Shown here in pieces: positions 1 to 64,000 of a stretch of 64,000 nucleotides of DNA. The DNA comes from Mytilisepta virgata (taxonomy: Eukaryota; Mollusca; Bivalvia; Mytilida; Mytilidae). A program made the translations under genes and the position numbers. The notes below the pieces were generated by a model, which saw only the letters and a program-made list of their open reading frames with translations, searched no databases and was not told the origin of the DNA. The stretch lies in the NCBI GenBank assembly GCA_028015205.1, contig CM051521.1, positions 105,376,513-105,440,512 of the forward strand, in the 5' to 3' direction. The first letter of the stretch is position 1, and every line of letters starts with the position of its first letter.

Positions 1-834
1 AAAAGAATGAAAAAAAACATAAGAAACTTAACAAGACTTAGAACAAGACAGTATAAATACTCAAGCACTAGCAATGTAAACTCGCACAAAATTGAAATCA
101 ATTGCCACCAGGTTAGCATATCCTGTTCCGACGACGAAGGTAGGATATAGTTAAAAATCTCAACTTGGGACGCCACTAGATAGAACCCATGGACGTTCTA
201 AGGCATTATAAAACGTTAATAACTACTAATTGTAATGAATTAATGACATATGTTATATAGAAATTAACTTCTTTGCAGTTTTCAATACTGGACCAAAAAA
301 GAGTCATTTATGAATATTACACTATAATGTGACATCTGCGTGAGATACTAAATATTACATGTATTAATTACTTTGAAATTTACTAATTCTTTTTACGTAT
401 TGCTCAGATTCCAATTTACTTGTCGCGTCCACTGAACGAAGAGCAATAACTCTGGTATATAGATAATCTAAAGATTAATAATTGTTTCTTCATATTTATG
501 GACACAACGAAAAAATATTATGTTAAAGAACAAATTTTTTGAATTCCAAGAATGGCAATTGAAAGAAAAAAACCAATGTATAAAAAGTTTTAAGAAGCTA
601 AAAAGAAAACTTTACTGTTTAATCAAGACTTATAAAGATTTACGGTAGTTTCTTCATAGTCTCACCAACACAAATAGAACTAGACCATATGTCAAGGTAG
701 TTTACATTTTGTGTGCCAACAATTTTTTTATTTTCGTTCTCAACTTTTTAATATGACACGAGTTTCAAGTCGAATGAAATGATGGATTTACCATGTCGAC
801 GCAAGTTCATTAAATTCTTTGAAACTTCGTTTTT
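1..834. other. Non-coding, no recognisable feature
   Basis: AT-rich sequence with stop codons in all frames. I see no splice-bounded exon, RNA gene or clear repeat before the dispersed repeat that begins near 835. Confidence 0.5.
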
Positions 835-1425
835 ATACCCCCAGCAAACAAAGTTTGGGGAAAAGGGGGTATATAGGATAAACCTTGTGCGTCCGTCCAT
901 CGTACCGTTTGTCTGTCGTACTGTCAAGTCCGTTTGTCTGTCGTTTTACTCGTACCGTACGGCCGTCCGTCCATGTACCTTGTAAGCGCAACTTCTCCCA
1001 AACCGTTTAATGGATTTTGATGAAACTTTATATGAAGGTTGGGCATCATATGTTTAAAGCTAGTTCTTAGCGCAACTCCTCCTAAACGGCTTGTTGGATT
1101 TTTATTACACTTTACACTGTTGTAGTACACTACCTATACGTAGATGTGCACGAAGGAATATGGTTGCTGTCCAAAATTTGGAAGGGGAGATAATTCAACT
1201 TATACTCTCAAGCCTGGATGATCCTGGATCAGAATGAACCTTTACAAAGCATTTGATGTGATCTCAGTAACCTCTTGTAAAAAAAGTGATTAGAATTTGC
1301 AATATTCATGTATACAGAGGAAACAATATTGGTTTTAAACAATACATAGGTAACTTGCTGATATACCAGTACATGTATTCCAAAGTTTGAATATCACTCA
1401 GTGAGGTCACTCACAGTTCTAGTTT
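835..1425 (+). repeat. Dispersed 'gtccgtcc' repeat, copy 1
   Basis: The copy opens with 'atacccccagcaaac' and continues through a 'cgtccgtccatcg' block. It then has two degenerate units of about 120 bp with the pattern 'gcaactcctcctaaacggc...tggattttgatgaaact', and ends with 'aacttgctgatataccagt' and a 'cactcagtgaggtcact' tail. The same order of blocks recurs at 12107-12845, so this is a repeat family. Small ORFs on either strand are not shared intact between the copies and are not genes. Confidence 0.75.
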
Positions 1426-1705
1426 CCTATGTTTTAGTGTATAAATTCGTGGTAAAATACTTATTAATATTTAGCCAATAACAATTTGGAAGTGAAGTTG
1501 TTTCGAACAGACAAGTAGACATGTCCGGTCATTTCGTATTTTTTGTGGTTAACATTGACCATGTATTTGTCAAATGCACATTTCCTAATAGATGATTACG
1601 GTTTTGACTGTTTTAATGGTCCATAAAAAATCATTTGTAGTGCATGCAATTTTCAGGATGTCTACTCTTATAATATGTATAATGGACGTGTTGGCTACGG
1701 AGTTA

Positions 1706-1772
1706 TCTATTGTTCAGTTTGACATCTTATTGACACTTCACCGGATGTTAACCGAACAAGACGTGCTTATCA
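1706..1772 (+). repeat. Inverted-repeat partner of 5002-5072
   Basis: About 65 bp here ('...cagtttgacatcttattgac...') reads as the near-perfect reverse complement of 5002-5072. The two arms lie 3.3 kb apart in opposite orientation. They may be ends of one composite element or two copies of a shorter repeat; I saw no transposase between them. Confidence 0.65.
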
Positions 1773-2117
1773 TGCTTCTTTGGGTTTTTATCGGAGTTCA
1801 CATTGCATGCTAGAACTGTCTTGTTCTAATTCTGTTAGTTTGCTACGTGTTATTTATTTATTTTTCTCTTATTCTTTGTCAATTTAACCCTTTCCGAACC
1901 CGTTGTTTATTAAAAAAATTTAAGCAACGTGTTATTTCCGATGGTCTCAGTCGACGATTGGTTCAAACAAACTGTCATAACTCGTCAGACCAAAGCACCA
2001 TAGCAACAAATAAATATTTTGCGCAAGTGTGTGACGTAACAATAAATAGTATTGAGGCATATATATGTTACATTTATCAAATTGATATTGACGGTACGCC
2101 AAACCATATAAAAATTA

Positions 2118-2285
2118 GGGGATAACTGTATTGTATTTTATCAGTTGCCGACGTAAACCGCTGGTTTTACCGTCGCAAATTGAGTTTACCTGGCGACGCG
2201 TAGTGGAGCCAGGTAAACGGATATTTGCGATGGTAAAACCACCGGTTTATGTCGACAACTGATAAAATACAATACAGTTATCCCC
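2118..2285. repeat. Fold-back (hairpin) element
   Basis: Two arms of about 78 bp form an imperfect palindrome. The left arm opens 'ggggataactgtattg' and the right arm closes 'caatacagttatcccc', with only about 12 bp between the arms. Mismatches are scattered (for example ccgac against tcgac), so the hairpin is old or tolerates change. This is the structure of a fold-back transposon or MITE. No coding capacity. Confidence 0.8.
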
Positions 2286-2454
2286 ATTCTAATGCAACCT
2301 CCGTTAAACGTTAAAAAATAGAATAAAAAGTAAACAGGAAACGTCAAATGCGTTTGCGCAACGTTGTCGTCAATGGTTCCGACGGTAAACCGTGGATTTT
2401 ACGCTTGACGTTATCCAATCAAAAAGGACGTTATATGTTATGTTGCATTAGAAT
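2286..2454. mobile_element. Possible short MITE abutting the hairpin
   Basis: A 13-bp inverted pair, 'attctaatgcaac' at 2286-2298 and 'gttgcattagaat' at 2442-2454, bounds about 170 bp. It starts exactly where the fold-back element ends. It could be an independent MITE or the other half of the same composite element. Confidence 0.4.
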
Positions 2455-2699
2455 TATTGAGATTTCACAGTTTGCGCGTTCAACAGATTTCTGAAATAAA
2501 AATAAAAAAAAAAAAATTCAAAACAAGTTTCTAAAAATAATTAATGTAATAGCCGAAACATTGACTTCTGACAGCTATAAATACTATATACTTGCTGATA
2601 CCAAATTATGTCTAAATTATAATAGGGCATAATTTGAAAATGATAAAACTTAAATATGTCAAATTCCGACTCAACTTGTTTTCAGAGGTCCAAAGCAAC

Positions 2700-4015
2700 A
2701 TCTACAAATTGCAAATGATTATGTGAAACAGCACTCAGGTTATTGGACGGAAACATTCTAACATCATACCGAAATTCAGACTTGACCTTTAACAACTTTT
2801 GTGTATAAATTTTAATACATTTGGCCAAGGTAACTGAAGTAAAATTTTCAAATGTCAAAGTAATTAGGAAACGGTAAAAGGCACGATACCAAAATTCGAA
2901 CTTGACCTACTTATTGCGTTGTGTATACGAAACATATGCGGAAAGCAAAATATTCACAATTTTTCAATTCATCAAGAGGTGTAAAAGGCACGATATCCAA
3001 ATTCGGAACTTGATCGGCACAATTTGGTAATAAACATTGCGTAAAGATTCAAAAGATCTGGCTAAGGCAAACTCAAGTTAGAGTGCGGAAAGTACAAAAT
3101 TCACAATTCTTTTCATTCATGAAGGGAACGGTCAAAACATTTAGAGTACGGAAATTACAAAATTCTCAATTTTCCGGCATAAAAGGCACAACTTTGGAAC
3201 GATAGAGGCACGACACCCAAATTTGAATTTTTCATTAAAGAAATTGCAAATTTGTGGCTTTGTGACCATTTTCAAAAAATAATGTGAAAAACTGGTATTG
3301 CTTATATCTGTAAATTATATTTGATCAGGATCTACCTTGTTTAAAGAAACTTTAAAACACAAAAAGAAGAATATATGCTTAATAATTTATATTAAATTTG
3401 AGATTCTTTACTTTGACAAGTTGAAAATTTAATAAATGGTCAACTAATGAATTACGAAATATAGGTTGTAGCTTGATAAAAGATATGAAAAAAACTTTAG
3501 AGTTGTTTGTTATACTCTAAAGACGGCTAAAATATCAAGAATCAATACATTCTGCTGAATAGAAGCGGTAAAGTTATAATTTTGTATCAATTTTTATTGA
3601 TATTTCTGCCTTTTTTGCAGAGTTATCTCCCATTTTCAATGCAAATGTCCATAGGAATTTTAAAATCCTGATTTTTTAATCTTCCTCAAGTTAGATTTTG
3701 TTGGACTTTTTTCTGTGTATATTTGGGGTATAATGCTAAAGATTAAAACTTAAAAATCTTCTTTTGCAATTACTTTAAGGTTAGAGTCAAATTTATGCTA
3801 GATTGACTGGACTATTAATAAATGGGCATAACTCTGAAACGGTAAAAGGCATGATACCTAAATTCAGACTAGATCTGCACGTTGTAGTAATAAGCATTAT
3901 ATATATGTTTCAAAACATTTGGAAAGGTAAAATCAACTTGGAGTGCTGAAAACAAAGTGTGACGGATGAACGGACGGACATGGGTAGCACTTAATACCCC
4001 CGTCGGCTAAAAGAA
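2700..4015 (+). repeat. Degenerate repeat field ('ggtaaaaggcacgatacc' units)
   Basis: A motif close to 'ggtaaaaggcacgataccaaaattcgaacttgacc' recurs about every 120-150 bp, clearest near 2870, 2980, 3180 and 3840. The units also share 'gagtgcggaaagtacaaaattcacaatt'. The field ends with 'gtgacggatgaacggacggacatgg' and 'aatacccccgtcggc', like the termini of the dispersed repeat at 835. Non-coding. Confidence 0.65.
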
Positions 4016-4689
4016 TCGCATAAAAATCACTAAAATATTGTTAGCAATAGAACCAAAAGTCCTAAACAGTGTGTAAAATTAGAGTTATTGCGCTTTGATT
4101 AACAAACTTAATAAAGTGTCCGATGTGTTTTTGAGAATATTTTTTAATATCAGAAAAACTGAGGTTACCCAATAATACACCTGCCAAAGTTTAAAAAGGT
4201 ATAATATTAGAGCTTTAATCTCGTTGCCGTCCAAGATTGTGGATTACAAAGTAGTTACTCAACCAAAATTCCTAATACATATAGTTGGGTAAAAGAAATC
4301 AATCTAAAAATCTCGTGGCTATGATGATTTCATCTCATCACTAATCTATTTCATTAAATCTTAACAATTTTTAGTCATTAGTAGGTCTTCTCTATCCATA
4401 CTGAGAACTTTGGTTTATCTATTGTTGTAACAGGTTTATCTTTAATTTGGTATGACGCTGTATCATTTCTGTCTAGATCAATGGTCTTGTCTGTTGATAT
4501 TTCATTTTCTTTTTTACTTCAAGATACGTTGATTTTTCAGTTGGTAACCATTCTAATTCAGTAAAAAAATGAGGGTTCAACTCTCTTATGCGAAGTTTAC
4601 TTGGATTTTGCCAGCTATAATTACAATAAGACCGTTTGATTTTTTTTGCCGACAATGTTTTAATAATAATATTTCGATTTCGAAAGTTT

Positions 4690-4745
4690 TGGTTACGAGC
4701 ACACCTAATGAAGGTTAATTCGGTAATATATGTTGTACACAAGGG
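4690..4745 (+). ncRNA. Degenerate hammerhead-ribozyme-like relic, copy A
   Basis: The stretch 'acgagcacacctaatgaaggttaattcggtaa...gtacacaag' lines up with 13128-13178. The pair recalls hammerhead elements (core CUGAUGA ... GAAA) that occur in bivalve retroelements. Here the core is mutated (CTAATGA, CGGTAA), so no activity is expected. The family assignment is inference. Confidence 0.3.
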
Positions 4746-5001
4746 GTTTTTGTCGATCAATTAGGTAAAGATTAACCTCCAGTCGACTGAAAGCAGAAAT
4801 TCTTATCGTTAGTCCGACCCATTAAAGGAAATAAGTTCCTTGAAATTATAGTTGTAGGGTCAAATTCGTGTAACCATAAAATTTTTGTAAAAGAAATCTT
4901 TAGTATATATAGCATCCGTTTAGACGCAAGTTTTAAAGATTTAGTAAACATTTTATAATAAAGACCCGAAGAAGTCTCTGGTACTACAGAGGATAAGCAG
5001 G

Positions 5002-5072
5002 TCTTGTTCGGTTAACATCCGGTGAAGTGTCAATAAGATGTCAAACTGAACAATACATAGATAACAATAGAT
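5002..5072 (-). repeat. Inverted-repeat partner of 1706-1772
   Basis: This stretch ('...gtgtcaataagatgtcaaac...') is the reverse complement of 1706-1772. It directly precedes the Penelope-like fragment at 5072. Confidence 0.65.
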
Positions 5073-5460
5073 AAGCTTCTTAACCAGAGCTTTATCAGGG
5101 ATAGGTTGATGTCATTACTTAGTAAATTTTACGGTCGTCATCACGATTGACCGTTACAGTGTTCCAATATCCAAGATGATGTTTGACCTGTTCCCACTGT
5201 CTTAACATTCCATGTACCTCTACCGATTTGTTACTACCACCGGCTTGACTTTGTTGAACTTCACGACGGGTGCCGCATACGGAGCAGGAACTGCTTACCC
5301 TTCCGGAGCACATGAGTTTACTCCTGGTTTTTATAGGAGTTCGTGTTTTTCATTGTTTTTAGCTTTCAGTGTTATTTGTTGTGCTTGTGGTTGTTCATTT
5401 GTCTTCCCGAGTTTTGTCTGTCTAATGGATTGCGTTTTTTTATTGCTCCTTGGTTATATG
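5072..5460 (+). mobile_element. Penelope-like element, 3' fragment B
   Basis: The start encodes a broken form of the reverse-transcriptase C-terminus seen intact at 32504-33218 (LLNQGF..., KFYGRHH motif). It then follows the downstream non-coding part of that copy, 'gacgggtgccg...acggagcaggaactgcttacccttccggagcac'. Frameshifts and a deletion inside the RT remnant make it dead. Its 3' end abuts the 3' end of an opposite-strand copy at 5461. Confidence 0.75.
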
Positions 5461-6001
5461 TAAAGTCAAGAAATACCAAAGGGATATTCGAAGGAGAGAA
5501 AAATCGTAACAACTGACCAACTCCAGAGAACAACGAAGACAAGACGAAAACAATACATGCACTACAATTAAAAACTAAAAATATATGAAAAACATGGACC
5601 CCACCAAAAAAACGGGGGTAGACTCAGGTGCTCCGAAAGAGTAAGCAGTCTCTGCTTCCTGCAGGACACCCGCCATGCTGCCCATGTCAAATCCGGTATG
5701 AGGAAGGATAATATTAATGGAATAGGTCCATTTTCATTTGGGAAACGGTTTTTTCATACCTGTCAACCAAGTCATGATGACGCCCATAAAACTTTAATAA
5801 GGATGACTTCAGCGTAGGAGTAACGTACCCCTGTCTGAGCAACTTTTCTGTCAGGAGCCGGGCTCTGTCCAGAAAGTCAATGTATATGTCACAAGCTCTG
5901 GAATAACGTATGAGTTGTGAAATATATACTCCATACGCGGGTGCTTCTGGAACATTGCCGCTCAAAAATGGGAAGTTGAGGATATATTTGTCCTCTTTAT
6001 A
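5461..6001 (-). mobile_element. Penelope-like element, 3' fragment C
   Basis: On the - strand this encodes the last ~95 residues of the reverse transcriptase, with motifs PAYGVYISQLIRYSRAC and KFYGRHHDLVDRY, then about 250 bp of 3' non-coding sequence. That tail matches 28152-28459. It is 5'-truncated in the RT thumb region and has no catalytic YIDD motif. It belongs to the same subfamily as fragment D and differs from A and B. Confidence 0.75.
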
Positions 6002-6825
6002 GAAAAACCCAATTTTGGTGAATTGAATGTTTACACTGAGACTATAAATTATGTCCTACCGGTAGTACTAAATACAAACAAAATAGAGGCCAATTCACAA
6101 CATAAAATGCTGTTGAATTTGCAAGAAGTTTGAAAAAATGGACGATAAAAGAATTAAGCAACATATTTATACCATTTTAAATGACAGTATATCGGGTTTC
6201 CCTGGCGAACCACAAATAATTTTTAAGACTTTATCCTCGAATGATATTAGCTGAAATCACTTCCTTCCCATTAGTAAAACAGTGTGGTTATAGACCAATA
6301 TAATGACACAAAATTAAACAAATTTACTATAAAAGGTAAGACGAAATAGTTATGAGTCGACAAATACAAAAGCCAGACCAAAATTGACAGATTCATTGCA
6401 TACTACGACAAAATGATTGCTAATACAATGTAAAACATATATGTTAATAAGGACAAAGGTAACGAATGCGTTTCCTGAGAGGTCCCAGAGAGGATTGTTG
6501 AATAGAATTCAAAACATAACGTTCATGTCATAATTTCTACATAGTCAATTTATGATTCTGTTGAGTGTAAAAAAATGAAATATTAAATACGAAAATATCA
6601 TGAAAATATATATATCTGACTGGAAAGGAAAATGGCAACTAATATAACAACATATAAAATGCCCCAAGGGACACCATTGTCATCAGAACGTAATGTATTG
6701 CCATCTTCATACCAACACTCCTAACTTCTTCCTAACTAGATATCAATACATATTTAGACGGAGATGATGACGTTATCTATGAAATACACATTTGACAAAT
6801 TGACGCATGAAAATAATTACCAGAA
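6002..6825. other. Intergenic sequence upstream of gene 1
   Basis: No ORF or repeat is recognised. This stretch should contain distal regulatory sequence for the gene starting at 6884, but I cannot point to a specific site other than the TATA box. Confidence 0.4.
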
Positions 6826-6829
6826 ATGA

Positions 6830-6838
6830 GTATAAATA
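6830..6838 (+). promoter_or_regulatory. TATA box of gene 1
   Basis: The sequence 'gagtataaataatt' lies about 50 bp upstream of the first ATG (6884). This is the expected spacing for transcription to start near 6860 with a short 5' leader. No competing TATA-like site lies between it and the ATG. Confidence 0.55.
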
Positions 6839-6883
6839 ATTATCCCTAAACTGCGATAACACCATAACCAAATAAACTTTAGA

Positions 6884-7863
6884 ATGTTAAACATGGATTT
6901 AGTGTATTCATTGTTTTTAATTGCAAGTTATATACGACTGTCATCTGCAACATATTTTTCTCATTATCATCATCACCGACGTAACTGTCATCTTCGGCAT
7001 CACAATCCTACTTCAAGATTGTCTCCTCAACATTTTCCTCCGAATTATATCACGGCACGTATACCTCTGCCTCATACAGGACAAAGATACTATCCACGCA
7101 ATCCCGTTCCTCCTAATGTATTCCCTGTTGGCACTGTATATCCAGCAACAGGCCGCCAACTTCCGAATCCATTAGATGATAAAAATACGTATGATCTTCC
7201 ACCGTGGGAATCAACAGCTCCAATATTCAACAATGCCGGTCCATTTCCAAATGTGGATAACATTATTTCTAAAGTTCCAACAAGAGGAGATACAGATATA
7301 AACACTGTTAATCTTCCGCCATGGGAATTGTCAGCTCCAGTATTAAAAAATGCCGGTCCATTTCCAAATATGGATAACATTATTCCTAAAGTTCCAACAA
7401 GAGGAGATACAGATATAAACACAGTTAATCTTCCGCCATGGGAATTCTCAGCTCCAGTATTCAACAATGGCGGTTCTTTTCCTGATGTGGATAATATCAT
7501 TCCACAAGTTCCAACTGGGGAAGTAACAGTGATGCTACCCCAGCCTCAACCAGTTCCAACAAAACCAGATGTTGGTAATGTTGAAATTTTGGTGAATCCT
7601 GAACATTTTCCCGTAAATCCAGAGTTTGTTCCGATCAATCCTGAACCTTTTCCAATAAATCCTAAACCTTTTCCGATAAATCCTGAACCAGTGAATCCAG
7701 TCAAAGGAATTAACGAAGGAAAAAAGCCTATAGTAGTGGTGACAGATCCGCAGCCAGTGCCAACAAATCCTGGTAGTGGTGTTAACAATGGTGATAGCAA
7801 CATACAAGGGAATTTACCTCCTCCAATTGTCCCTATGGTTGAGGATAAGGGTTGTCAAGAAAC
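6884..7863 (+). CDS. Gene 1 exon 1
   Basis: Codes for the signal peptide, His-rich patch, 39-residue repeats and first Cys of the module. It ends at 'gaaac|gtaag', phase 2. The reading frame would hit a stop inside the donor (ACG TAA), as expected for an exon running into an intron. Confidence 0.85.
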
Positions 7864-9539
7864 GTAAGAACTTTGTATTCCTTAAGTTTTCTGCTTGCTA
7901 TTTATTCTATACTTCTACTTAAAAAACATATATTTTTGCATATTTGAAATTTAGACGTCAGTAATGCAATTTTTCTGATCATGGTAATGTGTAACACCTT
8001 AAGAGTTATTGGGCAACGAAGATTATTTAAAGGGTATCTAGAACTGCAGTTAACCTTTACAACAATAAAAGAAAAGCCTATGAAGCAATTAATAAAAAAC
8101 CCGTTATTTTATTCAAAATGTTGTTTCTTTGTAGAGGTTGTGATGTTGGAAGTGAATGTGTCTATGAAAACAGCTATATATGTCCATCAGATAAGATCGA
8201 CCTCCCTTGTCAATGCCAAAAAGGTACACACTATAATCAGCCATTTTATCCCTGAAATCAGAACGTCAGAATCTAAAGAACGACTATAAATGTGACAATA
8301 ACGCGGTTTTCTTGAAATATTTTTAAACTTGATTTAAAACATATTTTGTATATTTTTGCTTGTCATATAAGAATGTAGAAATGCCAGGAGTACGTGATCT
8401 GATATGTTAATTTCTAACTCTATTACACATAAAACATCGAATGTCAAATAAACAGAAACTGCAAGCATCAAATAGCATACGATTCTAAACTCGTAATTAG
8501 TCTATTTGTCAAAGAACAGGACTACTGAAATGAATAGGCACAGACATACGTGTAATTGAGATACCAGCGACCAGATCGTGATGGGGTCCTGGAACAATTT
8601 AAAAATTTACTCCAGGTATTCGTTCTTACAACTGTTGGAGTAGTTTTTTTATGTTAAGAATAGTATACAGTCATCTATTCGCGAAATTTTCCTGCACTTG
8701 AATGAAAATTCTAAGGTGAAAGATAATTTATTTTACTAAGGAAGTCAACTTTAGAGATTTTTTTATTGATGGAAAAATATTTATTTCTAAACTTATAGGA
8801 TGCCGTGTGCAGTATACCTTTATACCATTTGGAGGTACTACAATTGTGGATATATGTGGAAGTTATTGCACTTGTAATAGTTTATTCGGAGGGGTGAGTT
8901 ACATGTTATCAATCCGCTTTACTCGAAATGAAGTATACTTGTGATAGGCTAAGGAGTATTTAATAGTTTAAACTGTTTCAAAAATATTAAAACCGGGTGC
9001 TACTTAAGATGGTCTTTCCATGCCTGTTAAGTAATATGTTTAGTTACATGAATCCTACTTAATTAGGATTAAATAGATTGAGATTTTTTTCGACTTCTAC
9101 ATATAAACAAAATAATAAAACAATTTCTATTCTCTGCTCAAAGCAAAATTGTTTAAATCTGCATTTTATATATTTACAGGAGAATTGCACCTGGATTTCC
9201 TGTAACCAAGATCAACCTGCAAACACATCATCACCAACTGCTGGCTTAGTATTAGAACCCGTTCTACCTGAATCAATAGACAATGGTCCGTCGCGTGGCG
9301 ACTTTCCATTCAGTGTCCAAAATGGTCAGGATCCATCCAAAACAGACAAGAAATTGACATTTCCAAAACAGGACTTTGTTCCACCAATCCCATTTTTAAC
9401 AGACAATAATATTGGAAAGTTTCCAGGCGCTAATAAAGTTGTCAGTTTGGGGAAGAATGGTCCCTTACGACCAACCCAAACACCAATGAGTATGAATACT
9501 TTACAAAAGGATGCGATGGTCCTCCCAAGTTTTAAATGA
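6884..9539 (+). CDS. Secreted RGD protein with 12-Cys VWC-like module (gene 1)
   Basis: Four-exon gene, 507 codons: 6884-7863, 8135-8223, 8799-8893, 9180-9539. All junctions are GT/AG and the phases agree (2, 1, 0). A hydrophobic signal peptide ends near ...LSSAT. A His-rich patch (SHYHHHRRNCHLRHH) follows, then three 39-residue repeats with LPPWE, GPFPN and PTRGD motifs, then FPINPEP-type proline repeats. The 12-Cys module spans the end of exon 1 to the start of exon 4; its second half has the C-x3-C-x-C ... C-x4-C spacing of von Willebrand type C domains. The tail contains GPSRGDFPF. Extracellular matrix or adhesion role is inferred from the signal peptide, RGDs and repeats. It is the first of three tandem paralogues. 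ATG 6884 or the in-frame ATG at 6893 could start it. I recognise no named orthologue. Confidence 0.85.
7170..7522 (+). repeat. Three 117-bp coding tandem repeats in gene 1
   Basis: Each unit encodes 39 residues of the type NLPPWE-SAPV-NAGPFPN-DNIIPKVPTRGDTD. Units 1 and 2 end in RGD (7283-7291 and 7400-7408, exactly 117 bp apart). Unit 3 has lost it (PTGEV). Units 2 and 3 are the closest pair at DNA level. Confidence 0.85.
8135..8223 (+). CDS. Gene 1 exon 2 (89 nt)
   Basis: Acceptor 'ttctttgtag|agg', donor 'aaaag|gtacac'. Codes for G-C-x5-C-x7-C-x8-C-x-C, the first half of the Cys module. It has the same length and phases as exon 2 of genes 2 and 3. Confidence 0.85.
8799..8893 (+). CDS. Gene 1 exon 3 (95 nt)
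   Basis: Acceptor 'aacttatag|gatgc', donor 'ggaggg|gtgagt'. Codes for G-C-x17-C-x3-C-x-C plus eight residues, the VWC-like half. Confidence 0.85.
9180..9539 (+). CDS. Gene 1 exon 4 (terminal)
   Basis: Acceptor 'atatttacag|gagaat', stop TGA at 9537-9539. Opens with the last two cysteines (ENC-x4-C) and continues into a Pro/Asn/Lys-rich tail with RGD at 9294-9302. Confidence 0.85.
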   Translation, partial: ENCTWISCNQDQPANTSSPTAGLVLEPVLPESIDNGPSRGDFPFSVQNGQDPSKTDKKLTFPKQDFVPPIPFLTDNNIGKFPGANKVVSLGKNGPLRPTQTPMSMNTLQKDAMVLPSFK

Positions 9540-9706
9540 AGAAATCCATTTTTATCATCGGATCATTTTAATTCCATTCCTTATTTATTAATTTCATACT
9601 TTCTAATTTATTTGAGCATTTCATCACAAAGTGCTAAATATACACTAGCTTTTATAGTTTTTACATCTTGTACAAATGTATCTTCTCACAATATGTTTTG
9701 TTATGA

Positions 9707-9712
9707 AATAAA
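9707..9712 (+). terminator. Gene 1 polyadenylation signal
   Basis: AATAAA lies about 170 bp after the stop, followed within 15-25 bp by 'ggttattttttttgtctttg', a T/GT-rich downstream element. Confidence 0.6.
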
Positions 9713-10217
9713 TGTTGATGGTTATTTTTTTTGTCTTTGATCATTCGAAACAACAACAACACATTAATCAAATTAATAGACAAATTCAGAACATAAACTA
9801 TTGGGATATTGTATACGAACTACACAGTGTCATAACTAAATATCTTCAACATGCCGATGTGGTATTTTGAACCCCGTTGAAAAATAACCTCGGTCAGGGT
9901 CATTTTTGACCTCCGTTACACCGCCGAGACTTTCTTTTGTAAAAGAACATAATATTTCCTTTGGCGAAATTAATTCTTAAATTCGTTTCCACTTCAGCAA
10001 ATGGAAAACTATGTCCTAGACGATGAGAACCAATGAATACATATACTATAACTCTATCAGGTCAGACACATCATTTTTGAAGGGCGAGGTATATTTGTTA
10101 ATTTTCGGCGTCGTAAACTTTTTTAAAAACCTTAATAACTTTTCACACAGAATACCTAGACTTAAGGTCCACAGATTAATTATGATATAAACTTTGCGGC
10201 AGTATACTTGTCTTGTG

Positions 10218-10890
10218 ACCTTGACCTTGTTTGACCTCTTCAACATTTGTAAAATCTGCGTCCAAGTTTCGTGATTAAGTCTTTTTCTCAGCAACTTTAA
10301 TATTAAGACCCACAATATTTGGTCTATATATAGTCTTAGCGGGTACATGTCAGTCTAACACTGTCTCTGGACCTTGACCTCAATTTCATACTTGAGAGAC
10401 TTGCGTCACATTTTTGTGATTAAATACATTTTTCAGCAACTGTAATACCTAAACCCACCATATTTGATCTATAGATAGTTCTTGGTCGGTATATGTCAGT
10501 CTGACCCCTATCTCCAGACTTCGACCTCAATTTCATGTTTGAGTGACTTGCGTCACATTTTCTTGATTAAGTCAATTTATTTTCAACTGTAATCAATACC
10601 TAAGACTACAATATTTGGTCAATAGATAGGGTATGTGCCAGTTTGAAACTTATCAACCAACCTTAACCTCATGCTTGAGTGACTTTAGTTACATTTTCGA
10701 GATTAAGTACATCACTCAGCAACTATAATACCTAAGCCCATTATGTTTGGTCTATATATAGTTCTTGTTTGGTGAATTCCAGTGTGACACCTATCATCCG
10801 ACCTTGACCTGAATTTCATGCTTGAATTTTCTCTATTAGGTCGGCCTTTGTAATACCTAGACCGATCATATGATATCTACAGACAGTTCT
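10218..10890 (+). repeat. Satellite-like tandem array, ~145-bp unit
   Basis: Units begin 'accttgacctcaatttcatgcttgagtgac' and contain 'gtgattaagt...cagcaactgtaatacctaa' and 'tatttggtctatagatagttctt'. Unit starts are near 10218, 10371, 10517, 10660 and 10801, spacing 141-153 bp, with the last unit partial. Divergence is high. It may belong to the ~160-bp satellite family known in bivalves; that is a suggestion, not a match I could test. Confidence 0.75.
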
Positions 10891-11070
10891 TGTTGGGACG
10901 TGGTGTGGTAAGAAAGAAGTAAAATTAAGTTTCCAAAAAATTGCTTCATCTAAAAAAAAACTGCCGGAACATCGAAGAAGACTTCATAGATAATGTCTAT
11001 TCACAACGAATGTTTGGTGTAAATATTAATAAAAATCTACTTGGAACGTTAATGTAGACAGTTTTCTTTT

Positions 11071-11215
11071 AGTAGAGCGACAGTATCAGACTGCAGCTAT
11101 GAGAACCTTAGGTAGATTTACAATTAAAACGAGCACAATCTGACCCTGATATCTAAATTATGTACTCTCCAGTCTAATTTTGCAGTTCTAGCAAGCTGTC
11201 AGTTTTATGTTGCAA
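11071..11215 (+). repeat. Dispersed repeat, copy 1 (pair with 23752-23890)
   Basis: The stretch 'gagcgacagtatcagactgcagctatga...aaaacgagcacaatctgacc...atctaaattatgta...gcagttctagcaagc' recurs with modest divergence near 23752-23875. Confidence 0.65.
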
Positions 11216-11639
11216 AAGTATTTTAAAATTCATATTTTATTGTATATTGACTACTGTATTCTAGTTTGACAGAAAGGTACAAAAAAAAGAATTCAGATCG
11301 AATGACCAAGCTAAGAGAGCTACAAGAATTATAATTGAATGCCACATTTTAACGTCATCTAGATTTTTTTGACATTGAACTGGTTGCAATATTTAGAAAG
11401 AATGAAGTATGAGTAAAGCTTTAAGTGGATTGTTCCTGATTATGTGTTTTTCTATTCAAATTATAGTGAGCTCAAAGGTCATACTTGCACTCTTATTCAA
11501 AAGTGCTTGTATTATTATTAGTTATACCTAGACTAAATACATTTTTTTTTTTATAAATATCGGCAATAGAAACTGAAGCGATGAGAAATTAAGAAAAGTC
11601 CTCCATAAGACCAAAATCATAAATGGGTGGGTAATATGT

Positions 11640-11742
11640 ACAAAAAATAACCCGAATTGTTATAAAAAATATTAGTAATAAACATACAACACATAATGTA
11701 AGGTCAGTGATACGATCCATACCATAAATGGGTGGGTAATTG
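11640..11742 (+). repeat. ~100-bp duplicated segment (pair with 12013-12107)
   Basis: The block 'aataacccgaat...ataaacatacaacacataatgtaaggtcagtgatacgatccataccataaatgggtg' is repeated almost exactly at 12013-12107. The second copy stops where the 'gtccgcccgtc' repeat begins, so this is probably part of a larger dispersed element. Confidence 0.7.
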
Positions 11743-12106
11743 ATCAATATGTATAAATAATCGGTAGACAAAATAAGTCACAACAGAAATTAGCTTAAAC
11801 CTTAAGCTATAGCTGTTTGGCTAATGCAAATGAATTGTATTAAAGGTATATATACCTTATACATGAAGTTAAAATATCATGTGTTTAAAGGTGACAAAAA
11901 TACTGTGCACCATATTTAAACATTATAGAAAATATTCTTTATTTTTAGATGATTTTCAGACTATAATATATATTTGGGATGGCCTCTAATGAGGGTTGCC
12001 CTGGAAATCTTCCTAAAATAACCCGAAACATTATAAAAAATATATAATTAATAAACATACAACACACAATGTAAGGTCAGTGATACGATCCATACCATAA
12101 ATGGGT

Positions 12107-12845
12107 GTCCGCCCGTCTGTCGCACCGTCCGTCTGTCCGACCATCTGTCAGTCCGTCCGACCTGTCCGTCTGTCCATCCATCCATGCACCTTGTAAGTGC
12201 AACTCCTAAACTGTGCAATAGATTTTGATGAAACTTTGTGTGTAGGTTGGTTATCATATGTAGATGTACATGAAGCAAGATACCCATCACCGGATGCTTG
12301 CAAAGGGAGATGATCGAACATAAGGGTTTTACATGTTTAAAATTTGTAAGCACAACTCCTCCTAAACTGTTCAATGGATTTTGATAAAACTTTAAAGGAC
12401 GGTTGGGTATCATATGTAGATATGCATGAAGCAAGATAATTACCGCTTGATGCTTCCAAAGGGAGGTAATTCAACTTAAGGGTTTTACATGTTTAAAGCT
12501 CATTCTTAGCGCAACACTTCATAAACGGCTTATTGGATTTTTATTACATATACCTGCAGATGTACATTAAAGATGGTTGCTGTCCAAAATATGGAAGGGA
12601 AGATAATTCAACTTATGCTCTCAAGCATTGGTCAGAATGAACTTTACAAAGCATTTGATGTGACCTTAGTAACCTCTTATAAACACGTTATTAGAATATA
12701 TTAGAATGTTATAATTCTCATGTATACAGATGAAACAGTATTGATTTTAAACAATACATAGATAACTTGCTGATATACCAGTATTCCAAAGTTTCAAAGT
12801 ATTGCAAGCGGGGGGTATCACTCGGTGAGGTCACTTACAGTTATA
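12107..12845 (+). repeat. Dispersed 'gtccgtcc' repeat, copy 2
   Basis: Same block order as 835-1425 but with an extra ~125-bp internal unit; the 'gcaactcctcctaaactgttcaatgg' block occurs three times in all. It ends 'gcaagcggggggtat' (12804-12818), which is inverted relative to the 'atacccccagc' start of copy 1. No coding potential shared between copies. Confidence 0.75.
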
Positions 12846-15091
12846 GTTTGTTCTTTTAATATTATCATTTACGCTAGCAAATAGTTAATGTCTTATGGTA
12901 TTTTATTCTATTGGTAGAATATTGCATTTGGTAAAAGTTTTATAAGACACTACTTAGGTTGAAATGTTACCACTGTTTGTGGATTGCTTGTCCCCGCGGG
13001 TAACATTTCTCTTCTCCAGTTATTTCTTCAGCTGTGGCATGATTTTTAGATGCTTGTGTTTCAGTTGATCAATTTAAAATTCTGTTATTAGTGCGGTATC
13101 AACTCACTTCTGGCTTTTCAGATTTTGGTCACGAGTGTACTTGATGAATGGTTAGTCCAGAAATGCACATCGCACACAAGTATTTAAAAGTGTCTGAGTA
13201 AATATTTGTACATTCTCACAGACTCAAAAAAGTTAAATTTAAAAAAAAACCAGAAATTGAATATATATGTATGGCAGTTTGTGTTATTGTCTAAATCATC
13301 CCTAAAGAACTTAGAATTTCCAAACAAAAATCTTCGCTTTTCACTCGATATCTCAGTCTTATTTTAAGATGAAATAAGTAATTGCTTATGAAGTAATACA
13401 ATTTCGTGTCACGAATTTATACAGCAAAACCATCCATTCTAGTCAGCCAATATCGTAAATTTTTGGAAAATTTATTTATTTTCCATTTTCAACTATCTCA
13501 AATGTCCATACATATTCAATCCGTATACGATAAAACAAAGAAGAACAAATTATGTATTGTTTGCCTGTTGTTATGCGGAATCTCTTGATTAATACTGTGG
13601 CTTTCAGTTACACCATTGTGACAAAGTGGACATTCAGCAGAGAATTCCATTCACAATCGGGATTAGGGACCGTCTTGAACTTGCAATTAAATGAGAGTTT
13701 TCTCCATGTTGAAGGCTTTTACACAGTGACTTAGAGATGAAAAACACCAATAAAAACAGTTCCTTTGCTTGAATTTTGTCAGGTATATGAAGGGATTGTT
13801 TTGCCCAATAATCCTTTTCCCGTATTCTTCTTATCAGGTATGAAAAATATATTATAGGCTACAACAACACCCAAAACCATAAATAGCATTATTAATCAAT
13901 GTATAGTTAACAATTAAATGGTCACTATAGACCACATAATTAATACTAAATGGCCGGATGTTTTTTTTTTCTATTATAAACATGATTGTCAGTGTCCGCT
14001 GTTCTTTACCTTATATTAGTCACACCACTTATAGGTTTCCATAATCTTCTATGACAAATTCATTTGTCTACAACTGGTGACCCAACTGAAAACTAAGCTC
14101 AAAACATCAAAATTCGCAGCACTCCAAACAGAGTCTTATGATATATCACCTGTCCTGTAAAAGTGTCAAAAGAACAGTTTTTGCATGAAATTGTACTTTA
14201 AAAATGGCTAGAATACATCATATTGAATGATACACTGTCCCCAATTACCGTGATTTTTAGATTTTATTTTTATTATACATGTACTAGTATCTAAAAGATT
14301 TCATGTAGTATCTGGAATGGGTTTTTAAAAGGTTTATTTTTTTCTAAGGTAGCTTTTCTAGTGCTTACAATATTAAGAAATTTTGATTAATTAACTACTA
14401 CATTATTATAAATACCAATTATTACTGGTCAATGTATAATGACCGTTATAACATGAATGGCCAATGATTTACGAACATACTACAATAGAATTGTCATATC
14501 TAACATCTTGTTCCGACTGTCGGTTTTATTACCAACTTTGACAGTAATTCTGTCCCCTTAAGGAAACCATTAAAAGAAAACTAAATACACACAGGTGCTA
14601 AAACAGGGAAAATGTCACAAAAATATTCGTCACATCGATGAAGTTATCGTACAATTTTGTTTGTTTGTAACAAAGGTCATTTCTGCTGTACTTATACGGT
14701 CACTTATTGAAAAAAGTTCAGTTTTAGGATAGATTGTTTTGGGATATTCAACTGTGTGGAATACTGGGAGTTTGTTTACTGTTTACAAGATAAAAGGCTG
14801 ACAAATGAGTTATTACTGGGAAACATTAGTTAAACGGAAATAAATTCATGTGATATTGGTCAGTTATGAATAAATAAGGCCGTAATTTGACAGAAGTTAC
14901 ACAAGTTATCCATTTGTCGCTAAGTATCAAGAACAAAAGGACATCTTCGTGTATCTTCATATGATCTTTAATAAAGTGATTGGAATATATCTATAATGTG
15001 TACAGAACATGCTGCAAAATTGTATGCAGTTACGATAAAAATTGAAACAGGAATTAATGATTACAAATAGTGTTTGAGATATTTTTGCGTC
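12846..15091. other. Intergenic sequence upstream of gene 2
   Basis: AT-rich sequence with no supported gene. A hammerhead-like relic lies near 13128-13178; the rest shows no structure I can name. The promoter of gene 2 must lie at its right end, but there is no clear TATA box. Confidence 0.4.
13128..13178 (+). ncRNA. Degenerate hammerhead-ribozyme-like relic, copy B
   Basis: The stretch 'ggtcacgagtgtacttgatgaatggttagtccagaaatgcacatcgcac' contains TGATGA, a short stem region, GAAA and an ATC in the positions of a hammerhead core. The invariant C before TGATGA has become T, so it is probably inactive. It is better preserved than copy A at 4690. Confidence 0.35.
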
Positions 15092-18000
15092 ATGAAGTTT
15101 TATTTTGTTTCCTATATATTTTTTGGATTAATGTGGCTTGTTTGTAGTGGACAAATAACAAAAGAAATCCAGAGGAGGCGTGTGAAGCATATAAGTACAA
15201 AAATTTATAGACCAACAAAAGAAATGTATGCGAGATATTTGAGTTTGAATCCGCCGAGATTTCCTCCAACTCTAATTCACACACGCTTGCGAGTTCCATA
15301 CGACGGAAAAATAAAAACCAGAAAATGGAAACCTCCGAATCTGTTTATAAAAAAAGATAGAATAGGATACAATTTCCCTGTTAGGAAGGAAACTTCAAAT
15401 AAAAAAGGGAAACCATCACCAAAGTTTAATCCAAAAACAAAAAAATATTTCGACGGAAAGGGAGATCCAAGAATAAATCCTGTCAGAAAGAAAATAATTA
15501 TGAAATATAGAAATGTCCCATCAACAAAACCTATATTAAGACATACTACGACGACTAGAAAAAAGAAGAATTTTACAAAACCTGTCCCAGTAACAACGAC
15601 ATTCAAACCTTTCATACGGCTTTTTGAACCAGTTACAAGTTTTATACCTCACATTCGGAGAATAGTAACAAAACCGTCACCTCAAGTAGTTACGATTAAT
15701 TATACTACAAAGCCTCCATATATAATTCCTTTACCTCATATTGATGAACAAGTTTTCGATATAACAGGACCTAAACTCATGGAAACCACTGTTCGACAGA
15801 CACCAACCGTAACGATTACAACGACAAGCCCAAGTCGAAGAATTTTTAATCATCGTCCTACGACAAGAAGACAATCAATTCCTCCCATAGTTTTAATAAG
15901 ACCAAAGCCTAAACCCAAAACAACATTACCACCAATTTACATTCCACAGATTCCACAAACTACGAAGCCACCGGCGACTTTGCCACCAATAATAATACCA
16001 CCATTACGACCAGCTTTTTTTGAAGAGGCACCAAATCTACCAAAACTTATTAACAAGGACATTCAACGAGTAAAGATATTAAAAACAAAAGAACCACTAT
16101 TAAATAAATCGGATACGAGTAATGTGCAAAATATACCAACAACTCCATCAGCTAGTGTACAAACAAGTCAAATGACAATAAAAACATACCCCAAAACTAT
16201 GGAAAACACGGGTCCAGTATCATCTACATCACCATACCTTTATATTACTGACAACAACACTCCAACAGTGACATCATCTACTCCATTATGGACAACAGAC
16301 AAAAACCAAAGTACCACGTCAGGTATAATCAGAGATTTTACACGGAAACAAGCTACAACAAAACCGATGATAACAACTACGTGGATTACAGGAAAAACAA
16401 AACAGCCTATTATATCACAAGCAACGTCTAAAGGTCCAGTCAGGACAACACATTTTCAGGTTCCAAATATCATACCAACTAATACAATCCTGCAGTCAAC
16501 GACACTTTCTGATAAAACTACAACAAAGACTGTAACAAGTACAACGATTCCGCTTGTGTCGTCAAGCTATGTGAGTACGAGTCATGACACAACAAAATCA
16601 AGTACAGTGAAACCTTACATTGTAACACAAAATTTGTCAACATTTAAACCAATAAGAGAGGAAATCGGAACAACAGACGGCAGTATACAAAGAAAAACGC
16701 CAAAACCGTTCGGTCAAAAACCTTCTACAACTGTGAAATCGACTGAAATTTCTACGACAAACATACCATACCTTAGTACGAATGTCATATCAACAACTAG
16801 CAAAGTAAAGGAAGTTCATGAACCGCGTGGCGATATACCCACTACTACAGACGTATCAAACTTTGATATAAAAGTTACAGAAAAGGACAGTAATACTAAC
16901 CCTGTATTTGAACCACGTGGTGACCAAATCTTCACAACCGATTTACCATACGTTACTACAAAAATCATATCAACCGAAAGTAAAACAAAACCTAATTTGG
17001 AACCACTCGGTGATAATACAGCAACAACCTCTGACGTTTCTTTCCTTCCAACAAAAGTAATAGAAACAGAAAGTAGCACTAAAAAGGTGCATGGACCACA
17101 TGTTGATATTATAACCACCCATAGTGATGCATTATACATTAAAACAGAACAAACAAAAGTAGAACTTAACACCGAACAGACCTTTGTACAGAATGGTGAT
17201 AACATAACAACCACTCCTTTTTCTAACCATAGCACAAAAGGTACAACAATAAAAATCAACACAACTCCACCATTTGTGCCACGTGACGATCAGATTTCGA
17301 CTACTACAGAACCATTCAAAATAAAGCACAGTTTAACAGTAATGGGTATCCCACTGTATCTACCAATGATTGCTGATCATATGCAAACGACCACTAAGGA
17401 AACCAGAACGATTAAGGGTATCCTCGTGCATATTCCGGAGGATACAACAAACTCGGATACACTTGGTGAGAGTACAACCACAGAGGGAAATTATGTTGGG
17501 GAAGTTAAGGTAATACAACAGCTAATCCCGTCTGTATTATCTCGAAGTACAACACCAGTAACAATTACGGAAAAATCAATGGAGACAACAACTTTACACA
17601 ATTCAGTTTCATCAATAACAACATCGCACTCCTCAAATAAAGATTTAAATTCATCTGCTTTTACAACTACATCTGTAAAGTCGTCTTCAAGTACAGAAGG
17701 CACACCAACAATACCACTCCATTCTACAACAAGTGACAGATTAATTACACCAACACCAAAAGATGCAATAACCTTGGCAACTATCATTTCTCCAAGAATA
17801 ACGAACAAAAAGTCGAGAAAACCAACAACTCCTGCACAATTCACAACTATATCAACTACTAGAACGTCACTGACCTCCGGGGAAGAGGATAATAACGCCA
17901 CTCCAAAACAACCGGCTGATAATTCTACCAGTACAATGTCAACAACTGAGGAGACTAGCAGTATATCTGTGTCAACATATGATAATGAGAAATCCACCGG

Positions 18001-19356
18001 TATTCCCGTACAAAACTTCTCTCCTGGGAAATTTGCAAGTACATCTGTATCAACGACTCCAGTCGAGGTATTCACAATTTCATCTTTTCCAACGCATACT
18101 TCTAAGAAAACTGATGACGCGCAAAAGGAAAAATCGCTAACTGAAAAGTCATTTAGTACAACCATGGTTGTGACGATTCCCTCAGGGGAACCACAAAGTA
18201 CAACTGTGTCAACGACTACTTTCGATAAATTTGCTAGTATACCGTTATCAACTTATGTTGCTGAGAAAACTACACTTTCGCTTAGGGAATCTGAGAAGTT
18301 TTTTGGTAAAACTACATCTGAGATGACTTCCTTCGAGGATGCTCCCAGTACAGCTGCTTATGAAAAATATACTAGTACTCCATTATCAACAGATGCTACT
18401 AAGATTATTACTGGTCCGATAAAGGAAAGCTTAAAAACTGAAATGTATAGCAGTTCAACTATGTCTATGATAACACACCCTCAGGAACTCCCTAGTACAA
18501 CAATTTCAACGACTGGTGGTGATAAATATACTAGTATACCCTTATCAACAGATGCTACTGGAAACACTACTCCATCCTTGAAGGAAATATTAAAAACTGA
18601 AAATTCTACCAGTACAACAATGTCTTTGACGACACCGTATAGTCAACCTCATAGTACAACTGCTTCAACGACTACTGGTGAGAAATCTACTGGTATACAT
18701 GTATCAACTGATACATCTGATAAACCAACCCGACCAATATCTACTTCTGCTCCATCTACAAGTATAGCTATTTCAACAACTACTACATTGGAATCTACGG
18801 GTAGAGATGTTTCATCGATTTCAAGTCAGCAATTCACTCATACAACACCGTCGACAGGTACTGTAGCTGAATCTTTTGATATACCTTTCTCAACGCACCC
18901 TGGTGATATATCTACTGAAACTCTTATTACAAAACCAACCAAGGTTTACTCAGTCGCAACAAGTACTACAGTGGAGTCCATAAGCACTAATATGTCAGAA
19001 AGTAGTCCCGGCCACTCTTCTGGCACAACAGTGACAACGAAGACCACTGATGACTCTGTACCAGAAATAAAAACTAGAGACAAGCCAATTACCAACAGTA
19101 ATGACACTATAAGCCTAGATTTTAGTACGGCTAAAGCAAATGATTACAAAACAAGTACAGAATCACTTCCTATGATACCACAGACTACAGTCAACAGTAC
19201 AATAGATCCAATAAGTAGTTCACAGGAAGTGGGTACAACGACTTCAACTACCACAGAGAATACAATAAAAGATGCATCAACTCAAGTAAATCAAGATGTT
19301 ACAACAACCATGAAAACCAATCCATTTACAAAGGAACCTGAGAGTTGTATCACATT
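15092..19356 (+). CDS. Gene 2 exon 1 (4.3 kb)
   Basis: Single very long coding exon. It ends 'tgtatcacatt|gtaagt', phase 2, with the in-frame TAA lying inside the donor. Carries the signal peptide, basic stem, mucin region and first module cysteine (ESC). Confidence 0.85.
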
Positions 19357-22300
19357 GTAAGTATAAAACTTCTAAAGACCAACATTTCAACCCATCAATA
19401 CCCATTTATCAAACGAAACTTCAAAGTTTTAATTTTAACATATACTATAGTTTCTGGTGTTGCAACAATTTTAAATACAAACTGTATTGAGCTAGTTTGA
19501 GATTACTCTGACGTCAACCGGCATCTTTTAGATTGGCTTGGGTCGTTTTTGCGCCAGAGAGCACTTCGTATCTAATACTTGGAAATAAGGCTGTTATCGA
19601 CAATTAGTTTTCTAACTACTAAAGCATTTAAACCTTACATGACCATTTTTCTCTTAAAGAAGCACTGGTTCATAGTTTCAAGTTTCTCTTATCTATTAAG
19701 AATTTAAATAAAACAACTGCTTGGTATAAAGATAGTGAAGTTTTCAATTTGCCTGGTCAAAAACTTGCGGAAAATAAGTTTTGGGAATAAATGTTAAAAT
19801 GGTCAGAGAAATGAAACAAGGTTTATCTTGGCAGAAATTAATTATAAAATATAAATCATTGTAAATGGTTTTTGGCAATTTTTTACATGTGGAGTACGTT
19901 CTGATGTCTCATTACCCAAGCTTATTTAAAAAGGGGGCCAGTTTCAAGGTGTTGTTTAACCTTCTTTGAATGGGACTTTAAATCTATCTTTGATATCTAA
20001 GGAACGAGATTTAGTTGTAGATTAATGTTAACTGATATAGTAGGTTTTAATTGTAAAAAGTAATCAAACTTAGAATTCCTTTTCATACTACTTTATCCTT
20101 TTGTAATCAAAACAAGTCTATCGTGTGTCACAGATTTTCCAAGAACTGATTCCTTGATGGAAATGTCACGACTTTAATTCCTCACTCACATTTCAAACAT
20201 ATATCAGGTATATTCTTGAAGTCAACAATGATCAAACTTACAGAGGGAAAATTTGAAATTAAACCTGTTCATCAACGATGGCGTCTTATTTTTTGCCAAA
20301 ATTACTTGATTACAGACAGAAAACGGCATTTCTGCCTTTGTTAAAAAGTGAGAAAAAGAATAAGAACATTCAATACATTTAATTATTTTAGCTAAAAGAA
20401 ACAAAATGTACTGTTTTATAGATATTTTACGGACATTTTACGATATTCCAGAGGGCCTCGGTGGCCGAGTGGTCTAGGTAGTTCGTCATGACTACTACTG
20501 ATCACTAGCCTGTCAACGCTGGGGTTGTGAGTTCGAATTTCACCTGTGGCGGGGTGTGTTCGACTCCGATCTTAATTGACAAGGATTGCCAATTTTCCTA
20601 CCGAAGGTCGGTGGTTCTCTCCGGGTACTCCGGCTTCCTCCACCAATAAAAACTGGCCGCCGCTAAATGGCCAAAATGTGCTGAAAACGGCGTTAAACCC
20701 CAACTAAACAAACAAACAAAACGATATTCCAGGATATATGCGACAAACAGTGGGAAGAACTCAATAAGGGTTGATTTTTTTACTTTTCTCCAATCATTTT
20801 TCCCCCATAAGTGTGCAGTGATTGAAACACTGCGTCTTGGATTTGCATTTTTAAAATATATTTATTTCTTTAGTGGATGTCCAAAGAACAAGCAGTGTGT
20901 TACAAAAAATAATACGATGTGTTTGCAGGGCTTTTCAGAAAGTAACTGCTTTTGTAAACCTGGTAAGTAAACTATTCTGCACAATATTTTAATTCGATTT
21001 ATATTGCTGTATTGCTGTATTACTTGTTTGGAGATTCTCAAGTACAGCTTTTGGGTATATATTAGTCTAAGGAAAGTTCTAATTATGCGCTTTAAGGACT
21101 TAGCATATGTTGTTCTTCTAAACTTTTTGATGTACATATTTCACATTTTATAGATACTTTAATGTATGTTTATCCTTTGTCCATCTGGTATATACTAGAC
21201 AGAAAAAAAAACGAAATTCAAGATGAAATCAATATACAGTGTCATAAAATAATAAGCATTTTATGAAAAAGAAAGGGAAAGAACAACACCTATTAAATGT
21301 AATTACATATTTTCTATAAAGATACATGTTTTATCATGTTTTCAGGATGTAAGTTTGAAAATATGTACCTTGCTATAGGGCAACCAGTAGTGATTGATCG
21401 TTGTGGTAATTTGTGTTATTGCAGTACAGGAGGATTGGTTAGTATACTGTACTCCTTGTAATACTATTATCATTCATACTCTTCCCGTGATTTTTTTTTC
21501 ATTTTCAGTAATTTACACAAGATTTTATTCACAAGTGTATCATGTCTAAATCAAATTTATAGAATCGTAACTACCCTCGTGTATTAGACTTTAGCACTGG
21601 ACTTCTTTGCTGGAGGTCACTGGTTGTGTTCTCGTTAGATTTTTATTTATTGTTGTGGTGACGTAGGCTTTAATTCGATTCAAGCAGTATTTGTAAACAA
21701 AAAGGACAATTTTTATTAACTATAAAATTATATATAATTGTTTCCAATCATACTTTGATGCAACCACGCGTTTTTATTTATTCGTGAGGTATATGGAAGT
21801 AAGTTTGGTGAAAATCCCCAGAATATATATATTGAATGATGTGCTAACGACAAAATTTGACCTGTAGTTCGTTGACATTTTGAGTGACGTTTGACATCTA
21901 AGGAATCTTTGATCGTACTGCAGATATGTGCTATTGCATAAATTATACCGTCAAAGTATGTAATAAACATAAAAAGAACATTTGAATTTTCGCTTTTTAT
22001 CGTAAATTATGTTAAATTAAACTGCACGAATTGACTGCAAACTCGTCTCCCGAAATTCATATCTTACCAACGTAGAAGTCTTAAAAGGTAACAAAAAAAT
22101 TGTGCATTAAAATCACATATATCAATACCTTGTTAAAAAGAATCTGAAAAGATGTAACGCAGCCTTTACGAATATACTCATCGAACTTATCACTATTAAC
22201 AGTACGCCAGCCAATAATAAAAAAAACCTTCATGTGAAAGTGTTTCAGTGCTACTTCGCATTGAGACAAAAACTGTTAATCTTCTTGAAGCTAAAATAGT

Positions 22301-22670
22301 TATCACCGCAGACATAAACTTTTTTTTCAAGTATCTTAAATTGTTTATGTCATATATAGTGTGTATTATTTTTATGCTCCCTTTCCAGACTGCCTGTACA
22401 AAAATGCCATGCACAAGGAGCAAGTATGCTACTACAACCCCAAATCCGTTTAAGCCAGTAAAGTTTAAACCAGATGTAAAAGACAGAGGACCAACAAGGG
22501 GAGACTCACCATACTTTTATGTAGATAACAAAAAGTCTGTAAGAGTTTATGGTTTACATTTTCCAGAACAACTGTTAGCATGGCTATCTCCATTTTCGCC
22601 AGAATTTCGAGAAAATCTACCGTCATCTGGAATAAAAGAAATTTCCATTGCAGATTTATTTAAAACTTGA
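15092..22670 (+). CDS. Secreted Thr-rich mucin-like RGD protein with 12-Cys VWC-like module (gene 2)
   Basis: Four-exon gene, 1575 codons: 15092-19356, 20874-20962, 21346-21437, 22389-22670. All phases agree (2, 1, 0). The signal peptide is MKFYFVSYIFFGLMWLVCSG; the start is the first ATG after an upstream stop-rich leader. A basic Lys/Arg/Pro stem covers residues ~25-190, a Pro/Thr region to ~330, then about 1000 residues of Thr/Ser (mucin-like, many O-glycosylation sites). Within this, ~30-residue repeats at ~565-760 carry RGD at 579 and 609, and ~50-residue STTMS...TSIPLSTDAT repeats follow. The 12-Cys module is near the C-terminus, followed by GPTRGDSPYFY. Probably a heavily glycosylated extracellular matrix or mucus protein; tissue role unknown. 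It shares intron positions and the Cys module with its neighbours. Confidence 0.85.
16770..17340 (+). repeat. Six ~30-residue coding repeats with RGD and decayed RGD
   Basis: Units have the pattern TTS-VPYVSTKVISTESKT-P-EPRGDxITTT. The tripeptide sits at nt 16826, 16916, 17006, 17099, 17192 and 17282, that is at residues 579, 609, 639, 670, 701 and 731, spaced 30-31 residues. It reads RGD, RGD, LGD, HVD, NGD, RDD in that order. Confidence 0.8.
18160..18760 (+). repeat. ~50-residue mucin repeats in gene 2
   Basis: Four degenerate units share 'TTMSxTTP...PxSTTxSTTxxDKYTSIPLSTDAT' in broken form, at about nt 18160, 18300, 18450 and 18610. This shows that the mucin region grew by internal duplication. 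Confidence 0.65.
20454..20720 (+). mobile_element. tRNA-derived SINE (META-like tail), full length
   Basis: The head 'ggcctcggtggccgagtggtcta' holds a pol III A box (TGGCCGAGTGG) and 'gagttcgaatttc' a B box, as in a tRNA-Ser/Leu-type gene. The tail carries 'ccgaaggtcggtggttctctccgggtactccggcttcctcc', then 'aactaaacaaacaaacaaa'. It is flanked by a 12-bp target-site duplication 'acgatattccag' at 20440-20451 and 20721-20732. The tail block resembles the core of bivalve META-SINEs. It lies in intron 1 of gene 2. Confidence 0.85.
20874..20962 (+). CDS. Gene 2 exon 2 (89 nt)
   Basis: Acceptor 'tttctttag|tgg', donor 'cctg|gtaagt'. Codes for G-C-x5-C-x7-C-x8-C-x-C, same length and phases as exon 2 of genes 1 and 3. 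Confidence 0.85.
21346..21437 (+). CDS. Gene 2 exon 3 (92 nt)
   Basis: Acceptor 'gttttcag|gatgt', donor 'ggattg|gttagt'. Codes for G-C-x17-C-x3-C-x-C and STGGL. It is one codon shorter than in the paralogues, which changes the next Cys spacing from 8 to 7. Confidence 0.85.
22389..22670 (+). CDS. Gene 2 exon 4 (terminal)
   Basis: Acceptor 'ccctttccag|actgcc', stop TGA at 22668-22670. Starts with the last two module cysteines (C-x4-C). Contains RGDSP at 22497-22511, then a hydrophobic/aromatic tail. Confidence 0.85.
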   Translation, partial: TACTKMPCTRSKYATTTPNPFKPVKFKPDVKDRGPTRGDSPYFYVDNKKSVRVYGLHFPEQLLAWLSPFSPEFRENLPSSGIKEISIADLFKT

Positions 22671-23010
22671 AATTAATTATTTACACTTTGGAGAAAGTAT
22701 TCCAGTTTCTTTTATCTGATATAGAACTGAAAGAAAGCTGCAGATTGGAAAAAGAACCATGTAACGCAAGACGTAATTATGGGAAAGGAAACCGTATTTT
22801 GTAGTAACGAATGGTTTCAAGTGACATTTTTAATTGTTGAATGTTCATGAAGGTTTGTCATGGATAAAACATTTAGATGGTGTATATGTTTTATGTGTTG
22901 GATTATTTATATGACAAATATTTATTGTTGAAACACGTTTTGATGCAAACAGAATGAGAATGACACATTAATGGCTGATTGTTATAGTCCCATTTTCATA
23001 CTTTGTACAA

Positions 23011-23026
23011 AATAAAATAAAATAAA
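23011..23026 (+). terminator. Gene 2 polyadenylation signal cluster
   Basis: Three overlapping AATAAA hexamers ('aataaaataaaataaaataa') lie about 340 bp after the stop. Confidence 0.5.
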
Positions 23027-23751
23027 ATAAGTTAATGCCTTTTTAACTAATATTTTCGATTTACTTCGTCAATTAGCAGGATTTAATTTAACACTGAGTT
23101 TGTATATATCGGTAGTTAATTTGTTTTAAAAAGAAGACGCGACTAAACAATAAAACATAATTATCACGATGAAATAGTTGTAATAAATTTATGAAAGAAG
23201 TGATTTGATGTATAAATTCTTGTCTCAAAATCCGTACAGTTACGTGATAAATTTCAAGGAAATGGTCAACGCTATTGTTGCTAATCATCTTAAATTCATG
23301 GTAAGGTCTTCAATCTGGAGAGAAATCTTGTATCCCACTGACATGATTTTGTCCGACAATCTCACATTTAATTCCCAAAATATTCCGGACATATAAACAA
23401 TCACATATTTACATTTATTTTAGATAACTGATACAAAGTAAAATTCCCATCTCAAAAATATCTATTTCCTCAGTATAAACCATGTTTGAAATTCAGTGTA
23501 ATTCAGTGTACATATCACAGCTTGTACGTTTTGCACGAATTTGCTATCGGCTAGAAGATTTGAACAACAGAAACCATACGATTACTGGAAAAAAAATTAT
23601 TACAGGGATATAGATTTCACAAGCAGCTTATTGCCTTTAAAAAGTTTTATAATAGATATAATTTGTCTAGACATCCAGCTTCTAGAAAAACACTTATCAT
23701 GAACGGGTTTCTCATCCTAGTGTTATTTCAGATTTTTCATTTAGGAGAGCG

Positions 23752-23890
23752 ACAGTATCCGACCTGCAGCTATGAAAGCCTTAGCTAGTTTCACAGTTAA
23801 AACGAGCACATTATGACCGTGCTATCTAAATTATGTACCATCCACTGTAATTTTCAGTTCTAGCAAGCGGTCACCTTATTAGTAATCATA
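23752..23890 (+). repeat. Dispersed repeat, copy 2 (pair with 11071-11215)
   Basis: The stretch 'gagcgacagtatccgacctgcagctatga...aaaacgagcacattatgacc...atctaaattatgtacc...cagttctagcaagcgg' matches 11071-11215. Confidence 0.65.
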
Positions 23891-26589
23891 CTTTATTGAT
23901 AATAATAATAATTTATTTCAGACATAAATAGTCCATAGTTATATACAAATATTATTAAAGTTTTATAATATACAAGATGAAAAATGAAGAATTAAAATAT
24001 CAATAAATATAATTGGAAATTCTAATTTGATTACATGTCAGTCAAAGTTCACATAAATCACATACTGGTTTTTATAGTGTGTACACTAGAGTGTCAGTAT
24101 AGATAAGGGGGAGGTTTGGGTACCCATAAAATCGGTTTAACTCCACCACTGTTCAGTGTCTGTACCAAGTCAGACTATCCTGACTCTTTTTTGTGTTCAT
24201 GTTTTGTACTCTTATATGCTATTTTTTTGTGCGTCGTTCTGTCAGTTTGGTTGCTTTGATTGATTGGTATGTCATTGTTGACCTTTCCTGTTATCCATTT
24301 TGTTGTTTAATGATAAATAAAAAAATGAAAATCAAAACCAGCTGAGGAAAATATAAGCATGGAAAAGGCTTTATTCTACAGATACTGAAAATGCCGATAA
24401 CTATGTCTCAAAAATTAGTGTTCAAATCTTTTACACAAAACAAGAATTAAAACGTTTTTAGTGAAACAAAATTATAAATTTATATCACTAGGTTTATCTA
24501 TAAAAAGAAATGTTTTTAGAACGGGAAATTCGAAAGTAAAGCCAATTTCTTATGACACGAAGGAAAAAGACTTACGTCAACTGTCGACGATATTTTAATC
24601 AAAATATTTATTGGCTAAAATCAAAAAGGAAGATGACTTCTTAGTAATTTTGTGCTAGTAATTTTTAAAAAGACAGATGCCAGGATATTTTTTTTCTGAA
24701 CGTAGCAGCATTCTTGGATGGCAGACAAGGTCGTTTGATATAATTTTGAATGTGGCATATTTAATGACCATTCCACCAAGTTTGAAAACAAAAGTCAAAG
24801 TGGATTAAGGTCAAAAGATTAATTCGAACATTTTACATTTCCTACATTATAACTTTTTTCGTCCTCCTTAGCCATGAAAATCTCATTTTGGTTGTTAGAC
24901 ATGGTTCTTAGGACCAATGCTGATCATTTTGAGGCACTTGTTAAATCCAGTGAAAGTGGATAAAAGCGCATTTTGGTCATAAAATTTTTTTTTTTTAAAA
25001 TAATTAAAAAAACAATAGACATATGAATAAATTATTAAAAGGAACAAAAAGTAAATACGCGGATATTTTGTTGGTTCCACCATACGGGTAGATATAAGGC
25101 AAAAATTGTCTCTTTAATTTAAATTTCATTGGGGTAGATGATTATATATACATTGTATATACAAGATGCAGATAATCCTTAAAGATAACATTATTGGGAT
25201 AAAGAACTAGGCATTTATTTCATTTCCTCTGAAGATACCCGTTAAAAACTTCACACGGAAAGAAGAACGAGTATTGTTTAACTATTAGAGGCGATAACAA
25301 AATATGAACTCAATCAATCAACCTCCGTCTGCTCAGTGACAGTATTAAAAATGCACGTTGTTAAAACATATCAGTAGCTAGTATATCTGTATTTGGGTAA
25401 AAATTATGCTTTAAAACTTTGCTGCAGTAAAACCATAAACGTCTGAGTTGTGCATAAGCCTATCCTGGTGTGGTTTTGGCCATTCATATTTTTTCATACC
25501 AAATTTTGAGTTTTAGTTTTAGCTTTTGCTAATTTCATCCTGCCTTACGTTTGGACAGAAGCATTACATGGTCATAATGGTATGTATTGTCGTGACGCCT
25601 GGGGTCTTTTATTTTCCGATGAATGACGTTCAGCGTACCCAGTAAAAGAGTGCCATTTTAAACCGTTAATTTCTTTCTTATTTTGCCGAAATGTCTAGTT
25701 ATTATGGAATTATAAGTAATAAGAGTTGTTTTTTCACAATATATCGGTGTATAAACTCGACCGGGTCATCCACAAACTAAACATAAAGTTCTTTGGGCAT
25801 TATTCAGTTTGTGAGTGAACTGGTCTCCTTTATACCTCGATAAATTGCTTCAAAACAACTCTGATTACTATAATAGATATATTGTGTTCTTTATTTTTCT
25901 GTCAGTTGTAGACAGTTTTGAGCGAATGGACAGACCATTTTATCTGGGCTCTGTAATCTTTTTTGTTCTTAAAATAAAAATGTATTTACCAAGAGAGACC
26001 TTGTTCCAAGTTTCAAAATTTTTGAGTCGTTTTAATAATAACGATAAACATTGGCGTAGCTTCCATCGAGGCAGTGAGGCAGTTGCCTAGCCAAAAAAAA
26101 TAAAAATTTAAATTTAACCAGTGATGGTCAACAGAGTTTATCGTTTCCACTGGATCTCTTAGGCCTAAGTTAGAAGGATAAATCAGTCAAAACGTCTCTT
26201 TGTCTCATTTTAAACAAGATTAAAAGTTTTTATAACAGATTGAATATGGTAAAATCCACAAAATAGCTCGATTAAATTGAGATTACCAAAAAACCAAGTT
26301 TCTAGTTAAGGAGCTGGATGTCTAAATGTATATCTCAATTGGCCACTATTAAAGAAATTAAATGACTGATAATATCTCGGCAAAAATGTACAGAAATCTG
26401 ATGCCTGGCCTTATATTGCGAAAAGTATCCGAAGTGTCACAAAACTGAAGGTTTTGTGTAGGTCGATACAGGTGTAGGGAATTAAGATAAAATCGGAAAT
26501 CTGGCAAAATCCTTAAAAAATTGTCCACGTCCTTTTTGGAAGGCGAAGGAAATAGTTGTCTCGCCTTTTGAAAGAGAGAAGCTAGGTTA

Positions 26590-26592
<3 letters not shown>

Positions 26593-26622
<30 letters not shown>

Positions 26623-26623
26623 T
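26593..26623 (+). repeat. (AAT)n microsatellite
   Basis: About ten uninterrupted AAT units. Confidence 0.9.
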
Positions 26624-27002
26624 GATAGAACAAATTAATTTCTGCGTTTGACCTGAAGGACCCGACTTCCGATTCCGATCCAATAATAGATACAATTACG
26701 TCAGTTGTTTGTGTTGGTATACACCTGCAACTTACAATTATTGTATGTTTATTTGTTTGTTTATTATGTAATCATGTTTTGCAATAAATGCAGGGGTCAT
26801 TTTATTACTTTGTGTACGTCTAGGAACACGATTAAACCGAAATATATAGCGACCATTGCCGAAGTACCGGTTAGTAGGAGGTCATTTTCGAATGATGACG
26901 TTATTGTAGACCGCGTGGGTGACGGTTTACTATAGTCAAATATACATATATATATATATTTTTGAACATTTTGTAATACACAAACCAGAATCAATTAGCA
27001 CA

Positions 27003-27325
27003 ATGGAATATTTCATATTAATTTTGGCTCTATTCATTTTGGCAAAATGTGAAGGAAATATATGGTCAGCACGGCCGCTCTATGTTGTTGAACGTTTTCC
27101 TCTACCAGACACAATCAAAAACGTAAAATTTCCTATGAAGAGTGCGACTTTTCAAACCGCTCCACTTGAACCTATTATTAAAACAAAGCCGTCGAGTACA
27201 CGTATCCCGACGTCAGAACCAACAAATAATAACGTGGATGTAACGCCATTACCAAAATTGATTAAAGCCATACCGAAAGAACATAAAGCGAAAATCAAAG
27301 CTCTTCACACGCCTTGTCATAAAAC
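27003..27325 (+). CDS. Gene 3 exon 1
   Basis: The ATG at 27003 follows an AT-rich leader and begins a clear signal peptide. An earlier in-frame start would place charged residues before the hydrophobic core. Ends 'cataaaac|gtaagt', phase 2. Confidence 0.85.
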
Positions 27326-30300
27326 GTAAGTAATATTGTTTATATACCTTACTATCAACATAAGAGTTGATCTATATCAGTTTCAACCCTTTTCGTGTTC
27401 GAAGAAAACGAGTCAAATTAGTCTTCCTATTTGGCATGCATTTACGTGTTGTATTCCTCACTGCTGTAAAATGCTCATAGCATATTCAAAATTGAATTTT
27501 ATATTAATAATCAGGATTATTTAGTTAAATAAATCTGCGTGTACAGGATAAACTTTTTAAAACCAATTTTGTACATTTTTCCTTCTTGTTTTTCGTTCTT
27601 TTATGATTTTTATTTATATATTTTTCAGTGGATGCGTAAAAGGATCACAATGTGTTTATGATAAAATGTGGATGTGTCCAACGTATATTCCAGATCTAGA
27701 TTGCTCCTGTCGACCAGGTTTGTAATTTTATATACATTAAAATGCATGCCTGACGCATAGTTCTATCTAAAAAAAATCAGACTTCACGATATTATCAAAT
27801 ATATACTACACCATTCTGGTGTATTGTTGTGGGTACTACTGAGTGGATTCCTCTAATCGATGTTACAAAGACCACAGGATAATTTGCTATATTATTTGGG
27901 ACTGACATGGAAAAGATATTTGATTCACCGTTCAGAAGCTTTCTGAAATTGAGACTCCTTTAACGGTGATGAGCTTTATGCAATTTTTGTAGTTTTGTGT
28001 TCAGTATGCCCTGTTTGATCAATCCTGTGATAAATTGTTCGTGAAAATGAAATACTACTGTAGTACATGTATTTCGTTTCCTGTAGTGCTAATTTTTCTG
28101 TACGTATAAATTGTATACATTTAAATTACTTAGAAATCATCATTACTTGGTTGACAGGTATGAAAAAACCGTTTCCCAAATGAAAATGGACCTGTTCCAT
28201 TGATATTACCCCTTCCTCATACCGGATTTGTCATGGGCAGCATGGCGGATGTCCTGCAGGAAGCAGATACTGCTTACTCTTCCAGATCACCTAAGTCTAC
28301 CCCTGGTTTTTTGGTGGGGTCCATGTTGTTCATATGTTTTTAGTTTTTAATTGTAGTACATGTATTGTTTTGGTCTTGTCTTTGTTGTTCTCCGGAGTTT
28401 GTCAGTTGTTACGATTTTTCTCTCCTTCGAATAACCCTTTGGTATTTCTTGACTTTACTTAGATTTAACGACCGGAAAGGTATGTATTCGTAGTTCTATT
28501 GTTGCTTTATGACCATACATAGAATTGTATATGGATCATATTCTAAGGTTGGTGTCTCCTCCGGTTTAAGATCTTTCTTAAAATACAATGTTATTCTTCC
28601 ATTCTCCATGTTTTTGTCCTTATGAACAACTGAAGACACATCATTTGCAGTTTGTATATACTCATGGTGAAGCAAATTCGCTATCATTGAATATTAACAG
28701 AAGCTTTTAACATCTAAAACCGGTGCAGTCTGAATGGGCATGAATGGCTCTTTGTCTTTGTTTCTGTTTGTCTGTCACATTATTAGAAATTTTTTTTTCC
28801 AAATTATATTTAATTGTAATAGTTCCTTTGGGCTCTTTTTCAAGATACAGTTCAATAAAAATTATTATTTTTCTGCTGTTAACTTCTAGGTTGTGTGGTA
28901 GGAAATACCTTTATAGCAATGGGGAAAGCACTCACTATGGACGAATGTGGTAACAGATGTGCTTGTCAAGATAACAGCGGAAAGGTGAGAGCAATACCTT
29001 AATTCTTGCATTTCAGAGAATGTTATAAATGTAGAGAAAAATAAACAAGTTAAAGTTCAGATCATTTACGGTAGGAGGTAACAAAATGGGATAAATGTTT
29101 GGTTTTTGCAAGTAATTGGTGCATGTCAGTTTCATCTGTATATCGAAAAATTGCAGTTATAAGATGAAACATTTATGTGTTGTAGTCTTCGGATGTGTTT
29201 TGTATCAGAAATATTTTGTTGTACCACGAACATTATCAAAGTTAAATCTTGCTCTATTTTTCATACAAATCTTAATTTTTAATAAAAAGGTAGCAATGTT
29301 TTGGTTTCGTACGTATTTCACCATTTCATACAGCAAGATAGAATAAAATTATACATATAATTTAAACTTCACATTTTGTCTCAATGTTGTTATTTGATTT
29401 TATTAGTTCAGCATGGAGGCTAACAAATAATATATAACGTTGTATAATTTAATTGTAATTAGTAGGTTTCAGTTGACAGACTTTTATTTTTGTTGCTTTA
29501 TGTACATATATATATACTAGTCAACAAAATAAACAATACATATAGAAATGCTTTTAACATATAAGTTTAAGAAACCACACAGATTTTAAAACTTGTCCTA
29601 TCGGTCTCACATTTTTAACTGTGATAATTTTATGTGAAAAACTTTGATTTTGTGCAAAAATCTTGAAGTCAACATGCCGAAATTTTTGGATCGCAAAATG
29701 CACTAAAAATTGTAAGTTTAACCAATTTTTGAAGCATTATCATCACTCATGTAAAATATTATTTTATTCCACAGAATTTATCCTTTCGATTTCAAGTGTC
29801 ACAAATTGCCCTAATTTTTGTGATTTTTTATTTTGACCGCTTTGCTATAGAAGTTCATAATTTACATATACAATGTATGTCCTAAATTCTCAGATAAAGA
29901 AAACAATGTGATTTTACACTGAAAATGAACTGACTATCGATATCAAGGGTCGAATTAAACATTTTTAAACAATATTTTGTAATAATATTTCAAAACTGTG
30001 TATCATTATTTTTGTTGGCCACTGTATAAAATGATTTATACATTAAAAAATACTTTTGCAATATATAAATAGAGTAGAGAATGGAAACGGGAAATTTGTC
30101 GATATATATTTTAAAATTGTAAACAAATTAATTTCAGGCTGTTTGTACAAAACGTTCCTGTACAAAGGAAATTGAAAATAAAGAGGCTAAAATGGATTCA
30201 CTCTTAAAATACTTAAAGAAATTAGTAAAGATAACGCTACAGGAGAACGAGAAACCAACGGAGGAGACAAATGTTCAGACCAGCGTTTCTGCGCCACTGG

Positions 30301-30434
30301 AAACCAGTGCAAGTGATAATTTACTAGAAAGAAAAACATCGTCAGACGATATAAAGATGTCACCGAAAATGGATTTTAACATTAAAACAAGATTTCCGTA
30401 CAATCCGAAAAGACCACTGTTTGTATGGACATAA
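27003..30434 (+). CDS. Small secreted protein with 12-Cys VWC-like module (gene 3)
   Basis: Four-exon gene, 267 codons: 27003-27325, 27629-27717, 28890-28984, 30138-30434. Phases 2, 1, 0 as in genes 1 and 2. The signal peptide is MEYFILILALFILAKCEG. A ~85-residue Pro/Thr/Lys linker follows, then the module: C-x4-C-x5-C-x7-C-x8-C-x-C-x3-C-x17-C-x3-C-x-C-x8-C-x4-C. The C-terminal exon is charged (a short amphipathic Lys/Leu stretch, then Glu/Ser/Thr), ending in KRPLFVWT. It has no RGD, mucin region or long repeats, so it is the most compact member and the easiest in which to study the module alone. Secreted; function unknown. Confidence 0.85.
27629..27717 (+). CDS. Gene 3 exon 2 (89 nt)
   Basis: Acceptor 'atttttcag|tgg', donor 'accag|gtttgt' (a weaker GT). 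Codes for G-C-x5-C-x7-C-x8-C-x-C. Confidence 0.85.
28152..28459 (+). mobile_element. Penelope-like element, 3' fragment D
   Basis: Starts inside the last codons of the RT (motif YEKTVSQMKMDLFH, then stop). It continues with the ~250-bp 3' tail that is also present, in reverse, at 5461-5715. Heavily 5'-truncated and non-coding in effect. It sits in intron 2 of gene 3. Confidence 0.8.
28890..28984 (+). CDS. Gene 3 exon 3 (95 nt)
   Basis: Acceptor 'taacttctag|gttgt', donor 'ggaaag|gtgaga'. Codes for G-C-x17-C-x3-C-x-C plus QDNSGK. Confidence 0.85.
29517..30024. mobile_element. Possible mariner-type MITE
   Basis: Imperfect inverted ends: left 'ctagtcaacaaaataaac', right end reading 'cagtggccaacaaaaataat' on the other strand. 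TATA flanks both ends, as expected for TA-targeting elements. About 510 bp, no ORF. It lies in intron 3 of gene 3. Confidence 0.4.
30138..30434 (+). CDS. Gene 3 exon 4 (terminal)
   Basis: Acceptor 'taatttcag|gctgtt', stop TAA at 30432-30434. Opens with AVC-x4-C, the last two cysteines of the module. Confidence 0.85.
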   Translation, partial: AVCTKRSCTKEIENKEAKMDSLLKYLKKLVKITLQENEKPTEETNVQTSVSAPLETSASDNLLERKTSSDDIKMSPKMDFNIKTRFPYNPKRPLFVWT

Positions 30435-30523
30435 TCGGCTGACATTTTTATGTAATTGTGCACATTCCTATAAAACAGGATGAAAGGCATTTATTTTATG
30501 ATAGTCCCATATAAGCTTACATC

Positions 30524-30529
30524 AATAAA
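30524..30529 (+). terminator. Gene 3 polyadenylation signal
   Basis: AATAAA in 'acatcaataaaaagtgctg', 90 bp after the stop. Confidence 0.6.
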
Positions 30530-31105
30530 AAGTGCTGAATGTAATTAATCATCTCGTCAGATTCTCTTCATGTTAAATTCTTCCCAAAGGGAATGTCGGG
30601 TCACCAAAAAGTTACATTTTAATTACATTTGACGAACATATTCTTTCCAAAGAGTCACATCCTTTATAATTTGGCTCCTTTTTTTCTTGTCATAAATTCT
30701 TTTGGATTAAAAATGTCGTCCATCTTGGGTTGTTTATTTTCTTTTACTTATCCGAGTAATTCTTATCGGCACACAAGGTTAGTGTTTATTCTGGTTTTTT
30801 TTCTATAATTACCCAAGACGTCTGAAATTGAAATCATCACGTTCGGTCTTTCTTGTGTCGTACTTTTCATTGAACTAAACAATTACATTTATTCAGTTAT
30901 CTCAAATTACTAGAATCATTAAGTCTAAATTCATTTGTACATGACGCGATGTAATGTAACTGTAAGTAAATATTACAACTACATATATTGGCAGTTATAT
31001 ATATGTAATTTATTGCTGACAACTTTTTTTTCCGGAGGGAGTAACTTTGCGTGAAAATATAGATCTGATTCAAGCTGAGATTTAGATTTTCAGCTCTTTC
31101 CGACA

Positions 31106-31137
31106 ATTCAACTGCCTGGCTACATTTGTCTGGGATT
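31106..31137. repeat. 32-bp Tc1-like fragment
   Basis: These 32 bp are identical to 34446-34477 inside the dead Tc1-like transposase (the helix-turn-helix region), but neither flank matches. Confidence 0.6.
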
Positions 31138-31868
31138 GTTAACTATAAACGAGGTGCTATTTTCATCTAAATATCAAAACTGAAAATAAACAAAATAAAA
31201 AACAAGAATACACAATAATTGATCATGGACATGAGTTAGATTTTGTAAAAATCTTTTCTAGCTATTGCGTTTTACTATACTTTGCTTGTTCTAAAATTTG
31301 ATTTAATTTTTTAACTTACGTAATTCAGTAAAGTAAAGTTTGATTTTACAGTGGAGAACACAACTTTCTTGGAAAAGCAATTTCATAATATAATTCACCA
31401 AATGAAATAAATGACAAATATGTTAAGATATATGTACATATGCTGAATCATTATGTTGGCCATATATTTGACTGAACTTACTGACGTCTATCAGATATTT
31501 ATTATTTACAATTTGTTTGTACCTTGTGTTTGTTTATTGTGAGTTCATTGTATGGTTTCTAAACCACAAAATTACATTTCCCTGTAAAGAAATATAACGC
31601 TGAGTTAATTTTTATGTCTTTGATATATTCCCCATATGCTTTGCGTGAAAAGAATGAGTCACGACAAGGTTATCCTATAAGCGGTGTGCACTTTTCTTCT
31701 GAAAAATCTGGAAGTTGGAGAAGCTGCATTTAGTTGTCAAGACTTAACAAAACTTTTCTATAAAATCTAACACTTAAAATCATTTAATGTATTTGCCTGT
31801 GACACAACTTATTCCGTTTATGATATTTTTATATATAGAATTAGATTCGACAATGTTGTCGTGATTGT

Positions 31869-32117
31869 TTGTTTGTTTGTTTGTTTAGTTGGGGTTTTCA
31901 GCACATTTGGCTATTTCGCGGCGGCCAGTTTTTATTGGTGGAGGAAGCCGGAGTACCCGGAGAGAACCACCGACCTTCGGTAGGAAAATTGGCAATCCTT
32001 GTCAATTAAGATCGGAGTCGAACAGGTGAGATTCGAACTCACAACCCCAGCGTTGACAGGCTAGCGATCATTAGTAGTCATGACGAACTACCTAGACCAC
32101 TCGGCCACCGAGGTCCC
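31869..32117 (-). mobile_element. tRNA-derived SINE (META-like tail), full length
   Basis: Same family as 20454-20720 but on the - strand: tRNA-like head at the right end, 'tttgtttgtttgtttag' tail at the left. Flanked by the target-site duplication 'tgtcgtgattgt' at 31857-31868 and 32118-32129. Confidence 0.85.
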
Positions 32118-32503
32118 TGTCGTGATTGTGTAGCACATTTCATTCCCAGGACAACGGTGAAATCTAAAGGTATTGTGCAACTATAAAACCTCAAAAATAA
32201 ATTTCATCGGAAAAATGGAATGCAAATTCATTCATTACCTGTACCTCAGGCAATATTTCTCAATGTTTTCGATGTTATCATTGCCTTATATGGGTTTGCT
32301 TTCATCTTTTTTGGTCATTTTTTTGCATTTGAATTTTGTTACTGTTTCTGATTTCTATATTCTAGTGAGACAATGTTTGTAGAAATGTGCTCATCCCAGT
32401 AATGTTATAGACATTGTATATTCAACTGATTCTATGACCCATGATTGTTCGAATGCAAACTAAATTCAAACTTTATAGTTTGATTAAGCTATTTTCTTTC
32501 CAG

Positions 32504-33470
32504 CATTTATGACAAAAAGTATTCTGAAGATGAAATTACAAACATGTTAGATTTTCTCATAGACAACATATTCGTTGAATTTGGCGGTCTAATTTTTCAA
32601 CAAACAATCGGCATTCCAATGGGAACCAACTGTGCTCCTCTCCTCGCCGATCTGTTTCTGTACTCATATGAAGCGGACTTCATTCAAGGGTTACTACATG
32701 AAAACAAAAAGAAACTAGCCCAATCCTTTAATTTCACTTTTCGTTATATAGATGATGTGTTGTCGTTAAATAACGACAAATTCCAAGACTTTCTACATCT
32801 TATCTACCCCAGTGAGCTTGAAATTAAGGATACTACAGATACACCAAAGTCCGCTTCATATTTGGATTTATTTCTTGAAATAGACTATGAGGGACGTTTG
32901 AAGACAAAACTTTATGACAAACGTGATGACTTCAACTTTCCTGTTGTTAATTTTCCCTTCTTGAGGAGCAATATACCAGCATCGCCTGCATATGGCGTCT
33001 ACGTTTCTCAGCTTATCCGATTTTCAAGGGCATGCGTGAGTTACCCTGACTTTCGACAAAGAGGATTACTGCTGTCACAAAAGCTTCTTAACCAGGGTTT
33101 TATCAGGGATAAGTTGATGTCATCACTTAAGAAATTTTACGGTCGTCATCATGAATTGATTGACCATTACAGTGTTCCAATATCTAAGATGATGTTGGAC
33201 CTGTTCCCACTGTCGTAACCTTTCATGTGACCCCTACGATTTGTGACTTCCACCGGATTGACCTTGTTGAACTTCACGACGGGTGCCGTATACGGAGCAG
33301 GAACTGCTTACCCTTCCGGAGCACCTGGGTTCACTCCTGGTTTTTATAGGAGTTCGTGTTGTTCATTGTTTTTAGTTTTCTGTGTTTATTTGTTGTGCTT
33401 GTGGTTGTTCGTTTGTCTTCCCGGGTTTGTCTGTCCAATGGATTACGTTTTTTTGATTGCTCCTTAGGTA
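32504..33470 (+). mobile_element. Penelope-like element, RT fragment A
   Basis: One open frame of ~237 codons, from about 32504 to a stop near 33218, encodes the C-terminal half of a reverse transcriptase. Motif B is QTIGIPMGTNCAPLLADLFL, the catalytic box is YIDDVLSLNN, and the thumb motifs are PAYGVYVSQLIRFSRAC and KFYGRHHELIDHY. The N-terminal RT fingers and any GIY-YIG endonuclease are missing, so it cannot move on its own. ~250 bp of 3' tail follow, shared with fragment B. Assignment to the Penelope-like class is from RT motif character; a related non-LTR lineage is the alternative. Confidence 0.75.
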
Positions 33471-34009
33471 TATTTGTCCTTTTTATTGAAGTCCATCTGT
33501 CGGGGGGAAATATGAATTATAATCTGACGTTAAAAATCCGCAAAACAGTGTATATATTACAAAAATAAATAAATTAATTAAATAAATAAAAATAAAATAA
33601 AATGAAATATGCACGTTCCGAATCAGCTTCGGCCAATACGGCCTTGTTGACGATCAGGTAGAAAAAAAAGATGTTGACGTTATGAAACCCAGAGCAGGAC
33701 TGAAAACGTTAGGCCATTTTAACTTTTAACTTTTTTTTGTTTTTTTATTGTTTGCTTTTAGTTTTGTTTATCTTTTGTCTATTATACGTTTTAGCCGGTC
33801 ATTCTTTGCCCTTTTAATGGTTCGCCAATTCCATATATAATCTCCAAAAAAATTCACGCATAGTGAAATTTTGGGGAGATATAAAAACAAACACATTTCA
33901 AGGATAACAATGATTAATAAATAGATGGATATAAATAAGAACTCAAAACAACCTTCAAATGTTCATTTCCATAGAAAGTTCATTGCACGTTCAAAGTTCA
34001 AGGTCACTA

Positions 34010-34570
34010 CAGTTCAATACCTCGCATGTCCACCACGAGCATCAATAACAGCCTGACAGCGCCGCCCTGTTGACGAAATCAAATTACGAATCTCCTGTTG
34101 CGGCATGCTGTTCCACTCATCTTGTAACGCACAAATACCCTGTGTGTCTGAGCCCATTGAAGTCGGATTCGGTGTCGGCGTGTCAAAACAACAACTCTGA
34201 CGCCTTGCTCGTATTCAGGCTTCACGTAGGCTGTTACGGACTGTCTGGTCTGAGATCCTTAGCAGTCCAGGAATTGCTGCTGCAGTAGAGGTCGCTGTTG
34301 TGAACCATTTCCGCAAATGACGTAGCCAGATGCAACAATCCTGAGCAGGTGTGGTCACTCTTGGCCGGCCTGAGCGTAGGCTGTCACCTATTAAACCTCG
34401 CTGTCAGTACCTATCCAAGAAGCGAGAAATAGTACTCTGGGAAGCATTCAACTGCCTGGCTACATTTGTCTGGGATTCACCTGCTTATAACCACCCGATA
34501 GCGTTGTTGCGTTGGTCCGTTCGATCAGACGTGGCATCACTTGGCTCGTTTAGTGTCAACATGTGCAAAT
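34010..34570 (-). pseudogene. Dead Tc1-like transposase with deleted core
   Basis: On the - strand, an N-terminal helix-turn-helix region (NVARQLNASQSTISRFLDRY) is followed by a second DNA-binding part, then directly by a C-terminal stretch (MPQQEIRNLISS, RRCQAVIDARGGHARY). These are typical of Tc1/mariner transposases. In-frame stops interrupt the HTH, and the DDE catalytic core between the two parts is absent. I did not find clear terminal inverted repeats. Confidence 0.75.
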
Positions 34571-35932
34571 GATTTTGAAACCGAAAACCCCGGGATTTTA
34601 AAGGCCTTAGAGTTGAGTTTCATGCCAAAATCGTGTGAAGTTGATATACTTGTTTGTCTTGGTGAAGCGAAAACAAAATTCGGCAAGAAGAATGACCAGT
34701 CACAATTAGTGACCCTACATTTAAAACACATAATGAATTTCTTTTGTCCTTCCATAATGACATTAAAAACTTGCAAAATTTATAGAAACAACGATCCCGT
34801 TCAAATAAAAAAAAAAATCCAGCTTCTCGTGATATTTTATTGTCGATAGCGATTATATATATAATATAAAAAAGGACGCATATCCAAATAATATATATTT
34901 TAATTGGATGTTGCTCTATATAATGTATATATATCCAAGTATTCGTGCGATTTGTCTCTACATGAATTATTCATATTTGTACAAATATATTTAAGAGTAT
35001 TATTAGAAATTTGGATCATTTATAATCGTATTAATTTCCGTGATGTTTTGTTATTGCTATGTAAAACGGGCTTATGGCAAGGTTATCCATTTTCACCTTT
35101 CACTTACATTAAACAAAATTTCAGAACTTCCAAACATGTCCGTTAATTTTTCTAAAACCACGTATCTTGTTTGCAATTAAAGCTATCATGGTACTATTAT
35201 AGAATCCATTTAAGTTTGAACGTCTTGTAAAATATTGTAAGATATTGTAGAGAGCTGAAAAAGGGACCCCCTAAAAGCGACAGTGAAAAATCATAAATAT
35301 TAATTTCTTGATCATATAAAAGCCATTAGACGTCAATATTGATTTGATATAGGTTTCCTAGAAGAAGAAAAAATAATTTTTTTAAAAAACCTGTAGTAAC
35401 AAAAACAGCACTTCGGTTTTAAAACACTTATCCATCAAAATAATTTGAAAAACATTAACTTAACTTTTATTACATAACTTAGCTCAAGACCTCATGTTGG
35501 TGACGGGAATCTATACTTTTGTGAATTTGATGTGCAAATTGTTTTCGGACTTTTGTGCATTTGATGTACAAAATGTTTTTCAAATAATTAATAAAAATTT
35601 ATGTGGCGTATTTTTAATGTGAAAAACGCTTTTGAAGTTTCAAAAAAATCCATAAATCAACATGAAAGCTTTTTAAAATTTACAAAAAACCTACGGTTTT
35701 CAAAATTAACCACCTTATGGTTTACCAAGAAACCAAACCAATTTTCGATCAAAATTTATATAGAATTTTATTTCTTTGTTGCATAATCGTTTTACACTAG
35801 AAAAAGGTTCTAGCAAACCTTTACGTAATTTTGTGGTTGTTGGATAAGTAATGAGATTAACCGAAAAGGTAAAAAAAAAAACGAAAAAAATTGTACATGG
35901 TAAACTATCAGAACATAAAAATAAAGGATATA

Positions 35933-36042
35933 GGGCAATTCCCCCTAAGACAATTGTCCCCCTGACAAAAGCCCCATGGACAATTGCCCCCCTGGCAATT
36001 TTTCCACTAGAACAATTCACCTTAAGGACAATTGCACCCACC
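35933..36042 (+). repeat. Minisatellite 'gacaattgcccccc', left arm
   Basis: Units of about 14-18 bp, such as 'gacaattgtccccct' and 'ggacaattgcccccctg'. They give a spurious - strand frame rich in GAIV/GTIV. Inverted relative to the array at 36172. Confidence 0.75.
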
Positions 36043-36171
36043 ATATCAATTATTTAAAAAAAAAAGATTTTTCACATTAAAATAGTATAACAACATAACA
36101 TAGAATCATTACATAATTATGCCAGTTCTAAGCTTATGCTGAATTTTTACTCAAAACATACCTCCTAAAGA

Positions 36172-36290
36172 GGTAATTTTCCAGGGGGGGGGGGGGGCAG
36201 TTGTCCTATGGAGGTCATTTTCCAGAGGGGGGCAATTTTCTGTGGGGGGTGCAGTTGTCCAGGGAGCAGTTGTCCGAGGCGCATTTGTCG
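36172..36290 (-). repeat. Minisatellite, inverted right arm
   Basis: Units of 'ggggggcagttgtcc' and 'agaggggggcaatttt', including a run of 14 G. Reverse complement of the left arm, which is about 130 bp away. Confidence 0.75.
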
Positions 36291-36329
36291 TGCTTCCATC
36301 CAGAAATACATATCAATATTCTGCTTTTT

Positions 36330-37300
36330 AGCTCAACCTGCCACAAGGACCATTGTGAGCTATTGCCATAACTTTGCCCCCGTTGTCCGTCGTAAACAAT
36401 TTCAAAGATCTTCTCCTCTGAAACCACTGAACCAATTGGGACCAAACTTGGCCTGAAACATTCTTATGGTGTTATTTTGGAAATTTTGTCCGATGAAGCC
36501 TCCAACCGACCGACACGCTGGTTGTTACTATAAATAGAACATAGGGGTAAAACACAAAGTGTGACATATTTCTCAGAAATTAATGAGCCTATAGGGACAA
36601 AATGTTGGTGAAATTGTTCCGTTTCAGAATTGTGGCTGAAGACTGACGCCTCCCAACCAAGATGGCCTCCGTTACTAAAAATATACATTTTTGGGAAAAT
36701 TTTAAAAAAAAAATCTTATTTAATATAAATGCTTCAATCATTTTCAACCATATTGATCAGAAATAGTACAATAATGGTCCCCTTTCAGAATTTTGTCCGA
36801 TGATCCCCGCTTGATATATCCGATATGGCTGCCCCAGGGAACATCGTTTTACATAGGAGTTTATAGTGATGTTTGCCATAAATAATTTAAAAAATCTTCT
36901 TTTCCGAAACAACTAGGTAAATTTAATCCAAACATGGCCTGAATCATCCTTAAGGTGTTTAAATTTATGTCCGACAAATCCGCCAAACAACTGACATGCC
37001 CGTCGATCACTTCTATAAATAGAACATAGGGGTAAAACATCAATTTTGACCGATTTCTCGGAAATTATAGGTGAAATGGTACTGTAATGGCGCAATTTCA
37101 GAATTGAGTCTAATGAAAACTGCAGTTGTTACTAAAAATAGAAATTTTCAGAAAAATATTTGAGAAATTCTTATTAAATAATTGATTCAACCAAATTTAG
37201 CAGAAATAGTGCAGGGTATGGTCCCCTTTCAGAATTTTATCCTATGATCCTGCCTATCATCCAATATGGCAGCTCTGTTACTATAAATAGCATTAAGCAG
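36330..37300 (+). repeat. Two ~486-bp tandem repeat units
   Basis: The block 'tcttctcctctgaaaccactgaacc...ggaccaaacttggcctgaaacattcttatggtgtt' at ~36409 recurs in degenerate form at ~36895. 'gacatatttctcagaaat' and 'gttactaaaaatag' recur with it. Non-coding dispersed repeat. Confidence 0.6.
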
Positions 37301-40300
37301 TTATTTTGGTATTTTTCTAAAAAGAAAGGAAAATTAAAAGAAATTAAAAGATATCAAATTTGGTGCGTACGATTATCGTTTCTGTACTGAATTTCCTAGA
37401 GTTTGCTTATAATTCAAATGTCCTAAACACAAATCTGAAACCTTTAAGAACAGAAGGGCCGTAAAACAGATATGAATAATCTTTGCATGTATATATGCAA
37501 CCAGATTTTGTATGCACATGTAAATTCCACAAAGCATGTCAATATAAGTTCATAATTCGGGTCACATGAACATATCTCGTCCTGAATATGTGGGGGAATG
37601 CTGAATTATCACGACTCTATGTACTGCAATACATTTTTAAATTGGGACCAATTTTCAAAATCGGAAAAAAAAGATAGAGTGGCTTTATCTGGCCATTCAA
37701 GCTGATTGTACTAAAACCTGAAAACAGTGTTGTGCACAAAATTCACACATTCCCGCTTTAGAATTTGTCGATATATAATATTTTTTTTTATTTGAGGTCC
37801 AATGGTTGAATCGGCCAAAGAAAATGACCGTTCCATTTCTTATTAATCGCAAACAGTTTTGTCATATTATTGTGTCGAACGTCCTTCGCATTTAAGTGTA
37901 TTGCAGCATGATGCCGAAATCAGTGATACCGAGCTCGAGGCTGACCTTAAATTGTGAAAAGTATATAGCTGACCTAAATCAGATCGTCTCACCAGTATTT
38001 TCTTATTAAAGGATATATAAATATTGAAGCTGTTGTGAAAAAATGTGGCTGTTGTGTGCATATTTGGTGTTGATGCCAGGTCAGCGATATGCTCCTTGGA
38101 GCCTTCTAACCGTGTAATGTTTTGATCATACAAAAACCTGTATTAGCCAAATTATATGTTCATGCTGTAGATATTACATCAGTTTATTGTATTATCTAAA
38201 CATTTGACTTTCAAATAGCTACGTTCGACAGTAGAGTGGTTTAAAGGTCTTTCAGCACTAAGCTAGCAGAACATTTTTAAAATGCCAAAGGTGTCGTCTC
38301 GTCATAAGTTTTGAATTCGCCCCAATTTACAGGTGAACATATGCGAAACATGAATGGTTTTATAGAGTTCATTTGTAGTATTACGCCTTCCGTCGGTTAC
38401 TTGTCCCCTGATCATCACGGGGAGGTCGAAGTGGCATTTCCTATAGGAAAAGTTCATTTAAAATTTTCTTACACAATTTACACTCACATCAAATATTTTA
38501 CACTTCAAACAGGACTCATCTGAGTATTTTTATTCTTACAGATTCGTCTTATAAAGTTATGGTTCAACATAATTTTCTAATTGAAATGAGAATAAACTGG
38601 TAAGAACTATCAAAAGACGTTTCAAGAAAAAATTTCAGTTTGTACCAGCAGATGCAGATTTTTAGAATCGGACTTAAGGAAATACAAAAAACAGGCAATG
38701 ACAGCCATATAAGTTGTCTTATCCAAATGACCAGACCCTTGCATATAATTAATAGAAAGATGTAGTTTACATTGCCAATAACTTTCGACTAGATTCTTTT
38801 TAATCTAATCTTTTCAATCAGAAATCCAAGTAGGCTGCAATTCTTAAAAGGAACTCCTACAAAGTAAAGCCTAGTCACTGATCATTTGTAAGACCATGGT
38901 GCAAGATCAGCATCCCAAGATATAATTCTAAATGGGGACCACTTGAGCAACCTTCCATAAAAAATTTGGTCCCAACTGGTTCCGAGAAGAGTTTTAATTG
39001 CTTTTGCTATTTTTTAGTAACGGTAGCCATATTAGTCCAACATCTAGGTCATAATTTTTAAAGGACAACAATCATCTCCATGGCTCAGTAGTTTCATTAG
39101 ACCTGTCAGATCTAGGCAAATGTTGCACCAATTCTGTTAATTAAGACTAGAAATGCTTATTACTACTACAGGCCATTACTTTGAGAGATAGACTTAACTC
39201 AATTGTCAAGGAGACTATATTATTTACAAAGAGATGAGTATTTTTTGTTAGTTTAGTTTCAGGAAAAAAATATTTGCTTTCAGGTCACAATAACACACAA
39301 AACAAGGTGTGTGAATTACAGAAAACTAGCTTTTCCTTCTTTACTGCTTGGTGTCACCTGCATACCCGTCTGCCATCACAACTCCCCAAACATTGCCAAA
39401 CTAACTGCTATCTCTTTGGCATTGAAAAATCTGATTAATAATAAATAATAACAAAAGTTGTTATGAAAATACTCCTTTTATTCCTTGGCATGATTTTCTA
39501 GTTGTCTTACAACACATTCACACCATACCTATCACTACTCTTGTAGCAAAACTAATCTCTGAACCAAGTCCATTTAATCACATATAAACTTAAAATCCAG
39601 ATAAATTAAATAATTAGACACTTTACTAATATTTCTGTGTTGAAATATTCTTATTTTATTCCATCACCAAAAATGTTACTAAGTAACAAAATTATGACAA
39701 TAATTTTTTTTAAAGTTACATAAACAGATAGGGTTGGAGCTAACAGAGAATAAATAAAAACTAAAATGGCATATCAAATATAGATAAATAACAGTAAATG
39801 GTACAGGTTAAAGTTACTTTACTTCCAAGGAAATAAATTCTTATTTGGAATGTGAAACAACTTAATATCTTGGTAATTAATGTAATTAAATGGACTAATT
39901 GTCTTAGAGAATTGACAAAGAATGTAAATATATCACAGTTAATGCTTAAATATAAATATGAAATGAAATATAAACATGTGTAAAAGTTTAAAAACTACCT
40001 AAGCTTGGTGACCCTTCACCTCTTGGACGGAACATACATGAACAATACTGATATCATTCCTTTCTCTGTTACACAAACGTTACTATAATCAAATCTGGTA
40101 ACAGAATGGTTACAAATCATCAGTTTTTCAGTAATCAATATAACTTTCGTCAATTCTTTTGATCCTTGCCAAAACCTTCACCTGATGTAGAAATTACTTG
40201 TTAACAGATGAGATAATGACTTACCACTTAGATTTCTAACAAAGTCAGACTTTATAAATGTTAATGAATATGATCATATTTAAAAATAAGCTGCTGATGT

Positions 40301-43100
40301 TCTAAATGCATACATATATAATCCTGAGAACTACAGTGAAAATTTATGATATGATTTTATAAATAATGTTCATTCAAGTTTAGGTGTAAGTTTCATAAAG
40401 CATTTCAAAATTCAATAAAATAAAAATTTAAACAATTATAATGCTAGATTAATTTCTTGTAAATAAAAGTTATGTTATTCAGATTTTATACTAATAATCA
40501 AAGACTTTATTTATCATCCTGATGCTGTAACCATTTGTGTGTAACTTGTACAAAACACTATATAAATACTTCCAATTTGAAATAATACAACATCTCTATA
40601 AAAAAAAATAACACAGGTAACAATTATAGAAGCTTAAACTCTGATGTTACAACCCAAAAGACTTTAGTATAATTTATACAAATAAAATAAAAATATTTAA
40701 TAAATAATAAAGAAAAACAGGATCAATTAGAATCCTATGGATTCAGTATAAAAACAAACATGGACGGAAATTTAAAAAAAAATATTAATAATAAATCATT
40801 ATTCACATCAAAATTTAATACAAATATCTTGATGCATAAGAATTGTTTAAGATAAAATAATTTGCTTGTCTTTAAATGCACCTGAAGTATTTTTCTGGTT
40901 GTCAAAGCAATACTGACCATAAATGTATTATTTCACCTTGAAAGATGACCTTTCTCACATCAGAAATTTGGTTAAAAACTTGTTACTATATATAATCCTA
41001 TTTTGAAATTGTAAGACTGGTGAAACTTGTTTACTTAGATAACTGAATCTTTCAAAACATACTAAGTTTTCTGATTTTACTTCATCAATGTTTGGTGCTG
41101 CCTGCTGATCCACCCGCTATACATCAACAAAGTACGGATCAGATTTTTTCCATTTGAAATTCCAGTTAAAAAACATGTTCCTATAAACAAATTTATTGAT
41201 TTCATTCAATGTTCAGTCTTTGCTATTTTCTCCAGCACAGAAAAGATGTTAGCATGTTAGTTAACTTTTTATTTTTGGAAATTATACAAAAAGACTGAGA
41301 TATATTTTTGTTTTAATACATACTTTACTGATGTCAAATATTTGAATGATAAAGTCATGTATCAAATATGAAAATCCCTATTAAACTATATATTTCATAT
41401 TTGAGCTTGGTTTATTTTGGACAGTACTTTTATTTAATACTGATGAATATCTACAGCACCTTAATTAATACAATTATATCTACATGTACATAATGGTCTC
41501 ATTGATATTTTCCTTGGCAATAGGCAAATATTCAATGCATAAATAAATTCACATGTATTTAAAAATTCAATATCTAAACAATAACTTTGTTTATAAATTT
41601 TTACCATGAAAATTAAACATAAATGAATGTTTATAATGTTATAAAGTTATATTTATTACATACTTTCTATATAAAGAACTATTTATCTTTTCAGATTATT
41701 CAGGGCCATTACAACTTAAATTCTTGGTAGGATATAAATAGAGTTTATGATATTAATACAAGGTAGACTTCAGTTTTCTGTTAAATACATATATTTTGGA
41801 TAACTTATATATAGATTAGAAAAAAAGGATCTATGCACATAAAAACCAAGTTAAAAATAAGAATTTGAGGTAAATGTTCTTAAAAAATGTACAACAGAAA
41901 TAACAAAATGGTGAAACAAACATGTTTGATATCTGATGATTTTCAAAATATTTAATAAAAAAAATAATGGCTAATTAACAAAATTTCTGTTTCATTTGAA
42001 AATTCTTTTTTTTCTAATTCTCTTTTCCATTTAAAAATTACTTTTATTGGAAAATGTGCAAAAAATAATGAATTATAAAACCGTAACAGAAATGGGAGTA
42101 ACTTTTCATTTTTCCTTAAACACAGTATACAGGTTGTAATGTAGAATAAAACAATCAGATTAAATGTAAATATTTATCAATAAAAAATGCCTATACAATC
42201 TTCACAAATTCCAAGCAAAAAAAGCACTTAACATGTTTTTCATAGTAATAATAATGTAGCAAAGTGACAATTCTAGCCAATCAATTTTTATAAAAAATAC
42301 ATATAAACCTAAATAAATCTACTTGTGGTAATTAGCAGCACTACAGGAAATTCTGTAACTAGGACATCTGAAAATAGAAAAAAAGTCAGTTTTACAGAAC
42401 ATGTTGAAAGGGAAGTAACTCTAAAGAAGCCAATGTCCAAAAGCCTTCACCTGTTTATGTAGAGTCTTTCCACCAACTATTAAAATGTTTATTTAATACA
42501 TCTATTACAGTTACTAGAAAATAAAGCATTAATATTAGTTTATGTGAAATAGGTTTATCTTTTGTTTGTTATTTGTATATGCTCATGCATTTAACCAACA
42601 ACATAAGCTATTATCTGTTATAATCTTTTATTCATGCATATTCATATAGTTAAGTAACAGCAATACAATGTTTGGTAAACTACTGTTACAGGGAAACTGA
42701 CATCTTCTTTTTTACTTTCTGTAAAGAAACCATACTAATATAAAATGATACTGACAAATGATGATACTTGACCTATCTAATTAATGTGCTGTCATGTTGG
42801 ATAGGTTTTTATTGGAGGAAACCCAGACCATACACAGGAAAACTAGCAGTCATTATAAATTATGATTACATTGGAACCAGGTCACTTATGTGTTAACAGA
42901 CTGGTATACGAAAGGTACCCATGGTTCAATTAGCCTATTGGCTCCAAATTCATTCAGTTACAGGACAACCATTTTTCTACCTCAATTTACAAAATGTAAC
43001 ACAGTACCTAACTTCCTTCCAATAAAAATAAAATTTGTGAAATCCATGGATATTTTAAAATTTATTGCATCAACTAACACAATAAGTTAATTACCTATAT
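37301..43100. other. Gene-free stretch, possible 3' UTR at its right end
   Basis: No ORF with splice support on either strand, and no SINE or transposase signature. From about 39.3 kb the sequence becomes very AT-rich and nearly free of CG, like the intron sequence further right. Part of it could be 3' UTR of the - strand CH-domain gene that ends at 43101. Confidence 0.4.
43061..43066 (-). terminator. Candidate polyadenylation signal of the CH-domain gene
   Basis: AATAAA on the - strand ('tttatt' on +), 35 bp after the stop codon. Weak evidence, because this AT-rich region holds several more hexamers downstream. Confidence 0.3.
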
Positions 43101-43200
43101 TCAACTGTATATGGTTTTAAATCCTAGCTGCTTTGTGTATTTGTCTACAAGTAGATCTGCATATCTCTTTTCTTCCTCAGTTAACTGAGGTGGAGATTCA
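43101..43200 (-). CDS. CH-gene last coding exon
   Basis: Acceptor reads 'ttttgtacag|tgaat' on the - strand; stop TGA at 43103-43101. It joins in phase 2 to the exon ending at 44773. It encodes a charged helix-like tail ending FKTIYS. Confidence 0.7.
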
Positions 43201-46200
43201 CTGTACAAAATAAGATTTACTATGTATAGATGTTATACAAAGTGGTGCTGTGCACAGAGTTCTGAATAAATACTCATGGTATACAGATATATTTATATAC
43301 TTGATGAGATTGTACTGTTTTGTGATAATGTTGTAATAAAATTTTATCTGAAAAATAGATGTTCTCAAAGAACAGAATACTAAATTTTTGAAAATCTGAA
43401 TACACAGATGTTTGATTTTATATGTATTAGTTAATTCTACACCAGCCCATTAGATACATGCTGCAATCAATCTGTATTAAATGGAAAATAGAATGAAAAC
43501 AGAAATAGCAGATTCAGGCAAAAAACAAAATGTCCACATCACTCAATTAACTGATAATACACATTACATGTAGTTGTCTTGGTGCAATTGTCATCAAAAA
43601 CTGTTGACATAACAATGAGAAAACAATAGTTTAATGTCAACATGAAACTGATTGAAGTGGGAATCTTGTTTGTGTTTGGTTGCTGCTATTTCTTTTGTGA
43701 TTCTATCAACTAGGTCATGATCAAATTATAAAATTCTGTGTTCATGTCCTCTTATTACTAATCATGTTAGCCCAAAACCAAAGGTCAGGATTTTGCAATG
43801 AAAGAAGCATATTCAAAATCATAGTCTTAAATTTCCATTCATGCACATGTAAAATTTTCCAATTTCACTTTTTTTCTTCTTTTTTTTTTCGTTTTAAAAT
43901 ACACAATGTATTTTGAATCAAGTTTCTTTCATCATACATAGCAGTGTACATCACAAACACAAAGTCAACTCAAACAATGTGATTCTGAAAACTAAAATTT
44001 GAAGTAAGATTTTTGATGTAATTTGTTACAAAGTTTGAGTATCCTCGTGTCTGTTTGGAAGGTTTCCATATCTATTGTACACAGGTTTAGTTTTTATGGC
44101 ATTGTAATTTTCTGTTTATTGATACAAAACTGCAGCAAACCTTTCAAGAAAATTTTTTATTGCCAAGCAAACCTATGGCCTCAGACCATAGACAATATTG
44201 CTTTTTTCTCAAATCTCAAATTTTAAACATGAAATAAGTGTATTTTACCAAAGAGTAAAGTTCATTACAATTTTGTACAAATAAACATCAGTATTAGTTT
44301 AATATCACAATATATATATGAATATTACTCGAATTATATGACAGTAAAGACAAAAAGAACTCATGGGGAGGGGTAATGTGAGGGGACAGAAATTGTGCCT
44401 TTTCACCATATTTTATTTGACAGTTAATCTGAAAAGAAAGCAAATGACAGTTGTTGTACTGCACACATCAAACACAAAATAATTCTGTAAAAAAGCAGTG
44501 ATATCTCATGCAAAATAGGCATTGTTTGTCTAATAACTTAAAATAATTTCAACACAAAAAACTTATATGTTGATAAATTTAGATTTGTACAGTTTTTTCA
44601 AAATATGTAAAGAAGAAAAAGTCCCTCCCACAAAACAGCATATGTTTACTTCAATGAATTAAATTTTAGAAAAATAAAGTAATATCTATGCAAATTAGCA
44701 AAAAAGGATAAAATAAAATATATTACAAAAACATGAAAAAGCTGCAAATATTTAAGCTATATATATACTTACAATGGAGTGTGTTGATATTTAGAGGGTG
44801 AAGTAGTGCGTACTGGTGATAAGCTAACATCAGCAAATAAATCATTAGGATTCCGTACAATTCCTGACATTTTACTAGCCGCTGAAAACAAGGGTTTACC
44901 AGAACTAGCATTTGAATGTTTGCCCAAAGTTTTATTACTTGCTACACTACTATTTGCTAGCTTGCTAGGTTTATTGTTAGTAATATCTCTATTTGGTGGT
45001 GTTTTTGCAGGGGAGACTGACCTTTCTAACACAGATCGATGAAGTGGCGATGAGATTCCATGTTTTATCTGAAAATTCTGTTCACTCTTTGTATTCTTCA
45101 GAATCCCTCTAACGCCACCATTCTGAGTTCTTGTAACTGAATTTCGCACATTAGATGACACAGGTCCATAACTAGATGTTAATCGTTCATTTTTTTCTTG
45201 CCAACTGTCTTTGACAGGAATGTCATTATCATCAAAATATTTTTTTGGACCTTCCTCATGCACAGCATTGTCTAGTGCAGCAATGAACAACCTATTGTTT
45301 ATTTCCCCTGATTTTACCCCAAATGCTTTCTGTTGTAAATTTCTCTGTTCAGAATACCTGTTTGCTGCAGGTGACTCACTCCTACTTACAGGTCTTCTAA
45401 TATTATTTTTGCCATAAATATTGTAAGTTTGTTGTCTAACTGGTTTTTTCATTTCATATAAATCTGCCATTTCCAACCGTCCAGGGCTTTTACTTCTATC
45501 ATAGCTGACATTGAAATTGTCGTCTCTTCTAGGTGAACGACTCCTGTTGTAACTGTCATTAGTATCATTAAAATCCAACCTAGCAGGATTTCGAGAAAAT
45601 ATTCTATTTACTTCAATATCATCAACAGTTGGTGATATCCTGCCTTCATCAAATGAATTTGTGAAATTATTTCTATATGATCGTGTTCTTCTGTGAGGAT
45701 ATATTTCATGTAATTCTGAAGTAATAGCTGGAGAAATATCTTCATAATTATAATGGAATCCTTCAATCCCTTCATCTTCAAAATCATCGTCGTCATCATC
45801 ATCATCATCTGATATGATATCATTTACAACAGGCGTAACAGGAATGGTCATTCCATTTACTCTACCATACGATGACTTGACTGGACTACTTGTCATTACT
45901 GGTTCCTGTAATGAACGCCTTACCGGTGAATACGATCTCTGACTGCTTTCTTGAACTGAGTGTTTACTAAGCTCTAATTGCCTGCTTGGTTCCTGATATG
46001 ATCTACTAAGTTCATTATATAAACGAGGGTTAGACTCTGATCGTGATCTTGGTGACTTGCTGCCAGGTGTCTCTAGCTGTTTTGTAGGAGTTTTAGAACC
46101 ACCTGATTCTGACCTTGACCTTGAGGCTATGGCACTATCAACTGACCTGCTTAACCTTTCTTTTGTGACAGGTGATGTGGAACGACTAGGAATTTTATAG

Positions 46201-49200
46201 CCATTAAGTGGCTCTACCTCTAAATATAATCCTTTATCTACATATCTTTTGATAATTCCTGTTATTGTTTGAAGATGACCTTCACTCTGTAATCTTGAAA
46301 TTTCATCAAACAATTGTTGTCTCTCTTTCCTTGCATCATCAACAATAGTTTTCAGATCTCCAATAGTATTCTGAGCTTTAATTGCATATTTTTGGGCCCT
46401 TTCAAGTTCCTGAAATTAAAATTGAAATTAAGTACATGAACTTCAATCTACATGTAATTCTTTCTGAATAAATATACAACATACATGTAAAATAAAATCC
46501 AAGAGTGAGATATTTAATCAAATACATTTGTAACAATTAACCATCTGACTTGTACAGTTTTTATCTTCAATGATTGAGTTAATGGTGATTCCTTTAATGA
46601 TATAAAATTATCATTTCCTACCATGAAATTGTATATGTATCCATATAAATGTAAATGTTTTTGTGCTTTCCACGAAAACAAATAAATAATTCCACAATGA
46701 ATGTAATGTAATGCATTATCTGGTTAACTTTTTTCATCTATCACTCCAATATCTTTCTCTGTGACACCATAAAGGGTAATCACTCAGTTAGGCCTCGAAA
46801 CATTAAGGATTAAATCATAAAGATTGTAATTTATGCCTATGGAGCATTCAAACGAACCTAAATGCACCCGGTGCACACTTCTAAATAGCCCTCTACAAGG
46901 GTTATCTATATTGTAGTGTGCACCATGTGACTTACAAGTTATTTCTGAAATACCTGATGCTAAAATACTATAAGAGTCAAAAATGCATACAGCAAATATT
47001 AAGATACAAAATTAATACTATCATTCTCATTCTAATGCAAGTGCAGTGTTTTTAAGTAAAAATAGGATTTTCGAAATCCAGAAACAGACTTTTGCATGTG
47101 ACGTCAACAGCATGAAATTAAAATCAACATTACATCAAATGTTTCATGTGATTATATAGAGATCAAACCTTTCTAAACTTACCTCTCTAAGTCGTTCATT
47201 CTCTGTTTGTGTTGTACCTAATACTTCCACTAGATTGTCTCTTTCTTCTGCTAATGACTGCATTGTAGGAATATCCTTTTTACTAGATCCCTTTAGTAAA
47301 TTTCTTGTTTGTTCCAACTCTGATTCTAACTCACTATTTGTTGCTTTAATACTTTTCACTTCTTTTTCTACATCTCTCATTCTTGCTTCTAGAGATTCAT
47401 TTCGTGTTCTTTCTTTTTCTAATTGAGTACGTAATTCCATATTTTCTGCTTGTGCTTTTGACAAATGATGCCTACAGTCATTTAATACGTCACCAGTTTT
47501 TTTCATTTTCTCATTTATATCTGTGTTTGCATTTCTTAACTTTGCTTGTAAAATATCATTTTCGGCAATAACAGTTCCTAAAGCATGTTTCAATTCTACA
47601 ATGTCACTATCAGATATATCCCGTGAATTTGTCAACTTTTTCCATTTTTCTTTTTGTACATTAGTTACTCCAGCAAACTCTTCCTCGTTCATCCCCCAAA
47701 TTTCATCGGATACCTTTCTGATTGGACTACTATATCCAAGTGTGATCGGTTTACTTTTGGAACGAGGTGAATAAAGCAATTTACCATCGTCATCAACTGT
47801 CAATGATTTATCTATATCAGCTGGTAAATCATGTAAACTATGAGCTTTTGCAGATGATAAACTTCTCCTATCTGATGATCCAGACATTCGATTCTCAGAC
47901 AAAGAACGTGATTCCGTTGGTTGGCCATCATCACCTCTTCTTCGGTAAAGTCTACTTCTTGTGTTATCTGGGGAAGTTGATCTGTGTCTTGGTGACCTGG
48001 GTGAACGAGGTGAACGTGACCTATGACTTAATCTTTCCTTGATTTTTTCACTTAATCGTTGAGTTAGTGAATTTAAGTCTTCTAAATCCCCTTCATTTGG
48101 AATATGAGATTTTTCAAGCATTTCCATTTTCATCCTCAGCAGTTCTAATTCCTGATGGAAAACCTTTACAAGTCTGCTGTTTGGATCAGTTGACTCTACA
48201 TTTCGCCCAGGAGAAAAGTCCTTATTTTGATCATTAGCCGACTGAATTCTCTGATAATTTTCATTAAGTTTATCTAAATGCGGTGATTTATGCCTCGGAG
48301 ATCTAGGAGATTTAGGAGAAACTGATCTACCAGATGTTACTCTGTCACCACTTAACGAACGATCCCTTTCCATTTGTTCTCTTGGAGATCGTGTGTGTAA
48401 TCGGCTATCCGATAATGCTCTATCATGTCTTGGACTTTGTGACCTTTCTCTAGCTCTATCATAGCTTGAATCTCCATTGGAACTTCCATAATTTGAGGGT
48501 TTTTTGAGAATTGTTTTTGGTACAGTTTCTCTATCATTGATAGAAATAGTGTCTTCTATATAATCATAACCAGGTGACAAAGGTCGGGGAGATTTTTCTC
48601 TCCTTGGGGACATTCTTTCATCACTTTTATCCCTTTTCATTTCAATCCGCACTTTTACATCTTCTTTGATCTCAACACGAGGAAAATATCTCTTTTCATC
48701 ACCCTTATCTATGGGTGGAAAGTCAACAACATTAGTTTGTGGCTCTTGAGGGTTCCCAACTACATCTATAACTGACTTTTTCGCAGGTAAAAATTCTGGT
48801 GAAGGAACATACTCTGACCTTCTTGGTGAAACACTCCTAGGAGTAGAAACTTCTGACTTTCTATCATGTTCAAACTGAAGATATTCTGATGGCGGTATAT
48901 CATCAACACTGTCCAAATCTAACAATTTACTTCCTTTTGGAAGAGTTTCTTCAGATGACGTCTTAGAACTTGAATCCTGGTCATGAAAATTTGCCTCATG
49001 TCGAGCCTGACGCAATGCTTGCAATAAGAACATCATTTCTGGATTTTCGCCTGGCATTACAACTATTGGAACACCTCGTCCAAGTCCAGGTAAATACTGG
49101 GATGGATAAGTAGTAAACGGAATGTTTCCATGTGGAATTTCTTCTACATCATCATTTGTTGACCTAGCAGAATCTATTTTTGTACTACTGTCAGCTTTTT

Positions 49201-52200
49201 TTGATTCTGTATCTTTCAATTTTTTTTCTTTTTCTCTAATGTTCTGATCCTCTTCTTCTCTCCTTCTTCGCTGTTCCTCTAACTTTTCCTTCGCCTCTGC
49301 CATGATTGTTTTATGATCTCTAGGCCTACGTAAAGGAGAGGATGACTGAACTGTGTTACTCGTCAATTTACCTTTACTTCTAGGTTCATGGTTCCCATTA
49401 ACTTGATAACTATGTGGTGAACTTTCTGTGTCCAGAATTCTTTCCGTTGAATCATAAGATGTTGAGCCGGATAAGGCCCTTAATTTGTCCTCTTCGTGCA
49501 ATCGTCCTGAGGCTTTATCAATGACAGTTTTGGCAAGAGATTTCTCAGATTCCCCAGCTATTCTGTTTAATTGTGGATCTGATCCAAAACCATTAGAAGT
49601 TGAAAACCATTCTGAAGTCTCATCTGCAGTATTTTTTCTATCTGACCTCTGAAATAAAGTTAATATTTATCAAGAATTAAAGTAAATGATAACCATGCTT
49701 ATACATATTTAAATTCTTCCAATGTTCAATCACGTGGGATGTTCTCTCATTGACAATTTCCCCATATCCTTAGAGTTTCATATCCATTTTACATCACAAT
49801 CTCCATGTGTAAATAATTATACTCAATTTTCCCTGTAGAAATTGTCTTGTTTGATAGTGTCTATTAAAATCTTGGCCAATTTTTGTGTAAAATACATATT
49901 TTTCCAAGTTTTCTTTCCATGTGTAAATAAGTATACTCAATTTTTCCGGTAGAAATTGTCTTGTTTGATAGTGTCTCTTAAATTCTTTGCCAATTTTTGG
50001 GTAAAATACATATTTTTCCAAGTTTTCTTTGACTTTTTTGCCAGCTTGGTTGGTTGGTCATCAAAGGTCCTAAAACTGACCGCTGTAAATAGGCTTGGCT
50101 CTATGTGACAGACGGGTTTCATGCAAGTTGACTGCTGCAGTTTGTGCGCTCTTATTTTACGGCATGAAATGTTTTTGACACAAGATGGCAGATAGACATA
50201 TATGACAAGTTGAAGACATCATTAAATATTTCCACTAACTAAATATTTTATTTTAAAATGTAAAAGTTCAATATTTCCCTTACCAAAGAACTGTCATCTA
50301 TTAAACTGTTACCATCAACCTTTAACATAAAACAAAGAGTATCAGTAAATATGGGTAACAAACATTAACACAGCTCTGAATAAAATTTATAAGAGCTATT
50401 ACTTTTTGTTACTGAAGACAAGTATACCTGCAGAAAGTAGACAATTTTGTGTTTGTGAATATTGAACAATTGAAGCATAATGTGTATTTCATTACATAAA
50501 AAACCTTTTGTAGATGTGTGGATTTTTGTGTCAAGAATTTATCCTCATGACATTTTTTCACATATTACATGTATATTTATATCATTTTGTCAACAGTGTT
50601 AAAATATTACGGATCTTCGTCAACAAATTTTGTTGTGCTATTCTATATACATTTAAACATAGTTTTAAAACTGACTTATAATCACTGAGTTGTTATCAAT
50701 TGTAAAGTTAATCATTTCAATTGTAACATACATATTACTTATTATCAATTTCTGTAGAACAGCAAACTCTATGATTAAAACCTGTTGAATTATCATAACT
50801 TACCTTTCTTTGTAGCAATGAGACATATATCATCAATGTATGTTCATCTACCGTTCCATCAATTATGTCTGAAGGACTGAAATATTCATTATTATAAAGT
50901 CAGAGTGCAACACTTTCAACCATAACAGATCAATCAGACCATAATATGTAAAACTAAACTAATATAAAACTTTGTTCAATCAAAACCTTTATGGATATTC
51001 ATATCACTGAAATTCTACAGAACAAAACATTTTCATGAAGTGACATAAACATTTAGTTGAAGCTTAGCAATAAGTCTGAGAAATCCAACTTTGTGTGACC
51101 AGTAACATAAACATTTAGTTGAAGACAGCAACAAGTCTGAGAAATCTAACTTTGTGTGACCAGTAACATAAACATTTAGTTGAAGACAGCAATAAGTCTG
51201 AGAAATCTAACTTTGTGTGACCAGTAACACAAACATTTTGTTGAAGACAGCAATAAGTCTGACCAATCGTTCATAATTTTACAATGAATGTTTATTTATT
51301 GATATCAATGATATTATTTTCACTGAGCAATAACCAACAGCAATTTCATACTTGTACATATAATATACATAACCTGCAATGGGCCTATTTACTATGCAAA
51401 TAAAGGATGTCAAATACACATGTATTCTTTTGATATTCTTGTAGTAACATAATATACTGTATTTTCTGGACTACATGTCTAATTGATATTTCTTCATAGA
51501 CTTATAATGGTAAAATGGTCATATTAAGTAAAAAAACCTCGAACTATAGGCAGGAAAATCTGGTAATCTCCTGGTATCCTAATCTTCACTTGCAATGAAA
51601 AATACAATTGTGTTCTGGCTCACAGTGCATACGATGTTCATGTCATGTTCTATCTAGATTATGCACTAAAACTATCCTTCTTAAAATAGTCAACAAATGT
51701 GCCATTTTCATGACTTTCATGACAAAGGTTAGCAACTTATTATTGCAGGATAAAAACAATATCTGTATATTGTCAGAAAATGTAGTTTATTTGTACTTGT
51801 GGCACAAATAAACTGTGTATTTTTCATCAATGTACATATATTGTGTATGTCATTTGAAACCATTTTTATGCTTTAGAGTTTATGCTTTATACTTATCATT
51901 AAACTTACTTTATAATACTGCTTTTAATAGAATACTGTCTTTCTATCGAATCTATGGCTATCTTCAATTGTTCAACTTTGTCCTGAAATTAAATATACAT
52001 GTATATGCATGTAAGTTTCACCATTTACTTTATATCTGATGGGATATAAAAAATTTAAAAAAAGATTAATTGTTATATGTACATGTAGTTAGTCTATAAA
52101 TTAGTAATTCAGACTTATAAAAATTATGTCCAATATATATGAGTTTCTACAGCAAAAACCATTGGAGGCATAAAACATACATGTCAAATCATGCATTAGA

Positions 52201-55200
52201 CATGTTGAAAGATAAACAAATATTGTGTTGATCTTAGTGTTAGGCATATACTTTTAGTTCATTGAAGCCACATATCAATGTCTAAGTTAAGGATGGATGG
52301 ATGAATTATTGTTTAACGTCCAGTGGCAACCAGGTGCATATCAGGACGAGAGCATGTTGATATGATAATGAATATGATCCCTGCTTTGTACTAGACCGAC
52401 ACGCTAAGTCGGATTTTTAATGTGCTAGCTCACGAGGTAACTGTCCGCAGGAAGACATATCACCTCACTCGGACACATTATACTGACTCCGAGCCGACCA
52501 GTCTTTGCTCTTACTCCTAGATGCCGCGTGCTTGGCGGAGAAGCAGCAAATACCAATTTTAATGTCTTTGGTTTGACCCGGTCGGGGATTGAACCCGCGA
52601 CCTTCCGCACTCGGGGCGAGCACGCTACCACGAGACCACCGAGGCGGTCTCTAAGTTAAGGAGAGCACAAGAAGCATTATTCATTTTTGTATAATATGCC
52701 AGTATATGCTACATGTTGATTAGGTCCTAATCTGTGTTAACCACTACATCATTTTTTCATCTTATTGTGTGTTCCCTTTAGTTTTGTTTGTCAGTAACTT
52801 TTTAAATTTTCTGGGTCGAGAGCACCAGATTCCTATTTTACTTATTGTGTATAAAAATTTCATGTTATAATTTGATACGGTATTAGATGTATGTATATGC
52901 TATGTTATTAAAATAACAATAAATAGTCATTAGTGTATATTCAAAAGAGTGTAAACAATTTAGTTAGATGTAAAAAAGCTTAATGACACTTACCTCTGTG
53001 GTTAAGGTAGATACATTGGCAAATTTTGTCAATAACTTGACAAACCAGTCACCAGTACATAAACTGAAACATAAATAGAAAGTATTTTATTACACAATGC
53101 TTTCAAATTACATATATCATTATCAATGATAATTTAAGTAATAGTTAAATTTTTTATCAAATTACAAACAAACAGTTTCTTACAAAAGTCCTCTTATGAC
53201 AGATGTAGATATCTTCACAAGTGTTTTACACTCTAGATAAGACTGAATTTCTCACACTAATGGAAAATATCCCACAATTTCATATTCGATGAATGTAAGA
53301 ACCTCTCATTTTTTTAAACAGTGTGGGAAAATTTTGCTGTCATTGACAGATTTCATCTGTGACTTGTTAAAGCCATTTATACTTTCAATAAAATCCAACC
53401 ACATGTATAATGTTATCAGAAAAAAATTGTCTGAATGGATGGACAGCCTCGTGTGACACTGTCTAAAAGAATGATTGACTGAATGGAGTGTTTGGCTACT
53501 TTGCCAACTAACTGAGGCTTGATTTCAGTTTTACCTGTTTCTGACTTGATGTCCAGGGTACTTAGTGAATGAGAATTTGTCAAAAGTTGGTTTGAGTTGA
53601 ACATAGCCAAAAGCCATCTGCCGATCATTATGACAAGTACTTTTTCAAATCCATAGAGAGAATATCAAATAGACAAAACTGAACCATCTCTGAATGTTTG
53701 TTTTGTAAATTTGAGGACTGGTACTATTAATGACTTTGGATAAAACTGTTTGTTTGTTTAGTTGGGGTTTTATGCCATTTTCAGCACATTTGGCCATTTT
53801 GCGGCAGCCAGTTTTTATTGGTCGAGGAAGCCGGAGTACCCGGAGAGAACCACCGACCTTCAGTATGAATAAAACTGAATCAGTCTAATACAAATATCAT
53901 TTGCTTTTCAAGTGCTTTAGTAAATTACTAATTTTTTTTTTTCGTAAAAATGACCAAATGACCAAAACATACCTACCACTAGAAATACAAGATAAACGTG
54001 TGAATTATGTCTGGTGTAGGGATTATGTCAACTAATTAGGTGTGTAAATTACATTAAACCATCATCCCATATGTAAATAATAAATTGATCACAAATACAA
54101 ACATTAACAAGTAAATACCTGTATAATTCACCTTTTATTGTAATATTATTTTTCAATACTTTAAGCTCATTATCACATTTTTAAAAGAGATTTTACTTTT
54201 TTAGTGGAATAATTTTTTGTATATTCAACTGTCAAATATTTTTTTAGGTTTATTTAACAGGTAAAATACGATGTTTTCTGTATGTTGTCAAATTTGATAT
54301 AGGTCAGATTTTAATGGATAAGACGGAATATGTTGGGTAAAGTCTTGACAGAAAATAGACAGTTGCATGTGACATACATATTTTCAAGCAAATTTCCTCA
54401 GAAGCTGTGAAATTTACATTTTGGTTCAGTTTAATCTAACAGAACATGACACTTATTTCAGTCAAAAAATATATATTCAAATCAAATTTAATTTTGATGT
54501 GCGTATAAATATAATGGAAATATATTCAAAAAATTAGCAGAGCAAGTGCTGTTCTAAGCAAAATTGAATGAACATTATAAAATATTAACAATCTTTTAAA
54601 AAAAAATTCATTCGATTAAGAACATGTTTGTTCCTGAATGCATGTATGCTTTCAATGCAAAAAATCAAATGTACAAATATTTGTACAGGTTCTTTAAATA
54701 TACAATAAGGAAAGCAATATTTATCACTGTGTGTTGTATGACTTTTAACGACCATAATGTCAAATGTTTTTAAAAGGAATGTTTTAAATCCTCTTGGCAT
54801 TTAGGGCACTTCAAACGATAGTAATTTACTCAAATATAAATGTTTTAAATTGAAAAAATAAATAACTTTAAAGTGATAAGTGCAGTGAAGAAAAATATAA
54901 CTTTAATCATATGAGAGACCTATAAATTAAAGTGGATACCAATATCAGTCCCCAGGTATCGGGTACTAGATTATAAAGAATTCGCTGTTTACTGTGCAAT
55001 TTAATTATTTGTGAAAAGGAAAACACGTAATTTTTTATGAATGTACATTGTACAATTTGTTTTGAATAAAAAGCTCAAATCTAAACTGAATGCATGGCTA
55101 TTATTTGATGGTCCTATCCTTGGAAATAAGTTCAAATTGGTGAGCGGTGTGGAAAATTTAGTTATAAACATATACGTAAAAAGGAGCCAAATATATCAGA

Positions 55201-58200
55201 TTGGTAAATAAGTAACCTATAGTATACACACAAAAATTTAGCACTGGAGCAAAAACATGCTCCTTTTATATACTAATAAAACACTTTAAAATAAATCTTC
55301 AGGCAAAAAAAGATCAGCTTTATCAATTATAGATGAATTGTCTATAAAAATTAGAATAAATGAGTTGATAAAACAAAGTAAAGAGTGTGAACATTTCAAA
55401 TGTGTGTCTGTCAAACACATTCTCCTTGTATTTAAATATGACAATCCCTCTTGTTAATATACAGAAAAGGCCAAATTAGGTCTGACATACAAGCCCCTAT
55501 AGTCTCAAAGGCTCATCCTGCATAAGACATGTGATTTATAAATTTATATGCCTTCTACTTTTTTTTTGAAGTTAGCGCAATCCATGAATTATAACGGGGG
55601 ATTTATATATCAGTAAATGAGTAATTTAGAGCTTGGTAAAAACATGAACTATAATTAAATCAGTTTAATGCTTCAACCGAGACATACATAATTATACACT
55701 TTAAAATTACACCACAAAGTAAATTTATCAATTGCAGGTTTAAACGAAGATAAAAATGATATCGTCATTGAATACAAAATTATTCAATGACTATTTGTAG
55801 AGAATAAATTTATCAAAATTTAACCTGTGAGGTAACCTTGAAGAGCATAATTACAGGTGACATAAATTGCATGCATAAATTTAATATATTGAAAAATAAA
55901 AAGCATCCAATGAGATAAAACTTGTGCAACAGTAAGTAACTATCCATTAGAAACACTTGCCTATTTAATTATAACACATGAACTCAGAAAAAAGTGTAAC
56001 ATTTAAACTACTCAGGGTTTTAGGTTTACTAATTTGGCATAATCTGACATCTTATCTGGTTCCCTAATCAAATAAACCAGTCATTACTACTTTTCATTTG
56101 GGGAATGTGAAACTAACAGGAAAGTAATACAGAAGGTTACACTATGAAAATCAATGGACTTGCTTAAGATTTTAATTTTGTTATATTTTATTATGTTATC
56201 AGTCGGTTTCAACTGACTTTAACAATAATGTTTCTGAACATATTTTTTTTTCAGAATTTATCCACAGAATTTATATACAACTGTAAGCTTTGCAATGAAC
56301 CAGATTTTTTCAAGGAGAAGAATATGATCAAAAGGAATACAACTTTTGACATCAAACTATACATCGCTTCAAGTTAAACATATTCTATCAATAACTTCAC
56401 TTTTTATGATTTTTTTTGGTCGAAGAGACTTTGTATTCCTCTGGAGGTTCAGGAAACCTTTTGAAATTAACCTTCTGATTGTAAACACCATTCAATCAAT
56501 GTTAAGAAATTAAAAAAAATGTTGATTTCTACCTTCATTTTTTTTCTAACATTCTGAAAGTATATCTTTATTACACTTACTTGTATGTAAGAGTATTTCT
56601 AGAATCAAAATCTGTATTTAGTTGTCGTTGACACCATTCCAATAACAATTTCTTTCCAATTCCAACGGATCTTTGGTGGGCATTTCTCCCTGTAAATACA
56701 CGAGTATAGATTATTTTAACATCAATCCTCGACTTAATGACAAATATATATCTATACTACAGCGGTAATCTGCCAATAAGTCGACAGTAAAGTCACCGAA
56801 ATAGCCTTAATTCACATGCACACCTTTGAAATGTAGAAATTGTCAACAATTGAAATTGAAATAAGATTATAGATTTTATTTTTTACTAATACATCAATAT
56901 ATATACTAAACATTTTATACCTGTGAAATTTGAACAGGATGAATCTCTGGAGTAAAGTGAATATGTTATGACATGTATGGTTCTCTCAAATGGAAAAATA
57001 ACAGGACAAAATTTAAAAACTTTTAAACTTTGTATAGAATTTGTTTACTGATCTGTCAAGATAGAATTGTTTGTTAGAACTAATTAATTTATTTATTTAC
57101 AATCATGTTATTGTCCATGTCTCAAAAATTTAAATTTAACCATTTAATTTGAGTAGAGAAATACAATTAAATATAGTCTTCCTATTGTAAACTTCAAATC
57201 CTAAATATCTCTATAGTGTTTTATGTCATATGTGAATTTTTGTGTCTATTTGATAAAAACCAAAAAATTCCAATCCTTAAGAAATGTATTCAGGATTTAA
57301 AAATGGTGAAAAAGAAAAGACTCATAATATAACTGATTAACATTTGGTTGCCTATTCATGAAAATTCATTGAACTAACTTAAATTTTTAATTCATCAAAA
57401 ATACATTCCTCTGGAAACATTCATACATATTAGTGAAAAATTATCCCAACAAAGTTCTATCAATCTATAAGGTCAGCTAGTGTCATCTCAATAGCTCAAC
57501 TAGATACTATAACACCCATGTTATATAGTAATCCATTAGTATTCTTCTTTTAGAAGAAATGTTACAGTAATATCTAATATAGGTACTGTGGTATAAATTT
57601 CTTGTAATTTTATGGACAAAATCAATGAATAACATAGAATTTACAATACTCGGAGATTTAATATAATATAATACCTTATATCTTAAATTATTCATTAAAT
57701 CTGACGTGTTATGTGCCGATCACATAACTTTTCCATGGTAAAATATTTCTCCCAACAAGACGTATATTAAATATTGTAGGATAGCTTCGAGATTAAAGTT
57801 AAAGACAAGCAACTGATTCATAAAATCAATATTTCAATATTGACCTTAGAGTTTTAAATCAAATTGCAATAAAATTTCAAGCATTACTTACAGATGACTA
57901 TCACCTGATACATAGGTATGATCTTTAGAAAGTAATAAAGTTATAACCCTTCAAACCAGTGTGATGGACATTATAATTACAACACTTAAATCTATGTAAA
58001 CAACTAGGGCTCCCTTGATCTCTGATTTTATTTGGACCATAAAGTTTCCTATACATTATCTAGCATATCTAAAGCTTCATTTTATGGGACTTGGGATCTA
58101 TCTATATAACAGTTTGGTTTTACATAAATTTTTACATACATAAAGTTTTCTTGACAATTGAGTGTAACAGGAAGCAGAAGCCATAAAAAGAAATATGAAT

Positions 58201-61200
58201 ATACTGAACTCTAACTATAAAACATTTATAAAATATATTTGAAGGTCTTCCAAAATACTATTGCTCAATAATCTTTTCACACAAAAAATTCAAATAACAC
58301 CATGTAGAGGACTGATATTATTCACAGGTACTCAGACAAAATGCTTATATTATATACTTCAGTAAGTGTAACTAAAACTCTGGTGATCTTTATAATCCTC
58401 TTTACAGTCTGTATCTGACGGATCTTTTCTTCTATCTTTTGTACAAAAGTGTGAACAGATTAGTAGTTAAACAATGTGGGTAACCACCCCTGCTAATATT
58501 GTAATAGGAAGATTTTATGATATAAATTGTTGGGTAATAATTTTTTCTATAGTAGGTCTGTTTTTGGAATTGTTATTGAACTATCATCTTTAATATATAA
58601 AAAGATCTGTCAAGCTGGTTAAAATTCTAAATGGTTTCACATAAATTTATGCAATATTACAAACAGATTTTTCTTTTAATATGAATTTATGCAAAAGTGA
58701 TATTGAGAAATAAAAATTTTAATAAAATATTTAGATTAATGTAAAGATATGAATTTCACATCCTTCTATACATGATTTGTTTTCAATCACATTATTCAAT
58801 CCATGAAACGACCAGTTGAAAAATCGTATAATTTTTTTATGTTAGGCGTCATACTTCAATTTTCTTAGGAGATGCTAGAATTTTGTACAATTATCCATGT
58901 TCATGGCTATAAATGAAATAAAATAGTTGTTTGGTGTAATATTCAACTGCATCCAGTTGATCTTAAATGTCTCAGGGTTACAGAGTTGAATTATGAAGAA
59001 ACACTAAGCTATTATCGTATGTACAATTTTGCCCATTTGTCTAGCATTCATGACAAAAATCTGGAATATGGGCAGATTGGATGGGTCTCGATACAAACAT
59101 ACTGATCATTTGTTTGCAACTCTGATTGAAAATATAATGAAAGATTCGAAATTCTACATTTAGTCTATCAAATATCTTTCTACAAAGGAGATAATTTTAA
59201 AAGAAGGTGGTAAAATTACTCTCTAAAAATTCAGTTTTTACTTTAGTTTATATTTTTCCACTGGGACAAAAGTTATTCTAATTACCTTTCATTTTCCTTT
59301 TAATATTCAATGAAAGCAAAAATAATCTTAAAATTCCATTATATTATTTTGAGTGTTTTCAGGATACTTTCTTAACTATTATATATAGAATATTACAAAA
59401 TATATATATTTCAGTGCCTTATATATTGCTGTTAACCATGTCCGGTTATGAATTTTGGATACCCGGTAATAATATTGCCCTTTTCACAACATCTCAACCT
59501 TCTTCAAGGTTTAAAGGAAATTTGCAGAATTATTTTTGTTACAAGTATACCTTTCCCCCTTAAATATCAGGTCAGGATTATTTCATAAAATAAAATTCTC
59601 TGTATGTACATATATAGACTCCATATACATACCATACTTTTATAAAGCTATTAAATGACTTTAAAAATCTGGAATAGTCTGTATGAACAATATACATAAT
59701 TGAATTAAATACTTGTACTACTTCAAAGCTCCTCAAACTATTGCATTATATAAGTTTATAAAGAATGCTATTCCATATACAAAGCACTAATTTGTAGTTT
59801 TCTTATTGCAAATAATGCCCCCAGCGTATACAATTACAAAATTCTAAGGAAATGTACCATTCCAATTATAATACAAGGAAGCAACAAGAACTGTTTGTAC
59901 CACTTCACCATTTTATCACTTTTGTTTTTTACCACTCGGCTACAACAGAAACTTATCAATGGACAATATACCTTCATTGCTAGCAAATGTAAAATTTATT
60001 TACATAAGCAATGATAAGCTTTAGAAGCAGAAAGAAATGCAAGTTTCTGCCATGTTTTCCATCCTGTTATAATTTGGTAGAATTGTATATTTGTAGACAA
60101 ACTGTGGACATTGTCGAGTTATGTTTTCGTTATAATGATCATATCAACAGTGGAAAAAACATAAATAATAAGATGGATATTGTGCTTATACTGCAATGTC
60201 ATATATGTTAAAATTTGACAATTTACACCAGCTAACTGACAGATTACCGACCCACCCAGTACCTTACCAGGATAACAGGATTTTTAAAGTTGGAAAATCC
60301 AGTTAACAGGCCATTTTTCATTAGGTCAATGTATTTTTGGGGTTTGTTCTTTGTTGCAGTAGTCAATGTGAAATGCAGTATATTAAATATCATTTTAATA
60401 TTGCTTGCACTATGCTTGAAGATTAAGCAAATATACTCAATAATTCTGCAATATTGTGAGATTTTTCCAGAATCACATCAACTGCATAAAGTACATTTAA
60501 AAGCTGAAAAAATTTTGTAAGGTACTGAAAGTATATATCAATAGAGCATGTTGTACTTATACAAGTACACACAAGTATACTTTAATTTGTTTTCTTGTCC
60601 AAATGTGGGAAAAAATTCATGGAAGGAAAATATGAAAGTGTTACTTGACTAAATATATACTGGTACTTCCATTTATCAGACTGAAGCAGGACGTGAACAA
60701 AAATCCTAAAAATTATACTTTCCACAGTACAATTCCTAAGTCTAAATCAAAACTAGTATGAAATTATAATTAATTTTCAAATAAAGAATATCTTCCGAAA
60801 ACATCATCGCTGAAGTACATATACACATGAACGTGGATGTCAAAAAACCAGATTCAACACTCAGACAATAATAAAAAAAAAAAGGTTCAGTATTTCCTGA
60901 AATCTTAGGAATGAAAATAACAGATGCTGTAAATAAATGGGATAATATAAAACAAAACAAATTACTGAAGTGCAATAATGGGAGATAACTCAGTGATATT
61001 ATACAAAGGATATACATAAACTATTTCCGGGCAAAACGCCATAACTTACTTGTATTAAAATCATCACAATAAGCATCTATAATAATAAACATCATATAAG
61101 TTCAAGACTGTTAAGCTAATGCTTTTAAATTTAGTCTTTGGGCAAGAGGTTATTTTAAATGAAAAAGGATGAATATTTCAATATACAGTAAAATTCATTG

Positions 61201-62122
61201 TAAACTGATAATAAATACAGTTGTACATTTTGGAAGTGTAGAAATTTCTAACATAATATAGATAAAGATTTAACAATGGATACCTCTTATATTAATATTA
61301 TGTCTTTAATCAACATATCATTTGTGTCAGTTAAATGGTTGATTGTGGTAAAACCCTGACCAGCATGTATAATGTATATCATACTTTGATCTTAGTTCAT
61401 GTATAGCACAAACAACTGTAACTTACATGTACTTTACAAAACATTTTCCCAATAACAAAAAATAATCAAAATTTCTAAGATACAAAGATGTACTGATAGA
61501 ACAATATATATTTTGACAGGTTTAATTAAAGGTAAATATATGATGCTGCCAGGGTGACAGAAAACCAGATTTTCCTTCATCACATTTTGAAGACACCAAT
61601 TAACCTTCCCACCCATCTCGTAGAACCAGATTTGTTTTCACTGGAAATGTGTCATATTGCTTTTTATATTATTTTACAGTAAATGTGTTAGTTTCTTCTG
61701 TACATTAACAGCACATCTTTTTTTTAATTAGTTATTAACACATTATATCACAAATGAAATCATTTGAAAAGTAAAAATGCTGGGGAACACAGTTTTTACA
61801 AATTGCATTAATCAGGATTTACTGGAAATATTTCAGATCAAGACAAAAAAGCTTTACAACAACATAACATGGCTCAGTAAGGAACTATGCATACCATCTC
61901 TAACTATCTAGATAAAAACTAAGATACAATTTACACACCAAAAAAACCTACATTAAATAATAAAAACTGAAAACGCTATACAGGATTGGTTAATATACAA
62001 ATTACTGACTAAAATAAATTTCTAATACAACGTAAACTACTTACTTATCGTATGTATCCCATAATTCAGTATAATTAACCATAAAACATCCAGCATAGAT
62101 TTAATATCACCATCAAGTATAT
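43101..62122 (-). CDS. CH-domain actin-binding coiled-coil protein (5' partial)
   Basis: Ten exons assembled on the - strand, ~1556 codons, all phases consistent. The first visible exon gives the end of a CH1 domain (ILDGDIKSMLDVLWLIILNY, as in filamin/actinin-type CH1). A short linker follows, then CH2 with KKLLLEWCQRQL and VDEHTLMIYVSLL. Next come Ser/Arg/Pro repeats (SPRSPRSPRHRS), a heptad-rich coiled coil of ~150 residues crossing an exon junction, more SP/SR sequence, an acidic Asp run and a C-terminus LTEEEKRYADLLVDKY...FKTIYS. Two CH domains in tandem normally bind F-actin; the Ser/Pro sites suggest phosphorylation. So it is probably cytoskeletal. I cannot name an orthologue. The rest of CH1 is missing, most likely beyond 64000. 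Confidence 0.8.
44773..46409 (-). CDS. CH-gene exon: end of coiled coil, SR/SP-rich region, acidic run
   Basis: Opens ELERAQKYAIKAQNTIGDL, continuing the coiled coil from the previous exon. Contains many SRSxS and SPxR sites and DDDDDDDD near the middle. Ends 'ccatt|gtaagt'. The in-frame TAA overlaps the donor, so an unspliced transcript would stop after HTPL. Confidence 0.8.
47183..49648 (-). CDS. CH-gene large exon: SP/SR-rich region and coiled coil
   Basis: 2466 bp, open throughout, phase 0 at both ends. Acceptor 'tatttcag|aggtca', donor 'agagag|gtaagt'. Has a basic/acidic helix (EAKEKLEEQRRRREEEDQ), a hydrophobic patch GRGVPIVVMPGENPEMMFLL, then SPRSPRSPRHRS-type repeats, then the coiled coil. 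The TTG at 49501 is internal, not a start. Confidence 0.85.
49803..50030 (+). repeat. Two 114-bp tandem copies
   Basis: 'ccatgtgtaaataattatactcaatttt...ttttccaagttttcttt' is repeated once with a few changes. In an intron of the CH gene. Confidence 0.85.
50284..50319 (-). CDS. CH-gene 36-nt exon
   Basis: Phase 0 at both ends, codes VDGNSLIDDSSL. Acceptor 'tatgttaaag|gttgat', donor 'tctttg|gtaagg'. Could be skipped without changing frame. Confidence 0.7.
50804..50876 (-). CDS. CH-gene exon: end of CH2
   Basis: Codes SDIIDGTVDEHTLMIYVSLL and a basic end. Motif DEHTLMIYVS matches the last helix of filamin-type CH2. Acceptor 'atatttcag', donor 'gaaag|gtaag'. Confidence 0.85.
51042..51265 (+). 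repeat. 61-bp tandem repeat, ~3.7 copies
   Basis: Units start 'taacataaacatttagttgaag' at about 51042, 51103, 51164 and 51225, with few differences. They lie in an intron of the CH gene. Confidence 0.9.
51909..51982 (-). CDS. CH-gene exon: CH2 middle
   Basis: Codes DKVEQLKIAIDSIERQYSI and ends in phase 2. Acceptor 'atttcag|gac', donor 'ataaa|gtaag'. Confidence 0.8.
52294..52649 (-). mobile_element. tRNA-derived SINE, second family
   Basis: On the - strand the head reads 'gcctcggtggtctcgtggtagcgtgctcgcc' with an A-box-like 'tggtagcgtgctc' and a B box 'ggttcaatccccgacc'. The left end carries 'gttaaacaataattcatcc'. Flanked by the duplication 'tctaagttaagga' at 52281-52293 and 52650-52662. The body is unlike the other SINEs here. 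In an intron of the CH gene. Confidence 0.8.
52994..53063 (-). CDS. CH-gene exon: CH2 (TGDWFVKLL)
   Basis: Phase 1 in, 0 out. Codes LCTGDWFVKLLTKFANVSTL. Acceptor 'tatgtttcag', donor 'cacagag|gtaag'. Confidence 0.8.
53749..53868 (-). mobile_element. 5'-truncated SINE (META-like tail)
   Basis: Only the tail part of the family at 20454 is present (the 'ggttctctccgggtactccgg' block to the 'aaacaaac' end). It is still flanked by 'ataaaactg' at 53740-53748 and 53869-53877, so it was truncated on insertion. Confidence 0.8.
53878..56580. other. Intron of the CH gene
   Basis: Very AT-rich; no exon, repeat array or RNA gene recognised. Confidence 0.5.
56581..56689 (-). CDS. CH-gene exon: start of CH2
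   Basis: Codes RNAHQRSVGIGKKLLLEWCQ and on to LTY. LLEWCQ is the typical first helix of a CH domain. Donor 'catacaa|gtaag', acceptor 'tttacag|gg'. Confidence 0.8.
56690..61049. other. Intron of the CH gene
   Basis: 4.4 kb of AT-rich sequence with no other feature that I can support. Confidence 0.5.
61050..61076 (-). CDS. CH-gene 27-nt micro-exon (linker)
   Basis: Codes AYCDDFNT between CH1 and CH2. Flanked by 'attatag|atgc' and 'atacaa|gtaag'. The phases (1 in, 1 out) fit both neighbours, and the length is a multiple of three, so skipping would keep the frame. Confidence 0.6.
62045..62122 (-). CDS. CH-gene first visible exon: end of CH1
   Basis: Acceptor 'tacttcag|atatac', donor 'cgataa|gtaag'. 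Codes LDGDIKSMLDVLWLIILNYG, the last helix of a CH1 domain. It begins with two bases of a split codon, so at least one more upstream exon exists. Confidence 0.8.
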
Positions 62123-63496
62123 CTGAAGTAGACAAAAAAACATAACATAAGGCATAATAGCAAACACCATATACAGGAGGCAGATCCATGTTCTTTTTTC
62201 TGGAAGTAAATTTCTGCATGCATGTCTCTTATTTGTTTCAAAGAGTTGTTTGGGTTTTTTGGATATATATTTTTTATCATTACAGTTATATAAACAAAAC
62301 TGCTACTTGGATTCTGTGTCACAAGTTATTTGTGAAATATACTTCATATTCAACTAGATTTTAAACACATTATAGGTACATGTAGATGTACATGTAATTT
62401 GTTATCAAATTTTTCCAAATGAATGGTAGTAGACTATGGTATGTACTAGGCTTGGACTATAAAGTTGGTCCCAATTTTATAATTGTTGCAGTATAAAGCC
62501 TTTTGACTTGAGTATTAATGTAAAGAAGCTTTATTTACTGGTGGTTTGGGAAATGGCACAAGGGACAATGCTCAAGCTGAAGTAGCCCCAGGAGAAAACA
62601 TCAAAAATAGTTAACAATTTTGATCAACAACAAACAAATCACAGGATTCAGACCATTAGGAAAGGTACATGATGAACTAAAAATTAGTCTAGTCCCAAAT
62701 TTATATAATCTTATATAACTTCAAATAATAACTGAATGTGTTGTTATATACTGGTAACAATATGGTATCATGGCTATCATGTTTGGTGATAGGTATATCA
62801 TCAACAGAGCCTATTATGTGTTATAATGATCCATCCTCTTTGAAAGTCTTTTTGGTTTCATATCATTCTGACATTACATTAAAAAAAACAAAGCACAAAC
62901 CATAACTTTCAACAAAACCACAGGAGAGAATATACAAAGACTTACCAATGTCCCAGGTGTTAAATTATCCATATTGTTAAATAAATAAATTAATTTTGTG
63001 AAATGTGTTTAACAATTTGTGACGTGTGTATGGGATATATAAACTTATTTAAGGCTACAATGGCTTGTGACCACCAGCATGAGCATGTATAAATTTAATT
63101 GTTATTACAACAATTAAATAGTATTAATTTCTAGATTTAATTAAACAAAGTAAATTGTTATTGTTTCTTAGTATTCAATATAAAATTCTCAAAATGGTTG
63201 TTCGTGTCCTGAATCAATTAAATTCATACCTTAAATAAATCATTATTTTGAAAGTCATTATGATTATGAAAAATTTACATTTAAAAAAAGGAAGGTTTTT
63301 GTAAACTGAAAATTATTTTTCACTTAACAAATGGTCCTTACTCTATATCTGGAATTAGAACCCTATAAACATTGCTATGGTTTTTAAATTACTTTATAAA
63401 CAATGTTTAACTGCTATGATTAAATGCATAATACCAAAGAAACAGCAAACTATTTTGCAATCTATTTTCAATAATTAAGCATCATAAAGTACAAAG
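62123..63496. other. Probable intron of the CH gene
   Basis: No exon with correct phase was found. An ATG-bearing stretch at 62946-62972 with a good donor is in the wrong phase to join 62122. Confidence 0.4.
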
Positions 63497-63757
63497 GAGG
63501 CCTCGGTGGCCAAGTGGCCTAGGTAGTTCGTCATGACTATTAATGATCACTAGTCTGTCAACGCTGAGACTGTGAGTTCGAATCTCACCTGTGGCGGGGT
63601 GTGTTTGACTCCGATCTTAATTGACAAGGATTGCCCATTTTCCTACCGAAGGTCGGTGGTTCTCTCAGGGTACTCTGGCTGCCTCCACCAATAAAAACTG
63701 GTGTGAAATAGCCAAATGTGCTGAAAACAGCGTAAAACCCCAACTAAACAAACAAAA
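63497..63757 (+). mobile_element. tRNA-derived SINE (META-like tail), full length
   Basis: Same family as 20454-20720 and 31869-32117. Head with A box 'tggccaagtgg' and B box 'gagttcgaatctc'; a short deletion and mismatches lie in the tail before 'aactaaacaaacaaaa'. Duplication 'ataaagtacaaag' at 63484-63496 and 63758-63770. Confidence 0.85.
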
Positions 63758-64000
63758 ATAAAGTACAAAGTTTTTTTTAAACAAAAATTTAAAAAGAAAA
63801 TTTTATATAGTTTCATTGGTTCAAAATCTTATTATCTAGCATGTCATGTCATGTACATGTATAAACCTTTAATCCTAAAAAAGATGCAGAACTAAGGCAA
63901 AGGGCTCAGGCAAATTAAAAACCTCTAATGGCAAAATCTGATAATTCTATCTATTTATCTAGTGTGATTTGAATATTTCTAGAGTAGATACATATATGAA

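Follow-up and report, generated by a model that had tools for sequence, protein, structure and literature searches.

The window, that is, the whole 64,000-nt stretch of Mytilisepta virgata DNA that was analyzed, carries three genes on the forward strand, here called g1, g2, and g3. Splicing bears out all three gene models. Each gene has four exons, 9/9 introns are GT-AG, and the intron phases are 2/1/0 in every case. The preliminary description had proposed this trio, with its 89-nt exon 2, its 92-95-nt exon 3, and proteins of 507, 1575, and 267 residues, and splicing reproduces each of these points. The proteins have a common plan: the N-terminus is signal-like, the low-complexity body is different in each, a single 12-cysteine module follows, and a short tail ends the chain. 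The module is encoded by exons 2 and 3 and by the adjoining edges of exons 1 and 4.

g1 (exons of 980, 89, 95, and 360 nt) encodes 507 aa. Exon 1 (6884..7863) holds the start codon, a hydrophobic signal-like N-terminus, a His-rich stretch, three repeats of ~39 residues each (PTRGDTD in two of them), a Pro-rich body, and module Cys 1. Exon 2 (8135..8223) encodes Cys 2-6, exon 3 (8799..8893) encodes Cys 7-10, and exon 4 (9180..9539) supplies Cys 11-12, a tail with GPSRGDFP, and the stop codon. A TATA-like sequence lies 53 nt before the start codon (6831..6837) and an AATAAA lies downstream (9707..9712); both are pattern matches only.

g2 (4265, 89, 92, and 282 nt) is the largest of the three and encodes 1575 aa. 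Exon 1 (15092..19356) contains the start codon, a signal-like N-terminus, a basic conserved N-terminal region, a long mucin-like body that is rich in Thr and Ser and includes two PRGD sites, and Cys 1. Cys 2-6 are in exon 2 (20874..20962), Cys 7-10 in exon 3 (21346..21437), and Cys 11-12 in exon 4 (22389..22670), followed by a conserved tail with GPTRGDSPY and the stop codon. In g3 (323, 89, 95, and 297 nt; 267 aa), exon 1 (27003..27325) encodes the start, a signal-like N-terminus, a short linker, and Cys 1. Exon 2 (27629..27717) and exon 3 (28890..28984) again hold Cys 2-6 and Cys 7-10, and exon 4 (30138..30434) holds Cys 11-12, a Lys-rich tail, and the stop. AATAAA sequences downstream of g2 (23011..23016) and g3 (30524..30529) are likewise pattern matches only. 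All features lie on the plus strand.

The initial count of three copies holds for the window, but the total is five. Two further copies, U1 and U2, lie just upstream of it in the opposite orientation (minus strand), again with 2/1/0 phases, and the five genes form a divergent array of 56.7 kb. U2 has an exon 2 of 101 nt, i.e., 4 extra residues, and a TATA-like sequence that is likewise 53 nt before its start codon (pattern match only). GT-AG sites, phases, and cysteine spacing are common to all five genes, and the reading frames are open. The protein plan described for g1-g3 also applies to U1 and U2. Genome searches gave no match with E <2 outside the array, and all matches with E <1 are inside it.

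The exon chains are supported by proteins from related mussels. The counterpart of g3 in Mytilus galloprovincialis is P0001 (LOC143046928, 265 aa), 100% of which aligns at 58%. Running end to end across all three junctions, this match supports the g3 exon chain. In the C-terminal part of g2, 98% of residues 1412-1575 is covered both by P0002 of M. coruscus (72%) and by P0003 of M. edulis (71%); these proteins match the joined exons and thus support the exon chain of that part. No ortholog of g1 was found among 39 candidates at E up to 10, the candidates being proteins of ~279-887 aa.

The reported cysteine framework, C-x4-C-x5-C-x7-C-x8-C-x-C-x3-C-x17-C-x3-C-x-C-x7/8-C-x4-C, matches once in each of the 3/3 proteins when written as a single regular expression. 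In six frames of the window, the exon-2 and exon-3 cysteine patterns occur 3 and 3 times, versus 0 and 0 in 50 versions of it with the two-base blocks shuffled. BLASTP shows the modules to be homologous (g1-g3, E 8.5e-19; g2-g3, 2.2e-15; g1-g2, 1e-9). They are 72-77 residues long and possess no adjacent cysteine pair. In the predicted structure of P0001, the module is ordered (10-residue means of 79-84 over 111-180), and pLDDT is <50 at 18-105 and 215-265. A helix is predicted at residues 185-212, in the ortholog's counterpart of the Lys-rich g3 tail. The module had looked undescribed to begin with, and no Pfam family that covers its full spacing was found. Nor was it found described in the openly accessible literature searched.

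The second half (C7-C12) is C-x17-C-G-x2-C-x-C-x7/8-C-[TS]-x3-C in all eight modules compared. Aligned by hhalign with 16 pacifastin domains from this genome, it scores 29.3, a value reached by 0/240 controls in which cysteines were fixed and other columns permuted (pacifastin maxima 20.1 and 19.5); the similarity therefore extends beyond the cysteine pattern. Pfam Pacifastin_I matches are seen in 4/8 modules (best E 0.0012). The bit scores listed for Pacifastin (PF05375), 15.5, 14.3, 13.0, and 12.7, are below the cut-off of 27.9 bits. We take the pacifastin array to be C-x(n)-C-N-x-C-x-C-x(n)-C-T-x3-C, a form also observed in the genome's own domains. From this array all eight modules depart by an additional residue between cysteines two and three: Cys 8-Cys 9 reads C-G-x2-C, mostly C-G-N-x-C, versus C-N-x-C in the 18 pacifastin domains found in the genome.

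Originally the second half was described as VWC-like. A related type is indeed indicated, but one closer to pacifastin: against 14 VWC domains of the genome the score is 21.9, under the control maximum of 29.4, and VWC was rejected as the parent. A local VWC-like set (C-x16-C-x3-C; 15 domains from the C14:32.0, 37.0, and 59.9 Mb clusters) scored 11.7 versus a control mean of 13.6, despite the common C-x3-C spacing, and was also rejected. VWC (PF00093) and SVWC (PF15430) are absent among Pfam matches of the spliced modules at E up to 10. An exon-by-exon genome scan at the same limit gave 138 VWC and 8 SVWC matches, none in the array.

Among the 19 PDB matches listed for the module profile, 8 are pacifastin-type inhibitors and 9 are pancreatic-type ribonucleases (E 0.019-0.074); in another search all 9 matches listed were such ribonucleases. 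Though best among the matches listed, the ribonuclease match spans only C7-C11 of a different fold and is thus taken as chance. A metallothionein match (E 0.91) is taken as a composition effect. Judged by its sequence, the second half is a divergent pacifastin-type (VWC/FN1-like) mini-domain.

For the first half (C1-C6), profile comparisons matched nothing. The earlier suggestion of a partly TIL-like half is not supported, with a score of 13.8 against a control mean of 11.6 and maximum of 20.2. The suggested EGF likeness is unproven: one Notch EGF chain was found at E 0.9 with different cysteine spacing, and Pfam EGF gave no match in the modules at E up to 10. FOLN (PF09289) has 8 genome matches (E 1.7-9.4), none in the array, in a search handicapped by the location of Cys 1 on a separate exon. 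As the identity of this half, TIL, FOLN, and EGF found no support in these searches. Nor does it look like a duplicate of the second half (10.3 versus a control mean of 9.5 and maximum of 13.4). The module appears as a small cysteine-locked unit that is half unfamiliar: its second half a divergent pacifastin-type mini-domain, its first without relatives found.

The bodies differ in composition. That of g1 is 16% Pro, that of g2 is 19% Thr and 11% Ser, and that of g3 is 12% Lys; in U1, Gln, Pro, and Gly make up 12% apiece, and U2 has 18% Gln and 16% Gly. An MKLP1 match within the body of g2 (E 0.00039, below the cut-off) is taken as a composition effect. The proteins had been said to share almost nothing outside the module. 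This is not entirely so: the tails that exon 4 encodes in g1 and g2 have an RGD-centered block in common. RGD occurs three times in g1, three in g2, and twice each in P0002 and P0003, with 0.03-0.07 expected from composition, and is absent from g3, P0001, U1, and U2. In the tails of g1, g2, P0002, and P0003, neither the motif nor the surrounding GP-x-RGD-x-P frame varies. Much of the g1-g2 tail similarity comes from the RGD: once it is masked, 453/2000 (g2) and 27/2000 (P0002) shuffles score at least as high.

Between g2 and M. coruscus, the tail (GPTRGDSPY) is the best conserved part, at 81% identity, versus 65% for the module and 36% for the body. P0002 and P0003 are identical at 87/87 positions of the g2 tail, 62/72 of the module, and 854/1114 of the body. 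The RGD of the g2 tail sits inside a block whose conservation extends over its whole length, and an RGD need not be functional. In sequence, the conserved RGD expected of an integrin ligand is present here as a putative site.

With about an even chance of being right, we read these genes as encoding a small family of extracellular-matrix proteins secreted by mytilid mussels, with tissue and function inferred. The module, close to the C-terminus, would fold as a knob locked by disulfides, an anchoring cap holding the body to partner molecules of the matrix (shell, periostracum, byssus, or mucus). The bodies would supply bulk material properties and be free to diverge. In g1 and g2, the tail RGD and the body RGD sites might give mantle cells or haemocytes an integrin-mediated grip on the matrix. 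The loop from Cys 11 to Cys 12, although inhibitor-like, would be a scaffold kept by inheritance, and inhibition would be no more than a secondary role. The exon chains with their orthologs, the single array, the differing bodies, the ordered module in the P0001 model, the pacifastin relation of the second half, the RGD excess, and the conservation of the g2 tail count in favor. Against it, RGD is missing in 3/5 genes, and a Lys at the presumed P1 site in 6/8 sequences would fit an active inhibitor. The available portions of three studies, one on mussel byssus and two on the proteome of mussel shell (PMC6641155, PMC12607631, PMC4517812), do not name the family's proteins. A precedent in its favor comes from limpet shell matrix, where an uncharacterized "VWC/pacifastin" protein occurs beside Gln-rich and Pro-rich proteins, according to the accessible part of PMC4094399.

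A bolder and rather doubtful form of the matrix reading is a mytilid-specific kit. The two-lobed module, an undescribed six-cysteine lobe plus a pacifastin-derived one, would be a universal plug for five polymer bodies; two members would be dedicated integrin ligands, in which the RGDSP tail, not the cysteine knot, is most constrained. If so, mantle cells or haemocytes would be tied directly to growing shell, periostracum, or byssus. 

To our knowledge, the molecular basis by which mussel cells attach to their own secreted extracellular materials is little understood. A tandem family with a constant disulfide plug, swapped bodies, and a fibronectin-like RGDSP tail gives named candidate genes for matrix anchoring and cell adhesion, and a pacifastin-type inhibitor fold has apparently been co-opted as a structural cap.

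Alternatively, the proteins may be secreted protease inhibitors, which we consider improbable. The second half would be a working pacifastin-type canonical inhibitor. Its reactive bond would lie within the loop C11-T-P1-P1'-x-C12, and the bodies would serve just to keep it in mucus or shell matrix. Pacifastin is the best match of this half, inhibitors of that type recur among the PDB matches listed, and C-T-x3-C is kept in 7/8 modules (C-S-x3-C in U1). At what we take to be the P1 site, the six Lys residues fit, but the Trp of g1 and the Gln of U2 do not. The sub-threshold Pfam scores, the C-G-x2-C spacing, and the chance ribonucleases that lead the PDB matches listed also argue against it, and other parts of g2 are better conserved than the loop. 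In its favor, mussel shell is reported to contain protease inhibitors in the accessible parts of PMC5623705 and PMC4517812.

Considerably less probable are immune or humoral proteins, i.e., haemocyte-binding opsonins or antimicrobial precursors with the cysteine module as effector. Mussels do have Cys-rich effector genes in arrays, mytimycins with 12 cysteines among them (PMC8004829, available portion), and oyster haemocytes bind RGD peptides (PMC9294365, available portion). However, the module exceeds the 54-residue mytimycin and is without its paired accessory cysteines, Pfam finds no EF-hand in P0001-P0003, and the long Pro/Gln/Thr-rich bodies are unlike a propeptide. Signaling proteins of the chordin-like kind, with VWC-type modules as the binding sites for TGF-beta/BMP-like ligands, are very unlikely. 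An artefact of wrongly joined exons or non-functional copies is scarcely credible given the shared architecture of the five open genes and the Mytilus matches to g3 and g2, even with no g1 ortholog among the candidates.

As secreted matrix proteins, the family resembles the repetitive low-complexity proteins of mollusc shell and byssus, which are also secreted and combine Gln/Pro/Gly/Thr-rich bodies with a small cysteine domain; those are located in shell or byssus, for which the present family is a candidate. Mytimycins are likewise secreted mussel proteins with 12 cysteines in some variants. Their 54-residue mature peptide, EF-hand extension, and core of 10 cysteines with paired accessory cysteines (PMC8004829, available portion) set them apart, the mature-peptide form, extension, and paired cysteines all being absent here. 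Compared with the superfamily of VWC, TILa (the E module of VWF, FCGBP, and MUC2), and fibronectin type I, the module reaches no Pfam cut-off among the scores listed, lacks a second VWC subdomain, and has no detectable TIL in its first half. Pacifastin (PF05375) shares the six cysteines of the second half, with a Cys7-Cys9 distance equal to that in the genome's own domains and the common frame D-x-C-(G)N-x-C-x-C-x(n)-C-T-x3-C. The module differs in its extra residue (C-G-N-x-C), its Pfam scores under the cut-off, and an intron between the fourth and fifth cysteines of the half. Here, the pacifastin-type half is fused to a six-cysteine first half, in a single module that ends a long disordered body.

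Splicing of the window yields three complete plus-strand genes of four exons each: g1 (window 6884-9539, 507 residues), g2 (window 15092-22670, 1575 residues), and g3 (window 27003-30434, 267 residues). Their introns are GT-AG with phases 2/1/0, and each protein has a hydrophobic, signal-like N-terminus and one 12-cysteine module (residues 324-396 in g1, 1419-1490 in g2, and 105-177 in g3). Within the window, each of the exon 2 and exon 3 cysteine patterns has three occurrences, and 50 shuffles gave none, which excludes chance as their source. The spliced window and these counts bear out the gene structure, phases, and module given in the preliminary description. Its three genes stand, but the family is larger.

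Protein searches over the window's own 1.03-Gb assembly located the window at C14:105376513-105440512 and identified two further module copies, U1 and U2, on the minus strand upstream of the window. U1 encodes 638 aa (exons C14:105355954-105354261, 105353217-105353129, 105351954-105351860, and 105350252-105350214) and U2 encodes 255 aa (exons C14:105366744-105366374, 105365947-105365847, 105365070-105364976, and 105364628-105364428). Both have intron phases identical to g1-g3 and bodies of repeats rich in Gln/Gly/Pro. The five-gene array spans 56,733 bp, with two genes running leftward and three rightward, and 16.7 kb lies between the start of U2 and that of g1, the two genes at the divide. 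A TATA-like box lies 53 nt 5' of the start codon in both of these inner divergent genes (window 6831 for g1). Five module searches of the assembly gave no match with E <1 outside the array (elsewhere E 2 to 8.5); they score best candidates only, so very distant copies could escape.

Mytilus has orthologs of two members. The g3 protein aligns over its whole length (58%) with P0001, an 'uncharacterized protein' of M. galloprovincialis (LOC143046928). Residues 1412-1575 of g2 match the unnamed products P0002 of M. coruscus (72%) and P0003 of M. edulis (71%) at 98% coverage; these two lack a signal-like start and are probably truncated gene models. Because g2 and g3 each group with their own Mytilus orthologs (support 100/99 and 80/75, respectively), the g2-g3 duplication predates the split from Mytilus, which makes the window species a mytilid lying outside that genus or remote within it. 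No relative turned up when the g1 module region was used as query.

Among the eight modules of the array and its orthologs, weak Pfam matches are to Pacifastin_I (4/8, best E 0.0012), TILa (2/8, E 0.002), VWC2L_C (1/8, 0.028), and Metallothio_6 (2/8, 0.91), and those with readable positions all fall in the second half, C7-C12. True pacifastin genes are present in this assembly, e.g., at C7:52.73-52.75 Mb. Against 16 same-genome pacifastin domains, the second-half profile scores 29.3, and the maximum of 240 controls (Cys columns fixed, every other column permuted) is 20.1. The score with 14 VWC domains is 21.9, and one control set there went up to 29.4. The genome's own pacifastin and VWC domains are clearly related (profile score 54.7). 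These scores and this relatedness place the second half in the pacifastin/VWC superfamily, nearest pacifastin; the earlier VWC-like label had the right superfamily, but pacifastin, which beats all 240 controls, is nearer. Pacifastin-type inhibitors make up 8/19 PDB sequences listed for the module profile, but nine ribonucleases rank equal or higher, so the list proves nothing by itself. The first half, previously unrecognised, likewise found no relative in TIL, EGF, and FOLN comparisons. The suggested partial TIL likeness is not supported (13.8 vs a control mean of 11.6), EGF gave a single Notch EGF chain (E 0.9), and FOLN had no match within the array. By sequence comparison, the module is only half as foreign as first suggested. 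Searches of an open-access library found no published characterisation of the array genes or module.

The C7 cluster (C7:52731878-52749240, L045 and L046) includes a 479-codon open frame with eight pacifastin-type domains (L045 frame 0, printed positions 222 to 1026) and further single-domain exons. VWC-like half-domain exons form three large clusters at C14:32.02-32.08, 36.85-37.05, and 59.88-59.99 Mb (L060-L062), with the pattern C-x16-C-x3-C-x-C-x9-C and 'C-[IV]-Y-[NK]-G-x-x-Y-x-Q-G-Q'. Equal-scoring counterparts of many C14:36.85-37.05 Mb matches are present on C59, which may be a second haplotype.

The preliminary description overlooked RGD motifs in g1 (PTRGDTD twice within a repeat, PSRGDFP in the tail, the exon-4 part after the module) and g2 (EPRGDIP, EPRGDQI, and PTRGDSP, the last in the tail). 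Three are observed in each, against composition-expected values of 0.05 (g1) and 0.07 (g2), though the repeats are not independent. None occurs in g3, P0001, U1, or U2. All four of g1, g2, P0002, and P0003 keep the tail RGD unchanged, together with the frame GP-x-RGD-x-P around it. Tail alignments beat 1998/2000 shuffles for g1-g2 and 2000/2000 for g1-P0002; masking RGD lowers these to 1547/2000 and 1973/2000, so the block shared by g1 and g2 is mainly the motif itself. Identity between g2 and P0002 is highest in the tail (81%), then the module (65%) and body (36%), and the 87-residue tails of P0002 and P0003 are identical. In g3 the ranking is another, with the module first (81%), then the tail (60%) and the body (49%). 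The g2 tail has no Pfam match and no second genomic copy at E <7. The mucin-like g2 body (window 15092-19356) contains conserved non-mucin islands common to P0002 and P0003, including TRTIKG-x-x-VHIP and KHSL-x-VMGIPLYLPMI; at the latter island, RDD in this species corresponds to RGD in Mytilus.

Other open frames lie nearby. Those at window 32484-33218 (+; RVT_1 E 0.0067, a weak reverse-transcriptase match) and 5714-6055 (-; no Pfam match) have similar C-terminal ends (...YGV-x-SQLIR-x-SRAC...) and are retroelement fragments. By eye, g3 intron 2 encodes RYEKTVSQMKMDLFH and a stop at window ~28157-28203; these are the final residues of the 5714-6055 frame, which locates a retroelement 3' end in this intron. 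Window 44769-49666 (-) holds two long Ser/Arg-rich, coiled-coil-like frames of 548 and 840 codons, with no Pfam match above cut-off, that are probably exons of a single gene.

The module is common to all members, whose bodies evolve fast and consist of disordered, repetitive sequence, the usual account of mollusc shell and byssus proteins. Most likely, by inference, the module is a disulfide-locked plug that would tie every body to one shared partner in the matrix, and the g1 and g2 RGD tails are putative binding sites for integrins on mantle cells or haemocytes. On the main rival reading, the module would act as a protease inhibitor. In its favour, 7/8 modules retain the C-T-x3-C loop, and 6/8 have Lys at the presumed P1 position of this inhibitor-like loop. 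The matrix-plug and inhibitor readings are compatible and not mutually exclusive. As background to the matrix-plug reading and its RGD sites, RGD peptides are reported to be bound by oyster haemocytes (PMC9294365), and a limpet shell to contain a 'VWC/pacifastin' protein beside Gln-rich and Pro-rich proteins (PMC4094399). Compared with pacifastin, the second half of the module has one residue more, C-G-N-x-C instead of C-N-x-C.
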